Source of the DNA: Tropicimonas isoalkanivorans
GTDB lineage: Bacteria > Pseudomonadota > Alphaproteobacteria > Rhodobacterales > Rhodobacteraceae
Direction: 5' to 3'
NCBI RefSeq assembly: GCF_900112335.1
Contig: NZ_FOLG01000004.1
Location: 1 to 64,000 of the forward strand
Length of the DNA: 64,000 nucleotides
Shown piece after piece: positions 1 through 64,000 of this stretch (its first letter is position 1; every line of letters begins with the position of its first letter). The notes beneath the pieces are model-generated. The model made no database searches. It had not been told where the DNA came from and saw only the letters and a list, made by a program, of their open reading frames with translations. Made by a program: the position numbers and the translations under genes.

Positions 1-276
1 GTCCGGAACGGGCCAGTCCAGCCCTGCCAGGCGCAGGAGGCTCGCGACCATCCCGGCTGTCTGCCTGAGCGGCAGCTTGAACAGAACCTTGATCGATAGG
101 CAGAACTGGATCGCGGCATTCGAAAAGACCGGCGGGCGCCCTGGGCGTCCCTCATGCGGCGCGTGCCAGACCATCTCCTTGTCCAGCCAGATCAGCAGCG
201 ACCCGCGCTTCCTGAGCGCATCGTTGTAGGTGGACCAGTTCGTTGTGCGGTAGCGGGCGGGCTTGGGCTTGCTCAT
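1..276 (-). CDS. IS5-family transposase, N-terminal part (runs off window)
   Basis: This is the first 92 codons of a DDE transposase, starting at the ATG at 276-274 and continuing beyond base 1. The visible protein begins MSKPKPARYRTTNW and contains the IS5-type N-terminal segments WSTYNDALRKRGSLLIW (about residues 14-30) and GRPGRPPVFSNAAIQ (about 43-57). In many Rhodobacterales IS5 transposases these precede the catalytic domain. The DDE residues are not in the window, so activity cannot be judged. The ATG lies 45-70 bases inside the presumed IS end, the usual spacing. It sits next to a broken TniQ-like gene, so it probably helped disrupt this locus. Confidence 0.75.
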   Translation of the reverse strand, partial: MSKPKPARYRTTNWSTYNDALRKRGSLLIWLDKEMVWHAPHEGRPGRPPVFSNAAIQFCLSIKVLFKLPLRQTAGMVASLLRLAGLDWPVPD

Positions 277-343
277 GTACCTCGTCTAACCGCATGAATT
301 CCCGATGTGAATCCTTCACCGGCTGAGTTCTGCAACAACGCCC
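1..343 (-). mobile_element. IS5-family insertion sequence, one end only
   Basis: The window opens inside an insertion sequence whose transposase runs off the left edge on the minus strand. The element probably ends near 321-343, where the minus strand begins GGGCGTTGTTGCAG followed by AACTCAGCC, which looks like the terminal inverted repeat of an IS5-family element. The other end, and any target duplication, lie outside the window, so the exact boundary is inferred. Confidence 0.6.
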
Positions 344-346
344 ATC

Positions 347-372
347 GTCTGTCTCCTTTGTAAGGAACAGAC
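347..372. repeat. 26-base inverted repeat just outside the IS end
   Basis: GTCTGT (347-352) and TCCTT (354-358) are mirrored by AAGGA (362-366) and ACAGAC (367-372). Together they form an 11-bp stem with one unpaired C (353) and a TGT loop. It lies immediately outside the presumed IS5 terminus and before the broken TniQ-like frame. It could be a terminator, a transposon-end or recombination site, or part of the insertion scar. No T-run follows on either strand, so a plain intrinsic terminator is not favoured. Confidence 0.5.
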
Positions 373-375
373 TAA

Positions 376-861
376 CTCGAAATTGCAGACTTTTCAGGGG
401 AGCAGGTCAAAATCATTGACCTTTGGGTGCGGGGCAAACTTGAAGGCAAACTCTGTCGGGGCGATGGAGTTGGGCTACAGGCGATTGAAGTTGATTGGGG
501 ACTACTGTCCCATAAGGCGCTGGCCAAACTCATCGGTGATCTCACTGCGGAAGAAGCGGCCAGATATCTCATCGTCAACGTCGCCGGGGTCAGGCGCCTA
601 AGAGATGCGGGATACCTAGAAGAAATTTCGCGCAGGAACCCTGATACCAATCACTGCAAGCGATACATTACTAAACAAAGCATCTCTGCGTTCGAGCAGC
701 AATATGTCACCCTCGGGCAGCTGGCGAAAAAGCAAGGCATTAGACCTATCCACCTTGCCCGAAAGCTCGACCGTGACGGCGTTGCGCCCATAACTTGCAA
801 TGCTGGACCAGTAAGGGTTTATCCAATCGATGTCCTGGAAGGGGGATGCAATCATGGCTGA
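376..861 (+). pseudogene. 5'-truncated TniQ-like DNA-binding protein
   Basis: An open frame runs from just after an in-frame TAA (373-375) to the TGA at 859-861, but it has no good start; the only early candidate is a GTG at 427. The translation has two consecutive helix-turn-helix-like segments, around LTAEEAARYLIVNVAGVRRL and FEQQYVTLGQLAKKQGI. It resembles the C-terminal tail of TniQ-type target-selection proteins, or of related MerR-like HTH proteins. The N-terminal domain is absent and the IS5 end lies just upstream, so I read it as a remnant cut by insertion. It overlaps the next gene by 8 bases (ATGGCTGA), which suggests the two were once co-translated. The TniQ assignment is from pattern recognition only. 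Base composition is more AT-rich than most of the window. Confidence 0.45.
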
Positions 862-1150
862 AAATCACACCATTGAGCTGTCTGACACTGAATTCTCCGC
901 GCTCTGCGACCTCGGGAAAAAGAATGGTGTTACGCCAGAGGAGCAGGCCGCACTGCTTATCGAAGAGTATTTCGACACCTCGAGCCGAGACCGAGAAATG
1001 GAAGTGTCCGTCGAATTCTTACGTGAAAACGCGGATGCGGTATTGGAATTGGTCGCTCAGGGTCCTGTCTACGTCAGAGCTGGGAACGGCCGTGCCTTTG
1101 TGATCATCCTGAAAGACACCTATGATCGCCTGTCCTGCCTGATTGAGTAA
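854..1150 (+). CDS. Small protein with Phd/YefM-like antitoxin C-terminus
   Basis: A 98-residue protein starting at the ATG at 854, inside the last codons of the TniQ-like remnant (8-base overlap). The first half (MAENHTIELSDTEFSAL...) is helical and unrecognised. The second half, from about residue 55, reads VSVEFLRENADAVLELV, then GPVYVRAGNGRAFVIILKDTYDRL. It follows the Phd/YefM antitoxin pattern of a helix, 'G-x-V-x-V-x-x-x-G-x-x-x-A-V', and a closing helix. No toxin gene (Doc, RelE or PIN-type) follows, so if it is an antitoxin it is an orphan. It might instead be an accessory protein of the transposon-like unit. Moderately low GC fits an accessory origin. Confidence 0.5.
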   Translation: MAENHTIELSDTEFSALCDLGKKNGVTPEEQAALLIEEYFDTSSRDREMEVSVEFLRENADAVLELVAQGPVYVRAGNGRAFVIILKDTYDRLSCLIE

Positions 1151-1436
1151 GTTTCCGCAAGATTTCCAGTACTCTAGCCTGTCAGATGCGGCACCGAGTG
1201 GGCAAGCATATGGGCACCGGTATCTCTAGCGCGCCGCTTGTGACGGAGCGGTTGAGAATAGCAAAGACGGGAAACGCGAAGACCTCACCTATCTAGGGGG
1301 CTCCCGCCCTTGCGGAAAACTGCCCGAAGAGACTAAATTCGATGGTTCAAGCGTCCAGCAAGTAAGGCTTCGTGAGCTTTGGCACGTCCGGCACTTCATG
1401 ATAAGATAGGCAGGCGCTGGCGCAGGAGGTGTAGTA

Positions 1437-1625
1437 GTGACGACCCCAGAAAAGCAGGGCAAAGGCCTTCGAGATCAGATAGGGCGCGAACCTGAGACAC
1501 TTTCCGAACGTGTCGAGGTGCTGCAAAATAAAGTGAAAGCGCTTGGCCTCACCGCAACGTTGTCTGTGTCTGACGTGAAGGCCTTCATGGATGACCTATG
1601 GGGCGAGAACGACCATAGCAATTAA
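1437..1625 (+). CDS. Small hypothetical protein (62 aa)
   Basis: A GTG start at 1437 stands behind a strong ribosome binding site (AGGAGGT at about 1424-1430, spacing 6), which is the main reason to believe it. The protein is charged and helical (MTTPEKQGKGLRDQIGREPE...), with a heptad-like stretch SERVEVLQNKVKALGL that could form a short coiled coil. No family is recognised. It is isolated: about 290 bases without a gene precede it and about 235 follow. It could be a small accessory or regulatory protein of the transposon-derived region. Confidence 0.45.
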   Translation: MTTPEKQGKGLRDQIGREPETLSERVEVLQNKVKALGLTATLSVSDVKAFMDDLWGENDHSN

Positions 1626-1860
1626 GGCTGCGTATTCTCATGTGATCGCCACTGCATATGAGGACGATTGACCGCCAGATCTTAATAAGACTGCCCGCAC
1701 ATATTGCGAGTTCCGCGCAAGCGGTCGTTCGTGGATGCTGCGGCTAACGGCAGGTTCGAGCCCAAAGTGCACGATGCTGCGCGGTGCATGAATGTCCACT
1801 TACGTGATTTGCTTTTGATCACTTGCCTTATGATATCGTTGCGACTCTCTTGCTCAAAAC

Positions 1861-2301
1861 CTATGAAGCTACGTTGCAGTTCGCCATTTCTTGTCGCCAG
1901 CCTGCTGTTAGCTGGGCGACCGTCACTGCACCAAGTGATCGCTCAAATTGAATCCGCGCTGCGTTCAACGCTTCGGTCGTGGCGGCGTTCGCTTCGCGGG
2001 CAAGCAGACAGGTTGGCTCATCCTCATCATTGCCAAGCGCAAACAAGGTCGGTGATCCTAGGGCCTTGTAAATGGAAAGCAGGGTGACTTCGTTCAACGG
2101 CTTCATCAAAATCCAGCCGCCGCCATGCCCCTTCGTGGACGTGACAATTCCCGCGTCGCGCAGCCCTGCCATCGTGCGGCGCACCACGGCGGAATTGGTC
2201 TGCAACATCTGCGCGATCAATTCTGATGTTGCTGGCTCGTCCATGCCGTCAAGATGGAGAAGGGCATGAAGAACGCGGGAAAGTCTTTTATCCTGACGCA
2301 T
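1861..2301 (-). CDS. Rrf2-family transcriptional regulator
   Basis: A 146-residue winged-helix regulator. The start is the ATG at 2301-2299 (MRQDKRLSRVLHALLHL), with a GGAG just upstream; a longer in-frame extension to 2340 would run through the operator. Residues about 20-50 form the HTH (ATSELIAQMLQTNSAVVRRT), followed by the Rrf2 wing (GIVTSTKGHGGGWILMKP). The three cysteines that hold the Fe-S cluster in IscR and NsrR are absent. A single Cys in EPTCLLA occupies the region used for thiol sensing in some YwnA-like members (inference). It is divergent from the MFS/methyltransferase pair and probably represses both that pair and itself through the palindromes in the 80-base gap. Confidence 0.85.
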   Translation of the reverse strand: MRQDKRLSRVLHALLHLDGMDEPATSELIAQMLQTNSAVVRRTMAGLRDAGIVTSTKGHGGGWILMKPLNEVTLLSIYKALGSPTLFALGNDEDEPTCLLAREANAATTEALNAARIQFERSLGAVTVAQLTAGWRQEMANCNVAS

Positions 2302-2320
2302 TTTGGGTCTCCATCGCTCA

Positions 2321-2384
2321 TATGTAACATTTGAAAACACAAGAGATTGACTCTTGGTGTATTATGGTACATTTGATGTTACAT
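2321..2384. promoter_or_regulatory. Probable Rrf2 operators in divergent promoter
   Basis: The gap between the Rrf2 gene and the MFS gene has a TGTAACAT (2323-2330) and its inverse ATGTTACA (2376-2383). The second is part of an imperfect palindrome, GTACATTTGATGTTAC, that runs into the ATG of the MFS gene at 2383. Both repeats share the core ACATTTGA. Two similar AT-rich dyads in a short divergent gap are what an Rrf2-type autorepressor normally uses. Which one controls which gene is inferred. Confidence 0.55.
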
Positions 2385-3852
2385 GAATATTTTCAAAAGT
2401 ACCATGGCCGATGTGTCTCAGCACGAGCCGCGCTCCGACAGGTGGATGGCCTTGGCCGTTCTGTTCCTTGCCAGCTTCATGAACCTGATTGACGTCAGCA
2501 TCGTGAATGTCGCCCTACCGCGCATACAAGCGGACACGGGTGCGACAGCGACCCAGCTTGAATGGGTGGCGGCAGTCTACGTTCTTGCCCTTGCCGTGGG
2601 CCTGCTGCCCTTTGGTCGCTTCGGTGATGTGTTCGGACGCCGTCGCATGTTCCTGTGGGGCCTGCTTGGGTTCACTGCCGCATCCGTTCTTTGCGGGGTC
2701 GCACCTGATATACTGACCTTGATTGCGGCCCGCACGGCGCAGGGGAGTTTCGCCGCAATGATGGTGCCGCAGGTTCTTGCGATTGTGCATGTGATCTTTC
2801 CACCGGATGAAAAGGCCCGGGTCTTTGGTCTGTTTGGTACAGTCTCCAGCCTTGGCGTCGTCGCAGGGCCGATCATTGGCGGCGCGTTGATTACCACTGA
2901 TTTAGCGGGGCTGGGCTGGCGGCTGGCCTTCCTGATCAATGTTCCGCTTGGTGCGGTCGCCTTGATCGGCGCACTGCGCTTTGTCCCTGATCTGGAGACT
3001 GACACCACGTTGCGCCCTGACTGGATCGGGACGGGATTGTTTGCCGGGGCAATCGTTCTTTTGGTTCTGCCGCTGATCGAGGGTCGAGTCCTTGGCTGGC
3101 CGTGGTGGACGTTTGCGGCACTCTTGGCCTGTGGGCCAATGATGGCCGGCTTTGTGCTTTGGGAACGCCGCCTGAGCAAACGCAGCTTGTCCGCGCTGAT
3201 GCCCGAGGGACTTTTACAAAACCGGCCCTACCTGATCCGCCTTGGGCTGGTGATCTTGTTCTTCTCCGGCATCCCCGGTCTGTTCCTTGTCCTCGCCATC
3301 TTCCTGCAATCCGGGTTTGGCCTGTCAGCCCTGCAAAGCGGCCTTGTGACCACGCCCTTCCCTGTCGGCGTCATGCTGGCGTCCACACTCACATCACGCT
3401 TTGGAAACGCGTATCTGACACTCAGAATTGCGTGCGGTGCTGCACTTCTGACGATCGGCATGATTGGACTTCGGGTCGTGATCAACGGCGTTGGGACTGA
3501 CCTGAACCCGTATCTGTTCACGGTGCCGTTGATCATCTGCGGCTTTGGCATGGGAACGGCGGTCATGTCGCTGTTTCAGGTCACAATGTCGAGCGTTGAA
3601 GCGCAAGATGCAGGGGCCGGTTCTGGTGCCATGCAAGCGTTCCAACAAGTCGGCGCAGCCCTCGGGATCGCAATCGCAGGTCAGATATTCTTCTCCCGTC
3701 TCGGCGAGGACGACATGGAAGTGGGAGCAGAGGCCGCGTCCCGTTTTGTCCATGCCGCATCACAAGCCACGCTCTATTCGATGGCCGTCTTTGCGGCCTT
3801 GGCCCTCGGCCTTGGAGTGTCAGCCTATCGCCACAGAAAGCCCCCACAATGA
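2383..3852 (+). CDS. DHA2-type MFS drug efflux transporter (14 TM)
   Basis: A 489-residue inner-membrane major facilitator of the EmrB/QacA (DHA2, 14-helix) class, which exports small toxic molecules using the proton gradient. Visible motifs are LIDVSIVNVALPRI (about 35-48, motif D1), GRFGDVFGRRR (78-88, motif A) and SSLGVVAGPIIGG (155-167, motif C, typical of antiporters). About 14 hydrophobic segments can be counted. The ATG at 2383 lies inside a putative Rrf2 operator and has no clear ribosome binding site. The ATG at 2404 (MADVSQHEP) is an alternative start. The stop overlaps the next ATG (ATGA), so the transporter and methyltransferase are translationally coupled. The substrate cannot be read from sequence. 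Confidence 0.9.
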   Translation: MNIFKSTMADVSQHEPRSDRWMALAVLFLASFMNLIDVSIVNVALPRIQADTGATATQLEWVAAVYVLALAVGLLPFGRFGDVFGRRRMFLWGLLGFTAASVLCGVAPDILTLIAARTAQGSFAAMMVPQVLAIVHVIFPPDEKARVFGLFGTVSSLGVVAGPIIGGALITTDLAGLGWRLAFLINVPLGAVALIGALRFVPDLETDTTLRPDWIGTGLFAGAIVLLVLPLIEGRVLGWPWWTFAALLACGPMMAGFVLWERRLSKRSLSALMPEGLLQNRPYLIRLGLVILFFSGIPGLFLVLAIFLQSGFGLSALQSGLVTTPFPVGVMLASTLTSRFGNAYLTLRIACGAALLTIGMIGLRVVINGVGTDLNPYLFTVPLIICGFGMGTAVMSLFQVTMSSVEAQDAGAGSGAMQAFQQVGAALGIAIAGQIFFSRLGEDDMEVGAEAASRFVHAASQATLYSMAVFAALALGLGVSAYRHRKPPQ

Positions 3853-4478
3853 CCGATAACTCATCAAACTCCTCGCAAGATTTTTGGGAACCACATTACG
3901 CCAAAATGACTCGTCCGTCTGGCGGCCGTGTCTCCGCCGTTTTGAAGCAGTTTGTCGAGGCGCGACCAATCGGAATCGCGCTTGAACTGGGGTGCGCCCG
4001 TGGCGACGACGCAATCTGGCTGGCAAAGCAAGGATGGACGGTCACAGGGGTTGATGTTGCCGAGGCCGCGTTGAGTGCGGCCCGTGCATCCGCGCAGGAA
4101 GCGAACGTCTCAGATCGAACGACATTTGAACGGCATGACCTGGGTATGACCTTTCCAACTGGAAAATTCGACTTGGTGACAGCGATGTTTTTCCATTCAC
4201 CGGTCGATTTTGGGCGGGTTCAAGCTCTGCGCCGTGCCGCGCAATCCGTCGCTCAGGGCGGGCTTCTTTTGATCGTTGCACATGGTTCACGCGCCCCTTG
4301 GTCATGGGCTGATCCAGATACGGTCTATCCAACTGCACAAGACGAGCTGGTGGACCTGGCTCTGAACACAGACGATTGGCGGAACGTCTTTGTCGGACCC
4401 ATCGAGCGAGCTGCGATAGGCCCGAAGGGGCAGAGCGCTGTGGTGATTGACACAGTCATTGCCATTGAGCGGAGTTAA
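3849..4478 (+). CDS. Class I SAM-dependent methyltransferase
   Basis: A 209-residue cytoplasmic methyltransferase of the TehB/Methyltransf_25 type. Motif I is clear (ALELGCARGDD, residues 44-54), followed by the acidic end of strand 2 (GVDVAEAAL, about 67-75) and a motif-IV-like LVTAMFFHSPVDF. It overlaps the MFS stop by 4 bases and is the second gene of the Rrf2-controlled pair. The pairing of a methylase with an efflux pump suggests joint detoxification of one compound, for example methylating a toxic metalloid, thiol or electrophile and exporting it (inference). No family-specific cysteines for arsenite or thiopurine methylation are evident. Confidence 0.85.
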   Translation: MTDNSSNSSQDFWEPHYAKMTRPSGGRVSAVLKQFVEARPIGIALELGCARGDDAIWLAKQGWTVTGVDVAEAALSAARASAQEANVSDRTTFERHDLGMTFPTGKFDLVTAMFFHSPVDFGRVQALRRAAQSVAQGGLLLIVAHGSRAPWSWADPDTVYPTAQDELVDLALNTDDWRNVFVGPIERAAIGPKGQSAVVIDTVIAIERS

Positions 4479-5384
4479 TCACGGTTCTTGAACGCTTTCC
4501 GGAGGCGAGCGTTTTCCAAAGCGGTCATTGGCTCAGCAATAGTGAATGCTCGCTTTGTCCGCTTACCGGCCCTTGCCCCACGCCGCGCCCAAGGTCCGGT
4601 TTGGGTCAGAAATGCTTGACGTTTGGGCCAATATTGCGTGACGCTGCCCCTTGGCAAGATGCAGAAAACCAGCCCCATTGAGTCAAAGATGCTCGACGTT
4701 CCACATTCCAAGAAATGGTTTATATCCAACTGGTTACGGCATTTTCCTGTTTGATGGGCAAATGGCTTTCACACCTTGTCGGTGCCGGAGTGACCGTCAG
4801 CCCCTCCGACCGCCAGATCCACTCCACGCGCTTCACTTCGGCCGTCCACACGGCCTCCTTAAGCAGAGAAGCGATACGGCGGTAGCCATGGCACCCGTAC
4901 CGGGATGCGGGCGCGTCGCGCGCGACGAGCAACTGGCACGAAGCCTTCTTCAGGACGGGCCACTTTTCAGCGGGCAGACGGCTCGCCCATATCCACGCCT
5001 CATCTGAGTAGTCACGGAACGCGAAGCTGGGTAAGCGCGGGACGGGCTTCAGGTCGGCGAGCGTCTCAGAGACATCAGTCGCGCGGGCTTTGTCGTTCCC
5101 GTCCTGCGCCGAGTCCGTTTCGAAGGCTCCGGCAGGCGCCAGACCGACCCTCAATTCAAGGTGTTGACTGTGTGTGAGAACAAGCCGTGGTTGCGCAGCG
5201 GACTCAAAGCCACGGATCTGGCTCGGGCGCATCGAACAAGCGTGGCGGCATATTCCTTGCCAGCGGCGGGATCTCAGTCGATCGAAATGCCGTTCGTAGC
5301 GGGGACCATGGGCCTCTTCCAACAGAGCTACTCGGGTCTGAGCGGTCACGCGACGGGTGCTGCGAAGCCTCACCCGTTCCGGCC
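4479..5384. other. Gene-poor decayed region
   Basis: About 900 bases between the methyltransferase and the DHFR-like gene hold no convincing intact gene. Open frames here lack ribosome binding sites and family resemblance, except for the IS3-type scrap at 4774-4905. The flanks differ (AT-richer on the left, GC-rich on the right), so this may be an insertion or deletion scar separating the acquired left end from the older chromosome. Confidence 0.5.
4774..4905 (-). pseudogene. IS3-family OrfB transposase remnant
   Basis: On the minus strand the translation reads SRYGCHGYRRIASLLKEAVW, then AEVKRVEWIWRSEGLTVTPA. It matches the N-terminal helix-rich segment of IS3-family OrfB transposases (consensus pattern RYGYRRI..LL..EGW.VN.KRV.RIWRREGLKVP). 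Only about 45 residues of this segment are seen; the DDE integrase core is not present downstream. It is therefore a dead fragment. Confidence 0.5.
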
Positions 5385-6041
5385 TCAGCCGCCCGTGCGG
5401 GCCAGCATGACGTGCATCACCCCGCTCAGTGACGCGACCATCTCGATATCATAGCGATCCTCGAGCGACTCCATCCCATCCCAAAGGCGGACGCCCCGGC
5501 CGAGAAGGACCGGGACCACCACGATGTGCATGTGATCGACCAACCCGGCGGCGACGAAGTCCCGGACCATGCTCGGCCCCCCGCCAATCCGCACATCCAT
5601 GCCGCCTGCCGCGTCGCGGGCCGCCGCGAGGGCCTCGGCAGGCGCTGCGTCCAGGAAGTGGAACGTGGTGCCGCCCTCCATCTCAAGGGGCGGGCGCGGG
5701 TGGTGGGTGAGAACGAAGACCGGCGTGTGGAACGGCGGGTTCGCACCCCACCAGCCGGTCCAGTCCGGATCCTCGTGCCAGCCGGGCGGGCCGAACTTGC
5801 CGGCCCCCATGATCTCGGCACCGATGCCGTGCGAGAACTGCCGCACAAGGGCGTCATCGATCCCCCGTGTGCCGCCCTCCTGGCCGAACATCTGGCGGCC
5901 CCATCGGGTCGCGAACATCCACTCGTGCAGCTTGTGCCCGGCGTGGCCGAACGGCGCCTCGCGGCTGAGGCCGACGCCCGTGCCGAAGCCGTCCAGCGAA
6001 ACGGCAAAATGCTGGACGCGGGTGCGGGATGTCCCGGCCAT
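5385..6041 (-). CDS. Dihydrofolate-reductase-like (RibD C-terminal fold) protein
   Basis: A 218-residue protein of the YyaP/RibD_C reductase family, related in fold to dihydrofolate reductase but usually not essential for folate. It begins like its family (QHFAVSLDGFGTG, with the conserved S-LDG near the N-terminus) and has IMGAGKFGP, HHPRPPLEMEGGTTF, IGGGPSMVRDFVAAGLVDH and the VPVLLGRGVRLW signature that binds NADPH in relatives. It is the last gene of the nine-gene DGPF-type cluster, 2 bases after the DUF1428 stop. Its physiological substrate is not known in this setting. Confidence 0.85.
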   Translation of the reverse strand: MAGTSRTRVQHFAVSLDGFGTGVGLSREAPFGHAGHKLHEWMFATRWGRQMFGQEGGTRGIDDALVRQFSHGIGAEIMGAGKFGPPGWHEDPDWTGWWGANPPFHTPVFVLTHHPRPPLEMEGGTTFHFLDAAPAEALAAARDAAGGMDVRIGGGPSMVRDFVAAGLVDHMHIVVVPVLLGRGVRLWDGMESLEDRYDIEMVASLSGVMHVMLARTGG

Positions 6042-6043
6042 GG

Positions 6044-6448
6044 CTACGCGTCCTCGCCATGCGCATCCGGCGCGACGTCCACCACCGGGACGAAGCCGCC
6101 GTAGATCAGGCGTTTGCCATCGAACGGCATCGGGTTCTTCGCCGGGTCCATGCGCGGGTCGGCCGACTCGGGGGTGTTCATCCAGTCGGTCATCGTCGCG
6201 TAGGCCGCGTCACGCGTCGCCTTGTCCGGCCACTCGACCCAAGAGAAGGCGACCGTCTCGCCGTCCTCCGCCTGCACGGCCCGGCGGAAGTCGGTCAGGG
6301 TCCCCTCCGGCACGGAGTCTCCCCAGCATTCGACCACCCGGAGCGCCCCGAGGTCGAGGAACACCCCGTCAGCCCGCCGGGCGTGGTCGATGAACGCCTC
6401 CCTGTTTGCCGTCGGAACGGCGATCACGAAACCGTCTACGTAGGTCAT
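6044..6448 (-). CDS. DUF1428 family protein
   Basis: A 134-residue protein starting at the ATG at 6448-6446 (MTYVDGFVIAVPTANREAF). It matches the DUF1428 family (YbaA-like, ferredoxin-like alpha/beta barrel), with the typical VECWGDSVPEGTLTDF, FSWVEWPDKATRD and MPFDGKRLIYGGF segments. The function is unknown. These small dimeric barrels recur in ECF42-linked clusters beside YCII and PhnB-type proteins, as here. It sits 13 bases after the upstream VOC gene and 2 bases before the DHFR-like gene, so it is almost certainly cotranscribed with them. Confidence 0.85.
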   Translation of the reverse strand: MTYVDGFVIAVPTANREAFIDHARRADGVFLDLGALRVVECWGDSVPEGTLTDFRRAVQAEDGETVAFSWVEWPDKATRDAAYATMTDWMNTPESADPRMDPAKNPMPFDGKRLIYGGFVPVVDVAPDAHGEDA

Positions 6449-6461
6449 GCGGGGTCCTCCC

Positions 6462-6944
6462 TCAGCTTTCCGCCGCCGCGCGGTCCAGCGCGGCAATGTC
6501 GATCTTCTGCATGGTCATCATCGCCTCCATCGCGCGCTTCGCCTTGGCGCGGTCAGGGTCCGTCGTGAGCTCCATCAGCCGCCGCGGCGTAATCTGCCAG
6601 GAATGCCCCCACCGATCCTTGCACCAGCCGCAGGCGCTCTCGGTGCCGCCGCCACCGACGATGGCGTCCCAGTAGCGGTCGGTCTCCTCCTGGCTCTCGG
6701 TCATCACCATGAAGCTCACGGATTCGTTCGGTGTGAACGTCGGTCCGCCGTTCAGGCCCAGGAAGGGCCGCCCGAGCACGGTGAATTCCACGGTCAGCTC
6801 GGCGCCCTCCCGGCCGCCGGGGAAGTCGGTCGGGGCGGGGTTCGTGCGGCCGACGTGGCTGTCGGGGAAGGTGGCGGCATAGAACTCTGCCGCCTTGCCG
6901 GCTTCGCCGTGGTCATACCACAGGCAGGTTACGAGTTCGGTCAT
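6462..6944 (-). CDS. VOC/PhnB-like (3-demethylubiquinone-methyltransferase-like) protein
   Basis: A 160-residue vicinal-oxygen-chelate protein. The start at the ATG 6944-6942 ([11 protein letters not shown]) is fixed by an AAGGAGG a few bases upstream. It carries the PhnB pattern: EAAKFY-like [39 protein letters not shown] and [20 protein letters not shown]. Despite the old family name it is not a methyltransferase. Members are metal-binding or binding-only proteins of unclear role. It is one of two VOC proteins in the DGPF cluster. Confidence 0.85.
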
Positions 6945-7011
6945 GGTCGTCCTCCTTGTCCTTGCTTGGAACATCGCCCGCCCGCATGCCGGGCCGGTCC
7001 GGCGCGTCGGT

Positions 7012-7620
7012 TCAGTCCACTGGCCGGTCGTAGGAGCCCGTCCGAAGCGGCCCCGCCGGCTGATACCGGCTGATGATCACCCCCGAGCCCGCGCGCTCGA
7101 TCCCGACGAGCCTCAGTTCGCGCGCCCCGAAACCCTCCCGGAAAAAGCGCTTGCCCGCGCCGAGCAGAACCGGCGCCACCAGCAGCACGATCTCGTCGGC
7201 GAGGTCCTGCTCCACCAACACCGGCGTCAGCGTCGAGCTTCCCCAGGTGACCAGGTCCGGCCCCTCCGTCGCCTTCACGCGGCGGATGCCCGCGACGATA
7301 TCCGCGCCGAGCGCTTCCGCGGGCCCCCAGTCGAGGCTCCGCGCCCCGTGCGTCGCGACGAACTTTGTCGCGCCGTTCAAACTGTCGGCCAACGGCCCGC
7401 GCCGCTTCGGCCAGTAGCTGCCAAAGATGTCGTAGGTCCGCCGCCCGATGAGCAGGTCGAAGCTCTGCCCGTAGACTGCCTCAATGGCCTCTCCCACCGC
7501 GGGGTCGCTAAACGGCATCGCCCATCCGCCGTGGGCGTAGTCGCCGTCCTCGTCCGGCGCACCCGGCGCCTGGATCACCCCGTCGAGCGACATGTGTTCG
7601 ATGATCCGGATCTTCCGCAT
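7012..7620 (-). CDS. Dihydrofolate-reductase family protein (RibD_C)
   Basis: A 202-residue NADPH-binding reductase-fold protein ([20 protein letters not shown]). It shows the SLDGVIQ start motif, [12 protein letters not shown] (the DHFR-like G-R-x-T-Y loop), [28 protein letters not shown] and [15 protein letters not shown]. It is a second, distinct DHFR-like member in the same cluster (the other ends at 5385). Such pairs are common in ECF42/DGPF neighbourhoods. The activity is unassigned. It is followed 67 bases later by the VOC gene and preceded by a YCII gene. Confidence 0.85.
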
Positions 7621-7656
7621 CCACTTGCCCTCCCTTCACTCACCTCCCCGGGCGGC

Positions 7657-7989
7657 CTATGGCGCCTCGAGAAGCGGCCAGACCTCGACCACCCCGTGGG
7701 CCACCGCGCAGGGCGTTTTCGCGACCAGAGCGACAGCCTCCGCAAGGCTCTCCGCCTCGATGAGGGCGAACCCCGCCACCGGCAACGCCGAGGCCATGAA
7801 AGGCCCATCCTCTGTCGCCACGCCCGCCGCCCCGGGGTTGCGGACCTGCACCGGCCCCCCGGCCACGCCCATCACTGCGCCCGCCTGGCGAAGCGCCGCG
7901 TCGGCCGCGTGGGCGGCGTCCCGCAGCGCAGGCGCCGTCCGGTCGTAGCCGGCGCGATCCCCGTATCCGATCGTCACGAATGTCGGCAT
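7657..7989 (-). CDS. YCII-related (DGPF) protein
   Basis: A 110-residue small alpha/beta protein of the YCII superfamily. It has the family's DGPF tetrapeptide (ATEDGPFMASALPVAGFALIE) followed by the strand-helix pair FALIEAESLAEAVAL and a closing VVEVWPL strand. Such DGPF proteins are the signature partners of ECF42 sigma factors. A catalytic role has been suggested for the family but is not established. It lies 26 bases downstream of the SRPBCC gene. Confidence 0.8.
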   Translation of the reverse strand: MPTFVTIGYGDRAGYDRTAPALRDAAHAADAALRQAGAVMGVAGGPVQVRNPGAAGVATEDGPFMASALPVAGFALIEAESLAEAVALVAKTPCAVAHGVVEVWPLLEAP

Positions 7990-8014
7990 CTGTCCTCCCC
8001 CGCGTCCCGGCCCC

Positions 8015-8458
8015 TCAGCCGGGGATCTCCGGCTCGATCAGCCGCTTGAGATTGTCGAGCGACTGCTGCCAACCCAGATAGCACGCCTCTGCCGGGATCA
8101 GGTCCGGCACGCCCTCCTGAACGATCTGCACATCCGCTCCCACCGAAACCGGCACAATCGTGACAGTCACCTGCATCTCCCCCGGCAGGTTCGGGTCGTC
8201 GAAGGCGTCGGTGTATCGCACCCGCTCGCCCGGCGTGAGCTCGACGAAACTTCCCCCGAAGGCATGGCTGTCCCCGGTCGTGAAGTTGCGAAAGCTCATG
8301 CGGAAGCGACCGCCGGCATTCGGCTCGAACTCGTGCACGGTGCAGGCGAAGCCGTCGGGCGGGAGCCATTTCGCGAGCGCATCGGGTTCGAGGAAGGCGC
8401 GGTAGACCTTCTCGGGCGAGGCCGCGAGCACACGGTGCAGACGGATCGTACTGGGCAT
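8015..8458 (-). CDS. SRPBCC/AHSA1 domain protein
   Basis: A 147-residue START-like protein with the AHSA1 pattern: LAASPEKVYRAFLEPDALAKW at the N-terminus, PNAGGRFRMSF in the middle, and a C-terminal amphipathic helix (GWQQSLDNLKRLIE). Proteins of this fold bind hydrophobic ligands in a deep cavity. No specific ligand can be proposed. It is co-oriented and closely spaced (27 bases after the upstream YCII gene), within the putative ECF42 operon. Confidence 0.85.
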   Translation of the reverse strand: MPSTIRLHRVLAASPEKVYRAFLEPDALAKWLPPDGFACTVHEFEPNAGGRFRMSFRNFTTGDSHAFGGSFVELTPGERVRYTDAFDDPNLPGEMQVTVTIVPVSVGADVQIVQEGVPDLIPAEACYLGWQQSLDNLKRLIEPEIPG

Positions 8459-8485
8459 AGGGCGTCTCCTTCGGGTCCGGTGGGC

Positions 8486-8851
8486 TCACATGTCGGGGAT
8501 CGACAGGATCGGCATGACCTCGACCGCGTCGCCCGGGAAAATGGTGTAATGCGGGTGGTCCTCGAAAAGCTTCGCCGCCGCCTCGTGGCTTTCCGCCCGA
8601 ACGATCGAGAATCCGCCGAGCGCGTTGCTCACCTCCTCGATGCCGTCCGCCGACACGCGCCGCGTCTTGCCGAGCGGCCCGCCGATCTCGACGATGGCGT
8701 CGGAGTGGCGCTCCGTCCAGGCTTGCCAGGCGGCCATGCCCTCCTGTTCCCTGGCCTTGCGGGTGTCGTCGTCCAACGCCTTCCAGTCCTGCATGCGCGC
8801 GCTGGTCTGGCTGCCGAGAAAAACGGCGAGGAATGTTGTTTGGGTGCTCAT
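8486..8851 (-). CDS. YCII-like protein
   Basis: A 121-residue protein. The start at the ATG 8851-8849 (MSTQTTFLAVFLGS) has a GGAGGA ribosome site just upstream; a longer reading frame overlaps the next gene and is not used. The pattern (AVFLGSQ..., a helix rich in Glu/Ala, EIGGPLGKT, GGFSIVRAESHEAAAKLF, then HYTIFPGDAVEVMPI) fits a divergent YCII/DGPF protein in which DGPF reads GGPL. It is the second YCII-type gene of the cluster. Function is unknown. Confidence 0.75.
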   Translation of the reverse strand: MSTQTTFLAVFLGSQTSARMQDWKALDDDTRKAREQEGMAAWQAWTERHSDAIVEIGGPLGKTRRVSADGIEEVSNALGGFSIVRAESHEAAAKLFEDHPHYTIFPGDAVEVMPILSIPDM

Positions 8852-8915
8852 GTGTCCTCCTTCCCGCGTCCGGCGGGGGGCAATGGGGCTGAATGGGGGT
8901 CGGTGTCCCGCCGTG

Positions 8916-9263
8916 TCACTCGGCGGCTTGACCGAGGTCGAGCTGGCGAACGGGGCGGACTTCGATGGCGCCGTGCTTCGCAGGCGGGATGCCACTCGCG
9001 ATCTGGATCGCCTCGTTGAGGTCGTTTGCCTCCACAAGGTAGAAGCCGGCGAGCAGCTCCTTGGTCTCCGCGAACGGGCCGTCGTAAAGCTGCACCTGGC
9101 CGTTCCGCACCCGCACTGTGGTCGCGGTGTGGACGGGGTGCAGCGGCTCGGCGGCCAGCAGGCGCTTGCTCTCCTCCAGCCCCTGCGCGTAGTCGGCGCA
9201 GACCGGATCGGGGCAGGCACTCCAGTTCTCCTGGTCGAGATAGACGAGGCAAAGGTATTTCAT
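8916..9263 (-). CDS. YCII-related DGPF protein
   Basis: A 115-residue, textbook DGPF protein: MKYLCLVYLDQENW start, HTATTVRVRNGQVQLYDGPF with the DGPF motif, ETKELLAGFYLVEA, then LNEAIQIASGIP and a C-terminal IEVRPV strand. This exact architecture is the one usually encoded next to ECF42 sigma genes. Here the sigma gene lies over 11 kb upstream on the same strand. The gene follows the VOC gene by 46 bases. Confidence 0.9.
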   Translation of the reverse strand: MKYLCLVYLDQENWSACPDPVCADYAQGLEESKRLLAAEPLHPVHTATTVRVRNGQVQLYDGPFAETKELLAGFYLVEANDLNEAIQIASGIPPAKHGAIEVRPVRQLDLGQAAE

Positions 9264-9309
9264 GCGCGTTTCCTTTCACATGTTGCGGGAAGGCCGGTAC
9301 CGGCGCCGC

Positions 9310-9735
9310 CTACATCGTCACTTCGCCGTTGATCGCCCAGGGCGTCCCGAAGCGGTCGACAAGCATGCCCGCGCCCTTGGCGTAGAAGGCCGGCGCAAAG
9401 GCCATGGTCACCGTGCCGCCCTCGGCAAGCGCCTCGAAGACGCGTTGGGCCTCGGCGACGGTCGGGTAGGTCATGGTGATCGTAATGCCCTTGATGCCAT
9501 CGTACGGCATGCAGGCCGGAGCGTCGCCGGCGAAGATATAGGAGCCATCGTCGAACCGCAGCCGGGCGTGCACGATCCGGTTGGCCTCGTCGGGCGGCAT
9601 CTCGGGGGCCATCGGCGTATCCGCGCCGCGCAGCATCATCTCCAGCGTCGCGCCGAGGCCGAGCACACCCTCATAGAGCCGCATCGCCTCCGCGCAGGTG
9701 CCGTCGAATCCGAGGTAGGGTATGGCCTGTGCCAT
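9310..9735 (-). CDS. VOC/PhnB-like glyoxalase-superfamily protein
   Basis: A 141-residue protein starting at the ATG 9735-9733 (MAQAIPYLGFDGTCAEAM), with GGAG just upstream. It shows PhnB-type features: MRLYEGVLG, HARLRFDDGSYIFAGDAPA, TITMTYPTVAEAQRVF, FAPAFYAKGAGMLVDRFGTPW. It is the promoter-proximal gene of the nine-gene DGPF operon. An ECF42-like promoter lies about 60-90 bases upstream. Family members bind metal or small molecules; no reaction can be assigned. Confidence 0.85.
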   Translation of the reverse strand: MAQAIPYLGFDGTCAEAMRLYEGVLGLGATLEMMLRGADTPMAPEMPPDEANRIVHARLRFDDGSYIFAGDAPACMPYDGIKGITITMTYPTVAEAQRVFEALAEGGTVTMAFAPAFYAKGAGMLVDRFGTPWAINGEVTM

Positions 9736-9795
9736 GGGGTCTCCTTGCCGTTTCCAATTTCGTGAGGGCCGAGGTTCCGGGCCTCCTCGTACATT

Positions 9796-9823
9796 GGTCG
9801 AACGGGCAGGGGCGGATTCGACA
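9796..9823 (-). promoter_or_regulatory. ECF42-like promoter for the DGPF operon
   Basis: Reading the minus strand, TGTCGA (9823-9818) and CGACC (9800-9796) are separated by 17 bases. As I recall, characterised ECF42 promoters have TGTCGA at -35 and CGA/TC at -10, so both boxes match. The site would place the transcript start about 55 bases before the first gene's ATG. I did not find the motif upstream of the ECF42 sigma gene itself. The match is by eye, not by a scored model. Confidence 0.55.
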
Positions 9824-10009
9824 GCGGGACGAAATTTTTTTGGGGGGGAGGTCGCAATCCGTGTTGGTCCGCTATGCGGACGAAGAGGCCGTGCCGTACC
9901 AATAGGCAAATGTCTCGAATGGAGCCGGTAGCGGTCGGTCGGCTTGTAGATGATTATTGCCTCATAGCGGGCATTTTCGGTGCCGGCTATGCCATGGCTG
10001 CCGAAATGT

Positions 10010-11170
10010 TCAGGCGCTTAGGCGACCGAGCAGCCGGTCCAGCATCGCATCGCATGCGGCGAGCTGGGTTTCCTCGATGTATTCGTCGGGTTTATGTGCC
10101 TGCTCCATGTTCCCCGGTCCGCATACCACCGTCGGGATGCCCGCTTTCTGGAAGAAACCGGCTTCGGTGCCGAAGCTTACCTTGGTGGCCGGAGCGAGCC
10201 CGCCTGTGGCGAAGGCCAGTGTGGCGGCCCTTCCTTCCGACGCTGTCTCGAGCCCCGGATAGGCGTTCGTTTCCTCGATGTCGATGCGGGCATCGGGATG
10301 TACGCGAAGATGGCCGGCGAGGAGACGGTCGCTCGCGTTCTCAATACGCCCGAGTATTCCTGCTGGTTCCTCTGCGGCGAGATGCCTGATCTCGAATTCG
10401 AGGACGGCGGCCTCCGGCACGACGTTGAGCGCGGTGCCGCCGGAAAGCACGCCGGCATGGACCGTGGAAAAGGCGATGTCGTATGCGCTGTCACGCACGC
10501 CGGTCTTTTCCAGTTCCTCCTGAACGTCGCGCAAAATGCCAATGAAATCCGTGGCGAGATGAAGCGCGTTCAGATGGCGTGGCGCCGAGGCGGAATGTCC
10601 GGAACTGCCGTGAAAGGTCACGCGGTAGGAGGTCTTGCCCTTGTGTCCGGTGGCGACGCGCATCGATGTCGGTTCCCCGACCACGCAGCAGTCCGGCTTG
10701 CCGATCGTGTCATCGAGTTGGCCGATCATCTCCGCGATGCCGACGCAGCCGATTTCCTCGTCATAGGAGAAAGCAAGCTTCAGCGGTTTTGCAAGTTTTT
10801 GCCTTGCCGCCCGGTCCGCGGCTGCAAGGGCCGCCGCGGCAAAGCCTTTCATATCGCATGTGCCGCGGCCGTAAAGCTTCCCGCCGCGGTGGGTAAGCCG
10901 GAAGGGATCCGCCGTCCAGGCCTGGCCGTCGACAGGGACGACATCGAGATGCGCTGACAGCAGCACGCCGCCGGGCTGTTCCGGTCCGATCGCCGCGAAG
11001 ATGCCGGCCCGCGTCCCCGTCTGGTTGGGCAGGCGAAAGCAGCGAAACCCGATCGACTGCAGATGATCGACTATGTAGTCGGCGATGTCGCAATAGTTTT
11101 CGGCGGTACACACCGAGGGAAAGCTTACCAAGCAGTCGAGATGCTCGAGCGTCGAAGTCCCGTCGTTCAT
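10010..11170 (-). CDS. M20 deacylase, ArgE-like
   Basis: A 386-residue zinc-dependent amidohydrolase of the M20/ArgE-DapE family. Such enzymes cut acyl groups from N-acyl amino acids (acetylornithine in ArgE, succinyl-diaminopimelate in DapE). Visible signatures are SAHLDVVPVDGQAW (metal His and Asp), GRGTCDMKGF (bridging Asp) and SYDEEIGC (catalytic and metal Glu pair), then VGEPT and a late GPGNMEQAHKPDE with the last metal His. It overlaps the upstream gene by 4 bases (ATGA). The setting, after a peptide transporter and near an NSAR-type racemase, makes an acyl-amino-acid deacylase more likely than arginine synthesis (inference). Confidence 0.8.
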   Translation of the reverse strand: MNDGTSTLEHLDCLVSFPSVCTAENYCDIADYIVDHLQSIGFRCFRLPNQTGTRAGIFAAIGPEQPGGVLLSAHLDVVPVDGQAWTADPFRLTHRGGKLYGRGTCDMKGFAAAALAAADRAARQKLAKPLKLAFSYDEEIGCVGIAEMIGQLDDTIGKPDCCVVGEPTSMRVATGHKGKTSYRVTFHGSSGHSASAPRHLNALHLATDFIGILRDVQEELEKTGVRDSAYDIAFSTVHAGVLSGGTALNVVPEAAVLEFEIRHLAAEEPAGILGRIENASDRLLAGHLRVHPDARIDIEETNAYPGLETASEGRAATLAFATGGLAPATKVSFGTEAGFFQKAGIPTVVCGPGNMEQAHKPDEYIEETQLAACDAMLDRLLGRLSA

Positions 11171-12123
11171 TCGCCATCACCCCGCTTGGCGGCGTAGGAG
11201 ATGGAAAAGCGGGCTTGCCCGCTCAGGCTGACCACACGGCCGTCCCGGACCACCACGTTCGGCTCGACAAGGGTCGTCCCGATTACCACACCGTCGCGGA
11301 CAACCGGAGCTCCCAGATAGATGGCGGCGCAGTTGCGTTCGCCTGACAGCAGCCTCTGCGCATCGGTCTCGATCCGCTGCACCTCGCCATCGGCATCGAT
11401 GATGACGCGATGCGCCTCCGCCAGGACCAGCGGCGTGCCAGCGCAGACGGCGATCGAACCTGCGGGCTCCGGGTCGGGCTGCATGATGCCCAGCGCGATG
11501 TCCGCGACCAGCGCCGCAAGGCTGGCATGCGGCGCGATGGCGTTGTGAAGGATTGCGACGGTTGCCGAACCTGCCGTGCGCCGCGCGCCACCGAGATCGG
11601 GGCGGCTTGCGACGAGGCGGCTATTCCGGGCCGCAATCCCTGCATGCGGCCCCAGCGCGATCATGCCCGCGTCGGCCTCGGGATTGGCCTCGAACACCTG
11701 GGCCAAGGCGGCCTGCGCGTCCAAGCCCCTGCCCATTGCGGCGAGAACGGCCTTGTTGAGCGGAACGCCGTCATCTCCTTCGGCGTTCGGCAGGCGATGC
11801 CCGGTCACGAGACCGATTGCCGGATCGGCGGCGAGGAACTGGGAGAGCGGCGAGGGCCGGTCGGGTCCGCTCGACATGACCGCCGCACGGCGAGCGGAGG
11901 CCACGCTCGGAGGAGGTACGGTACCGGTCGTCTCGCCCTCGGTGAAGAGTGTCGACGTGCCGCCACGCTGCGTTTCGGCGGTATGGAGCGTTCCGTCTTC
12001 CGCAATGGCGGCGAATACGGCGAAGCCGCCGATCGAGCCCGTCCCGACCCGTTCGGCCGCCTGCAATGCCTTGAAGACGGCGAGGCCGGCATTCGGTCCA
12101 AGCGCCCCGATACCGATCGTCAT
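11167..12123 (-). CDS. Unknown-function protein (possibly DUF6963)
   Basis: A 318-residue protein starting at the ATG 12123-12121 (MTIGIGALGPNAGLAVFKAL), overlapping the upstream ATPase stop by 4 bases and the deacylase ATG by 4. The N-terminal pattern GPNAGLAVFKALQAAERVG, GGFAVFAAI and AETQRGGTSTLF, and the middle DDGVPLNKAVLAAMGRGL, fit a family seen with peptide transporters; I believe it is listed as DUF6963. There is no signal peptide, so it is probably cytoplasmic. Fixed placement between a dipeptide transporter ATPase and an M20 deacylase suggests it acts on the imported compound. I do not assign a reaction. Confidence 0.55.
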   Translation of the reverse strand: MTIGIGALGPNAGLAVFKALQAAERVGTGSIGGFAVFAAIAEDGTLHTAETQRGGTSTLFTEGETTGTVPPPSVASARRAAVMSSGPDRPSPLSQFLAADPAIGLVTGHRLPNAEGDDGVPLNKAVLAAMGRGLDAQAALAQVFEANPEADAGMIALGPHAGIAARNSRLVASRPDLGGARRTAGSATVAILHNAIAPHASLAALVADIALGIMQPDPEPAGSIAVCAGTPLVLAEAHRVIIDADGEVQRIETDAQRLLSGERNCAAIYLGAPVVRDGVVIGTTLVEPNVVVRDGRVVSLSGQARFSISYAAKRGDGE

Positions 12124-13106
12124 GCGGCGCTTCGTGCGGCGGGTGCATCCGGGGCGCGCAGGTGGCACGCCGCACGGTGTTCGCCGTCCACTGTGTTGAG
12201 CGCCGGCGCCTTCTGACGACAGATGTCTTCGGCGATCGGGCAGCGGGTGTGGAAATGGCATCCGGGTGGCGGATCGACCGGGCTCGGCACGTCGCCCTTC
12301 AGGACGATGCGCTCGCGCCTGCGCGCGCCGGGCTTGGCGACCGGCACGGCGGACAGAAGCGCCTGCGTGTAAGGATGCTGCGGATTGGAAAAGAGCATGT
12401 CGCGCGGCCCGATCTCGACGATGCGTCCGAGATACATCACCGCGACGCGGTGGCTGACGTGCTCGACCACGCTCATGTCGTGCGAGATGAAGAGGAGCGA
12501 CAGCCCCATCTCCTTCTGCAGGCGGATCAGCAGGTTGATCACCGAGGCCTGGATCGAGACGTCCAGCGCCGAGACGGGTTCGTCGGCGATGATGATCTCG
12601 GGATCGACGATGAGCGCCCGCGCGATCGACAGGCGCTGTCGTTGCCCGCCCGAGAACTCGTGCGGAAAGCGCGTCATCTGGTCCGCCCGCAGACCGACCT
12701 TCTCGAAAACCTCGGCCACCCTGCGCGTCAGGTCGCGGCCAGAAGCGATGCCGTGGATCTTCAGCGGCTCGCCGACGATGGCGCCGGCCGTCATGCGCGG
12801 GTTGAGGGAGCCGTAGGGGTCCTGGAAGATCGTCTGGATTTGCCGACGCACGGGCTTCATGAGCCGCCGGCTCAGGCCGGCGATGTTCTGGCCGCGCACC
12901 ACGATGGCACCTTCGGTCGGGTCGTGGAGCTTCATGATCAGTTTGCCGACGGTCGACTTGCCGCAGCCGCTTTCGCCCACCAGTCCGAGCGTCTCTCCGG
13001 GGCGGATCTCGAGCGACACGCCGTTGACGGCGTTGACGAAACGACCCCCGCGCATCGGAAAGCGTTTCACCAGACCTTGCACGGCGAGGACGGGGGCGGG
13101 AGTCAT
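12120..13106 (-). CDS. Peptide ABC transporter ATPase (DppF/OppF-type)
   Basis: A 328-residue ATPase, started at the ATG 13106-13104 ([16 protein letters not shown]) by comparison with the family and by its 4-base overlap with the upstream gene. It has Walker A (GESGCGKST), the ABC signature (FSGGQRQRLSIARAL), Walker B and neighbours (IIIADEPVSALD), the switch His (LLFISHDMSVVEH), and the oligopeptide-type C-terminus GCHFHTRCPIAEDIC. It pairs with the DppD-type ATPase to power import by the DppBC permease. The symbol is not given because the substrate class (dipeptide or other) is inferred. Confidence 0.9.
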   Translation of the reverse strand: MTPAPVLAVQGLVKRFPMRGGRFVNAVNGVSLEIRPGETLGLVGESGCGKSTVGKLIMKLHDPTEGAIVVRGQNIAGLSRRLMKPVRRQIQTIFQDPYGSLNPRMTAGAIVGEPLKIHGIASGRDLTRRVAEVFEKVGLRADQMTRFPHEFSGGQRQRLSIARALIVDPEIIIADEPVSALDVSIQASVINLLIRLQKEMGLSLLFISHDMSVVEHVSHRVAVMYLGRIVEIGPRDMLFSNPQHPYTQALLSAVPVAKPGARRRERIVLKGDVPSPVDPPPGCHFHTRCPIAEDICRQKAPALNTVDGEHRAACHLRAPDAPAARSAA

Positions 13107-14158
13107 GTGGGGCTCTCCAGTTCGTCGGAATGCCAGCAGGCGGCAATATGGCCGGGGCGCTTCGTCTCCAGCGGTGGCGTCTCGGCGCGGCACTTGTCGG
13201 TCGCGTAGGAGCAGCGGTCGGAAAAGCGGCAGCCGGGCGGCAGGTCGGTCAGGGGCGGCACCACACCCGGGATCTCGTTCAGCTCCGTGTCGCCCACTGC
13301 GCCGGCCTGTCCGAGGCGAGGCAGGGCACCGAGCAACCCCAGCGTGTAGGGATGGCGAGGCGCGCGGAAGACCTCTTCGACACTGCCTTCCTCGATCTTC
13401 TGGCCGGCATACATGACGATCACGCGGTCGGCCGTTTCCGCCACGACGCCCATGTCGTGCGTGATCAACATGATCGCGGCGCCGGTCATGTCGCGCAGTT
13501 CCTGCATCAGTTCCAGTATTTGCGCCTGGATGGTCACGTCCAGCGCCGTCGTCGGTTCGTCGGCGATCAGCACCTTCGGATTGCAGGACATGGCGATGGC
13601 GATCATGATGCGCTGGAGCATGCCGCCAGAGAACTGATGTGGATATTCCTTCAGCCGGTGCTCCGGCGCGGGAATGCTGACCCGGCGCATCATCTCGACG
13701 GCGTGTCTGCGCGCCTGATCCGCGCTCATTCCCAGATGCTGCCTGATCCCCTCGGTCATCTGGCGGCCGATGCTGAGCACCGGATTGAGCGACGTCATCG
13801 GCTCCTGGAAGATCATCGAAAGGCTCGAGCCGCGCAGTTTCTGCAACTGCCGGTCAGTGAGTTTCGTCAGGTCCTGCCCGTCGAAGAAGACCCGGCCCCC
13901 GGCGATCCGCCCGGGCGGCTCCGGGATCAGCCCCATGATTGACAGCGAGGTGACGCTCTTGCCCGAACCGCTCTCTCCGACGATCGCCAGGATCTCGCCC
14001 GCCTTCAATTCGAAGGAAACGCCGTCCACCGCGCGTACCGAACCGGCCTTGGTCCGGAAGTCGGTGCACAGGTCCTCGACGGCCAGTACCGTCTTTGCAT
14101 CGGTTGCCCTCGTCCGGACCGGCGTCTCGGACAGGTCGTTCATGGCGACGTCACTCAT
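13103..14158 (-). CDS. Peptide ABC transporter ATPase (DppD/OppD-type)
   Basis: A 351-residue ATPase starting at the ATG 14158-14156 (MSDVAMNDL), which overlaps the permease stop by 4 bases; the open frame extends further but into the permease gene. Walker A is GESGSGKS, the signature FSGGMLQR, Walker [13 protein letters not shown], with [12 protein letters not shown] after it. The C-terminal [15 protein letters not shown] is the oligopeptide/dipeptide family extension. The N-terminal 30 residues are variable and polar. It is cotranscribed with dppBCF-like genes. Confidence 0.9.
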
Positions 14159-15090
14159 GATTTCTGCCTCGGATCGAGTGCTTCTCGGATGCCGTCGCCG
14201 AGAAGGTTGAATGCCAGCACGACGATCATGATCGCCACCCCGGGATAGATCATGATCCACGGGGCCAGGGTGAAATAGTCGCGGCCGGCCGAAAGCATCG
14301 CGCCCCATTCCGGTGATGGCGGTTGTGCGCCGAGGCCCAGGAAGCTGAGCCCGGCTGCTGCCAAGACCGCGGACGAGACACCGAGCGTCGCCACGACGAT
14401 CAGCGGAGGCACGATGTTGGGCAGCAGGTGGACGAAGATCAGTCGCAGATGGCCGGCGCCGGCGACGTAGGCTGCATCGAAATAGGCGCGATTGCGCTCG
14501 ACCAGCGTCACCGAATACGCGACGCGGGCATAGAACGGGATGGCGGCGACGCCGACGGCGATCATCGCGTTCGTCAGGCTCGGCCCGAGCACGGCGACGG
14601 CGGCCAGCGCGATCAGGGTCTCAGTGAAGGAAAACACGACGTCGACGAGGCGCATCAGAACCCGCTCTGTCCAGCCACCGGCATAGCCCGCGACCAGCCC
14701 GGTTATGGTTCCGATGGTCAGCGAGATGCCGACCGCGATGAGGCCGACCTGGATCGTCAGTCGCGCGCCGTAGATGACCCGGCTGAAGATGTCGCGGCCG
14801 AACTCGTCGGTCCCGAACCAGTAGTCGCCGTTCGGCGGAAGCAGGGACATGCCGGCGCCCATCTGGTCGGCCGGGTAAGGCGCGATCAGCGGCGCAAAGA
14901 TCGCCACGACGATCAGCGCGAGAACCAGAAAAAACCCGAGTTTCGCACCCCTGTTGGCCGTGGCCGCGCTGAAGACGGTATGGAGGTTGCGGGCGAAGAC
15001 ATACCAGCGGCCCTGCGTATCGGGCACGGGATCGACGTGGCTGCCTGCGGCAGATGCGATGGCCATTGCATTGCGAACGCGTTGCTGCAT
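14155..15090 (-). CDS. Peptide ABC transporter permease (DppC-type)
   Basis: A 311-residue inner-membrane permease with about six membrane segments: one near residues 50-72 (LGFFLVLALIVVAIFAPLIA) followed by a periplasmic loop, WFGTDEFGRDIFSRVIYGAR (the DppC/OppC hallmark), then five more. The cytoplasmic EAA loop reads AYVAGAGHLRLIFVHLLPN. The start ATG (15090) is 10 bases after the DppB stop, so it is translated from the same message. It forms the channel with the DppB-type partner. Confidence 0.9.
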   Translation of the reverse strand: MQQRVRNAMAIASAAGSHVDPVPDTQGRWYVFARNLHTVFSAATANRGAKLGFFLVLALIVVAIFAPLIAPYPADQMGAGMSLLPPNGDYWFGTDEFGRDIFSRVIYGARLTIQVGLIAVGISLTIGTITGLVAGYAGGWTERVLMRLVDVVFSFTETLIALAAVAVLGPSLTNAMIAVGVAAIPFYARVAYSVTLVERNRAYFDAAYVAGAGHLRLIFVHLLPNIVPPLIVVATLGVSSAVLAAAGLSFLGLGAQPPSPEWGAMLSAGRDYFTLAPWIMIYPGVAIMIVVLAFNLLGDGIREALDPRQKS

Positions 15091-15100
15091 GGTCCCCGCC

Positions 15101-16024
15101 TCAGTACCGGATGCGCGGATCGAGCCACGCGTAGATGACGTCCATCAGCAGCGACACCGTCACGACGATGCAGGCAAACATCAGGATGAAGCCCTGTATG
15201 AGCGGGTAGTCGCGCTGGAAGATGGCCTGGATGGCCATGCGGCCGACGCCGTTCCATCCGAAGACGTTCTCGACCACGATCGCACCGCCCATCATGTAGG
15301 TGAACTGCAGGCCGATCATAGTGACGATCGGGACGAGGCCGGCGCGCAGCGCATGGCCATAGAGCACCATCGCCTTGGGAAGCCCCTTGGCGCGGGCCGT
15401 GCGAATGAAATCCTGGTCGAACACGTCGATCATCGAGGATCGGGTCAGACGGGCGATAATCGCGGCGTTGGTGACCCCCAGCGTTACCGCGGGCAGAACG
15501 AGGTTCTCGATACCGTTGCCGGCGACGGGGAACCATTGCAGCCGCACGGCGAAGAAGAAGAGCAGGATCAGGCCGAGCCAGAAATGCGGCATCGACACAC
15601 CGAGGATGGCGGTCGTCATCAGGGACGTGTCGAGCCAGCTGCCTCTCTTGTAAGCGGCGATGAACCCGGAGACGAGGCCGATGACACATGCAATCAGCAG
15701 AGCGGCGCCGGCAAGCGCCAGCGTGTTGGGAAGCCGCTCCAGCAGCAGTTCCAGCACCGGCTGTTCGCCGCGGATTGTGGTGCCGAGATTGCCCTGCAGT
15801 ACGCGGCCCATGTACTGGACATACTGAACGACCAGCGGCTCGTTGAGACCGAGGCGCTGGCGCACCTCTTCGAGCTCTTCCGGCGTCGTGCCCTGCGACT
15901 GCGCGTACATGATCTGCACCGGATCGCCGGGAACGAGGTGGATCAGCATCGAGACCGCGATGGTCGTGATCCATATCGTGAGCAAAGCGGCTAATGATCT
16001 CTGGAGCAGGTAACGGTCCATCAT
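15101..16024 (-). CDS. Peptide ABC transporter permease (DppB-type)
   Basis: A 307-residue inner-membrane permease. The first TM (LQRSLAALLTIWITTIAVSML) is followed by the family's LVPGDPVQIMY motif and the LGLNEPLVVQYVQYMGRVLQ stretch. The EAA loop is IRTARAKGLPKAMVLYGHAL. About six membrane spans are present. It begins 52 bases after the binding-protein gene, and a strong hairpin sits in that gap, so its expression is probably lower than that of the binding protein. Confidence 0.9.
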   Translation of the reverse strand: MMDRYLLQRSLAALLTIWITTIAVSMLIHLVPGDPVQIMYAQSQGTTPEELEEVRQRLGLNEPLVVQYVQYMGRVLQGNLGTTIRGEQPVLELLLERLPNTLALAGAALLIACVIGLVSGFIAAYKRGSWLDTSLMTTAILGVSMPHFWLGLILLFFFAVRLQWFPVAGNGIENLVLPAVTLGVTNAAIIARLTRSSMIDVFDQDFIRTARAKGLPKAMVLYGHALRAGLVPIVTMIGLQFTYMMGGAIVVENVFGWNGVGRMAIQAIFQRDYPLIQGFILMFACIVVTVSLLMDVIYAWLDPRIRY

Positions 16025-16045
16025 GGCTCTCCGGCGAGTGATATT

Positions 16046-16069
16046 GCGGGCGGGCCAGGGCCCGCCCGC
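16046..16069 (-). terminator. Intercistronic hairpin between binding protein and permease genes
   Basis: GCGGGCGGGC (16046-16055) and GCCCGCCCGC (16060-16069) form a perfect 10-bp all-GC stem with a 4-base loop, starting 7 bases after the binding-protein stop codon. No T-run follows. This is the typical placement for a 3'-end stabilising or partially terminating hairpin that raises binding protein over permease levels. The effect is inferred. Confidence 0.65.
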
Positions 16070-16076
16070 GCTTCAA

Positions 16077-17615
16077 TCAGGGCTGCATGGCGGCAAATTG
16101 AGCCCGGTTGAAGGGTCCGATCTTGAAGCCCGGCGTGTCGGCGGAAACCGCGTAGAGCCAGGCCCATCCCGGCGTGTAGATCGGCACCTGGCCGGCTTCC
16201 TCGAGCAGGATCTTGAATGCCTGCTGCACGACTTCCTTGCGCGCCTCCGGTTCGACCGTGGAGCGCATCTCCTCGAGGATCGCATCCAGCTCGGGCGTGT
16301 GGAAGCCTTCATAGGCGCCCGGTGAGTGCCACAGAAGGTAGAGCAGGTCGGGGTCGAACCATGTCCAGCCCATCAGGTCCATGTATCCCGGACCCTCTTC
16401 CCGGTTGTTCTCCTGCGTATCGCGCGCATTCAGCGTTCCGATGTCCATGACCTCGATGTTGGCCTGGATGCCGACCTGCGAAAGCTGGTTCTGGATCATC
16501 TGAAGCATGCGTTCGCGGCTGTCGCCCGTCCACGTCGCCAGCGTCACCTCCATCGGGTTGTCCGGACCGTAGCCCAGTTCCGACAGCAGGGCCTGCGCCT
16601 GTTCCGGATCGTAATCCTGGTCGTACTGCTTGCAGAATTCCGGATCGTTGCCGAAGACGCCGCGTGATATCGGGCAATATTGCCGTTCGACGAGATCGCC
16701 GTAGACGACCTGGATCGCCATATCCTTGTCGATGGCGTGAGAGACGGCCCTGCGTGCCCGTGCGTCATCGAAGGGCGGGCGGTTGACCGCGAACTGCAGG
16801 AACATGTTCTGGCCGGTGCCGGTGGCGACATGGACGTCGACGGCCTCGTCTTCCTGCAGCGACTTCACCTCCTGGATCGGCGGCGCGATGACGTTCAGTT
16901 CGCCGGTCCGCAATCCGGCGACGCGTGTCTGCGCCTCCGGCATTGTGCGCACGACGAGCCTGTCGGCGAACGGCGCGCCGTCATTGTCGACGGGCCGGCC
17001 GCGATTGACGTAGTCGGCGTTCTTTCCGAGCACGATCTCGGACCCCTTGGTCCAGGATGCGAACTTCCATGGTCCTGTGCCGAGCGCCGAGGAGACGCCG
17101 AAACCGTCCGCATCGGCGTTGGTGTCGCACAGCATCGAGGTGAACTGGTCCGCCATGAAGGGCACAAAGGCGCCGAACGGCTTCGAGAATTTGAAGCTGA
17201 CCGTCAGGTCGTCGACCTTGTCGACCGAGGTGATCGGCCCCCAGCTTGCTTTGGTGAGGCTCGGATTGTCCTCGCCAAGCGCGCGCTCAGCCGTCCAGAC
17301 AACATCGTCGGCGTTGAACGGCGAACCGTCGTGACAGACGATGCCCTCGGCAAGTGTGAAGGTGACCTCGGTACCGTCGTCGGCAACCTCCCAACTTTCC
17401 GCCAGGTTCGGAACCGGCTCGCCGGCATCATTGAACTCCAGCAGGGAGTCGTAGATCTGGTACCAGACCTGGCGCGAGAGGGTGGAGGTGGCGCGGTGTG
17501 GATCGAGCGAGTCGATGTCACCATCGCGCGCCCAGACGATGTCGTCGGCCATGGTCGGCGCGGCGATGCCCAGTAGTATTGCGCCGGTCAAGGCCACAGT
17601 CATCCTGACAGACAT
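16077..17615 (-). CDS. Peptide-type periplasmic binding protein (DppA/SBP family 5)
   Basis: A 512-residue extracytoplasmic binding protein that delivers peptides or similar ligands to the DppBC permease. The start is the ATG 17615-17613 (MSVRMTVALTGAILLGIAAPTM), with AAGGAG upstream. Residues 1-22 are a signal peptide (probable cut after ...PTMA). Family-5 hallmarks follow: DIDSLDPHRATSTLSRQVW, NLAESWEVADDGTEVTFTL, GTGPWKFASW and RRAVSHAIDKD. It is the first gene of the minus-strand operon, divergent from the RpiR-type regulator. The ligand is not known; neighbours suggest acyl-amino acids or dipeptides. Confidence 0.9.
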   Translation of the reverse strand: MSVRMTVALTGAILLGIAAPTMADDIVWARDGDIDSLDPHRATSTLSRQVWYQIYDSLLEFNDAGEPVPNLAESWEVADDGTEVTFTLAEGIVCHDGSPFNADDVVWTAERALGEDNPSLTKASWGPITSVDKVDDLTVSFKFSKPFGAFVPFMADQFTSMLCDTNADADGFGVSSALGTGPWKFASWTKGSEIVLGKNADYVNRGRPVDNDGAPFADRLVVRTMPEAQTRVAGLRTGELNVIAPPIQEVKSLQEDEAVDVHVATGTGQNMFLQFAVNRPPFDDARARRAVSHAIDKDMAIQVVYGDLVERQYCPISRGVFGNDPEFCKQYDQDYDPEQAQALLSELGYGPDNPMEVTLATWTGDSRERMLQMIQNQLSQVGIQANIEVMDIGTLNARDTQENNREEGPGYMDLMGWTWFDPDLLYLLWHSPGAYEGFHTPELDAILEEMRSTVEPEARKEVVQQAFKILLEEAGQVPIYTPGWAWLYAVSADTPGFKIGPFNRAQFAAMQP

Positions 17616-17784
17616 TTGATGTCTCCTTTGTCGAACTGTACGTCGGAGCCTTCGTTTCGAAAGGCGTTGTGCGCCGCCACACAACCGAAAGGTGATACGA
17701 GAATTTTAGTTTGTCAAAGGGTTAAAAAAATTGTTTCAATGAGGGCGAGCGGTGGACCCAGCCGTGCCCGGCAAAGAGACGCGC

Positions 17785-18666
17785 ATGCCTAAAAATGAGA
17801 CGGAACAGACCAAGCCGAGGGCTTTCGAGCGCCGTATCAAGGCGGTCTACGACACCATGCCGGCAAGCGAACGCACGCTGGCGGACCGCGTGCTGGAGTA
17901 TCCGGGCGATATCATCATGTGCTCGGCGACCGAACTGGCGGAACTCTCCGGCGCGTCGAAGGCGGCTGTCACGCGGTTCGTCAAACGGCTCGGCTATCAC
18001 GACTTCCGAGACATGCAGAAGGAAATCCGCCAGGCGCAGACGACCGGCGATCCTATCTTCCTGACGTCGGGAACGATGCGCATGGAAGCCAAGCAGGGAT
18101 CGCTTGCCGCGCATTTCGAACAGGATATGGACTGCCTGCGCCGCACGGCGGACAATATCGACGAAGAAACGGCTCTCGCCGTGGCACGGCAGATCGTCAA
18201 GGCACGGCGCATCGTCTGTCTCGGCTTCCGCAACAGCCACTTCTTTGCCGCCTACGCGCGTCGGCTGATCATCAACACGCGTCCCAACGTCATGGTCATG
18301 CCGAGTGCGGGGCAGATGCTGATGGAGGACATGTCGGACCTTGGCGAGAAGGATCTCATCTTCGCCGTGGGCCTCAGGCGGCGGACGCCGACCCTCGGCA
18401 AGACTATGGAACTGATGCAGAAGCAGAAAGTCCCGATTGCCTACATCACTGACCGGCGCGCCGTAACGACCACGAAATTCGCGACCTGGACGCTTGCCTG
18501 TCACGTGCGCGGAACCTCGCTCTTCGACTCCTATGTCGGTGTCATCAGCCTCATCAATTTCATCTGCACGCGCGCAAATCACATCGCCGGCAAACCGGCG
18601 CGGCAACGCCTCGGCCGGATCGAAGAAATGCTGGAACTGCTGGGCGAGCTGGACTCCAGCAACTGA
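17785..18666 (+). CDS. MurR/RpiR-family transcriptional regulator
   Basis: A 293-residue regulator: N-terminal RpiR-type HTH (about residues 10-85, with CSATELAELSGASKAAVTRF and KRLGYHDFRDMQKEIR) joined to a C-terminal SIS domain (about 120-260, with ARRIVCLGFRNSHFFAAYA). SIS domains bind phosphosugars in relatives; here it probably senses a product of the neighbouring pathway. I chose the ATG at 17785 over the upstream GTG at 17752 because the family starts near here. It is divergent from the peptide transporter operon across a 169-base AT-rich gap and upstream of the racemase, so it likely controls both. Confidence 0.85.
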   Translation: MPKNETEQTKPRAFERRIKAVYDTMPASERTLADRVLEYPGDIIMCSATELAELSGASKAAVTRFVKRLGYHDFRDMQKEIRQAQTTGDPIFLTSGTMRMEAKQGSLAAHFEQDMDCLRRTADNIDEETALAVARQIVKARRIVCLGFRNSHFFAAYARRLIINTRPNVMVMPSAGQMLMEDMSDLGEKDLIFAVGLRRRTPTLGKTMELMQKQKVPIAYITDRRAVTTTKFATWTLACHVRGTSLFDSYVGVISLINFICTRANHIAGKPARQRLGRIEEMLELLGELDSSN

Positions 18667-18695
18667 AACCCGACGAATTGGATGGAGGGCCGCCG

Positions 18696-19790
18696 ATGCG
18701 CCTCGACAAGATCGATGTCTTTCATGTCGCCATGCCGCTCAAGCAGCCGTGGAAGACCGCGTTCAGCGAAGAACACGCGATCGATAGCGTGCTGGTGCGT
18801 ATAAGGAGTGGCGACGACATCGGCTGGGGTGAGGCGGCGCCATACGCGGCGCCAGAATTCTCGCCCGAGTGGGCTGGCGGCTGCACTCATCTCATCCGCA
18901 ACATCCTTGCGCCATTTCTCGAGTGCACGTCTATCGCCAGCGGCCAAGAGCTTCAGCACAAGCTATCGCGCTTCAAGGGGAACCAATTCGCTAAGGGCGC
19001 AATCGACACCGCCTACTGGGACCTGGTCGCAAAGAAGAAGGGCGTGTCGCTCTGGACGTTGATCGGCGGCACGAATCCGGAAATCGCCGTGGGCGCCGAT
19101 ATCCCGGTGCAGGACAGCGTGCAAAAACTGCTCGCCGATGTCGCGGCCTCCATCGAGGCGGGCTTCCCGCGAACGAAGCTGAAGTTCCGTCGCGACAGCG
19201 GATTCGAGATGGTCCGCCGCGTCCGCGAGGCTTTTCCGGACGCAACGATTCACATAGACTGCAACGGCGGCTTCACGCTTGAGGACCTTCCGCTGTTTCG
19301 CGAGCTGGATGCGCTTCAGCTGACGATGATCGAACAGCCCCTTTCAGGCGACGATCTGATCGATCATGCCCGTCTTCAGGAACACCTGGATACGCCAATC
19401 TGCCTGGACGAGAGCATCACCTCGGTCAAGCGTGCCGAGCAGGCGATCGATATTGGCGCGGCGCGCTGGATCAACATCAAGCACGGCCGCGTCGGTGGAC
19501 TGACGAACGCGATCGAAATCCACAAGCTTTGCATTAAACGCGACGTGCCTTGCTGGATTGGCGGGATGCTGGAGTCCTTTGTCGGGCAGGGAGTTTCCAT
19601 GGCCATGGCCACCTTGCCGGGGCAGGCCTATGCGGCGGATATTTTTCCGGAAGGCCGGCTCTACGCGGACGATCTCGCCCACCCGCCCATCCTTCTTTCG
19701 GGCAGCGGCACGGCGATGGCCCCGGATCGGCCGGGTCACGGCTTCGAGCCGGTTCCCGAGCGATTGAAGAACTGCCTTGTACGCCAGTAG
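18696..19790 (+). CDS. Enolase-superfamily racemase (NSAR/OSBS-like)
   Basis: A 364-residue enzyme of the muconate-lactonising subgroup. GGAGG stands 7 bases before the ATG at 18696. Catalytic Lys pair region TKLKFRRD, metal ligands in HIDCNGGF (Asp), MIEQPLSGDD (Glu) and CLDESI (Asp), and the second base Lys in INIKHGRVGG are all present. The C-terminal GGMLESFVG fits o-succinylbenzoate synthase / N-succinylamino-acid racemase rather than L-Ala-D/L-Glu epimerase, which has a DxD element not seen here. No menaquinone genes are nearby, so racemisation of acyl-amino acids is the better guess. It follows the RpiR gene by 29 bases. Confidence 0.75.
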   Translation: MRLDKIDVFHVAMPLKQPWKTAFSEEHAIDSVLVRIRSGDDIGWGEAAPYAAPEFSPEWAGGCTHLIRNILAPFLECTSIASGQELQHKLSRFKGNQFAKGAIDTAYWDLVAKKKGVSLWTLIGGTNPEIAVGADIPVQDSVQKLLADVAASIEAGFPRTKLKFRRDSGFEMVRRVREAFPDATIHIDCNGGFTLEDLPLFRELDALQLTMIEQPLSGDDLIDHARLQEHLDTPICLDESITSVKRAEQAIDIGAARWINIKHGRVGGLTNAIEIHKLCIKRDVPCWIGGMLESFVGQGVSMAMATLPGQAYAADIFPEGRLYADDLAHPPILLSGSGTAMAPDRPGHGFEPVPERLKNCLVRQ

Positions 19791-19999
19791 GAGTTTAGCG
19801 GAGCTCCAACCGCCATAATTACCTGACCGCGTCCGCCAAGCTGAACATTGCGCCTGTGCCTGGGCCCAACAGCGTCTTCGCTTTTGATCACCTCCATACG
19901 CCGTCCGGAACGACCGATACGGGGCGCGAAGCGGCCGATCGGGGTGTCGAAGCGAAGGTCGACTAAGCGCTCTAAGCCGACCTCTGCGCGACAGCTGGG

Positions 20000-20490
20000 T
20001 TACGATGCACGGACAATCTTCGCCGGCCGCATACCCGCCAGCCGGACCTTCAGCGAGCGGATCTAGCCGCTGAGGTTCTTCGTCGCTGGTCCTCAGAAAG
20101 GCTTGATGAACCTTCTGTAGCGGGCGTGGCGCGAGTTCACGTTCTGGATTTGACAGCAGCCTGAGGCCACGCGCGTGGCTGACGTGTTGCCGACCACGAA
20201 GTGCTCGAGATTGAATGCCGCTGCGACCTTCATGTCGCCGTTGGCGCCATCGGAACATCGCGCGGCATCGCGCGCAACCAGTGGCTTCATGGCGCGCTCA
20301 AGCGTAACACCCATGCGGTTCGGCAGGCGTCGGATCGAGGGGAACGTATGATCCTGGTTTGTCCGCGTTTCGATCTCCGAGATCGCCACCGTCTTCTGTC
20401 GAAGATCTGTGATCTTCGACCAGGCGTCCTCGATCTGGGCCGGGTTCAGGCGGTCGAGGGCATCGAGAAACCGGCGAAAATCGTGGTGCA
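20000..20490 (-). pseudogene. IS1595-family transposase remnant
   Basis: On the minus strand the N-terminal pattern (HDFRRFLDALDRLNPAQIED...) and the C-terminal pattern (MKPLVARDAARCSDGANGD, then CQIQNVNSRHARYRRFIKPF) of an IS1595-type transposase are joined in one frame. The zinc ribbon and most of the DDE domain between them are missing. The frame then meets a TGA (20095-20093) where relatives have Cys, reads GPATKNLSG, meets a TAG (20065-20063), reads IRSLKVRLAGM and ends at 20000. It is clearly dead: an internal deletion plus two nonsense codons. It sits between the peptide island and the ECF42 sigma gene. Confidence 0.65.
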
Positions 20491-20906
20491 GCCTGGGTAT
20501 CCTCCGCGTCAAAAGTCGAGGGATATAGGCCTTTCTGCGACGTGACGAAGCGCACCGACACGGTTTGCGGACACCCCCCGTTTTTTTCCGGGCCGCCGCG
20601 CCGCTCCGATTTGCGGAGCCCTCGATGCCCCGGAACATGGCGCCGGTTCGCGCGGACTCGGCCGAACGAGGGCCGGACCGTTGCGCGCGGTCTCCGGTTT
20701 GCTCCGCACCCTGTTCCGACAGTCGCCGAAGGCTCAGCGCGGGCGGCTCCCATCCCGGCTTGGGCCGCGCGCGGGATTTCCGTCGCTCCCCGCGGACGGC
20801 GGATCGTTAACAAACCGTGAATTCACCCCCGTAACCCATTGAAAAACCGCGCCCGGCTCCCGTCCCATCCATGGGACACCGCCGTCTCCGACGCGGGCCG
20901 TGGCTC
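20491..20906. other. Intergenic region with one hairpin, no gene seen
   Basis: About 415 GC-rich bases without a supported gene. A perfect 7-bp dyad GTCCCAT/ATGGGAC (20862-20868, 20871-20877) lies 30 bases beyond the ECF42 sigma stop, with a TTTTTC on the minus strand some 25 bases further. It might end the sigma transcript, but the loop is only 2 bases. Nothing else is recognised. Confidence 0.35.
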
Positions 20907-22154
20907 CTATCGGTCGATCTCCGCCAGCCGCCGTTCCAGGAACCGCCGCTCCGCCGCCTGCCGGCTCAGCCCCAGCGCCGTCTCATAGCTCGTCTTCGCC
21001 TCCTCCAGCCGCCCGAGCCGCCTCAGCAGGTCAGCCTTCGCCGCATGAGCGAGGTGATAGCGACCCAGCCCGCCCGCCTCCATCAGCGGCTCGACAAGCG
21101 CCAACCCCGCCTCCGGCCCCTCCGCCATCGCCACCGCCACCGCCCGGTTGAGCGCCACCACCGGCGAAGGCTCCAGCCGCAGCAGCGCGCCGTATAGGCC
21201 AGCAATCTCCGCCCAGTCGGTCTCCGCCGTGCTCGGGGCCCCCGCATGAACCGCCGCGATCGCCGCCTGGAGCGTGTAGCTGCCGAACCGCCCCGATTGC
21301 AGCGCCGGACCGACCAGCGCGCAGCCCTCCACAATGGCCGCCCGGTCCCAGAGGCTCCGATCCTGTTCTTCCAGCGGCACCAGATCGCCCGCGGCATCGG
21401 TCCGTGCCCGGCGCCGCGACTCCTGGAGCAGCAGCAACGCCAGCAGGCCCCGCACCTCTGGCTCCGGCAGCAGATCCGCCAGCAGGCGCGCCAGCCGGAT
21501 CGCCTCCGCGGAGAGGTCCGGCTTCAGCAGGTCGTCGCCGGAGGACGCCGAATAGCCCTCGTTGAAGACGAGGTAGAGCACCCGCAGCACCCGCCCCAGC
21601 CGCTCCGGCAACTCGCTTGCATCCGGAACTTCGTACGGAATCCCCGCGTCCCGGATCTTGGCTTTGGCTCGAACGATCCGCTGCGCCAGCGTGGTCGGTG
21701 CAAGCAGGCAGGCGTGCGCGATGGCCTCGGTCGAAAGCCCGCAGACTTCGCGGAGGGTCAGGGCGATACTCGCCTCATCGCCGAAGCTGGGATGGCAACA
21801 TGTAAAGATCAGCCTCAGCCGGTCGTCCTCCACCGCCTCCCGCTCGTCGAGCGCGGGCGCGCCGTCAGGTATCGCATCGATGTGGCCCGCGGCCTCGCTC
21901 CACGGCGTCATCCGCCGCTGGCGTCGGAGCTGGTCGATGGCCTGGAACCGCCCAGCCGAGATGAGCCAGGCCACCGGGTTCTTCGGCATCCCCTCCCGCG
22001 GCCAGCGTTCGGCGGCCGCGACAAACGCGTTCTGCAGCGCCTCCTCGGCGAGGTCGAAGCTGCCGAGCAGCCGCACGAGCGTGGCAAACACACGACGGCC
22101 CTCGCGCCGGTAGAGATCTTGGATCGCCGCGGAATCGGGCTTTGGCGGGCTCAT
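20907..22154 (-). CDS. ECF42-type sigma factor with C-terminal TPR extension
   Basis: A 415-residue RNA polymerase sigma factor. Sigma-2 covers about residues 10-75 (RREGRRVFATLVRLLGSFDLAEEA, then ISAGRFQAIDQLRRQRR). Sigma-4 covers about 110-170 (LTLREVCGLSTEAIAHACLL). A long C-terminal domain follows (LYLVFNEGYSASSGDD, WAEIAGLYGALLRLEPSPVVALNRAVAVAMAEG, LAHAAKADLLRRLGRLEEA), with tetratricopeptide-like helices. This layout defines the ECF42 group. In that group the C-terminal part is needed for activity and no anti-sigma gene is encoded, as here. The ATG at 22154 is chosen for its GGAG. Its usual DGPF partner genes are at 5385-9735. Confidence 0.9.
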   Translation of the reverse strand: MSPPKPDSAAIQDLYRREGRRVFATLVRLLGSFDLAEEALQNAFVAAAERWPREGMPKNPVAWLISAGRFQAIDQLRRQRRMTPWSEAAGHIDAIPDGAPALDEREAVEDDRLRLIFTCCHPSFGDEASIALTLREVCGLSTEAIAHACLLAPTTLAQRIVRAKAKIRDAGIPYEVPDASELPERLGRVLRVLYLVFNEGYSASSGDDLLKPDLSAEAIRLARLLADLLPEPEVRGLLALLLLQESRRRARTDAAGDLVPLEEQDRSLWDRAAIVEGCALVGPALQSGRFGSYTLQAAIAAVHAGAPSTAETDWAEIAGLYGALLRLEPSPVVALNRAVAVAMAEGPEAGLALVEPLMEAGGLGRYHLAHAAKADLLRRLGRLEEAKTSYETALGLSRQAAERRFLERRLAEIDR

Positions 22155-22517
22155 GGGCATCTCCGGTGCCGTACCTCTCATCCTACCGTGGCCGGCCTTG
22201 CAACAGAAGCAGACGCGAGGAGTCGCCGCCAGCGAAACAAAGCGGAGACATCGGAACCTGCCCTCGCCATCGGCGGGGCAGTGGGCTGGCCCTGAAGCAG
22301 GGTGCCCTGAGCTTCAGGCGTCACCGACCCGGACGCTGTCTAGAATGGCGACCGGTGACCGGAATATACCCGCGGGACTTGTTGGTGCCTTCAGTGGCTC
22401 CGCTCTCGCAGCAAGAGCGCGCTGAAAAACAGGTGGTGTGCGGCAGTGGGGATTGGATGGACGCGTACGACACCCTAAGTCAGGCCAACACCACCGCCGC
22501 GCTCCCCTGGAGGTACG
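22155..22517. other. Divergent intergenic region, no gene seen
   Basis: Some 360 bases separate the divergent ECF42 and LLM oxidoreductase genes. Open frames here lack ribosome sites or family resemblance. No TGTCGA/CGACC pair was found upstream of the sigma gene, so autoregulation by its own promoter type is not visible. A GGAGG at about 22509-22513 serves the LLM gene. Confidence 0.4.
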
Positions 22518-23534
22518 ATGAAAAAGATTGGCTTTCTGTCATTTGGACACTGGAATCCCGAACCCGGCTCGCCGCTTCAAACGGCGAGGGAGACGTTGAT
22601 CCAGTCCATTGAACTCGCCGTGGCGGCGGAGGAGTTGGGCCTCGACGGGGCCTACTTTCGCGTACATCACTTCGCCCAGCAACTCGCCTCACCCTTCCCA
22701 TTGTTGGCCGCCATTGGCGCCCGGACCTCGAAGATCGAGATCGGCACCGGTGTCATCGACATGCGCTATGAAAACCCTCTCTACATGATCGAGGACGCGG
22801 GCGCGGCCGACCTGATCTCCGGCGGGCGTTTGCAATTGGGTATCTCGCGCGGCTCGCCCGAACAGGTGATCGACGGGTGGCGCCATTTTGGTTACGCCCC
22901 AGCCGAAGGCGAAGACGTGGCGGACATGGCGCGCCGCCACGCTGAGATATTCCTCAAGCATCTCGACGGGGAGGGCTTTGCCCAGCCGAACCCGCGGCCG
23001 ATGTTCCCCAATCCGCCGGGACTATTGCGGCTGGAGCCGCACGCTCCCGGCCTGCGTCAGCGGATCTGGTGGGGCTCCGCGTCCGACGCGACCGCCGTTT
23101 GGGCGGCGCAGATGGGGATGAACCTGCAAAGCTCCACCTTGAAGGTCGACGAGACGGGCGAGCCGTTTCACATTCAGCAGGCCAGACAAATCCGCGCCTT
23201 CCGCGCGGCCTGGAAGGACGCCGGACATGCGCACGAGCCACGCGTTTCGGTCAGCAGATCCATCTTCGCGCTGATCAACGACATGGACCGAATGTATTTC
23301 GGCCGCGGAAGCGACAGCGACCAGATCGGTCACATCGACAATTTCCGCGGCATCTTTGGCCGCGGCTACGCGGCCGAGCCCGACCGTCTGGTCGAGGAGC
23401 TCAAGCAAGACGAGGCGATCGCCGAGGCCGACACGCTGCTCCTGACGGTGCCGAACATGCTGGGCGTTGAGTACAACGCCCATGTGATCGAAAGCATCCT
23501 GACCCACGTCGCGCCGGCGCTCGGCTGGCGCTGA
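22518..23534 (+). CDS. LLM-class flavin-dependent oxidoreductase
   Basis: A 338-residue luciferase-like monooxygenase (TIM barrel, FMN or F420). The first strand MKKIGFLSFGHWNPEPGSP, ELAVAAEELGLDGAYFRVHHF (conserved His pair region), GARTSKIEIGTGVIDMRYENP and LISGGRLQLGISRGSPEQVIDG are typical. GGAGG is 5 bases before the ATG. It stands alone, divergent from the sigma factor and followed by a decayed transposase. Members oxidise or desulfurise small molecules using reduced flavin; the substrate is unknown. Confidence 0.85.
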   Translation: MKKIGFLSFGHWNPEPGSPLQTARETLIQSIELAVAAEELGLDGAYFRVHHFAQQLASPFPLLAAIGARTSKIEIGTGVIDMRYENPLYMIEDAGAADLISGGRLQLGISRGSPEQVIDGWRHFGYAPAEGEDVADMARRHAEIFLKHLDGEGFAQPNPRPMFPNPPGLLRLEPHAPGLRQRIWWGSASDATAVWAAQMGMNLQSSTLKVDETGEPFHIQQARQIRAFRAAWKDAGHAHEPRVSVSRSIFALINDMDRMYFGRGSDSDQIGHIDNFRGIFGRGYAAEPDRLVEELKQDEAIAEADTLLLTVPNMLGVEYNAHVIESILTHVAPALGWR

Positions 23535-24126
23535 GGGCAGGGGCCGGCTCACTCCGATGCACGACGTGATGCCCAGGGTAATGCCGTTCCATGGCGGCGC
23601 TATCCACTTGGCCGGGTGCTCGGTCTGTCGCGCGCGGCGCAGCTAATGTGAGCGGTGCCTTGGAATTGGTGTTGCGCGCGGTGGCGGTCGACATTTCGTC
23701 CCAGTGGTCAACTTCCCTGCCGCGGGACGTGCCTCCGTCGTATCTGATGTCCGCCTCACCCGGAATCTGGCTGAGTATATCCGTCAGAACCGGTGTGGTG
23801 GCGCTGTGGCTATCGATGGCTTCCACGGCCGAGGGATCTCGTGTGACCTCGATCCTCGTACAAAGCTTACAACAAGTCCGCCACCTTGGCGCATCCACTG
23901 CGTCGCTCCTGCGATAACGCCGGTCACGTTGGCGTGCCGGGCGGCGAGAGCTTCGATGACGCACGCTGGCACCCGCGGGGGAGCTAGAAAATCCGCCCCG
24001 CCCGCCGTCGGGTAAAAAATTGCACACAATCGCGAAACTATAGCGTAGCGCAAATTGGCCCGCGGGATCAGGAATATGCGCACGCTACGGTAGTGGCCTG
24101 CGAGGGCAGGCCGTGGGAGGAACACC
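23535..24126. other. Intergenic region with transposase remnant and promoter of polyol module 1
   Basis: No intact gene in about 590 bases. The left half holds a decayed IS5-type transposase. The right part (about 24015-24110) turns AT-rich (TAAAAAATTGCACAC, CGAAACTATAGCG) and is presumably the promoter and AraC-binding region for the dehydrogenase gene, whose ribosome site GGGAGG is at about 24114-24119. Confidence 0.45.
23560..23870 (-). pseudogene. Degraded IS5-type transposase remnant
   Basis: On the minus strand one stretch reads SAVEAIDSHSATTPVLTDIL, then SQIPGEADI. This parallels the IS5-family segment 'RAVEITSS.IGDAPVLPDLLDQIP..EEI' that precedes the catalytic Asp. Further on, in another frame, WNGITLGITSC resembles the 'RRW.GYHRRSRVETK' region. 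Frames shift repeatedly and no long homologous frame remains, so it is a fossil only. Confidence 0.4.
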
Positions 24127-25170
24127 ATGATTGCGGAAGGCGTCGTCCTCGAAAAACAAGGGTCTCTGGCCATTCGAGAGATTGAGCTTCCCGGCTCGCT
24201 CGAGCCTGGCCCGGATGATGTTCGGATCAACGTCAAATGCGTGGGGGTCTGCGGCAGCGACGTCCACTACTACGAACACGGCCGCATAGGTGACTTCGTC
24301 GTACGAGAGCCGATGGTGCTCGGTCACGAGGCCTCCGGTGTCGTCGATGCCGTGGGCGAAAACGTGACCCACCTGAAGCCGGGTGATCGCGTCTGCATGG
24401 AGCCGGGCATTCCCGACTTCAAGTCTGCCGAAACGCTGCGTGGCATGTACAACCTCGACCCGTCCGTACGCTTTTGGGCGACGCCGCCGATCCACGGCTG
24501 CTTGACGCCGCAGGTTGTCCACCCAGCCGCCTTGACCTACCGCCTGCCGGACTCGGTGAGTTTTTCGGAAGGCGCGATGGTCGAGCCGCTCGCCGTCGGT
24601 GTTTATGCGGCGCTGAAAGCGGACATCTCGCCGGGCGACATTGCGGTCGTGACCGGCGCTGGCACCATCGGGCTGCTGGTCGTGTTCTCTGCGCTGGCAG
24701 CGGGTTGCGCGGAGGTCATCGTCAGTGACGTCGCGGCGGAGAAACTGGCCCTGGTTGCGGATATGCCGGAAGTGACCGTGGTCGACGCGAGAACCGGGGA
24801 CCTGGCAAAAACTGTGGCAGAGCGGACCGATGGCCGGGGTGCAGACGTGTTCTTCGAAGCGTCCGGGTCGACCAAGCCGCATGAGACCATGATCGACATG
24901 GTGTGCCCCGGAGGAACCATCGTGCTCGTCGGGATGCCGGCGGGAAAGGTCGCGCTCGATGTCGTCGCCCTTGAGGTCAAGGAAATCACTCTGACAGGGA
25001 CGTTCCGCTACGCCAATGTTTGGGGTCGCGCCCTAAAGCTGCTCGGAAGTGGCAAGATCGACATCAAGCCCCTGATTTCGGGAACTTACCGGTTCGAGGA
25101 CTCGGTTGCGGCGTTCGAGCGCGCTGCAGAGCACCGGGCCCAGGACGTAAAGCTGCAGATAACCCTGTAG
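24127..25170 (+). CDS. Zinc-dependent polyol dehydrogenase (xylitol/sorbitol dehydrogenase-like)
   Basis: A 347-residue medium-chain NAD(P)-dependent alcohol dehydrogenase that oxidises a sugar alcohol to a ketose. The catalytic zinc ligands are visible: Cys42 ([17 protein letters not shown]), His67-Glu68 (MVLGHEASG) and Glu153 (MVEPLAVG). The Rossmann motif is VVTGAGTIG (about 174-182). The structural-zinc cysteines are absent from the lobe at 90-125 ([19 protein letters not shown]...), as in several sorbitol/xylitol dehydrogenases. With xylulokinase downstream, xylitol or D-arabitol to D-xylulose is the likely reaction. It is the closest paralogue of the gene at 56860. Confidence 0.85.
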
Positions 25171-25260
25171 GCCTCCATCGGAGCGCCGGCGAGACGACGT
25201 ATCTGCCGGTCTCCAAAGGTCTGATGAGGGCGGCGACTTCATAACACCAAGAGACCGTCG

Positions 25261-26175
25261 ATGCTTTCGAAGCCGATCCGAGAATTGATTGCCACGCCCC
25301 TGGATCGGGGCATCCGGGCCTACCAGCACGGGTATCCATCGGACGTGACGATCTGGCATTACCATCCGGAATACGAACTGCACGCCATCCGCCGCAGCAG
25401 CGGCCTGTTTTACGTCGGAACCTACTGCGGCTCGTTCAAGCCCGGCAACCTGGTCCTGACCGGCCCGAACCTGCCGCACATGTGGGTCACGGATCGCAGC
25501 GGCTACGACGAGGGCGAAACATTCGGGGACTTCATCCCCGACCGCGATCTCGTGATCCAGTTCAGCGGCGAGTTTGCCGGCAATTGCGTGGAGCATTTCG
25601 GCGACTGCGCGCCCCTGAGCGACCTGATGACACTAAGCACAGCCGGACTGGTGTTCTCGGAGGAAACGTCCCGCCTGGTCCTGCCTCTCATGGAGGAACT
25701 GACCCAGCAAAACGGTCCGCGACGATTGTCGATCTTCTTCGAAATCATCGACCTGCTCGCGCTGGACAAGGATCGGCAGAGCCTGTCGGTCGAATGGCAC
25801 ATTCCCAGATGCCAGAATCCGCGCCGGTTGGATAACATCCTCGGGTTGATCGCCGCCAATCACGACCGCTCTGATTTCACCTGCACCGAAGTGGCGGAAG
25901 CGGAGAACATGGAGTTGTCCACGTTCTCGCGTTTCTTCGAACGCCACATGCACTGCACGTGCATCGAATACATCAATCGGTTGCGCATCTTCAAAGCGTG
26001 CCAGCTCCTCATCGAGACGGACGCCCGGATCACCGGCGTCGCCTACGACGTCGGCTACGGCACGTTGTCGACGTTCAATCGCAATTTCCAGCGTTTCATC
26101 GGCCTGTCGCCTTCCGCCTTTCGCGCCCAGTGGCGCTACGGCGAAACCGTCGGCACCGAAACGCGGGCCTCGTGA
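25261..26175 (+). CDS. AraC-family regulator of polyol module 1
   Basis: A 304-residue regulator with an N-terminal cupin (about 20-110, with TIWHYHPEYELH and LTGPNLPHMW) and a C-terminal AraC DNA-binding domain (about 195-295, with FTCTEVAEAENMELSTFSRFF, RLRIFKACQLLIET and ITGVAYDVGYGTLSTFNRNF). It lies between the dehydrogenase and xylulokinase genes on the same strand, 90 bases after the former and 16 before the latter. It is probably an activator responding to the polyol or ketose. Its close relative is at 58701. Confidence 0.9.
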   Translation: MLSKPIRELIATPLDRGIRAYQHGYPSDVTIWHYHPEYELHAIRRSSGLFYVGTYCGSFKPGNLVLTGPNLPHMWVTDRSGYDEGETFGDFIPDRDLVIQFSGEFAGNCVEHFGDCAPLSDLMTLSTAGLVFSEETSRLVLPLMEELTQQNGPRRLSIFFEIIDLLALDKDRQSLSVEWHIPRCQNPRRLDNILGLIAANHDRSDFTCTEVAEAENMELSTFSRFFERHMHCTCIEYINRLRIFKACQLLIETDARITGVAYDVGYGTLSTFNRNFQRFIGLSPSAFRAQWRYGETVGTETRAS

Positions 26176-26191
26176 CAAGGAAGACCTGACC

Positions 26192-27688
<1,497 letters not shown>

Positions 27689-27699
27689 GGACCGGATCC

Positions 27700-29181
27700 A
27701 TGAGCACACCTCTCCTCTCCATGCGGGGCATCACGAAGAGATTCGGCGGTGTTCATGCCCTGCGCGACGGAAACCTGACGTTGCGGCGCGGCGAGGTCCA
27801 CGCTCTCTGCGGCGGCAACGGAGCGGGTAAATCGACGATCCTCGGAATTCTCATGGGGTTCCACAAACCGGATTCCGGAACGATCGAGATCGATGGCGCG
27901 CCCGTCCACTTCACGACGCCGACCCAGGCGCTCAACGCCGGGATCGCCATCGTGCAACAGGAGCTCAGTGGCGTGCCGCAGCTCAGCGTCGCCGAGAACA
28001 TCTATCTCGGTGCGGAGCCCCGCCACCGCGGGTTCATCGATTTCGAGACGTTGAACCGGAATGCTGCCGAACTCCTGGATCGGCTGGGCTTCGACATCGA
28101 CCCGAAAGCAACGTTAGGAGATCTCGCCGTCGCCACTCAGCAACTCGTCGAGATCGCGAAAGCCCTGTCGCATGGCGATTCCGACGTGCTGATTTTCGAC
28201 GAGCCGACTTCGGCTCTCGGCGAGAAGGACGTGCAGCGCCTGTTCGAAGTCATTCGAGAGCTTGCAGCGGCCGGGAAGGGCATCGTCTATGTGACCCATC
28301 GCCTGCAAGAGGTTTTCACCATCGCCGACGCCTACACGGTGTTCAAGGACGGCGAGACGGTGGACGAAGGTAGAGTGGCCGACATCACCCGCGAGGGCCT
28401 GATCGAAAGCATGATCGGGGGCGCCATCGAGGGTGAATTCGTGAAGGAAAACGTGCCTTCCGAGAAACCCCTGCTCGAAGTCCGAGGCGTGACGCGCGCG
28501 CCGAGGGTCAAGGACATTTCGTTCCGTCTGCACGCCGGCGAGATCCTCGGCATCTACGGTCTGGTCGGATCGGGCCGCAGCGAACTCCTCGATACTGTTT
28601 ACGGATTGGAAACAGCGCAAAGCGGCAGCATCGCCGTAGCGGGCAAACCCCTTGCGCCCGGCAATGTCGACGATGCTATCCGGGCCGGCCTTACCTACGT
28701 CACCGAGGACAGGGCACGCAGCGGCTTGGTACTCGGCGCGTCTGTCGGCGCGAACCTTGCCCTCTCCAAATTGCGGTTCATCAACCGTTTCGGATTCGTG
28801 GACGAACGGGCGGAGCGCGACGGCATAGCCACGGCTATCGAGCAGATGAACATCAAGACCCCGGGACCGGATCAAATCGTGTCGTTCCTGTCCGGGGGCA
28901 ACCAGCAGAAGGTGGTTCTTGGCCGGTGTACCGCAGTGGACCCGCGGGTGATGCTCCTGGATGAACCCACCCGGGGTGTCGACGTCGGAGCCAAGAAGGA
29001 GATCTACCGCTTCATCTCCGATTTCGCGTCGAAGAACGGGGCCGTTCTGATGGTCTCGTCGGATCTCGAGGAAATCCTCGGCATGAGCGACCGCATTCTC
29101 GTCCTGCGGGACGGCAAGGTCGCGTGCGAGTTCCCGCGCGCAGGCGCAACCCAAAAGGACCTGATGATGGCGGCCGTCTGA
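27700..29181 (+). CDS. Sugar ABC transporter ATPase (RbsA/XylG-type, two ABC domains)
   Basis: A 493-residue protein with two fused nucleotide-binding domains. The first (about 1-235) has Walker A GGNGAGKST (38-46; the usual GENGAGKST has Glu), Walker B VLIFDEPTSAL and a degenerate signature. The second (about 250-493) has the degenerate P-loop GLVGSGRSE, the full signature [13 protein letters not shown] and Walker B VMLLDEPTRGVDVGAKKE. This asymmetry is normal for the CUT2 class. It energises the permease and binding protein that follow. Confidence 0.9.
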   Translation: MSTPLLSMRGITKRFGGVHALRDGNLTLRRGEVHALCGGNGAGKSTILGILMGFHKPDSGTIEIDGAPVHFTTPTQALNAGIAIVQQELSGVPQLSVAENIYLGAEPRHRGFIDFETLNRNAAELLDRLGFDIDPKATLGDLAVATQQLVEIAKALSHGDSDVLIFDEPTSALGEKDVQRLFEVIRELAAAGKGIVYVTHRLQEVFTIADAYTVFKDGETVDEGRVADITREGLIESMIGGAIEGEFVKENVPSEKPLLEVRGVTRAPRVKDISFRLHAGEILGIYGLVGSGRSELLDTVYGLETAQSGSIAVAGKPLAPGNVDDAIRAGLTYVTEDRARSGLVLGASVGANLALSKLRFINRFGFVDERAERDGIATAIEQMNIKTPGPDQIVSFLSGGNQQKVVLGRCTAVDPRVMLLDEPTRGVDVGAKKEIYRFISDFASKNGAVLMVSSDLEEILGMSDRILVLRDGKVACEFPRAGATQKDLMMAAV

Positions 29182-29251
29182 GCCGTACAACCGCAATCCG
29201 TTTGTGCAGCCGTTCACGCCGCCAGATGCCCAAAAGAAGAGACAGACTGAG

Positions 29252-30259
29252 ATGGCCACGACCCGGACTCTGAAACAACCCTTCTCCCTCAAGCGATACG
29301 GGATCGTTGTCGCGTTCCTCGGCCTCTGCGCTCTGGTCAGTCTGATCTGTCAAATCAGGGTGATGCAGGGCGTTTGGCCGGTGAACGTTTTCCTTACCGT
29401 CAACAACCTGATGTTGATCCTCCACCAGATCTCGGTGAACGGCATTCTGGCGGTGGGCATGACGTTCGTGGTCATTTCTGCGGGCATCGACCTGTCGGTT
29501 GGGTCCGTGCTGGCCTTCGCGGGCATGATGGCGGCATCGTTCGCGACGCGTTCTACGGGTGTGACGCCCTGGAGCGGCGTCTATTTCGTTGCCATCCCGG
29601 TGTTGGCCGCCTTGGCGACGGGCGCGCTCTGCGGGGCTGCGAACGGTTTCATCGTCAGCCGCTTCCGCATCCAGCCCTTCATCGCGACGCTTGGAATGCT
29701 GCTGGCCGCGCGGGGCATGACCATGGCCGTGACGGGGGGCAACCCGATTTCCGCCCTGAGCCCGGAATTTCGCTGGTTTGGCACCGGGCGCCTGTTCGAC
29801 GTCATCCCGATCCCCGTGGTGATCCTGGCGATTGTGTTCGTGCTGGCATGGGTGCTGCTGAACAAGACCGTCTTCGGCCGCTACGTCTATGCGGTCGGGG
29901 GGAACGAGAAGAGCGCGCGGACGTCCGGCATCAACACGACCTCCGTTCTGATGTGGGTCTACATCGTCGCAGGTTTCCTGTCCGGCGTCGCCGGGATCAT
30001 CCTGACGGCCAAGACCGGCTCCGCGCAGACAGCGGCGGGGACGGCGTATGAGCTGGACGCGATTGCCGCGGTCGTGATCGGCGGCGCCAGCCTGTCGGGC
30101 GGTGTGGGGCGCCTGAGCGGCACCTTCTTTGGGGCGCTCATCATCGGCGTCATGAACAACGGCCTCGATATCCTTGGAGTCGAAAGCTTTTACCAATTGA
30201 TCATCAAGGGCGCGCTGATCGTTCTCGCGGTGATCTTCGATAGTCGCCGGCAGGCATGA
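29252..30259 (+). CDS. Sugar ABC transporter permease (RbsC-type)
   Basis: A 335-residue inner-membrane permease of the CUT2 (RbsC/XylH) class, with about 8-10 hydrophobic segments. It has the typical [20 protein letters not shown] and IASLGMLLAARGM-like (IATLGMLLAARGM) motifs, and a late AVVIGGASLSGGVGRLSGT followed by IGVMNNGLDILG. The ATG at 29252 (MATTRTLKQPF) is chosen over the upstream GTG at 29204. The 70-base gap after the ATPase gene is the largest in the operon. Confidence 0.9.
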   Translation: MATTRTLKQPFSLKRYGIVVAFLGLCALVSLICQIRVMQGVWPVNVFLTVNNLMLILHQISVNGILAVGMTFVVISAGIDLSVGSVLAFAGMMAASFATRSTGVTPWSGVYFVAIPVLAALATGALCGAANGFIVSRFRIQPFIATLGMLLAARGMTMAVTGGNPISALSPEFRWFGTGRLFDVIPIPVVILAIVFVLAWVLLNKTVFGRYVYAVGGNEKSARTSGINTTSVLMWVYIVAGFLSGVAGIILTAKTGSAQTAAGTAYELDAIAAVVIGGASLSGGVGRLSGTFFGALIIGVMNNGLDILGVESFYQLIIKGALIVLAVIFDSRRQA

Positions 30260-30296
30260 CCCCGCCGTCGCATTTCACAGAAACAAGGAGGAACCT

Positions 30297-31298
30297 ATGA
30301 AAACCCTGATAGCGGCCGCTCTGGCCACGACGTCCACGCTCGCGGTAACCGCCGCGACAGCCCAGGAAGATCCGGTACGGATCGCCGTCCTGATGTACGG
30401 CAACAAGGCCGAGTTCGTGCAGCTCATGGAACGCTATGCGTCCGAGCACCCCGCCGTTGAATCCGGCGACGTGATCCTGACGATGTATGACGGCCGCTAC
30501 GATGCCTCCGTTCAGAACGACCAGGGGCAAATGGCCATCAACACGATGCAGGATGCCATCATCATCAACCCAATGGATTTCGAGGCGAACATCGACGTCG
30601 TGACCATGGCGAACGATGCCGGCATCCCTGTCATCGTCACCAATGCGCGCCTGAACACGACGGATATGACCTCCGAAGTCGTTTCCGACGACGTTCAGGG
30701 CGGCTACCTCGAAGCCAAGGACGTTCTGGAAAAGCTCGGTTGCGAGGGCAACGTGGTGATCATCGAAGGGCCGAAAGGCGGTTCGGGTGAGATCCAGCGC
30801 GGTCAAGGCAACGAGCAGGCGATTGCGGAATGTCCCGAGGGCGCCGTCACGGTCCTGGAGCGCAAGACCGCAAACTGGTCGCGTGCCGAAGCGCTAGACC
30901 TGATGCAGAACTGGCTGTCCAAACACCCGGGTGAAATCGACGGCGTGATCGGCCAGAACGACGAGATGGCTCTTGGCGCGATCGAAGCTATCAAGGCCGC
31001 CGGGCTGGATGTGAACGACTTCGCCATTGCCGGCATCGACGGCGTGACCGACGCGCTGCGCGCGGTCAAGGCGGGCGAAATGACGTCCATCCTGCAGGAC
31101 GCCCGCGGGCAGATGCAAGGCAGCATCGATGTGGCCCTCCGCGCGGTCAAAGGAGACGCCTACGAGCCCCAATCTGCGATCTGGGAGCAGTACGCGGACG
31201 ACCTGTCATGGGACGATGGCCAGAATCCGCGCTATGACATCCCCTGGACGATCGTCACGACCGACAACGTCGACGAGCTTCTGAAGGATCGTAAGTGA
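30297..31298 (+). CDS. Sugar-binding periplasmic protein (RbsB-type), last gene of module 1
   Basis: A 333-residue binding protein with a signal peptide of about 22 residues (cut near ATAQED) and the periplasmic-binding-protein 4 fold. Visible are QDAIIINPMDFEANIDVV, AGIPVIVTNAR, DVQGGYLEAKDVL and DGVIGQNDEMALGAIEAIKAAG. AAGGAGG lies 5 bases before the ATG. Unusually, it comes last in the operon, whereas in module 2 it comes first. A strong hairpin terminator follows. Ligand unknown; a pentitol or pentose fits the neighbours. Confidence 0.9.
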   Translation: MKTLIAAALATTSTLAVTAATAQEDPVRIAVLMYGNKAEFVQLMERYASEHPAVESGDVILTMYDGRYDASVQNDQGQMAINTMQDAIIINPMDFEANIDVVTMANDAGIPVIVTNARLNTTDMTSEVVSDDVQGGYLEAKDVLEKLGCEGNVVIIEGPKGGSGEIQRGQGNEQAIAECPEGAVTVLERKTANWSRAEALDLMQNWLSKHPGEIDGVIGQNDEMALGAIEAIKAAGLDVNDFAIAGIDGVTDALRAVKAGEMTSILQDARGQMQGSIDVALRAVKGDAYEPQSAIWEQYADDLSWDDGQNPRYDIPWTIVTTDNVDELLKDRK

Positions 31299-31349
31299 TT
31301 TCCTGACAGGGTGATTGCATCAGTCCTCCCACGGATCACCCGTGCAACC

Positions 31350-31379
31350 GGCCCTGGCGTCTTTGTCGCCAGGGCCATT
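31350..31379 (+). terminator. Rho-independent terminator after module 1
   Basis: GGCCCTGGCG (31350-31359) and CGCCAGGGCC (31367-31376) form a perfect 10-bp stem with a 7-base loop, followed by ATTTCCTT. It lies 51 bases after the binding-protein stop and before argS, and would end the polyol operon transcript. Confidence 0.75.
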
Positions 31380-31455
31380 TCCTTCAAGACAGGGCAGGTC
31401 ATTGACGCCGGTTTTGCCCGTGGTACACCGCCCGGCGACGCCAGCGGAGCCTGAA

Positions 31456-33201
31456 ATGAACATCTATGCCGATATCCGTGCCCTCGTGACGGACGCGCTC
31501 GACGCGCTCGCCGCCGAAGGCGTGTTGCCCGAGGGGCTGGATCTGTCCAACGTCGCCGTGGAGCCGCCGCGCGATCCGCTGCATGGAGACATGGCGACGA
31601 ACGCGGCGATGGTGCTGGCGAAGCCCGCGAAAATGAAACCCCGCGACATTGCTTCCGCGCTGGCGGAAAAGCTCGTGGCAGATGACCGGGTGGAGACGGC
31701 GGACGTGGCGGGGCCGGGCTTTCTCAACCTGCGAATGGCCAAGCCGGTCTGGGCCGGGGTGGTGCGCACGGTTCTGGAGTCCGGGGACGCGTTTGGTCGC
31801 TCCGAGATGGGCAAAGGCCGGCGGATCAACGTAGAATACGTGTCGGCCAATCCCACAGGGCCGCTGCACGTGGGCCACACGCGGGGGGCGGTGTTCGGAG
31901 ACGCGCTGGCCGCACTGCTGGATTTTGCGGGCTACGACGTCACGCGGGAATACTACATCAACGACGGCGGCGCCCAGGTGGACACGCTCGCGCGCTCGGT
32001 CTACTTGCGCTACCTCGAGGCGCATGGGCAGGACGTCGCTTTCCCCGATGGCACCTATCCGGGCGACTACCTCGTAGAGGTTGGCGAGGCTTTGAAGGCG
32101 AAGGTCGGGGCGGCCTATGTCGACCAGCCGGAGGAGGTCTGGCTGGAGGCGGTGCGCGATTTCGCGACCGACGCGATGATGGACCTGATCCGGGAAGACC
32201 TGGCTGTGCTCGGCGTCCAGATGGATCGCTTCTTCTCGGAGAAGTCGCTTTACGGAACAGGACGGATCGAAGCAGCGCTGAAGGCGCTGGACGACAGGGG
32301 CCTGATTTACGAGGGCGTTCTGGAGCCGCCGAAGGGCAAGGTGCCGGAGGATTGGGAGCCGCGAGAGCAAACACTCTTCCGCTCCACCGACCATGGTGAC
32401 GACGTGGATCGGCCGGTGAAAAAGTCCGACGGCTCCTGGACCTATTTCGCGCCCGACATCGCCTACCACTTCGACAAGGTGGAACGCGGCTACGATGCAC
32501 TGATCGACGTCTTCGGCGCGGATCACGGCGGCTACGTCAAGCGGATGAAGGCGGCCGTGTCGGCGCTGTCGGACGGCAAGGTGCCGCTCGACATCAAGCT
32601 GACGCAACTCGTCAAGCTCTACAAGAACGGCGAGCCGTTTAAGATGTCCAAACGCGCGGGCACCTTCGTGACGCTCCGCGACGTGGTGGACCAGGTTGGG
32701 CCGGACGTGACCCGTTTCGTGATGTTGACGCGGAAGAACGACGCGCCGCTCGACTTCGACTTCGACAAGGTGTTGGAGCAGAGCAAGGACAACCCCGTCT
32801 TTTACGTCCAATATGCCCATGCGCGTGTGAAATCGGTCCTTCGGAAGGCCGCGGAAGCCGGAATCGCGGTCGATGATGCGACGCTCGCTGGTGCCGATCT
32901 TTCGGGATTGACCCACCCGGCAGAAGTCGCGCTCGCCGCAAAGGTGGCGGAATGGCCGCGGCTGCTGGAGATCGCGGCGCGCACGCACGAGCCGCATCGC
33001 GTGGCGTTCTACCTCTACGAACTGGCCGGCGAGCTGCACGCATTGTGGAACCGGGGCAACGAAGAGCCGGCCTTGCGCTTCCTTCAGGAGGACGACCCCG
33101 CCACCAGTCAGGCGAAAATCGCCCTCGCACGTGCCGTCTCCGTTGTGATTTCCACAGGTCTTGGTATCCTTGGCGTGACCCCGGTCGAAGAGATGCGCTG
33201 A
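31456..33201 (+). CDS. argS: Arginine--tRNA ligase
   Basis: A 581-residue class I aminoacyl-tRNA synthetase charging tRNA-Arg. The N-terminal Arg-specific domain (about 1-90, with [13 protein letters not shown]) leads to the HIGH motif HVGH at 138-141 ([19 protein letters not shown]). The KMSKS counterpart is KMSKR at 396-400, and a C-terminal DALR anticodon-binding domain follows (about 450-581, with [16 protein letters not shown]). The ATG at 31456 has GGAG 6 bases upstream; longer frames have none. It opens a core block shared by Rhodobacteraceae: argS, SPOR, nagZ, scpA, scpB. Confidence 0.97.
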
Positions 33202-33299
33202 CGAACGGCGTGCGCGGGGCAATTGGCAGGCAAGACCCGTGCAGCGCATATCCCTGATCCGGCTGTGTGTCTCGTGCGGGAGAAGCAGTGAGGCGGAGC

Positions 33300-34466
33300 A
33301 TGATGAACCCGGCGGTCGGTCAGGGAAGGGAGGCGCTGCAGGCGCCTTATGTGCAGCAATACATTCAGTCAGGTCACGAGGCCGGCGCCTATAACGTGTC
33401 GGCTGCCGGCAGGGCGCGTCTGATCGCGCAGGCGACGGGGGCGTTGGTGTCCTTGGCCGTGATCTCGGCCGGCGCGTGGTGGGGCTACAAGCAGATCATG
33501 CGGGACCTGCACGGCGTGCCCGTGGTGCAGGCGTTGCAGGGGCCGATGCGGGCCGCGCCGGAGGATCCCGGTGGCATGGTGGCGAGCTATTCCGGCTATT
33601 CGGTAAATACCGTCCAGGCCGCGGGCACCGCGGCGACCCCGGAATCCGAGCTGATCCTCGCGCCCGATCCGATGTCGCTGGCCGAAGAGGACCTCCCGAC
33701 GGCGGAACTGAAACCTGTGACCGAAGCCAAGGCGCCCCTCGCGCCAGAGCCCGAAGAACTCGACCTGATGGCACAGGAAGAGGCGGATGATGCGGTGCTG
33801 GTCAGTCCCGAACCGCAGGCGCCGACCCTCGCGAGCCTGACGCAGGACCTGCCTGGAGACGACCCCGTCGCCCGTGCGATGTCTCTCGCAGAAACCGCGG
33901 CACAGGGGGCGACGCCCTTGCAGGCGCCGCTGCCTGAGGCGGACGGCGACGTGGTGGCCGACGAGGTAGCGCCTGAGGCGGACGAGACCGAAGAGGCTGC
34001 GCCCTTCGACATGGCCAGCGCGATCGAAGCCGCCGTGCGGACCGCGGCCGTCTCTGTCCCGCTCGACACAGTGAACGACGGATCGGGTCTCGCTGCCTCG
34101 CCGCGCCCCGCACCCCGCCCGGGCGGGCGCGCCGTCGTGACCCTCGCCGCCGCCGAGGCGGTGGAAGCGGTTCCCATGTCTGCACCGGCGAGCGCCGACC
34201 CGGCGGCCATCGTGGCTGGCACGCGGCTTGTGCAACTTGGCGCCTACGATACCCCTGCGGAGGCGGAAGCGGCCTGGGGCCGTATTGCTACGGGCTTCGG
34301 CGGGCTGATGGAGGACAAGACGCGCGTGATCGTCGAGGCGCAGGCCGGCGGCCGCGATTTCTGGCGTCTCCGTGCCATGGGGTTCGATGATCTGGCAGAG
34401 GCGCGCCGCTTCTGCTCGGAACTGATCTCCGAGAACACCGAGTGCATCCCGGTGGTGGCCCGGTGA
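33300..34466 (+). CDS. SPOR-domain protein with single membrane anchor
   Basis: A 388-residue protein with a short cytoplasmic N-terminus, one membrane segment (about 41-62, LIAQATGALVSLAVISAGAWW), a long acidic, Pro/Ala-rich periplasmic linker (about 85-310), and a C-terminal SPOR domain (about 310-388, VQLGAYDTPAEAEAAWGRI...RDFWRLRAMGFDDLAEARRFC). SPOR domains bind septal peptidoglycan lacking stem peptides, so a division role is likely. Two adjacent ATGs (33300, 33303) could serve as start. Its stop overlaps the nagZ start by 4 bases (GTGA). Confidence 0.88.
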   Translation: MMNPAVGQGREALQAPYVQQYIQSGHEAGAYNVSAAGRARLIAQATGALVSLAVISAGAWWGYKQIMRDLHGVPVVQALQGPMRAAPEDPGGMVASYSGYSVNTVQAAGTAATPESELILAPDPMSLAEEDLPTAELKPVTEAKAPLAPEPEELDLMAQEEADDAVLVSPEPQAPTLASLTQDLPGDDPVARAMSLAETAAQGATPLQAPLPEADGDVVADEVAPEADETEEAAPFDMASAIEAAVRTAAVSVPLDTVNDGSGLAASPRPAPRPGGRAVVTLAAAEAVEAVPMSAPASADPAAIVAGTRLVQLGAYDTPAEAEAAWGRIATGFGGLMEDKTRVIVEAQAGGRDFWRLRAMGFDDLAEARRFCSELISENTECIPVVAR

Positions 34467-35479
34467 GTCCCCGGTCGGCTGCGATCCTCGGTGTCGAGGG
34501 GCTGGCGCTGACTGGCGCCGAGAGAGCCTTTCTGGCCGAGGCGCAGCCGTTCGGATTTATCCTGTTCGCCCGGAATATCGAAACGCCCGACCAAGTGCGC
34601 CGCCTGACCGCGGAGCTACGCGAAGTGGTGGGCTGGAACGCTCCCGTCCTGATCGACCAGGAAGGCGGGCGGGTGCAGCGGATGCGCCCGCCGCACTGGC
34701 GGCTCTGGCTTCCGCCGCTGGATCAGATGGCGCGTGCCGACGATCTGGAGGAGGCAGCGCGAGCGATGTTTTTGCGCCACCGGCTGATGGCAGAAGAACT
34801 GCGCGCGGTTGGGATCGACGTGAACTGCGCCCCTATGGCCGACATTGCACGCGCTGAAACCCATCCCTTCCTGCGCAATCGCTGCTTCGGGGAAGACACC
34901 GCCAGCGTCGTCACCGGCGCACGGGCGGCTGCCGAGGGGCTTCTGGCGGGGGGCGTCTTGCCGGTGCTCAAGCACCTGCCAGGTCACGGCCGCGCCCGTA
35001 ACGACAGCCATCTGGAATTGCCCGTGGTCGATGCCGCGTTGGACGACCTTCGCGCGACGGAATTCGCCCCCTTCGCCGCGCTGGCGGATCTCCCCATGGG
35101 GATGACCGCACATGTTACGTACACGTCCCTCGATGCGAGCTTGCCGGCAACGCAGTCCGGCCGTGTAATCGGACTGATCCGGGACGAGATCGGCTTCGGC
35201 GGGCTCCTGATGAGCGACGATCTGTCGATGCAGGCACTCGATGGCGATATCGGAAGCCGCGCGGCGGCGTCCATCACGGCGGGGTGTGACGTCGTTCTTC
35301 ACTGCAATGGCGAAATGGCGGAGATGGAAGCGGCGGTCGCCGCGGCCGGAACGCTCTCCGGGCCCGCGGAGTCACGGGCCGAGGCGGCGTTGGCGCGGCG
35401 CACCGCGCCCGAGCCATTCGACGTGTGCGCGGCGGAGGCTGAACTCGAGCGGCTCTTGGGGGGCAAGGTCCATGGCTAA
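34463..35479 (+). CDS. nagZ: Beta-N-acetylhexosaminidase (family 3 NagZ)
   Basis: A 338-residue cytoplasmic glycoside hydrolase family 3 enzyme that removes GlcNAc from anhydromuropeptides in cell-wall recycling. The GTG start at 34463 overlaps the preceding stop (GTGA). The NagZ signature KHLPGHGRARNDSH carries the mobile-loop Asp-His pair, and the nucleophile is the second Asp of MSDDLSMQAL. VLIDQEGGRVQRMRPP near the N-terminus is also diagnostic. The end overlaps scpA by 8 bases. Confidence 0.95.
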   Translation: MSPRSAAILGVEGLALTGAERAFLAEAQPFGFILFARNIETPDQVRRLTAELREVVGWNAPVLIDQEGGRVQRMRPPHWRLWLPPLDQMARADDLEEAARAMFLRHRLMAEELRAVGIDVNCAPMADIARAETHPFLRNRCFGEDTASVVTGARAAAEGLLAGGVLPVLKHLPGHGRARNDSHLELPVVDAALDDLRATEFAPFAALADLPMGMTAHVTYTSLDASLPATQSGRVIGLIRDEIGFGGLLMSDDLSMQALDGDIGSRAAASITAGCDVVLHCNGEMAEMEAAVAAAGTLSGPAESRAEAALARRTAPEPFDVCAAEAELERLLGGKVHG

Positions 35480-36263
35480 GGATATGGCGGAAACAGCAAC
35501 CGATGACGCCGTCGCCGAAAGATTGGCAGCAGAGGCGCTGATCGTGGATGTCGACGGCTTCGAGGGGCCGCTCGACCTTTTGCTGATGCTGTCACGCACG
35601 CAAAAGGTGGACTTGCGTAAGATCTCGGTGCTCAAGCTGGCTGAGCAGTATCTTGCCTTTGTGGACCGCGCCAAGACGCTCCGGATCGAGCTGGCGGCAG
35701 ACTACCTCGTCATGGCGGCCTGGCTCGCCTTCCTGAAATCCCGCCTGCTGCTGCCGCCAGATCCGACGGAGGATGGCCCGACCGGCGACGAACTGGCCGC
35801 ACACCTCGCGTTCCAACTCGAACGGCTGCAAGCCATGCGGGATTGCGCCGCCAAGCTGATGGCGCGGGATCAGAAGGGGCGCGATTTCTTCGTGCGGGGG
35901 GAGATCCAGCAGGTCGAGCGCACGCGCAAGGTGACCTTCACCGCCAACGTGATGGACCTGATGCAAGCCTACGCCCGCATCCGCACCAAGGACGAGTTTC
36001 GCCCGTTTGTCATGGACCGCAAGGACCTCTACACGATGGAGGAGGCGCTGGAGCGACTGAAACCGCTGGTGGGCTACGCGGGCGAGTGGACGGACCTGAT
36101 GTCCTACCTGCCTGAAGGATGGGAGCTGGACCCCGTGCGCCGGCGTACTGCCACGGCGGCCACCTTCGCCGCCTCGCTCGAACTGGTGAAGGCGGGCCGG
36201 ATCAGCATTCGCCAGCCCGAAACCTTCGCCCCGATCCAGATCCGCGCCGCCGAGGGCCGCTGA
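35472..36263 (+). CDS. scpA: Segregation and condensation protein A
   Basis: A 263-residue kleisin subunit of the SMC-ScpAB condensin. The N-terminal SMC-neck-binding part (VDVDGFEGPLDLLLMLSRTQ, KVDLRKISVLKLAEQYLAFV) and the ADYLVMAAWLAFLKSRLLLP helix are classic. A C-terminal winged helix ends in FAASLELVKAGRISIRQPETF. The ATG at 35472 overlaps the nagZ stop (ATGGCTAA). It overlaps scpB by one base (TGATG), so the two are coupled to give matched amounts. Confidence 0.95.
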   Translation: MAKDMAETATDDAVAERLAAEALIVDVDGFEGPLDLLLMLSRTQKVDLRKISVLKLAEQYLAFVDRAKTLRIELAADYLVMAAWLAFLKSRLLLPPDPTEDGPTGDELAAHLAFQLERLQAMRDCAAKLMARDQKGRDFFVRGEIQQVERTRKVTFTANVMDLMQAYARIRTKDEFRPFVMDRKDLYTMEEALERLKPLVGYAGEWTDLMSYLPEGWELDPVRRRTATAATFAASLELVKAGRISIRQPETFAPIQIRAAEGR

Positions 36264-36952
36264 TGGCCGACGAAGACGACCTGCCGGTGGAGGAGAGCCT
36301 TTTCGAGGCGCCGCCCGAGGGCGAGCAGGACCGGATGGTGGAGGCGATCCTGTTCGCCACATCAGAACCCGTGACAGTGGGCGAGTTGAACGCGCGCATG
36401 CCCCACGGTGCGGACGCCGCGCGGACGCTGGAGCGGCTGCGCAAGCGCTACGAGGGCAGGGGGGTGATTGTGGTGCGCGTGGCGGACCGCTGGGCGATCC
36501 GGACCGCGCCGGACCTCGCCTTCCTCATGCAGAAAGAAACGGTCGAGACCCGCAAGCTTTCCCGTGCCGCGATCGAGACGCTGGCGATCATCGCCTACCA
36601 CCAACCTGTCACGCGGGCAGAGATCGAGGAAATTCGGGGTGTCTCCGTCAGCCGGGGCACCATCGACCTGCTCCTTGAGATGGAATGGATCCGCTTCGGC
36701 CGCCGCCGGATGACGCCGGGTCGGCCGGTGACATTCGTGGTGACGCCGGAATTCCTCGACCACTTCGGCCTGGAAAGCGCCCGTGACCTGCCCGGGCTGC
36801 GCGAACTGCGCGCCGCGGGCCTGCTCGACAACCGCCCGCCACCGGGGTCGGAGGCAGAGGACAGCGAGTCGGACGACGGCGACCAAGGCGACATGTTCGA
36901 GGACGACACGGGCGAGAAGGACGGCGAGGACGAGGCTCCCACGCGGTCCTAG
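36263..36952 (+). CDS. scpB: Segregation and condensation protein B
   Basis: A 229-residue ScpB with two winged-helix domains: one at about 22-100 (DRMVEAILFATSEPVTVGEL, RYEGRGVIVVRVADRWAI), and a second at about 100-185 (LSRAAIETLAIIAYHQPVTRAEIEEIRG, GRPVTFVVTPEFLDHFGL). It dimerises and binds the ScpA centre. The C-terminal 40 residues are a very acidic tail (EAEDSESDDGDQGDMFEDD), common in alphaproteobacterial ScpB. In relatives tatABC usually follows; here a LamB-like porin does. Confidence 0.95.
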   Translation: MADEDDLPVEESLFEAPPEGEQDRMVEAILFATSEPVTVGELNARMPHGADAARTLERLRKRYEGRGVIVVRVADRWAIRTAPDLAFLMQKETVETRKLSRAAIETLAIIAYHQPVTRAEIEEIRGVSVSRGTIDLLLEMEWIRFGRRRMTPGRPVTFVVTPEFLDHFGLESARDLPGLRELRAAGLLDNRPPPGSEAEDSESDDGDQGDMFEDDTGEKDGEDEAPTRS

Positions 36953-37017
36953 AACGCAATCTGCCGGCAGACGTGCAACGGACCTGGGCTGTCGAGACGT
37001 CGCCGGCGGTCTCCCTG

Positions 37018-37046
37018 TTGGGGGCTGCTTTCTTTCGCCTTATACT
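37018..37046 (+). promoter_or_regulatory. Possible sigma-70-type promoter of the porin gene
   Basis: TTGGGG (37018-37023) and TATACT (37041-37046) are spaced by 17 bases. They would start transcription about 55-60 bases before the ribosome site GGGAGG (37100-37105) of the porin gene. Only the -10 box is a good match. Confidence 0.4.
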
Positions 37047-37110
37047 TTCGGCATCGGCGGTGTGGTCCCATGGACAGCCGTGTGGCCCCCCGCGTGAAAG
37101 GGAGGTCATC

Positions 37111-38367
37111 ATGTCACTTGCCCGAATTTCCAATACAGCTCTGTTCGTTCTGACACTGGCGGTTGTCCCGGCCGCCGCGCAGGACGAAAACCTTGCGGCT
37201 GGGGAGACGGCCGGGCCGGAGGCAGCGGTGCCCAATCCGCCAGGGCCATTCTCTCACGGCTACGTCCGGTTCGGCATCGGCTCCACCGACGACGATCCCA
37301 TGGTCGCCTTTCAGCTCGACGGCGCGGCGAGCAAGTACCGCCTGGGCAACGAGAGCGACCTCTATGGCGAGGCGTCGCTGGGGTTCCGCAACCCGATAGG
37401 AACGGGGTCTGCCGTCGTGGCGGAGGTCATGCTGAACGGCTGGGCTGATTCCAACATGTTCGTTTACGGAAACGACGCGAACAGCGACGGCGACACCGCG
37501 CAGGCCTATTTCGGCATCGAGGGGCTCGGCAGTGGCGAGACGGCAGAGGCTTTCCTTTGGGCGGGGCGGCGCTACTATCGCAGGCGCGACGTCCACATTA
37601 CCGATTTCTACTACGAGAACTACAGCAACGACGGGATCGGCCTGGAGAGCGTGGATTTCGGGGCGTTCCGGCTGTCCACCGCGCTGTTCCATTATGACCA
37701 TGACGATCTCGACTACGAGGCGGGGACCATTGATGTGCGGTTCCATGAAATCGCACTTGGCGGCGACTGGCTCGGAGAGGTTGGCTTGTCCTACACCGGC
37801 ACCGACGGCGACGACGCCCCGCAGGACAACGAGGGCTACGCGATCCGCTTTCACGCGGAGAACGTGGACCTGTCGTGGGGCGAATGGCGCAATGCACTGA
37901 TGTACGGGCGCGGCTCCGGCATCAACTTCGACTCTTCCGGCAACCCTGACGTGACGTCGGACGACGATCGCTGGCGCTTCGTCAGCCAGGCGCTGTTCAC
38001 CGCGACAGAGGGCTTACAGACCCAGGCCACGGCTGTCTGGCAACGCACCGAGATCGACGGCGATGCGGAGACGTGGCTCTCGATCGGTGCCCGGCCACAG
38101 TACAACGTCAACGAGACCTTCGGCATTGCGCTTGAGGTTGGCTACGACCAGGTGAACCCGGAGAGTGCTGGCTCGAACTCGCTGACCAAGGTGACGCTCG
38201 CGCCCTTCTACAGCTTCGGCAAGACCGGTTTCTTCGCCCGCCCACAACTTCGTGCCTTCGTGACCTGGGCCAATTGGAACGACCCGGGAGCCATCACCCA
38301 GCAGGCCGCTCTCGGGAACTCCACCGATGGCACGACGGTCGGCATTCAATACGAGAATTGGTGGTAA
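37111..38367 (+). CDS. LamB/maltoporin-like outer-membrane porin
   Basis: A 418-residue outer-membrane beta-barrel with a signal peptide (cut near Ala23, PAAA-QDE). The start of the mature barrel has the LamB pattern: GYVRFGIGSTDDDPMVAFQL, then KYRLGNESDLYGEASLGF. The C-terminus ends VGIQYENWW, the aromatic last strand recognised by the BAM machinery. Many acidic loops (DDDLDYEAG-like) and an aromatic-rich core (RRYYRRRDVHITDFYYENY) fit a carbohydrate-specific porin. GGGAGG is 6 bases before the ATG. It could serve entry of sugars or polyols handled by the flanking ABC systems (inference). Confidence 0.8.
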   Translation: MSLARISNTALFVLTLAVVPAAAQDENLAAGETAGPEAAVPNPPGPFSHGYVRFGIGSTDDDPMVAFQLDGAASKYRLGNESDLYGEASLGFRNPIGTGSAVVAEVMLNGWADSNMFVYGNDANSDGDTAQAYFGIEGLGSGETAEAFLWAGRRYYRRRDVHITDFYYENYSNDGIGLESVDFGAFRLSTALFHYDHDDLDYEAGTIDVRFHEIALGGDWLGEVGLSYTGTDGDDAPQDNEGYAIRFHAENVDLSWGEWRNALMYGRGSGINFDSSGNPDVTSDDDRWRFVSQALFTATEGLQTQATAVWQRTEIDGDAETWLSIGARPQYNVNETFGIALEVGYDQVNPESAGSNSLTKVTLAPFYSFGKTGFFARPQLRAFVTWANWNDPGAITQQAALGNSTDGTTVGIQYENWW

Positions 38368-38689
38368 GGCGCAGGCCAGTCTCGTTCCTTTGGTAGGGCC
38401 GCACCCTGACACGATGATCGGCAGGGCGGTGCCGGACGCGTCGGCAGGGGCGCGTGCGGCCCGAGGCAGTTCACAAATTTGTCAGAAGAATATTTGAAAG
38501 GAGTCAATCTCCTGCATCCGAACACCTGTGCGGAAGCCTGTTTTCTCTCTCCCACGGCGTCGGCCGGGATGCATCCGATTTGCCCGCCGCATCGTAATTC
38601 TGTCAGTCACCCGGGAGGGGTGGCCTGAGACCTCTCTGCCATCCGGGGAAAACCCTGCAAGGCAGTGGACAGGGCCTATGGAGGAAGAC
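38368..38689. other. Intergenic region, no gene seen
   Basis: About 320 bases between porin and fasciclin-RTX genes. An AT-richer stretch near 38475-38505 (ACAAATTTGTCAGAAGAATATT) could include the promoter for the downstream gene. An upstream in-frame extension of the fasciclin frame lacks a ribosome site and is not used. Confidence 0.35.
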
Positions 38690-39739
38690 ATGGCTAAGAC
38701 AATAACAGAGATCGTCCTAGAAAGCGGTGCGCCGGGGGAATTCGATCGGAACGGGTCAGATTTCGACATTCTGCGCGATGCCGTGGTGGCCGCCGATTTG
38801 GCAGATGCGCTGAACGATCCGTCGGCCAGCCTGACGGTTTTCGCACCGATCGACGAAGCCTTCGTCGGTTTGGCCAACACCCTCGGGTATGAAGAAGCGC
38901 ACGAAAAGGGCGCGTTTCGCTACATCGTCGAATCCCTCACGCTGCTTGGCAATGGGGATCCGATCCCCCTGCTGACGGAAGTGCTGACCTATCATGTCGC
39001 CGCGGGTGAACTTGATGCCGCCGACGTCCTGTCTTCGACGCGTATTCCGACGCTGCAGGGCGGGCGGCTCCGGGTTGACGACGGGACAACCCCACCGTCC
39101 TTGATCGACGCGGACGTGGGCGTGCCCAACCCCGGGATCATCGCCACCGACATCGCGGCGGAGAACGGTGTGATCCACGCTCTCGATGGTGTTCTGCTGC
39201 CTCTGTCCGTTTCGGGAATCCTATCGCAGCGCGGCACCGATCTGGTGATCGGCGACGGGGCCTCGACAGTTTACGAAACGCGAGGCGGCAATGATTACGT
39301 GAGTGCCGGCGCTGGCAACGACATGGTTTTGGCCGGGCGCGGGAACGACGTGGTGCTTGGCCGCAATGGATCGGATGTGCTCAAGGGGCAGCTCGGGGCA
39401 GACACGCTTATCGGAAACAAGGGGAGCGACCAGTTGAACGGCAACCGCGGCCGTGATGTGGTCGATGGTGGACGCGATAACGACCAACTCCGCGGCGGTG
39501 CCGGGGACGATACGTTCGTGTTCTCCAAGGGCTACGATCGCGACGTCGTCATCGATTTCCGCAATGGACAAGATGTGATCGACGTTCGTGGTACCGACAT
39601 CGACACCTTCGGCAAGCTCGATGATACCTTCGTGGATCGCGCTTTCGGCACCGTTCTGGATTTCGGCAACGGCGACCGCCTCGTGCTGCTGGGCGTTGAC
39701 CAGTCGCGCCTCGACGAAAGCGATTTCATCTTCGCCTGA
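38690..39739 (+). CDS. Fasciclin domain fused to RTX (calcium-binding) repeats
   Basis: A 349-residue protein. The ATG at 38690 is chosen for the GGAGG just before it. Residues about 3-175 form a fasciclin (FAS1) adhesion domain (LTVFAPIDEAFVGL, LTYHVAAGELDAADVL, NGVIHALDGVLLP). Residues about 200-285 carry RTX nonapeptides (GGNDYVSAGAGNDMVLAG, GAGDDTFVF), and the tail (VIDFRNGQDVIDV...) resembles the C-terminal secretion signal region of RTX exoproteins. There is no N-terminal signal peptide, as expected for type I secretion. No secretion ABC/MFP genes are nearby. Role: probably a secreted, calcium-binding surface adhesin. Confidence 0.88.
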   Translation: MAKTITEIVLESGAPGEFDRNGSDFDILRDAVVAADLADALNDPSASLTVFAPIDEAFVGLANTLGYEEAHEKGAFRYIVESLTLLGNGDPIPLLTEVLTYHVAAGELDAADVLSSTRIPTLQGGRLRVDDGTTPPSLIDADVGVPNPGIIATDIAAENGVIHALDGVLLPLSVSGILSQRGTDLVIGDGASTVYETRGGNDYVSAGAGNDMVLAGRGNDVVLGRNGSDVLKGQLGADTLIGNKGSDQLNGNRGRDVVDGGRDNDQLRGGAGDDTFVFSKGYDRDVVIDFRNGQDVIDVRGTDIDTFGKLDDTFVDRAFGTVLDFGNGDRLVLLGVDQSRLDESDFIFA

Positions 39740-39847
39740 TCGCGACGGGGCAGGTCCGCGCATCTCGATAGACACCCGGCGCTCGCACCTGCGGGCGCCG
39801 TGGCTTATGGTCCGCGCGAAACCACATGAATCCGAGGGGCGCGCACC

Positions 39848-40172
39848 ATGGCCAAAGCCATTCACAGCATGATCCGAGTTCGATTCGTTCGTGTTGCTCT
39901 ATCTGGCCAATGATTAATCGGACTTCGAGTTGGAGCTGACGGTCAACAAGGGACGGACGGAGCCCTACGATCTCGGTGACGGCTATGGCCATATCGCGTT
40001 CAGCGTCGCGGACGTGCAGGCCGAGCACAACCGCCTATCGGAAGCGGGGCTTAACCCACGGGACATCGTTAGTTTCGAGCGGGACGGGGCGCTTTTTGCG
40101 CAGTTCTTCTTCGTGGCTGACCCGGACGGCTACCAGATCGAAGTGCTAAAACGGCACGGACGGTTCAGGTAG
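39848..40172 (+). pseudogene. Broken glyoxalase (lactoylglutathione-lyase-like)
   Basis: The frame starts MAKAIHSMIRV as in glyoxalase I-like VOC proteins. It jumps frame after losing about 20 codons of the 'SVDFYRRAFGL' segment, continues FDSFVLLYLAND in a second frame, meets a TAA (39915-39917) where relatives have Glu, and then runs SDFELELTVNKGRTEPYDLG to a normal C-terminus (FVADPDGYQIEVLKRHGRF). A deletion, a frameshift and a nonsense codon together make it non-functional. The 80 downstream codons are still well conserved, so the inactivation is recent. Confidence 0.75.
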
Positions 40173-40215
40173 GTCGGGGGCGCCACGCGCCCGCGCGCGG
40201 CGGGCGATTCTTCGG

Positions 40216-40250
40216 CTGAAAAATCGTGCCTTCGGCGGGGATATTTTCAG
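40216..40250. terminator. Convergent terminator-like dyad
   Basis: CTGAAAA (40216-40222) and TTTTCAG (40244-40250) form a 7-bp dyad. The loop contains a GCCTTCGGC mini-hairpin. It lies in the gap between the converging glyoxalase remnant and dCTP deaminase gene, where a bidirectional terminator is expected. Confidence 0.4.
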
Positions 40251-40278
40251 ACACAAGACGTGCGAGGCAGTTCTCTGC

Positions 40279-41355
40279 TCATGGCGTGCGGAAATGCTTG
40301 GAGAGCTTGAGGCCCTGGCCCTGGTAGTTTGACGCAATTCCTTGACCGTAGAGTGCCTCCGGGCGCTCGGACATCCGTTCATAAACTAGGCGGCCGACGA
40401 TCTGTCCGTGCTCCAGCACGAACGGCGCTTCGTGGCAGCGCACCTCCAGCACGCCGCGCGCCCCAGAGCCGCCGGCCGGCGCGTGGCCGAAGCCGGGGTC
40501 GAAGAACCCGGCGTAGTGCACCCGGAATTCGCCCACCATCGCAACATAGGGCGCCATTTCGGCAGCATAGTCCGGCGGGATGTGCACCGCTTCCCGGCTG
40601 ACGAGAATGTAGAAGGCGCCCGGGTCCAGAATGATCCGGCCATCCTCCGCTTCGATGCGCTCCCAGAAGTCGGACGGGCGGTACCGGCCGATCTGGTCGA
40701 GGTCGATGACGCCGGCGTGTGGTTTCGCGCGCCAGCCCGCGAGGGAGCCTGTTTCGGGGCGGAGGTCGACGGAGAAGCCGAGGCCCTCCGAGATCACCGC
40801 CTGACCGGAGACCAGACCCACTTCTTCGTGGAGTGCCTTCAGGGCCGCGTCATCGAGCGCCACCTTGCCGTCGCGGAACCGGATCTGGTTGAGGCGCATG
40901 CCGGGACGCACCAGTACCGAAAACGACCGCGGGCAGATCTCGGCGTAGAGCGGGCCAGTATAGCCCGCCCCGATTCGGTCGAACTCAACGCCGCCGTCGG
41001 TGATGAGCCGCGTCAGAAGATCCAGCCGGCCGGTGGATGACTTGGCATTGGCGACTGCGTTGATGCCCCCGGGCAGATCGAGCCGCTCCTGAAGCGGCAC
41101 GAGGTACACGCAGTTCTTTTCCAGCACGGCCCCCTGGGACAGGTCGATGGCGTGCATCTGCAGCTGCTCGAGGCGGTCGGAAACGCGATTGCCTTTGCCC
41201 GCAAGGAACGACGCCCGGATGCGGTAGGCGGTGGACCCCAGGCGGAGGTCGAGGCTCGCGGGCTGCACCTGGCCGTCGGCGAAGGGCAGTTCGGCAGCGA
41301 TCTGGCCGCGCGTGATCATTTCCACGATGGATTGGCTGGGCAGGACGCCACTCAT
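40279..41355 (-). CDS. dcd: dCTP deaminase, long tandem-domain form
   Basis: A 358-residue protein of the dCTP deaminase/dUTPase superfamily, giving dUTP for thymidylate synthesis. The N-terminal half has QPASLDLRLGSTAYRI, NAKSSTGRLDLL and GYTGPLYAEICP. The C-terminal half repeats the fold (FYILVSREAVHIPPDYAAEM, YAGFFDPGFGH, VLEVRCHEAPFVLEHGQIVGRL). Classical Dcd is about 190 residues; this doubled form is typical of many alphaproteobacteria. It is a single gene convergent with the glyoxalase remnant, 81 bases downstream of tRNA-Pro on the same strand. Confidence 0.85.
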   Translation of the reverse strand: MSGVLPSQSIVEMITRGQIAAELPFADGQVQPASLDLRLGSTAYRIRASFLAGKGNRVSDRLEQLQMHAIDLSQGAVLEKNCVYLVPLQERLDLPGGINAVANAKSSTGRLDLLTRLITDGGVEFDRIGAGYTGPLYAEICPRSFSVLVRPGMRLNQIRFRDGKVALDDAALKALHEEVGLVSGQAVISEGLGFSVDLRPETGSLAGWRAKPHAGVIDLDQIGRYRPSDFWERIEAEDGRIILDPGAFYILVSREAVHIPPDYAAEMAPYVAMVGEFRVHYAGFFDPGFGHAPAGGSGARGVLEVRCHEAPFVLEHGQIVGRLVYERMSERPEALYGQGIASNYQGQGLKLSKHFRTP

Positions 41356-41436
41356 GTTCGTCTCCCGCGCTGCGGGCTGAAGACAGCCCCGGGCAGTGAA
41401 ACGCCCGCTCCCCAGCGGGGGCGGGCGGTCTCAAAA

Positions 41437-41513
41437 TGGTCGGGCTAGCAGGACTTGAACCTGCGACCTTCCGTCCCCCAGACGGACGCGCTACCAGGCT
41501 GCGCCATAGCCCG
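41437..41513 (-). tRNA. tRNA-Pro (GGG anticodon)
   Basis: A 77-nt tRNA on the minus strand with encoded CCA (complement of 41437-41439). The acceptor stem is CGGGCTA/TAGCCCG with discriminator A. The anticodon stem TCCGT/ACGGA closes the loop CTGGGGG, giving anticodon GGG (41479-41477), which reads CCC/CCU proline codons. The T-arm is GCAGG TTCAAGT CCTGC. All arms pair well, so it should be functional. Confidence 0.95.
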
Positions 41514-41577
41514 ACGTTCGGGCTTTTTAGCGATTTCTGTGGCGAGGGCAAGCGGCAAACCGACCTTGGCGGCGGGC

Positions 41578-42492
41578 TCACGCGCCCAGGTCCATCCGGG
41601 TGCGCAAATCGACGAGGCGGGCATGGATCGGGCGCAGGATGTCCGGGTCGATCTGGCCCGGGGCGAGCTGTCCGATAGCTTCGGCGAGAGACGGTGTGAC
41701 ACCCGGAACGTCGGGCAGTGGGACTTCGGGCGGTGCGTCGGCCCCGTCCGGTACCCATTCGTTGCTCTCAGTTGGCTCGGCGTGCGCCACTTCGTCTGCG
41801 GGGGGGTCCACACGCTCCGGCAATTGCGGTTCCGCCTCCGAGGGGGGATGGCCGAACAGAGGCAATCCGTCTTCCTCATCAGAGGCGGCTACACTATCGG
41901 TCGGCGGCTCTGCCTCCGCTGGCCGCTCAAGGTCGGACAAGGCATCGGCGGGTTCTGGCAACTCCTCCGACGTTTCCGCCGGGTCTGCCCACTGCGGCAC
42001 ATCGGGAAGGGTGTCGGTTGGGTCTGCCGCCTCGGGTGGCGACGGTTCCGGAGCGAGCGATTCGGACAGGGGCCCCGGAGCCTCTGCCGCTATCGCGGCA
42101 GGCACCTCACGTTGGGAGTCTGTAGGCGCCACGCCGTCGGCACTCTCGTGGAAGGTCGATGCGACGGTCTCCTCCGTCCCAGCCGGCGCAGAGTCCGGCT
42201 CTGCGACGACCCCGTTCACCGGCCGCGACATCGCACAGACCGTTCGGACGCCCTTTTCGCGGAGAATCTTCTGCACGCCCTTGATGGTCATCCCATCCTC
42301 GTGCAGCAGCTTCTGGATGCCGCCCAAAAGCTCCATGTCGGAGGGTCGGTAGTATCGCCGTCCGCCGGCCCGCTTGACCGGCTTGACCTGCGAGAACTTG
42401 CTTTCCCAGAACCGAAGGACGTGGGCATTCACGCCCAGCCAGTCCGCCACTTCGCTGATGGTGCGAAATGCGTCGGGAGCCTTTCCGGTCAT
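41578..42492 (-). CDS. MerR-family regulator with long acidic tail
   Basis: A 304-residue protein. Residues about 10-80 are a MerR winged HTH ([46 protein letters not shown]). The remaining 210 residues are low-complexity, rich in Pro, Glu, Ala and Asp, probably disordered, with a short ordered end ([11 protein letters not shown]). The gene lies 13 bases after ihfA on the same strand, a conserved pairing in Rhodobacteraceae. No Cys-rich metal site is present. Target genes are unknown. Confidence 0.88.
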
Positions 42493-42505
42493 CGCCCGCC
42501 CGCCA

Positions 42506-42808
42506 CTACTTGCGATTTCCCGCTGCGACCCGCTCCTTCATCAGGTGGGACGGTCGGAAGGTCAGGACGCGGCGGGGATGGATCGGAACTTCCTCGCCTG
42601 TCTTGGGGTTGCGGCCGACACGGGCGGCCTTGTCTCGCACCGAGAAGGTGCCGAAGGACGAAATCTTCACCTGCTCGCCACGCACCAAAGCATCGGACAT
42701 GTGCTGCAGGACGCTTTCGACCAATTGTGCGGATTCGTTTCGCGAGAGACCGACTTCGCGGAAGACGGACTCGCTCAAATCCATTCGTGTCAATGTCTTA
42801 TCGCTCAT
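42506..42808 (-). CDS. ihfA: Integration host factor subunit alpha
   Basis: A 100-residue DNA-bending protein of the HU/IHF family: [39 protein letters not shown], and the arm [20 protein letters not shown], whose Pro intercalates into DNA, then [11 protein letters not shown]. These match IhfA rather than IhfB or HU. It acts with IhfB in replication, recombination and sigma-54 promoter architecture. It precedes the merR-like gene and lies downstream of fabH on the same strand. Confidence 0.93.
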
Positions 42809-42920
42809 AATCCCCCCGGAATAGCATGGGGCGAAGCCTAGGGCAGCCAGGGAATTCAGTCAATATCAATGACTTGGGGGCAAGCGCTCAGCCGCCCATT
42901 GGCGGCTCGGCCTTGGGTGT

Positions 42921-42980
42921 CCGCATTAATTCCGGCACGCAAGATCATGAAATCAATAGAAGAAATAAATCTTAATGCGG
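42921..42980. repeat. 9-bp inverted repeat with AT-rich loop after fabH
   Basis: CCGCATTAA (42921-42929) and TTAATGCGG (42972-42980) are perfect inverse copies around a 42-base AT-rich loop, starting 3 bases beyond the fabH stop. A second small hairpin AGCCGCC/GGCGGCT (42890-42907) lies further downstream. They could mark the fabH transcript end or a promoter/operator for ihfA. No T-run is seen. Confidence 0.4.
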
Positions 42981-42982
42981 CC

Positions 42983-43954
42983 CTACCAACGCAGGACGAC
43001 CGATCCCCAGGCAAGCCCGCCGCCAATGGCTTCAACTACCAACAGGTCGCCATCGGCGATTTGGCCGCCATGCCGGCCGACTGACAGGGCGAGGGGAATC
43101 GATGCGGCGGAGGTGTTTCCGTGGTCCTGAACAGTCAGGATCACCCGGTCCATCGGCACCTTCATTCGGGCCGCGGTGCCCTTGATGATGCGGAGGTTGG
43201 CCTGGTGGGGAACGATCCAGTCGACGTCCTCGCCGGTCAGGCCGACTTTCGCCAGCGAGGCGTGGGCGGTGTCGGCAAGTTTTTCCACCGCGTGGCGGAA
43301 GACCTCCTTGCCCTGCATCTTGAGCACGCCGCTGGTGCCTGTGGACGTGCCGCCGTCCACATAGAGCAATTCACGGTAGCGGCCGTCGGAATGAAGGTCG
43401 GTCGCAAGGATGCCGCGATCCTCGGCGGTGCCGTTCCCTTCCTGTGCTTCCAGTACGAGGGCGCCCGCGCCGTCCCCGAAGAGCACGCAGGTGGCGCGGT
43501 CTTCCATATCGAGGATGCGGCTGAACGTCTCGGCGCCGATCACGAGGACGCGCTTTGCCTGACCGGACAGGATGAGCGCGTTGGCGTTTGCCAGTGCGAA
43601 GACGAACCCCGCGCAGACCGCCTGCACGTCGAATGCGAAGCCATCGGTCATGCCGAGCTTGGCCTGCACCATAGTCGCGGCGGACGGAAAGGTGAGGTCG
43701 GGGGTGGAGGTCGCGACGACGATGGCGTCGATGTCACCAGGCGACATGCCGGCGTCTGTCAGTGCTGCGCGCGCGGCGTTCGTGGCAAGGTCGGAGGTGT
43801 TTTCGCCGTCGGCCGCAAAGTGGCGTCTTTCGATACCGGAGCGCGACCGGATCCATTCGTCTGTGGTTTGCAGGCGCGCTTCGAATTCGGCGTTTTCGAC
43901 CACTCTCTCCGGGAGGTAATGCCCCACACCGCGGACCACCGCTCTGACCAGCAT
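42983..43954 (-). CDS. fabH: Beta-ketoacyl-ACP synthase III
   Basis: A 323-residue initiating condensing enzyme of fatty acid synthesis (acyl-CoA plus malonyl-ACP). The start is the ATG 43954-43952 (MLVRAVVRGVGHYLPERVV). The catalytic triad is visible: Cys in FDVQAVCAGF, His in VPHQANLRII, Asn in DHGNTSAASIP. TTDEWIRSRSGIERRH is the usual N-terminal signature, and GGGLAWGSVVLRW ends the protein. It follows plsX by 55 bases with a hairpin between them. Confidence 0.96.
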   Translation of the reverse strand: MLVRAVVRGVGHYLPERVVENAEFEARLQTTDEWIRSRSGIERRHFAADGENTSDLATNAARAALTDAGMSPGDIDAIVVATSTPDLTFPSAATMVQAKLGMTDGFAFDVQAVCAGFVFALANANALILSGQAKRVLVIGAETFSRILDMEDRATCVLFGDGAGALVLEAQEGNGTAEDRGILATDLHSDGRYRELLYVDGGTSTGTSGVLKMQGKEVFRHAVEKLADTAHASLAKVGLTGEDVDWIVPHQANLRIIKGTAARMKVPMDRVILTVQDHGNTSAASIPLALSVGRHGGQIADGDLLVVEAIGGGLAWGSVVLRW

Positions 43955-43984
43955 TTTCACCTGCCTTTGTCGTATTGTTCTTTG

Positions 43985-44001
43985 TTCCGCCTTCGGCGGA
44001 A
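43985..44001 (-). promoter_or_regulatory. Hairpin between plsX and fabH
   Basis: TTCCGCC (43985-43991) and GGCGGAA (43995-44001) form a 7-bp stem with a TTC loop in the 55-base gap between plsX and fabH. On the mRNA strand it would fold just ahead of the fabH ribosome site and may tune fabH relative to plsX. It belongs to a GCCTTCGGC hairpin type seen elsewhere in this window. Confidence 0.45.
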
Positions 44002-44009
44002 TTGTTGCG

Positions 44010-45101
44010 TCACGGCATATCCTGTCGCGACGGGGAGGTCGAGGCCACCGTGTCGGCAAGTCGCCGGGAAAATCCGGCCTGTGCCAATTGGAACGCAAGT
44101 TTGATCGCGGCGGAAACGCCGGTTGGATCGGCCGATCCGTGGGATTTCACAATCGTGCCGTTCAACCCTAGAAAGACGCCGCCGTTGACCCGGCGGGGGT
44201 CGATCCGCTTGGACAGACGCCGCATCGACGTCAGTGCAAGGATGGCGGCCATGCGGCTCAGGAAGGTATGGCGGAAAGCCTGTTTCAGCAGATCCCGGAT
44301 GAGCGACGCGGTGCCTTCGGCGGTCTTCAGTGCGATGTTGCCGGTGAAGCCGTCCGTCACGATCACGTCAACCGCGCCGCTGGGAATGTCGCCACCCTCG
44401 ATGAAACCCACGAATTCGTACTTGCCGGAGGCTTCGCCCTCGGAAATCAGCGCCTGGGCTGCCTTCAGCTCCGGGCGGCCCTTGTGCTCCTCGGTGCCGA
44501 CGTTCAACAGCCCGACCCGCGGCCGTTGGATGCCGAGACCGTTGCGGGCATAGGACGCCCCCATGCGGGCATACTGCAGCAGGTCGTGTTCGTCGGCCCG
44601 AATGTCCGCTCCCACGTCGAGCATCACGGCGTAGCCGGTCTCGCTTTGCGAGGGCCAGAGGCAGGCGATGGCAGGTCGGCTGACACCTGGAAGCTTGCGC
44701 AGGCGCACCATGGAGAGCGCCATGAGCGCGCCGGTATTGCCGCAACTCACGGCCACGGTCGCCTCGCCGTTGCGGACGGAGTCGATGGCGGACCACATGG
44801 ATGTGCCTCCTCCCCGGCGCATGATCGCCGAGGGCTTGGTATCCATCGTCACGACATCGGGTGCATCGTGAATAACACAGCGATCACCCAGCCCGCGCTT
44901 GGCGACCAGCGGTTCAAGCTCGTCCTTGCGACCGTGCAGGATAAAGCCGATGTCCGGATTCTTGCGCGCAGACAGGGCGCAACCGGCCACGACACTGGCC
45001 GGGCCCATGTCGCTGCCCATGGCATCCACCGATATCACGACACGGTTCACGAGCTCGGGGGGAGTCGCGTCCGGCAGGTCGACCTGCGCCTCGGTTGTCA
45101 T
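44010..45101 (-). CDS. plsX: Phosphate acyltransferase
   Basis: A 363-residue peripheral membrane enzyme making acyl-phosphate from acyl-ACP, the first step of phospholipid synthesis. The ATG at 45101-45099 is preferred over an in-frame TTG at 45107. Diagnostic motifs are VISVDAMGSDMGP, SAIMRRGGGTSMWSAID, VAVSCGNTGALMALS, MLDVGADIRAD, RVGLLNVGTEEHKG and VIVTDGFTGNIALKT. It sits between rpmF and fabH, the classic order rpmF-plsX-fabH. Confidence 0.96.
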   Translation of the reverse strand: MTTEAQVDLPDATPPELVNRVVISVDAMGSDMGPASVVAGCALSARKNPDIGFILHGRKDELEPLVAKRGLGDRCVIHDAPDVVTMDTKPSAIMRRGGGTSMWSAIDSVRNGEATVAVSCGNTGALMALSMVRLRKLPGVSRPAIACLWPSQSETGYAVMLDVGADIRADEHDLLQYARMGASYARNGLGIQRPRVGLLNVGTEEHKGRPELKAAQALISEGEASGKYEFVGFIEGGDIPSGAVDVIVTDGFTGNIALKTAEGTASLIRDLLKQAFRHTFLSRMAAILALTSMRRLSKRIDPRRVNGGVFLGLNGTIVKSHGSADPTGVSAAIKLAFQLAQAGFSRRLADTVASTSPSRQDMP

Positions 45102-45136
45102 CGGCAATGCGCCCGTGGAGAAGGGTCCGTTCTGGC

Positions 45137-45343
45137 TCAGGCGGCGTCTTCGTCGATGTCGATCTCGCCGACCATCGCCACGATCTCACGATCGTCGTAG
45201 TGACCGCAGGCGCTGCACACGTGGTGCGGACGCTTAAGCTCGCCGCAGTTGGAGCACTCGTTCGGGTTCGCACCGGAAAGCGAGTCGTGCGAACGGCGCA
45301 TGTTGCGGCGCGACTTGGTGACTTTATTCTGAGGGACAGCCAT
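45137..45343 (-). CDS. rpmF: 50S ribosomal protein L32
   Basis: A 68-residue ribosomal protein: [20 protein letters not shown], then two CxxC pairs ([18 protein letters not shown]) that bind zinc, so this is the zinc (C+) form. The C-terminal acidic tail (EIDIDEDAA) is normal for the family. It is 35 bases upstream of plsX and downstream of yceD, matching the conserved yceD-rpmF-plsX-fabH order. Confidence 0.97.
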
Positions 45344-45555
45344 GTCTCAACCTCGGTGTTAGGGGCCAGTCCGGTCCGTCCCGGCGGCAGATGTTTCGAT
45401 TGTCGGCGCCTCATACGCCGACGGCGCTTCCCGATCAAGGGTGTGTGGAAGATGCGGGACCATACGCATTTCGCGCGAAGATGCAAGTGAGTCGCGCATT
45501 CATTTTGCAGGGCCCGCCTCGGTAGAAAGGATGGCTCGGAGGATTGGAGCGCGGG

Positions 45556-46095
45556 TCAGGATTCCAGCTTCCGTTTCAAGTCCGCCAGCCCCGCGAAGGG
45601 CTTCACATCCTGGTCGCGGAGGGGGGCGACCCCCGGTTCCGCGTAGACGGCCTCGCCCAGCTCCGCGCCTTCCGCGCGCGGGAAGTCCGGGATGGCGAGC
45701 GCCAGGGACTCGGTCAGGACCGCGTTCAAGTCGATGGACTCCGGCAGCGGCTCGATACTGTCGTCCTCCGGCATCTCGGCTTCGACCTCTGCGGGGGCGG
45801 AATAGTCGGCAAGGTACCTGCGCTCCACCGGCACATCGATTCGCGTCGTCACGGGCACAAGGGTGACGGAGCAAGGCTGCACCACCGTTGCACCGAGGGT
45901 CCCCTCCAACCGCCAGTTTCGCCTGCCCTCCGGCACCATCTGGCCGTCGAAGCGTACCTTTCGCAGATCCAGCAGATCCAGCTCCTCCATGAGCTTCGCC
46001 CGTGCATCCTCTCCCGGTTCGAGCCGGAAAGGTGTTGGGTGGCCGGTGGGAAGCCGGCCGAGGCGCAGTATCGTGGGGGCATCACTCGTGGACAT
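45556..46095 (-). CDS. yceD: YceD/DUF177 family protein
   Basis: A 179-residue DUF177 protein, related to bacterial YceD and plant proteins needed for 23S rRNA accumulation. The start at the ATG 46095-46093 (MSTSDAPTILRLGRLP) replaces a much longer spurious frame. Family features are VRFDGQMVPEGRRNWRLEGTL, then ATVVQPCSVTLVPVTTRID, a central acidic stretch, ESIDLNAVLTESLALAIPDF and the C-terminal KPFAGLADLKRKL. It heads the yceD-rpmF-plsX-fabH cluster and is divergent from bamE. Confidence 0.88.
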   Translation of the reverse strand: MSTSDAPTILRLGRLPTGHPTPFRLEPGEDARAKLMEELDLLDLRKVRFDGQMVPEGRRNWRLEGTLGATVVQPCSVTLVPVTTRIDVPVERRYLADYSAPAEVEAEMPEDDSIEPLPESIDLNAVLTESLALAIPDFPRAEGAELGEAVYAEPGVAPLRDQDVKPFAGLADLKRKLES

Positions 46096-46111
46096 CAATC
46101 GTGTTCCTTCC

Positions 46112-46139
46112 TTGAAGAAAAGGATGCCATTGTTATAAG
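46112..46139 (+). promoter_or_regulatory. Promoter of bamE
   Basis: TTGAAG (46112-46117) and TATAAG (46134-46139) with a 16-base spacer make a good housekeeping promoter. Transcription would begin near 46146. The in-frame ATG at 46144 would therefore be upstream of, or at, the transcript start, and the ATG at 46168 is favoured as the real bamE start. Confidence 0.55.
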
Positions 46140-46167
46140 CCGAATGGCAAATCAACCAAGAGACGAC

Positions 46168-46647
46168 ATGAGGGCAGGGATGGGCAGGCAATGCCGCGCA
46201 GACAGGGGCCGCAGGGTCCGGGCGATCTGTGCCGCCGTGGCGATGCTCGCCGTCGGCGCCTGTTCGCCCATTTATCGTGACCATGGATACGTGCCGACGG
46301 ACGAAGTTCTGTCGCAGGTTGCGGTGGGCGTCGACACGCGTGAAACCGTGGCCGAGACGGTGGGCACACCGTCCTCGTCGGGGGTTCTCAAGGATTCGGG
46401 CTACTACTACGTGTCCCAGCGAATGCGGACCTATACCTATCACGAGCCCGAGATCATCGATCGGCAGATCGTCGCAATCAGCTTCGACCAGCGCGGCGTG
46501 GTTTCCAATATCGAGCGCTTTACCCTTCAGGATGGCAATGTCGTGGCCCTGTCGCGCCGCGTCACCGACAGCAACATCGAGTCGCTCGGCTTCCTCGCGC
46601 AGCTCTTCGGCAACGTCGGACGCTTCGACATCGGCTCCAACCTCTAA
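46168..46647 (+). CDS. bamE: Outer-membrane assembly lipoprotein BamE
   Basis: A 159-residue lipoprotein of the SmpA/OmlA family, a component of the BAM complex that inserts outer-membrane proteins. It has an Arg-rich n-region (RADRGRRVRAI), a hydrophobic segment and a lipobox LAVGAC with lipidation at Cys32. The BamE fold follows: VPTDEVLSQVAVGVDTRETV, VGTPSSSGVLKDSGYYYVSQ, RQIVAISFDQRGVVSNIERF. The start is chosen from the promoter position. It is divergent from yceD and convergent with msrB. Confidence 0.92.
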   Translation: MRAGMGRQCRADRGRRVRAICAAVAMLAVGACSPIYRDHGYVPTDEVLSQVAVGVDTRETVAETVGTPSSSGVLKDSGYYYVSQRMRTYTYHEPEIIDRQIVAISFDQRGVVSNIERFTLQDGNVVALSRRVTDSNIESLGFLAQLFGNVGRFDIGSNL

Positions 46648-46676
46648 GGGCCGATGTCGTGAGGCTGGACGCTGTG

Positions 46677-47087
46677 TCAGTCCTCGGCGTCCCCATCTTT
46701 TGCCTCGAACGACAGCGCCACCCCGTTGATGCAGTAGCGCAGTCCCGTCGGTGCTGGCCCGTCGGGAAACACGTGCCCCAAATGGCTCTCGCATCGACTG
46801 CAATGCACCTCCGTGCGGTGCATGCCGAAGCGGTTGTCCTGGCTCTCTTCAATCATGTCCCCATCAGAAGGGCGCACGAAGCTCGGCCAACCGCAGCCGG
46901 CGTCGAACTTGTCCTTCTGCTCAAAAAGCGGCGCGCCGCAGCCGGCGCAACGGAAGGTTCCCGGAGCATCGGGGAAGTCGTCGTGGGTGAACGGCCGCTC
47001 GGTGCCGTGGTTGCGCATCACTTCGTAGCCCAGATCGCCAAGCTGTTCTTTCCACTCGCTCTCGCTTTTCTTCACCTTATCGCTCAT
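46677..47087 (-). CDS. msrB: Peptide-methionine (R)-S-oxide reductase
   Basis: A 136-residue cytoplasmic enzyme that repairs methionine-R-sulfoxide. The ATG at 47087 (MSDKVKKSESEWKEQLGDLG) is preferred to an upstream in-frame one. Zinc cysteines Cys47/Cys50 (FRCAGCGAPLF) and Cys96/Cys99 (EVHCSRCESHLGH) are present. The catalytic Cys119 lies in GLRYCINGVAL. GCGWPSF is the signature motif. It is divergent from olsB. Confidence 0.96.
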   Translation of the reverse strand: MSDKVKKSESEWKEQLGDLGYEVMRNHGTERPFTHDDFPDAPGTFRCAGCGAPLFEQKDKFDAGCGWPSFVRPSDGDMIEESQDNRFGMHRTEVHCSRCESHLGHVFPDGPAPTGLRYCINGVALSFEAKDGDAED

Positions 47088-47251
47088 GTCCTGCACCTTC
47101 TGTCTCGCGGTCTCCATGCCAATATGGGGTGCGGGAGGCGCAGTGCCAGCCGGATAACAGAGGCGTGCGGAGAGGGCAGGGCGGCGGTCCGCCCGGCGTC
47201 ACCTGCACCATGGTAGCAACTCTTTCCGCCACTGATCCGAGACGGGTGATC

Positions 47252-48004
47252 ATGCCACGGCTCGTCCGGGGGCGGTACATCGCTCGCCCAGCCGAGACGC
47301 CCGCCGATCTCGCCGCCGCGCTGACCTTGCGCGCCGCGAGTTTCCGAGACGGGCAAACGGAGGACGCTGATGCCTTCGATGCGGTCTGCGATCATGTGCT
47401 GGTCGAGGATAGGCAAACGGGGATGGCCGTCTGCACCTTCCGACTGCTGTCGCTCGGTAGTGGACGGGAGATCGGCCGGACCTACGCCGCCAAATTCTAC
47501 GATCTGTCCGGGCTCGCGTCCTTCGATGGGCCGATGGTCGAGATGGGCCGTTTCTGCATTCGGCCGGGTCGCCGCGATGCCGACATCTTGCGCCTGGCCT
47601 GGGGGGCCATCGCACGCGTCGTGGATGGGATGGGGGTGCACATGCTCTTCGGCTGCACGTCGTTTCAAGGCATCGCGCCGGGGCCATATACCGACGCCTT
47701 CGCCCTGCTTGGTCAGCGGCACCTCGGCCCGGCGAAATGGCGGCCGCAGGAAAAGGCGGCGGAGGTCGTACGGCTCGCACGTACCCCTCACCATCCGCCA
47801 GACGCGAAGCTCGCGACGAAAACGGTGCCGCCGCTTCTGCGGAGCTACCTTGCGATGGGCGGCTGGGTCGGCGACCACGTGGTGATCGACCGCGACCTCG
47901 GCACGCTGCACGTCTTCACTGCGCTGGAGGTGCGTGCCATTCCCCCGGCCCGAAAGAGGCTTCTGCGGCGGGTGGCGTATGGGTCGGAGCCTGGCGTCTC
48001 TTGA
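47252..48004 (+). CDS. olsB: Ornithine-acyl-ACP N-acyltransferase
   Basis: A 250-residue GNAT-fold acyltransferase that makes lyso-ornithine lipid, the first step to ornithine lipids in Rhodobacteraceae. The ATG at 47252 (MPRLVRGRYIARPAETPADL) is the family start. Typical are ALTLRAASFRDG, DAFDAVCDHVLVED, VCTFRLLSLGSGREIGRTYA, EMGRFCIRPGRRDADILRLAWGA and MLFGCTSFQG. The partner acyltransferase OlsA is not in the adjacent genes. It is upstream of an ABC-F gene by 31 bases. Confidence 0.88.
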   Translation: MPRLVRGRYIARPAETPADLAAALTLRAASFRDGQTEDADAFDAVCDHVLVEDRQTGMAVCTFRLLSLGSGREIGRTYAAKFYDLSGLASFDGPMVEMGRFCIRPGRRDADILRLAWGAIARVVDGMGVHMLFGCTSFQGIAPGPYTDAFALLGQRHLGPAKWRPQEKAAEVVRLARTPHHPPDAKLATKTVPPLLRSYLAMGGWVGDHVVIDRDLGTLHVFTALEVRAIPPARKRLLRRVAYGSEPGVS

Positions 48005-48035
48005 CGAGGGCGGGCGGGCTGACTAGGCCGCGCCC

Positions 48036-49868
<1,833 letters not shown>

Positions 49869-49981
49869 GCGGGCTATGTCAGCGGGCGTCTCGGCGGATT
49901 TTTTCTGAGGCAGTGGCATTTCCACTGGTCAAGCCGCAAAGAATGCTACTCTGTTAAGTCTCAGCGACTGGGGAGCTGAAG

Positions 49982-50332
49982 ATGGCCGAACCACAACCGT
50001 ATGCATCTGAAAGCGCGGCTGCGCCTGGAAAAATGCTTGCGCCGCCAAGGGATGCGCGACGGGCCGGGTATATGTGCTGGTTCGGTCTGGCATGGATCGA
50101 ATGCCTCGCCGAGATGCCATCCGACTTTATCCAGTTCGTTTCCGACCGAATCGAGGACGACGTGAACACCCAGTGTGCCGTGCTGTCCTGCGAAGATCCT
50201 GCGTCCCTGCGCGCGATCCGGCTGATGTTCTTCGAAAGCGCCCTGTCGGATTACGCCGCCAGGTCGGGCGGGCCGACGGTATTCAGCCCCGAGATCCTGG
50301 ATCGCGTGCAAAAAGCCAACCCCCTGATTTAA
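49982..50332 (+). CDS. Small phasin-like protein
   Basis: A 116-residue protein with GGAG 6 bases before the ATG. After a variable N-terminus, the segment WFGLAWIECLAEMPSDFIQF, then VSDRIEDDVNTQCAVLSC and LRAIRLMFFESALSDYAA follows the helical pattern of phasin-family proteins. Those coat polyhydroxyalkanoate granules or act as small helical adaptors. It is short and stands alone, so this is a tentative match. An alternative is a phasin-like protein of unrelated role. No pha genes are adjacent. Confidence 0.5.
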   Translation: MAEPQPYASESAAAPGKMLAPPRDARRAGYMCWFGLAWIECLAEMPSDFIQFVSDRIEDDVNTQCAVLSCEDPASLRAIRLMFFESALSDYAARSGGPTVFSPEILDRVQKANPLI

Positions 50333-50423
50333 GGTCGGCGGTTCTGTCCACGCCCTTCCGACATGTCGCGGTGGACCCACCGCGCCGCCCCGCTATTCTG
50401 AACGGAAGGTGAGGAGCGGGGTC

Positions 50424-50834
50424 ATGCGGACAGGAGTGATGCGGCTGTGGTGGGGGCTGACCGGGGTGGCCTTTACGCTTCTTATCGCGGCTTGCGAGCC
50501 GGTCGACCCGGGGCTGGAGGCGACACTGCTCCCCATGGGCCAACGCGCAGGGTCTGCCGGCCCGCGCGGTGGCGGCGTTGCTCTGTCACCGCGGACAAGT
50601 TCCTCGGCAGATCCCGTGTTCAACCCGCAGGACCGTAGTCCCAACACCAATCCGCGGGTCGTGACCAACAATGTCTATGGCCCCGGGCGCAGTTCGGACG
50701 CCTACGGGCGGATGGTCTACCACACCCCCGGCCTCATCATCGAGCAGACAGCTGTCGGGACGGGCGACTACCGCGACCAGTACGGGCGGTCCGTTCGGTG
50801 CTACGGCGCCGGCGGCGGCACGGTCTGCCGCTAA
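50424..50834 (+). CDS. Putative lipoprotein, unknown function
   Basis: A 136-residue protein with an N-terminal hydrophobic segment and lipobox LIAAC (Cys24), so probably outer- or inner-membrane anchored. The mature part is Gly/Ser/Pro-rich, then polar with many Tyr and Arg (VYGPGRSSDAYGRMVYHTPG, DYRDQYGRSVRCYGAGGG). A second and third Cys (RCYGAGGGTVCR) near the end could form a disulfide. No family is recognised. The ATG at 50424 has a GAGGAG region upstream. Confidence 0.6.
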   Translation: MRTGVMRLWWGLTGVAFTLLIAACEPVDPGLEATLLPMGQRAGSAGPRGGGVALSPRTSSSADPVFNPQDRSPNTNPRVVTNNVYGPGRSSDAYGRMVYHTPGLIIEQTAVGTGDYRDQYGRSVRCYGAGGGTVCR

Positions 50835-51035
50835 CTGGACCGGCCTCTGCGCCCCGGAATGCTTCCGGCATGCGAATATATCTTTTCACGGCGTCGTTGA
50901 CTTGGCCCGAACGCGCCCCAATCTTCCCGGTCTGACGTCTCAAAAGCCCCGATCCGCTGCCGCCTAGGGTCCGGACGGGTTTTCAACCAGTGCGAAGCGC
51001 GGGGATCGTCACCCCGTTAGAACAGGATTTTCGTC

Positions 51036-52019
51036 ATGCGGCTCTATGCCTGCCCCGTCTGTGACGCGCGGCTCTATTTCCACAACTCCTTGTGTGGAGC
51101 GTGCGGGGCAAACGTCTCCTACAACGACAGCGAGGACGCCTTCGTCACCGGCGTCGGTTCCTGCGCAAACGTCAATGAGATCGGCTGCAACTGGGTGGGC
51201 GATGCCGCAAGCGACAACCTGTGCCACTCCTGCCAAATGACCGACGTCATCCCGGACCTCGCGGTCGTGCCCAACCGGGAACTTTGGGCCGATGGCGAAG
51301 CGGCGAAACGGTGGGTGCTGGCCAACCTCGCCAGGTGGGGCTGGTTCGGGTCGGAAGACGAAGGGTCTCTGCCGTCGTTCGAGTTCAAGTCCGAGCAGAC
51401 CTCGGTCGGCTCCGAACATGTGACCATGGGTCATGCGTCCGGCGTCATCACTCTCAACGTCGCGGAGGCCGACGACGCGATCCGGGTGCGTAACCGCGAG
51501 ATGCTGGACGAGGACTACCGCACGATGCTCGGGCATCTGCGGCATGAACTCGCGCATTTCCTCCATGATCGGCTGTCGGCCGAAGAGCCTGACTTTCCCC
51601 AAGCCTTCCGGGAGCTGTTCGGAGACGAGCGCGCGGATTACGGGGAGGCGTTGGAGCGCCACTACTCGGACGGTCCGCCGCAAGGGTGGGAGATGTCGTT
51701 CATCACCCCTTATGCCAGCGCGCACCCGCACGAGGATTGGGCGGAGACGGTGGCGCACCTGATGCACTTGACCGACATTGTCGATACCGCGGAATCCGTT
51801 GACCTGTCCTGGCACACGACCAGTGAGCGGCCCGGCGATGCCTATGCCACGACGAAATCCGTGCCGTTGATCCGGTCGGCGGTGGATCTCGGGCTGGCAT
51901 TGAACCAGGTGAACCGTGCCATGGGCCTGTCGGACCTCTATCCGTTCGTGCTCAACGATGCGGTGCGTACCAAGCTGGCCTTCGCGCATCACTGGCTGAA
52001 CCGGAAGGCACGGCGGTAA
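51036..52019 (+). CDS. Zinc-ribbon putative metallopeptidase
   Basis: A 327-residue protein. The N-terminus has CPVC (6-9) and CGAC (20-23) pairs forming a zinc ribbon, with further Cys at 43, 51, 63 and 66. The centre has RHELAHFLHD, an HExxH metallopeptidase core (His170, Glu171, His174), and HPHEDWAETVAHLMH may supply further ligands. It resembles the putative zinc-binding peptidase family (DUF2248/Peptidase_Mx) found in many alphaproteobacteria. Substrate unknown; no signal peptide, so probably cytoplasmic. Convergent with hrpB. Confidence 0.8.
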   Translation: MRLYACPVCDARLYFHNSLCGACGANVSYNDSEDAFVTGVGSCANVNEIGCNWVGDAASDNLCHSCQMTDVIPDLAVVPNRELWADGEAAKRWVLANLARWGWFGSEDEGSLPSFEFKSEQTSVGSEHVTMGHASGVITLNVAEADDAIRVRNREMLDEDYRTMLGHLRHELAHFLHDRLSAEEPDFPQAFRELFGDERADYGEALERHYSDGPPQGWEMSFITPYASAHPHEDWAETVAHLMHLTDIVDTAESVDLSWHTTSERPGDAYATTKSVPLIRSAVDLGLALNQVNRAMGLSDLYPFVLNDAVRTKLAFAHHWLNRKARR

Positions 52020-52056
52020 GCGTCTCGGAGCGGGCCGCACCCGCTCCAGCGCGCAC

Positions 52057-54492
52057 TCACGTGCCCCGTCGCTTCGCCCTGAGGGTCGGATCGGCTTGTG
52101 TCGGGTCCTCCGGCCAGGGGTGGCGGGGATAGCGCGCCCGCATGTCCTTGCGCACATCCGCGTAGGAACTGGACCAGAAGCCGGGCAGGTCCATCGTGGT
52201 CTGCACCGGTCGGCCCGCAGGAGACAACAGCGTCACTCGCAGGGGGAGGTGGCGCGGCCCGACGGTCGGATGGGTTGTCTGTCCGAACATCTCCTGCACT
52301 CGCAGAGAAATCTCCGGCGCCTCGCCCGCGTAGTCGATGGGCACCCGGCGTCCCAGTGGCGTGGAAAAGGCACCGGGAACCTCGCGGTCGAGCCGCTGCT
52401 GCGCGTCCCACCCGATCCGCGCCTTGAGCGGCTCGACAAGGTCCAGCGCGCGAATGTCCTCGGCAGTGCGCACGGAGCCGAGGAACGGCAGCAACCACGT
52501 TTCCGCCTCCGCAAGCAGCGCCTCATCGGCCAGATCGGCGATCTCGCCGCCTTCGGAACGATAGAGCAGCGCCCGCGCCTGCAAACGCCGCGCGGGGTCG
52601 CTCCATGGCAGCCCAAGCTGTCGCACGCCCTCCAACGCTGCGATGGCCAGCGCGTCCGGCGGCGCGTCCCGCCAGATCCGGTCTGAAAGTACCAGTGCGC
52701 CCAGCCGCTCCTGCTGCCGGGCCACCACGCGGCGGTCGCGTTTGGACCATTCGGCGACGTCAACCCACTGGATGCGGTCGCCGTAAAGCTCCCGAACCGC
52801 GCTTTCCGACAGGGGCAAGGCCAGCCGGATGCGCGCCTCCCGCATGTCCCCGTCGAGATCGGTTGCAACGATCAGGCGGTGCCCAGCGAGCGGGTCCGCC
52901 TCGTCCATCACCGCGCCCTTGCCGCCGGACAGCAGCCACCGTGGCGCGTCGCCCGGACGGCGCAGGCCGATCCGGTCCGGGTAGGCGAGCGCCGCCGCCT
53001 CGGCGGCGGGCAGCGCGTCCGCCGTGGGCGCCATTCTGGACAGCCGCTTCGCCTCGGAACGGATGCGTTCCAGCGCTCCACGGTCGGGCGCCACCGGCGC
53101 GGACTTCGGGTCCCGCAGGGCGGCAAGGCGCAGGGACAGGTCGGCGCCCGCGCCGCGCATCGGATCGCGCTCGGCCATGAGGGCGGCCAACGGAGCCGCG
53201 CCACGCCCGGCGCGGATCAGCATGTGCGCGAGCCGGGGGTGGAGGGGCAGGGCGGCCATCGCCCGGCCGTGCTCCGTGATCCGACCCGCCGCGTCGAGTG
53301 CCCCAAGATCCGCGAGCAACGCTTTCGCCTCCGCCAGCGCCCCCTCCGGAGGCGGGGTCAGAAACGGCAGCGTGTCGCTCCCCCAGAGCGCGAGTTCAAG
53401 CGCCAACCCCGTCAGGTCCGCTGCCTCGATCTCCGCCGGGGGAAAGGCCGCGAGCCCGCCTTCCTCGCCCCGCGTCCAGAGTCGGTAGCAGATACCCGGC
53501 GCCACCCGGCCCGCGCGTCCGGCCCGCTGCGTGGCTTCGGCGCGGGTGACCCGCTCTGTCACGAGCCGCGACATGCCCGACCCGGGATCGAACCGCGCGC
53601 GCCGCGCCTTGCCCCCGTCCACAACGCAGGTAATCCCTTCGATGGTCAGCGACGTCTCGGCGATAGAGGTCGCCAGCACCACCTTCCGCCCCTCCCGGGC
53701 CGGTGCGATTGCGGCACGCTGCGCCTTGAACGGCATCGCCCCGAACAGCGGCCGCAGCGCCACGCCCTCGGGTAGACGCGGTGCGAGCAGCGCCTCGGTG
53801 CGGCGTATTTCTCCCTCGCCAGGTAGAAAGACCAGGACGCTGCCGTCCGTCTCGGCGACGGCATCCATGACCTGCTCCGCCACGGCCTGCTCCAGCCGCG
53901 CACGTTTGTCGAGCGGGCGGGGGAGGTGCCGGACGTCCACCGGAAAGGCGCGCCCCTCCGCCGTGATCACTGGGGCGCCGCCCATCAACTCAGCCACGGG
54001 TGCGGCGTCCAGCGTGGCAGACATGGGCAGCAACATCAGGTCCTCCCTGAGCGCAGCCCGCACTTCCAGGCAGAGCGCCAGTCCGAGATCCGCATTGAGC
54101 GAGCGCTCGTGAAATTCATCGAAAAGCACCGCCCCGACGCCTGTCAGCTCCGCATCCGCCTGCAGCATTCGGGTCAGGATGCCCTCCGTCACGACTTCGA
54201 TCCGGGTGGCGGGCCCGACCTTGCTTTCCCCGCGAATGCGGTAGCCGACGGTCTGCCCCGGCGCTTCCCCAAGTTGCTCCGCCAGCCGCTCTGCCGCCGC
54301 CCGGGCCGCAAGGCGCCTTGGCTCCAGCATCACGATCCGCCCGCCAACCAGCCCTGCCTCCAACAGCGCCAGCGGCACCCGTGTGGTTTTCCCCGCGCCG
54401 GGAGGCGCCTGCAACACGGCCTGACCCGCGCGGCGGAGTACCGCCAGAAGGTCTGGCAGCACGGAATCAATGGGCAGGGGGGCAGGGGCCAT
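52057..54492 (-). CDS. hrpB: ATP-dependent helicase HrpB
   Basis: An 811-residue DExH helicase. Start at the ATG 54492-54490. Motif I is APPGAGKTT (29-37), motif II DEFH (125-128), motif III LLPMSATLD, and motif VI-like TQRAGRAGRVAPG. The HA2/OB-like middle and the HrpB-specific C-terminus (AGEAPEISLRVQEMFGQTTHP, GPRHLPLRVTLLSPAGRPVQ, FWSSSYADVRKDMRARYPRHPWPEDP) identify it as HrpB rather than HrpA. RNA helicase activity is the family expectation. Eight bases separate it from the DUF3108 gene upstream on the same strand. Confidence 0.94.
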   Translation of the reverse strand: MAPAPLPIDSVLPDLLAVLRRAGQAVLQAPPGAGKTTRVPLALLEAGLVGGRIVMLEPRRLAARAAAERLAEQLGEAPGQTVGYRIRGESKVGPATRIEVVTEGILTRMLQADAELTGVGAVLFDEFHERSLNADLGLALCLEVRAALREDLMLLPMSATLDAAPVAELMGGAPVITAEGRAFPVDVRHLPRPLDKRARLEQAVAEQVMDAVAETDGSVLVFLPGEGEIRRTEALLAPRLPEGVALRPLFGAMPFKAQRAAIAPAREGRKVVLATSIAETSLTIEGITCVVDGGKARRARFDPGSGMSRLVTERVTRAEATQRAGRAGRVAPGICYRLWTRGEEGGLAAFPPAEIEAADLTGLALELALWGSDTLPFLTPPPEGALAEAKALLADLGALDAAGRITEHGRAMAALPLHPRLAHMLIRAGRGAAPLAALMAERDPMRGAGADLSLRLAALRDPKSAPVAPDRGALERIRSEAKRLSRMAPTADALPAAEAAALAYPDRIGLRRPGDAPRWLLSGGKGAVMDEADPLAGHRLIVATDLDGDMREARIRLALPLSESAVRELYGDRIQWVDVAEWSKRDRRVVARQQERLGALVLSDRIWRDAPPDALAIAALEGVRQLGLPWSDPARRLQARALLYRSEGGEIADLADEALLAEAETWLLPFLGSVRTAEDIRALDLVEPLKARIGWDAQQRLDREVPGAFSTPLGRRVPIDYAGEAPEISLRVQEMFGQTTHPTVGPRHLPLRVTLLSPAGRPVQTTMDLPGFWSSSYADVRKDMRARYPRHPWPEDPTQADPTLRAKRRGT

Positions 54493-54500
54493 GGGCGCCT

Positions 54501-55211
54501 CTAGCGTCGGCGGAACACCATGTTCCCATAGCTGGTGCGGGCGCGAACCTCCACCACCGGCCATGGCTCGCCGCGCGACGTGTCGTAGATCACCACGAAA
54601 TCGCGCATGCTCGCGTCGGCCAGATCCTTTTGGCGATAGCCCGCCACACGAATGTACTGCCCGGCGCAGACATGGCGCGCACCGTCCATCCGCCCGCCGC
54701 CCAGGCGAATGCGGTGCACCTCCCGCCCATCGTAGGTCGAGATGTCGAGGTTGCAGGCAAGTGCGGCAGGACGGGCACGGAGCAGGGCGTAGAGGCCGGT
54801 CATCGGGTCCACGGCGGCGGGAAAGTCCTTGCCGTCTGCGTGGAAGGATCTGCGCTTCGTGTCCGGCGGGTCCTGTGTGACGGCCGGGTACCCTCCCTGG
54901 AAGCGGATCTGCTTGGTTTTCCTCTCGCCGCGCTCGACAGTCACCTCGTCATATGCCGCCGGGTCGTAGGTATTCCCCTGCACCCGGCCGGAGGCGCGCG
55001 CTTCGGTTTTGAGCGAAAAGAGGCCACCGACCAGCCCGCTGGTGGCTGCCGTGCCGACCGCCTGATAGGCCCCATCCGCCTCGGTGGCGCGGATCGAGAG
55101 TGTCCCGCCCCGGATTCCAGCGAAGCTGACGTCGAAGTCCGCTGCCTCCTCCTGCGCCGAGAGGCTGGCAGGCAGGGCGAGGGCGAGGCAGAGGGCGGTC
55201 AGGCGGCGCAT
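54501..55211 (-). CDS. DUF3108 periplasmic protein
   Basis: A 236-residue protein with a signal peptide (about 1-19, LCLALALPASLSA-QE) and a DUF3108 domain: FDVSFAGIRGGTLSIRATEA, GGLFSLKTEARASGRV, DPMTGLYALLRARP, DGREVHRIRLGG, and a C-terminal beta-rich part ending GNMVFRRR. Proteins of this family are predicted exported beta-proteins of unknown role. The start ATG (55211) is shared with no alternative. It is upstream of hrpB and divergent from meaB. Confidence 0.82.
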   Translation of the reverse strand: MRRLTALCLALALPASLSAQEEAADFDVSFAGIRGGTLSIRATEADGAYQAVGTAATSGLVGGLFSLKTEARASGRVQGNTYDPAAYDEVTVERGERKTKQIRFQGGYPAVTQDPPDTKRRSFHADGKDFPAAVDPMTGLYALLRARPAALACNLDISTYDGREVHRIRLGGGRMDGARHVCAGQYIRVAGYRQKDLADASMRDFVVIYDTSRGEPWPVVEVRARTSYGNMVFRRR

Positions 55212-55579
55212 GGCGGGCTCTTCCTTGGGGCATGGCTTTCGGGGGCTTCGCGTTCGGCAAGGGGGCAGCAAAACCCCGCGGGCGTCAACCGCGGGTATCG
55301 CGCCGATCGGCGGTCCGCTGCCCAGCGATCTATCGTCCGCCGTTAATGCACTGGAAATGCAGGGAAAGTCAGGCCTCAATCCACCCTCGGCAAGCGGCGC
55401 AAGGCCGGCCCGGAGGGCTCCCGCCAGCCTCGGCGCCACAGGCGCCTGCGGCTGTTGGGCCGGGCGCGCCTTCGGCGCGCAGCCCGGACCGCGCGTCTGG
55501 ACATTTGCCGGCTGTGGAGGGAAGAGGTGGCACCGCGAAGGCCGTACAATACACGGCGACGGACGGAGGACGACGGCAG
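55212..55579. other. Divergent intergenic region with three hairpins
   Basis: No gene is seen in about 370 bases. Three perfect dyads occur: CCCGCGG/CCGCGGG (55275-55281, 55289-55295), GGCGCC/GGCGCC (55432-55437, 55441-55446) and GCGCGCC/GGCGCGC with a TTC loop (55464-55470, 55474-55480), the last extended by CGGG/CCCG. They may end transcripts or tune meaB. Confidence 0.45.
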
Positions 55580-56566
55580 ATGGACACGAACGACCTGGCA
55601 GCACGAGTGAAGGCGGGCGAGCGGCGGGCGCTGGCGCGGGCGATCACACTGGTCGAAAGCAACCGCGCCGACCATCGCGTGCAAGCGGTGGCGCTGAACG
55701 AGGCCCTCGCGGGGACCGGGCGCGAAGCGCTGCGGCTCGGACTTTCCGGAACGCCGGGCGTCGGCAAGTCCACCTTCATCGAAGCGTTCGGTACCATGCT
55801 CACGGGGCAGGGTCTGAAGGTTGCCGTTCTGGCGGTGGACCCGTCGTCCACGCGCTCCGGCGGCTCCATTCTCGGCGATAAGACCCGGATGGAAACGCTC
55901 TCCCGCGATTCCAACGCCTTCATCCGCCCCTCTCCCAGCCAGTCCCAGCTCGGTGGCGTGGCGCGGCGCACGCGGGAGGTGGTGGCGCTGTGCGAGGCGG
56001 CGGGCTTCGATGTGGTGCTGATCGAGACGGTGGGCGTCGGCCAGTCGGAGACCATGGTGGCCGAGATGTCGGACCTGTTCCTTTTGCTGCTCGCGCCCGC
56101 TGGCGGCGACGAGTTGCAGGGCGTCAAGCGGGGCATCATGGAGATCGCCGACATGATCCTCGTCAACAAGGCCGACGGTGACCTCAAACCCGTGGCCAAC
56201 CGTACCTGCGCCGACTATGCCGGGGCGCTGCGGCTGCTTCGCAAACGCCCAGAGGACCCGAAGGGCTTCCCCAAGGCTATGACCGTGTCGGCGGTCTCCG
56301 GCGACGGTCTCGAAGCGGCCTGGGAGGAGATGCAGACGCTTGCGGCCTGGCGCAAGGAAAACAGCCATTGGCAAGCACGCCGCGCGATGCAGTCCCGCCA
56401 TTGGTTCGAAGAGGAAGTCCGCCAGGGTTTGCTGGCCCGCCTGTCCGGCTCCCCCGAGATGCGCTCAAGGATGAACGCCCTGGGCGCACGTGTGGCTGAT
56501 GGCGAACTCGCACCCGGCGCGGCGGCGCAGGAGATGCTGGAGATTTTGGGCTCCGCCTACGCCTGA
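55580..56566 (+). CDS. meaB: Methylmalonyl-CoA mutase-associated GTPase MeaB
   Basis: A 328-residue G3E-type GTPase that protects methylmalonyl-CoA mutase and its cobalamin cofactor. Walker A is GTPGVGKST (57-65). The switch region reads DPSSTRSGGSILGDKTRMETL, then HIRPSPS-like FIRPSPSQSQLGGVARRTRE, ETVGVGQSE and NKADGDLKPVAN. Older annotations call it ArgK. The mutase gene is not adjacent. The ATG at 55580 follows a GGAGG-rich stretch. Confidence 0.93.
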   Translation: MDTNDLAARVKAGERRALARAITLVESNRADHRVQAVALNEALAGTGREALRLGLSGTPGVGKSTFIEAFGTMLTGQGLKVAVLAVDPSSTRSGGSILGDKTRMETLSRDSNAFIRPSPSQSQLGGVARRTREVVALCEAAGFDVVLIETVGVGQSETMVAEMSDLFLLLLAPAGGDELQGVKRGIMEIADMILVNKADGDLKPVANRTCADYAGALRLLRKRPEDPKGFPKAMTVSAVSGDGLEAAWEEMQTLAAWRKENSHWQARRAMQSRHWFEEEVRQGLLARLSGSPEMRSRMNALGARVADGELAPGAAAQEMLEILGSAYA

Positions 56567-56859
56567 TCCCGAACAGACTGCGCGGATACTGGACGCAGGG
56601 ATCGGATCAGGCACTCGTTACCTGATTGCGTGCTCAGGGCCGACGCGAGTCGCTCGTGGATCGGGATGTCCGCCCCAGCACCACGAAGGGCGTCGCGAGG
56701 CGAAAGAGCTGCGGCGCGCTCGGAGGGTTTCCCACGCGGACCGGTACGAATTGAACCTGTGGCGAAAAATACCCCCGCCGCCGCCCCGCCGCCGGTTTAC
56801 ACGCCCACGCGTCCCGTCCTCATTTGCGCCAACGAAAACGATGTTCTTGGGAGCGAGAG

Positions 56860-57903
56860 ATGGCGACTGCGTTGGTGCTTGAAGAAAAAGGGAGACTGTC
56901 TCTGCGGGACTTCCCGGTTGCGGCGGAACTCGGCCCGGATGACGTGCGGGTGGCCATTCACACCGTCGGTATCTGCGGCTCCGACGTGCACTATTACACC
57001 CACGGCCGGATTGGGCAGTTCGTTGTCAACGAACCGATGATCCTGGGTCACGAAGCCGCCGGTACCGTCATCGAGACCGGATCGGCGGTGTCGCACCTCA
57101 AGGTCGGCGACCGCGTCTGCATGGAGCCGGGCATTCCCGATCCGGTCTCCCGCGCGTCCAAGATGGGCATGTACAACGTCGACCCATCTGTACGGTTCTG
57201 GGCGACCCCGCCGATCCACGGCTGCCTGACACCAGAAGTCGTTCACCCCGCCGCGTTCACCTACAAGCTGCCCGACACCGTGACCTTTGCCGAAGGCGCC
57301 ATGGTGGAGCCATTTGCCATCGGGATGCAGAGCGCTTTGCGTGCCCGCATCCAACCCGGCGACATCGGCGTGGTAACCGGCGCCGGCCCGATTGGCATGA
57401 TGGTCGCCCTTGCCGCGCTGGCGGGCGGGTGCGCCAAAGTCTACGTGGCGGACCTGGCCCAGCCCAAGCTTGACATAATCGGCGCCTACGACGGGATCGA
57501 GACGATCAACATCACTCAGCAGCCGGTAGCCGACGCCATGAGGGACGCCACCGATGGGTGGGGGGCCGACGTCGTGTTCGAATGCTCCGGCGCTGCACCG
57601 GCTGTGCTGGACGCGCCCGCCATGGCCCGGCCCGGTGGTGCCATCGTACTCGTCGGGATGCCGGTGGACCCGGTCCCGATGGACGTCGTCGGGCTTCAGG
57701 TGAAGGAACTGCGCGTCGAAACGGTTTTCCGTTATGCCAACATCTATGACCGCGCGATCGCGCTGATGGGTTCGGGCAAGGTGGATCTGAAGCCACTGAT
57801 TTCTGCGACGCTTCCCTTTGAGAAAAGCGTCGCGGCCTTCGACCGCGCGGTGGAGGCGCGCCCGACGGACGTCAAGATCCAGATCGAGATGCCTGGGCGC
57901 TGA
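56860..57903 (+). CDS. Zinc-dependent polyol dehydrogenase, module 2
   Basis: A 347-residue medium-chain dehydrogenase, the same length as the module 1 enzyme and strongly similar throughout (shared [41 protein letters not shown]). Catalytic zinc ligands are Cys39 ([11 protein letters not shown]), His64-Glu65 (ILGHEAAG) and Glu near 150 (MVEPFAIG). The Rossmann motif is [11 protein letters not shown]. Structural-zinc cysteines are missing, as in its paralogue. Divergence is greatest in the second half. With an L-xylulose-reductase-like SDR downstream, an L-arabinitol or similar polyol is a reasonable substrate guess. Confidence 0.85.
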
Positions 57904-58700
57904 AACGGGCAGAGGAGGAGGATCGTACCGTGTCGCGGACTCGATATAGGCACGTCGGGCGTGAGGCCGATCCAGATGGATGAACCTTTTGCCGCCACGC
58001 GGGATGCCCGTACGCCGGCCACCGCCTCGCGACCGTCTGCGCAACCTGAGACGCGTTCAGCAGGGTCCACGCTCCCCCTCAGATTGCGGAGTACGTCACC
58101 GCTTAACCTAACATCGTCGCGCAATATGCCGAAAAGTATCAATCTTATTGGGCCATATACCCGGCCCCCAGATCGTCTGAGGTCTGAGACCTGACACCGA
58201 AAGACGCCGGGAAGGAACGCCACCTTCCGGCGCAGAAATGACGGTTCCCAATTGCGCCGCACCGCCACGTTGATTCCGCGGGCGCGGAGGTACGATTTCG
58301 TCATGTGTCTCGAATACTCCAGTGCGCAACCTGTTTGTTGCCGATTCGCGGCGCGGCGGGTTCGTTTTTTCTTCCAGGTCCCTGAACGGCGTCGTCTGAG
58401 TGGTACGCCATCGGTCGGCAGTCCTCGTTCCGGCGCAAGGTTCATCGTAGGAGCGCGCCCCTCTGATGTTGCTCGAGTCTGGCCCAATCCACCGCGAATC
58501 TCCCCCTCCGCTCGATCCGCAGCCGACGGTGCGCCGCCGAAAACCCATACGATTCATCCGTCTGCGTCAAAAAAGTATCATCGAATTGTTGGTCAGGACG
58601 TGGAGCGGCTCCCCTCAGCGCTGATAGGGTGGGCTACGGTATACGATGCGGCAGCGCATCGCGGAGGAGTGAAGCGCGAGATATCGCGCCGGAGGAAGCC
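57904..58700. other. Long intergenic region before AraC regulator, no gene seen
   Basis: About 800 bases with no supported gene. Minus-strand frames (for example one beginning MTKSYLRARGINV) faintly recall transposase text but lack enough match. AT-rich patches occur near 58130-58150 and 58560-58590 (TCAAAAAAGTATCATC), the latter probably the AraC gene promoter. GGAGG at about 58691-58695 is the AraC ribosome site. Confidence 0.4.
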
Positions 58701-59585
58701 ATGCAGCCCGACCTGGAGCTGGTGCACATTCGAAAGGGAGAGTCGTTTGCCGCCTGGCAACATGGCTATCCGTTCCGGACAGTGCGCTGGCACTATCACC
58801 CGGAGTACGAGATCCATCTCGTGGTGGAGACGTCGGGCAAGTATTACATCGGCGACCACATTGGGCGGTTCGCTCCCGGGCAACTCGTCATGACCGGCCC
58901 GAACCTGCCGCAGAATTGGCTGAGCGACGTACCAGAAAACGTGATCGTTCCGCGCCGGAGCCAGGTCATCCAGTTCCGAAAGTCGTTCATCGACGATGCA
59001 CGTGAGGTGATGCCGGAGTTCGAGGCGTTCCAGCCCCTGCTCGAAAAGAGCCGCCGCGGGCTGCTCTTCGACCACGACACCGGCATGGCGGCCATGCCGA
59101 TCATGGCCGCGCTGATGGAGGCCAAGAGCGTGCGACGCCTCTCGCATTTCTGCGACCTCGTGGACTTGATGCTGGCCGCGCCGGAGCCGCAAATTCTGGC
59201 CAGCCTCAGTTTTCAGAAGAACATGGACGAGGGCGAAGACAAGGGGATCAACCGGGCGATTGCGCACCTGCGCGACAACCTTTTGAACCCGATGCCCGAA
59301 AAGGAGCTTGCCTCGATGACGGGACAGAGCCGCAGCGCATTTTCGCGCTCCTTCAAACGGCACACCGGTACGACGCTCGTCCGCTACAAGAACCAGCTTC
59401 GGGTCGATCTTGCCTGCCACATGCTGCTGTCCGACCCGGACGCAAAGGTTGCCGATATCTGTTTCGACGTGGGCTTTTCCAACCTGTCGAACTTCAATCG
59501 GCAATTCTTCAAGCTGAAAGGAATGTCGCCATCCGAGTTCCGCACCACGTTCGCCGCTAACAAGCTGGTGCGAATGACCGGATAG
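58701..59585 (+). CDS. AraC-family regulator of polyol module 2
   Basis: A 294-residue regulator homologous to the AraC at 25261. The cupin part has RWHYHPEYEIHLVV and MTGPNLPQNW, matching TIWHYHPEYELH and LTGPNLPHMW of the first copy. The AraC domain (about 195-290) has KELASMTGQSRSAFSRSFKR and ICFDVGFSNLSNFNRQFFKL. The ATG at 58701 has GGAGG 5 bases upstream. It lies between the dehydrogenase and the binding-protein gene, and probably activates both. Confidence 0.9.
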   Translation: MQPDLELVHIRKGESFAAWQHGYPFRTVRWHYHPEYEIHLVVETSGKYYIGDHIGRFAPGQLVMTGPNLPQNWLSDVPENVIVPRRSQVIQFRKSFIDDAREVMPEFEAFQPLLEKSRRGLLFDHDTGMAAMPIMAALMEAKSVRRLSHFCDLVDLMLAAPEPQILASLSFQKNMDEGEDKGINRAIAHLRDNLLNPMPEKELASMTGQSRSAFSRSFKRHTGTTLVRYKNQLRVDLACHMLLSDPDAKVADICFDVGFSNLSNFNRQFFKLKGMSPSEFRTTFAANKLVRMTG

Positions 59586-59681
59586 CAAGCAACTTCAAAT
59601 GGTTAATGACCTGCATGGCAATCACTGTGATCGCCGTGACGGGAAGGTTTTACCCATCTTCTTCATCAACGGGAGGTTCCT

Positions 59682-60599
59682 ATGAAGAAACTACTGACCA
59701 ACGTCTCTGCCGCCGCACTGGCTATCGCCGCGACGTCCTTCGCCGCGAGCGCACAGGACGACGCGCTGAAAATCGGCATGACGTTCCAGGAAATGAACAA
59801 CCCCTACTTCGTGTCTATGCAGGAGGCGCTGCAGGAAGCGGCCGACATGCTGGGCGCGGAACTGGTCATCACCGACGCCGGCCACGACGTCGCCAAGCAG
59901 ATCTCGGACGTCGAGGACATGCTCCAGCAGGACATCGACATCCTGCTTCTGAACCCGACCGACAGCGCCGGCATCGAATCCGCCGTACGCATGGCCAAGG
60001 AAGCGGGCGCGATCGTGGTCGCGGTCGATGCCAACGCCAATGGCCCGGTCGACACCTTTGTCGGCTCCAAGAACCGCGATGCCGGCTACATGTCGTGCAA
60101 GTACCTGGCCGAGGCTCTGGACGGAGACGGTGAAGTCGCCATCCTCGACGGTATCCCGGTGATTCCGATCCTTGAGCGGGTCGAAGGCTGCAAGGCCGCG
60201 CTGGAAGAATTCGAGGGGATCGAACTGGTCGACACCCAGAACGGCCGTCAGGACCGTTCGGTCGCGCTCGGTGTGGTCGAGAACATGATCCAGTCGCACC
60301 CGAACCTCGAAGGCATCTTCTCCGTCAACGACGGTGGTGCGATGGGTGCGCTGGCCGCGATCCAGGGCTCCGGCCGCGATGTCAAGCTGACCTCCGTCGA
60401 CGGCGCGCCGGAAGCGGTGACCGCCATCGCCCAGGGCACGCCGTTCATCGAGACGACGGCCCAGTTCCCGCGCGACCAGGTCCGCGTTGGCCTCGGCATG
60501 GCGCTGGCCCAGCTCTGGGGCGCGCGCGTGGTTCCGTCAGAAGTTCCGATCGACGTGATGGTCGTGGACTCCGAGAACGCTGAAGGCTTCAGCTGGTAA
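59682..60599 (+). CDS. Sugar-binding periplasmic protein (RbsB-type), first of module 2 transport genes
   Basis: A 305-residue binding protein with a signal peptide (about 1-24, cut near ASAQDD). It has the periplasmic binding protein 4 fold: [70 protein letters not shown] and [19 protein letters not shown] is 5 bases before the ATG. A small dyad ATCACTGTGAT (59621-59631) lies in its upstream region. It differs markedly from the module 1 binding protein, so the ligands probably differ. Confidence 0.9.
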
Positions 60600-60614
60600 C
60601 AGGTCCCTCCCGAG

Positions 60615-60670
60615 CCGCTCCCGTGCCTGTCGCGGGGGCGGTGCCTTTTCACCCATCCTGTCGCGGGGGC
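60615..60670 (+). promoter_or_regulatory. Hairpin and 14-base direct repeat before the ATPase gene
   Basis: CCGCTCCCG (60615-60623) can pair with CGGGGGCGG (60633-60641), forming a 9-bp stem with one T-G pair, followed by TGCCTTTTC. The 14-base sequence CCTGTCGCGGGGGC occurs twice (60626-60639 and 60657-60670). The second copy contains the ribosome-site region of the ATPase gene. The upstream arm could pair with either copy, so hairpin and ribosome-site blocking may be alternatives. Confidence 0.5.
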
Positions 60671-60673
60671 ACC

Positions 60674-62176
60674 ATGCTGGAACTCAAGGGAATAAAGAAA
60701 AGCTTCGGCAGCATAGAGGTGTTGCACGGGGTCGATCTGGACGTGCGCGCGGGCGAGGTTCACGCGCTCCTCGGCGAAAACGGCGCCGGAAAATCCACAC
60801 TCATGAAGGTCCTCTGCGGCATCATCAGACACAGCGACGGTGTGATCCGCATTGACGGCAAGGAGTGCAGCTTCTCGAACTACGACGAGGCCATCGCGGC
60901 TGGCGTCGGGATTGTTTTCCAGGAATTCAGCCTCATCCCGTACCTCAACGCGGTCGAAAACATGTTCCTCGCCCGGGAAATCAAGACGCGCTTCGGCCTG
61001 CTGGACCGCGCGGCCATGCGCCGCCGGGCGCAGGAGATCCTGCAACAGCTCGACGTGGACATTTCGCTGCACCTTCCGGTTGCCTCCCTTTCGGTGGCCG
61101 AACAGCAGTTCGTCGAAATCGCCAAGGCGCTCTCGCTCGACGCGCGCATTCTCATTCTCGACGAGCCGACCGCCACCCTAACGCCGTCTGAGGTGGAGCA
61201 CCTGTTCAAGGTGATCCGGGAGCTGCGCAAGAAGGGCGTGGCCATCGTCTTCATCTCGCACCACCTGGAGGAGATCTTCCAGATCTGCGACCGCATTACC
61301 GTGCTGCGGGACGGGGAATATATCGGCACCTGCAACGTCTCCGACGTGGACAACGACGGCCTCGTCGAAATGATGGTCGGCCGGAGGATCGAGAACAGCT
61401 TCCCACCCAAGCCCGGTATCGCGCCGGATGCGGCGCGGGTGCTGGAGGTCGAGGAGGTGCAGCTCAAGCGGGGCGGCCCGATCTCTTCCTTCTTCCTGCG
61501 CGAGGGAGAAATTCTCGGCTTTGCCGGCCTTGTCGGTTCAGGACGCACGGAAACCGCACTCGCGCTGTTGGGGGCCTATCCGGCTGCGCGCTGCAAGGTG
61601 AAAGTCGACGGCGTCGAGACGCGGTTCGCGGAACCGGCCGACGGGCTCGCCCATGGCATCGGCCTGCTGCCCGAAAGCCGCAAGGAACAGGGACTGATCA
61701 CGAGCTTTTCGATCCTGCAGAACGTATCGCTCAACAACTACGGCAAGTATCGCAAGAACACCTGGTTCATCGATCTGAAGAAGGAACTGGCCTGCACGAA
61801 GGACGCGATGGGCCAGGTGAGCGTCAAGGCCGAGGGCCCCTTGAGCCGGGTCGACACCCTGTCGGGCGGCAACCAGCAAAAGGTCGTCATCGCCCGCTGG
61901 ATCAACCACGACATGAAGATCCTGATCTTCGACGAACCGACCCGCGGGATCGACGTGGGCGCCAAGGCCGAAATCTATCTGCTCATGCGCGAATTCACCG
62001 CGCAGGGCTATTCCATTGTCATGATCTCTTCCGAACTGCCCGAAGTCATCGGCATGTCCGACCGGGTGTGTGTGTTTCGCGACGGCGGCATCGCCGCGAC
62101 CGTGGAGGGTGCGGACATCACCTCGGAGACCGTTATGACCTATGCCACCACCGGGAGACCAGACCATGCCGCATGA
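60674..62176 (+). CDS. Sugar ABC transporter ATPase (RbsA-type), module 2
   Basis: A 500-residue two-domain ATPase of the CUT2 class. First domain: Walker [10 protein letters not shown], Walker [12 protein letters not shown]. Second domain: degenerate P-loop GLVGSGRTE, signature [13 protein letters not shown] and Walker [19 protein letters not shown]. It is 74 bases after the binding-protein gene with a hairpin between them. Its stop overlaps the permease start by 11 bases. Confidence 0.92.
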
Positions 62177-63152
62177 CGCAAACACTGCCGTTGCCGGAAA
62201 GGCAGGAAACGGCAGGACCCTGAAACTCGGCACGATCCTGCATTCGCCGCTGGTTCTTCCGCTGGCGGGCCTGATCGTCGTGTCCATCCTGATGGGCCTG
62301 GCGAGCGACAACTTCTTCAGCGTGGCCAACATCTTCAATGTGTTGCGGCAGGTGTCCATCGTCGGCATCCTCGCGGTGGGAATGACCTTCGTCATTCTGA
62401 CCGGCGGGATCGACCTCTCGGTGGGCGCCGTCATGGCGCTTTCGGGAACGATTTGTGCCGGGCTGGTGGTGAACATGGGCATGCCCGGTGTGGTGGGGCT
62501 GCTCGCGGGCCTACTCGTGGGCGTGGGCTTCGGCCTGTTCAACGGGGCGCTGGTTGCTTGGGGCAAGATGCCTGCGATCATCGTGACGCTGGCGACGATG
62601 GGCATCGCCCGCGGCCTCGGGCTGATCTATTCTGGTGGCTACCCGATCAGCGGCTTGCCGTCGTGGATGTCCTGGTTCGGAATCGGACGTCTGTGGGACA
62701 TTCCCGTGCCGGTGATCCTGATGTTCATCGTCTACGCCGTCGCCTGGGTTCTGCTGCAACGCACGCCGTTCGGTCGCTACGTCTATGCCATCGGCGGCAA
62801 CGAGACCGCGGCGCGGCTCTCCGGCGTCAAGACGCGGCGGGTGAAGCTAGCCATCTATGCGATCTCGGGTCTGACCTCGGCTTTTGCCGCGGTTGTCTTG
62901 ACCGGGCGTCTGATGAGCGGCCAGCCGAACGCCGGTGTCGGGTTCGAGCTCGACGCGATCGCCGCCGTCGTTCTGGGCGGGACCTCCATCGCGGGCGGTC
63001 GCGGTTTGATCCTGGGAACGCTGATCGGTGCGGTGCTGCTGGGCATCCTGAACAACGGCCTGAACCTTATGGGGATCAACCCGTACCTGCAGGACGTCAT
63101 CAAGGGCTTCATTATTCTGCTGGCCATCTACATCGGCCGGGAATGGCGCTGA
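62166..63152 (+). CDS. Sugar ABC transporter permease (RbsC-type), module 2
   Basis: A 328-residue CUT2 permease with 8-10 hydrophobic segments: [57 protein letters not shown], and the closing [20 protein letters not shown], then [12 protein letters not shown]. The ATG at 62166 lies inside the last codons of the ATPase gene, showing coupling. It is the last ABC gene of module 2, followed 327 bases later by the SDR gene. Confidence 0.92.
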
Positions 63153-63479
63153 GGCGGCCTTGCGGATTGGTCGAAATCCCGCCCGTCCACAGCCCTCTCA
63201 GAAAGGGTCCGGCCGGGCCGCTCGGCCCGCCGACCCGCACCAAGACAAAGGTCTGGCCCGCGCAGGACCCGGCCACCCCCGGGGCAGAAACGGCCCCGCC
63301 CTGACACGCCTCGTGGCTCGGCAACGCTTCACGGCACCCTCCGCAGGATGGACGCTCGTCGGGCGCGTGCCGCCGCCACGGCAAAAGGCGGCGCGAGGCC
63401 GGCAGGTCAACAGCCGGTTCACGCCGCTTCGCACCACCCCAACGGCCGTTTCCGGCCCGGTCCATTCGAGAGGGACACC
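63153..63479. other. Intergenic region before the SDR gene, no gene seen
   Basis: About 330 GC-rich bases. CGGGCCG (63214-63220) and CGGCCCG (63223-63229) make a tight dyad that may act as a terminator or pause site, but no T-run follows. No supported gene is present. The SDR gene may therefore have its own promoter. Confidence 0.35.
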
Positions 63480-64000
63480 ATGGATTTCGAAGGCAAAACC
63501 GTCATTATCACCGGCGCAGGCAAGGGCATCGGACGGACCACGGCAAAGCTTCTCGCCGAGCGCGGAGCTCAGATCGTCGGCCTGAGCCGGACCCGCGAGA
63601 CACTCGAGAGCCTGTCGGAGGAAATCGGTGCGCGGTATGTTGTCGCCGACTTCGCGGACGCCGCCGCCGTTCGGTCGGCCATGAAGGAGGCGGGGACGTG
63701 TGACTATCTCGTCAACTGCGCCGGAATAAACGTTCTGGAAACCGTGCTCGGAATGACCGACGCGGGGTGCGATGCGGTGCTCAACGTCAACCTGCGCGCG
63801 TCCCTGATTTGCGCTCAGGAATTCGCGCTCGCGCGCGTGGCGGCCGGCGGCGGCGGGGCGATCGTCAACATTTCCAGCATCGCGGGCCATCGCGGGTTCA
63901 ACGAGCACGTCTGCTACGCCGCCTCCAAGGCCGGCATGGAGGGCGCGACACGTGTCCTGGCAAAGGAACTCGGGCCACACGGAATCCGCGTTGTCGCCAT
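63480..64000 (+). CDS. Short-chain dehydrogenase, L-xylulose-reductase-like (cut by window end)
   Basis: The first 173 residues of an SDR, running off the right edge. The NAD(P) motif is TGAGKGIGR (11-19), with the SRTRETLESL stretch that in dicarbonyl/L-xylulose reductases follows strand 2. NAG-like is NCAGINVL (79-86); the catalytic residues are Ser133 (NISSIAG), Tyr146 and Lys150 (CYAASK). The overall pattern is close to DCXR-type L-xylulose reductase, though tetritol dehydrogenases of similar sequence exist. Its place at the end of polyol module 2 supports a ketose/polyol role. Confidence 0.8.
   Translation, partial: MDFEGKTVIITGAGKGIGRTTAKLLAERGAQIVGLSRTRETLESLSEEIGARYVVADFADAAAVRSAMKEAGTCDYLVNCAGINVLETVLGMTDAGCDAVLNVNLRASLICAQEFALARVAAGGGGAIVNISSIAGHRGFNEHVCYAASKAGMEGATRVLAKELGPHGIRVVA

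Follow-up and report, generated by a model that had tools for sequence, protein, structure and literature searches.

Probable separation of an ECF42 sigma factor gene from its DGPF operon by an inserted uptake island in Tropicimonas isoalkanivorans

How does an ECF42 sigma factor gene come to lie 11 kb from a DGPF/YCII operon, and does its product still control that operon? A nearby YCII/DGPF gene is a usual feature of ECF42 loci, not a defining one. Within the window (the whole 64,000-nucleotide stretch of T. isoalkanivorans DNA analysed here), an ECF42 sigma gene and a nine-gene DGPF cluster share a strand and lie in the right order, as an earlier note on this DNA had proposed, and all of the pieces are confirmed. 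We consider it very likely that the insertion of an island parted the sigma gene from the operon, that the promoter stayed with the operon, and that the sigma factor acts on it from 11 kb away. We found no published account of such an arrangement in the open-licence literature.

The sigma gene occupies 20907..22154 on the minus strand and encodes 415 aa, with a possible ORF start at 22181. It is assigned to ECF42 by Pfam, by its position in a tree, and as the sole DUF6596 protein of the genome. Sigma region 2 is represented by Sigma70_r2 (PF04542), above the Pfam cut-off, and region 4 by Sigma70_r4_2 (PF08281), at 22.8 bits and below the cut-off of 25.7. ECF42 sigma factors have a C-terminal extension of ~200 residues with TPRs, according to a published account (PMC8999054). 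The window protein has such an extension: DUF6596 matches residues 194-291 with 127 bits, above the cut-off, and TPR_8/TPR_2 match near the end, both below the cut-off. This extension, rather than an anti-sigma factor, is believed to set the activity of the sigma factor. No anti-sigma gene adjoins the sigma gene, either on the island side or at 22518-31298, where seven genes were scanned (luciferase-type monooxygenase, ADH, AraC regulator, FGGY kinase and sugar transport genes). None of the eight other genomes of the genus has an ECF42 sigma gene. A second ECF42 gene beside another DGPF cluster, which the earlier note had named as a competing controller of the operon, is ruled out, since the genome encodes no further DUF6596 protein.

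The operon runs from 9735 to 5385, all on the minus strand, with intergenic gaps of 2-67 bp. Its first gene encodes a VOC-family protein (9310..9735; NCBIfam YjdN-like below cut-off, no Pfam match). The other eight, all assigned with Pfam, encode YCII1, the DGPF protein (8916..9263; YCII, 70.6 bits), the weakly YCII-related YCII2 (8486..8851; YCII below cut-off), an AHSA1-type SRPBCC protein (8015..8458; AHSA1), YCII3 (7657..7989; YCII, 27.6 bits), a DHFR-like RibD_C protein (7012..7620), a PhnB-like VOC protein (6462..6944; 3-dmu-9_3-mt), a DUF1428 protein (6044..6448) and, in final position, a second RibD_C protein (5385..6041). No plasmid record has a place covering 80% of this operon. The genome has a fourth YCII place, at C10:2286-2543; considered as a rival DGPF target, it was provisionally taken as an ordinary YciI because a similar-scoring YCII protein occurs in eight of eight congeners and the place gave no match in the YCII1 search.

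The spacing seen in the window recurs in no relative examined, a point on which the earlier note had made its idea of an insertion depend. Our family searches covered 295 genomes sampled from the larger family. The linkage is more than a chance pattern: at 66 of 69 places (60 family genomes), no more than 1.5 kb separates the DUF6596 segment from a YCII1-like gene, and at two the contig has no such gene; the window is the exception, its nearest YCII1-like gene being 12.0 kb away. A YCII/DGPF gene is close to the sigma gene in the relatives and not in the window. In the closest relatives found, G099 (sigma locus L165), Salipiger mangrovisoli (L084) and Rhodobacterales 32-67-9 (L085), the sigma, YCII1 and AHSA1 genes are contiguous, with no island between them. 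The idea of insertion into an intact ECF42 locus is borne out to that extent: sigma stands directly upstream of the DGPF genes. The expectation that the VOC gene would be the first target behind sigma failed, since YCII1 comes first in these relatives. Identities of the window proteins to those of G099, L084 and L085 are 74, 74 and 72% for sigma, 82, 82 and 78% for YCII1, and 76, 75 and 77% for AHSA1. The PhnB-like VOC protein has counterparts of 61-63% identity in L084 and L085; the YCII2, YCII3, RibD_C and DUF1428 genes were not found beside the sigma gene of any of the three. We found no strain with an identical nine-gene operon and an adjoining sigma gene. The make-up of the window operon, with VOC first and extra genes, is unlike that of its relatives, and other changes must therefore also have occurred. 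Several kilobases also separate the ECF42 genes of loci L116 and L137 from their DGPF genes.

In a sigma tree made by a quick method (97 rows), the window and these three relatives form one clade (SH-aLRT 99). The YCII1 tree (84 rows) has the same four-member clade (100/99), and both trees place L086, L087, L088, L096 and L099 among the next relatives. The trees demonstrate that sigma and YCII1 have a shared history.

G099, L084 and L085 have a promoter of the ECF42 type, TGTCGA-N17-CGAC, ~20 bp behind the sigma stop and before YCII1. In the window, this sequence, which we take to be the ECF42-type promoter motif, occurs at 9797..9823 on the minus strand, and 61 bp separate it from the start codon of the VOC gene. 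This predicted promoter and an adjoining A-tract form a block (9797..9841, minus strand). An alignment with 86.7% over 45 bp (E 2e-7) shows the block to be homologous to G099 sequence that begins 2 bp past the stop codon of the sigma gene there. RNA folding of 9800-10040 is unremarkable (z -1.76).

The motif was re-derived and then checked in 80 named sigma loci, the best 80 of 591 relatives. By hand count, 72 of these 80 loci have at least one TGTCGA-N15..18-CGAC in a zone that opens 3.5 kb before the sigma start and closes 2.5 kb past the sigma end; the form is absent from the zone in L106, L111, L115, L123, L135, L136, L137 and L146. Across the same 80 loci, 102 motif matches are on the sigma strand and 25 on the opposite strand; for the strict form the numbers are 23 and 0. 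Matches in L116 and L148 lie more than 2.4 kb from the sigma gene. A YCII sequence panel found no YCII gene in the available DNA of six of nine rechecked loci (L106, L111, L123, L135, L146 and L158), some of which are on short contigs. The strict motif has one perfect match in the source genome, that before the operon, and none in the eight sigma-less congeners. With one mismatch allowed, each of these congeners has 0-3 matches, against 1 in nine genomes for a reversed-pattern control. A matrix built from 72 sites (the window genome, L084 and L085 contributed none), the motif core of which was predetermined by the selection of training sites, gives the window promoter 28.8 bits; the next site in the 64 kb, on both strands, scores 8.1. 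The linked G099 copy, at 30.6 bits, scores close to the window promoter. Since the promoter signal stayed with the operon, control probably continues at a distance, and we suggest trans control by the window sigma factor on the basis of this intact predicted promoter.

Could the sigma gene and the operon instead have arrived by different transfers into an accretion zone at 1-31 kb, and have taken up the ancestral order by chance? Among the matches listed, synteny of eight of eight congeners with the window begins only at ~31.4 kb. Left of this point the DNA is accessory, with further acquired modules, including one at 24.2-31.3 kb that G005 has at another place (again among the matches listed); the extra genes of the operon also fit such a history. 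However, the sigma and YCII1 trees agree on the clade and on its next relatives, the window promoter block matches the block behind the G099 sigma gene, and strand, order and promoter position are consistent with one ancestral locus. We therefore regard separate transfers as improbable.

The DNA read as inserted (9842..20906; 11,065 bp) lies between the sigma stop and the promoter block and is missing at this position in G099, L084 and L085. Gene identities from Pfam and NCBIfam agree with the peptide/acyl-amino-acid island described in the earlier note. The island operon, on the minus strand, ends with an M20/ArgE-type deacylase gene (10010..11170; Pfam, NCBIfam). Upstream of it are genes, identified with Pfam, for a DUF6963-DUF7259 protein (11167..12123), a DppF-like ATPase (ORF 12120..13193, start probably near 13106; ABC_tran, oligo_HPY), a DppD-like ATPase (13103..14158; longer ORF scanned), DppC-like (14155..15090) and DppB-like (15101..16024) permeases and a family-5 solute-binding protein (16077..17600; SBP_bac_5). 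An RpiR-type regulator (17752..18666; Pfam HTH_6, SIS) and an enolase-superfamily racemase of the menC/NSAR type (18678..19790; Pfam, and TIGR01928 above cut-off) are encoded on the plus strand and oppose all other island genes. Roseovarius indicus has all nine genes, identically ordered and oriented, on the conjugative plasmid pRIdsm_01; a single alignment of 9,841 columns, at 71%, ends within the outer genes. The island core is also found in other family genomes without adjacent ECF42 genes. Judged by these matches, the island is a module with a separate life, complete on a conjugative plasmid.

On the sigma side, a remnant of an IS1595-family transposase gene (20093..20490, minus strand) was identified by tblastn to annotated IS1595 transposases; the fossil claimed earlier is real, and decayed. 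ORF 20093-20638 matches nine plasmid records, and three of its best matches are annotated as IS1595 family transposases (66, 63 and 48% identity, each in two pieces over ~71% of the query). Even with E values up to 1, Pfam assigns this ORF to no transposase family. The stretch 20802-20894 resembles sequence that precedes an ABC-F gene in G003, but was dropped as evidence of a fossil junction; we read it as a dispersed intergenic element because several partial copies occur in G003 and G000.

We propose that the ancestral module began with sigma, followed by a short A-tract, the ECF42 promoter, YCII1 and other genes for small enzymes, and that the ECF42 promoter, lying downstream of sigma, did not drive it. 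Between the sigma stop and the A-tract, a plasmid-type peptide/N-acyl-amino-acid uptake island, flanked on one side by the IS1595 remnant, would then have entered. Alignment places the break within a few bases, since the relatives' promoter lies so close behind the sigma stop and the window block was kept at the operon. With the promoter positioned after the sigma gene, the insertion would have harmed neither transcription unit: sigma would have kept its own upstream region and the operon its ECF42 promoter. This suggests that the break was tolerated through the position of the promoter. The sigma factor would diffuse to the promoter 11 kb away and turn on the nine genes. We infer a single insertion event. 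At the two breaks, there is no convincing target-site duplication, terminal inverted repeat or long end repeat of the kind expected for IS1595-mediated insertion; hence, one-step insertion is not proved. The ends have one 7-mer in common, as do 29% of random pairs, and one 8-mer inverted between them. The 168 bp between the M20 gene and the A-tract have no plasmid match.

It is very improbable that the sigma gene is a leftover and that the operon is now transcribed only by read-through from the peptide-transport operon upstream. The M20 gene does share the strand of the -35 element and ends 186 bp upstream of it; a terminator scan found none on the minus strand. However, the promoter is intact, with a score near that of the linked G099 copy, and the sigma gene is also intact. 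It is not diverging faster than its linked relatives, being 68.0% identical to L086 where L165, L084 and L085 are 66.7, 65.3 and 65.6% identical. Equally doubtful is relocation of the promoter-operon block, rather than the island, by recombination in a zone rich in mobile elements: the IS1595 remnant beside sigma and the repetition of the window's left end (1-342) in other contigs (among the matches listed) fit this, but the block must have landed in the same strand and order, just outside an intact island with the outer genes of the plasmid copy.

What would insertion of the island mean for the operon? A rather unlikely consequence is rewiring, in which the ECF42 promoter acts in trans and read-through from the RpiR-linked peptide/acyl-amino-acid operon adds to it, so that the cell would make the small detoxification-type enzymes alongside those of peptide catabolism. 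If so, the locus would be a natural cis/trans experiment, and ECF42 signalling would need neither linkage nor co-transcription with a DGPF partner. In one account, YCII protein is proposed as part of the TPR-extension mechanism because its gene nearly always adjoins sigma (PMC8999054). With the sole ECF42 gene 11 kb from its best predicted promoter, and that promoter kept, the importance of linkage becomes a question that can be asked.

ECF42 loci of Pseudomonas and of the family resemble the window in having a sigma factor with a DUF6596 extension, and those of Pseudomonas also in having a TGTCGA-N17-CGAC-type promoter. In contrast to the window, a YCII/DGPF gene adjoins sigma in both groups. 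It is a YCII1-like gene upstream of sigma at 65 of the 69 family places, and many Pseudomonas loci have the promoter first, then a YCII1-like gene upstream of sigma; in the window, sigma comes first and the promoter after it, with 11 kb between. The separation is less radical than it appears, since in the clade of the window the promoter sits between sigma and its targets. G099 and S. mangrovisoli belong to this clade and have the same promoter block, with sigma before YCII1 and AHSA1, but their loci are uninterrupted and differ in operon make-up (in G099: YCII1, AHSA1, DoxX-like, glyoxalase). The pRIdsm_01 island has the same nine genes in like order and orientation, but lies within the plasmid conjugation region, with no sigma or DGPF genes across the 27 kb examined. 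The SMb genes of Sinorhizobium meliloti sit on pSymB. RpoE10, an ECF42 sigma factor of that species, is reported to raise the remote gene pair SMb20475-SMb20474 but not its own operon (PMC6180224). Unlike in the window, a YCII gene still adjoins the RpoE10 gene; as is proposed here for the window sigma factor, RpoE10 has a target away from its own locus.

The domain make-up of the gene at 20907-22154 (-) is that of an ECF42 sigma factor: Pfam sigma region 2 and DUF6596 are present, with region 4 and TPR repeats below the cut-off. It encodes the sole DUF6596 protein of its 4.98 Mb genome, leaving no second ECF42 gene there, and it is found in only one of the nine genomes of the genus, its own. 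On the same strand, nine small genes spaced 2–67 bp apart run from a VOC gene at 9735 to a RibD_C gene at 5385; three are YCII-related, with a strong match for YCII1 (8916-9263, -). Nine genes separate the two units, encoding a peptide-type ABC transporter, an M20 deacylase, a DUF6963 protein, an RpiR regulator and a racemase, together with a decayed IS1595 transposase. Each element of the arrangement described in the earlier note is therefore present, namely the sigma gene and DGPF-type cluster on one strand, and the peptide island and IS1595 remnant between them.

How unusual is this separation? In 295 genomes drawn from the family, DUF6596 was found in 60, at 69 places, which were paired with the YCII1-like places in the same genomes. 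At 66 of the 69 places, the DUF6596 segment has a YCII1-like gene no more than 1.5 kb away, upstream of sigma on the same strand in 65 and downstream in one (the relative G099); two places have no YCII1-like gene on the contig, and in the window the distance is 12.0 kb. Among the best 80 of 591 sigma relatives, two loci (L116 and L137) have 3.9 and 7.5 kb between sigma and the first YCII gene, with a promoter-like motif shortly before that gene, at 15034 and 18449. Of the eight ORFs scanned between the two genes of L137, seven are on the opposite strand and, except for one glyoxalase, are not of DGPF type. Separation of sigma and YCII genes is thus rare but recurrent, which makes the window case less surprising.

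The nearest sigma proteins found are those of G099 (74%), Salipiger mangrovisoli (74%) and Rhodobacterales 32-67-9 (72%). In all three, YCII1 (82, 82 and 78%) and AHSA1 (76, 75 and 77%; 8015-8458, -, in the window) come after the sigma gene on the same strand, with no island between sigma and YCII1. Each has a distant VOC gene downstream, and the latter two also a PhnB-like gene; relative to these loci, the window operon has gained or swapped genes. The window sigma groups with these three in a tree of 97 sigma proteins (SH-aLRT 99), made by a quick method and with some long branches elsewhere, and the same four group in a tree of 84 YCII1 proteins (support 100/99). Since both trees give the same four, regulator and target share one common history, apart from most ECF42 factors of the family; the sigma proteins of 28 of the 29 fetched family loci are just 41–56% identical to that of the window. 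On its contig C25, G099 has a pair of ECF42 modules separated by 17 kb, YCII preceding sigma in one and following it in the other. A Dpp-type transporter set lies between the modules; this set, upstream of the sigma gene, is a different one, with 26–48% protein identity.

The motif TGTCGA-N15..18-CGAC, which we took to be ECF42-like and thereafter checked in the loci, occurs near sigma in 72 of the best 80 of 591 relatives, with 102 occurrences on the sigma strand versus 25 on the other (23 versus 0 for a stricter form). In the three linked relatives it starts about 20 bp past the sigma stop codon, before YCII1. In the window, the predicted promoter lies at 9823-9797 (-), ahead of the VOC gene, and is the one perfect match to the strict pattern in its genome; eight congeners have none. 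With one mismatch allowed, there is one further match in the genome and 0–3 in each congener (16 in all), versus one match in nine genomes for the reversed pattern. Such matches are commoner in the genus than reversed-pattern ones, even in genomes without the sigma gene. Because the strict pattern was devised after the window site, among others, had been seen, we built a matrix of 72 sites that left out the window genome, S. mangrovisoli and 32-67-9. The window site scores 28.8 bits and the runner-up 8.1 on both strands of the 64 kb, with the core letters of the matrix fixed by how the sites were chosen.

Window 9841-9797 (-) is 86.7% identical to 2398-2442 of the G099 locus L165, where this promoter block starts two bases past the sigma stop codon, and a related A-rich tract and promoter are aligned in all four genomes. 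Given this start, and given that the blastn match with G099 stops upstream of 9841, the break is no more than a few bases past the sigma stop, which makes 9842-20906 the DNA in between. No target duplication or end repeats were found at the breaks, which counts against a one-step insertion. Just past the sigma stop, 20802-20894 is similar to an intergenic sequence that recurs as several partial copies in the congener G003 and the window's own genome; one copy lies upstream of an ABC-F gene. The proposal of an insertion into an ECF42 locus holds: relatives without the island have sigma directly upstream of the DGPF genes, and the promoter block and both trees agree.

Window 10031-19760 matches the Roseovarius indicus plasmid pRIdsm_01, which is typed as conjugative, in a single alignment of 9,841 columns (71%) that stops within the outermost genes. 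The nine genes are identical in order and orientation. On the plasmid they lie within the conjugation region, and the 27 kb read there contain neither a sigma gene nor DGPF genes. DUF6963 occurs in 15 of 394 family genomes, including the window's own. SBP and Dpp genes adjoin it in 10 of the 14 other neighbourhoods, nine of which also have an RpiR gene (L256 is cut off at a contig end); the remaining four (L255, L257, L259 and L260) are different or partial, L260 having M20, DUF6963, RpiR and racemase genes without the transporter. G003 has a transporter 52–67% similar and a DUF6963-like gene (36%) at L188. At the E-value used, neither the sigma gene nor the nine DGPF genes were found in these 15 stretches.

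Among the matches listed, roughly the first 31.4 kb of the window are accessory DNA, and repeated rearrangement in this region is therefore likely. Also among those matches, a block of sugar-type ABC transport, kinase and dehydrogenase genes (24127-31298) is shared at 72–76% with another location in a congener (G005:C5), and 1-342 is repeated, whole or in part, at 99–100% on other contigs of the genome, twice at contig starts (C44 and C11); the latter is probably an insertion element.

What would the insertion mean for regulation? Placed between the sigma stop codon and the promoter, it would have cut neither unit. The window sigma is full length with no sign of decay, and it is at least as close to the outside sequence L086 (68.0% identity) as the linked relatives are (66.7, 65.3 and 65.6%). 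Since neither unit would have been harmed and sigma shows no such sign, the best reading of these comparisons is that the intact sigma factor would continue to control the operon promoter in trans. One objection is that read-through from the peptide operon into the DGPF genes is possible: a terminator scan found none on that strand.

Protein contact by the TPR extension is the means by which sigma activity is believed to be set (PMC8999054). Sigma itself is not under the promoter, which in this clade comes after the sigma gene. This fits Sinorhizobium meliloti, where RpoE10 is reported not to raise its own operon but to raise SMc01149-48 and the remote pair SMb20475-74 (PMC6180224).
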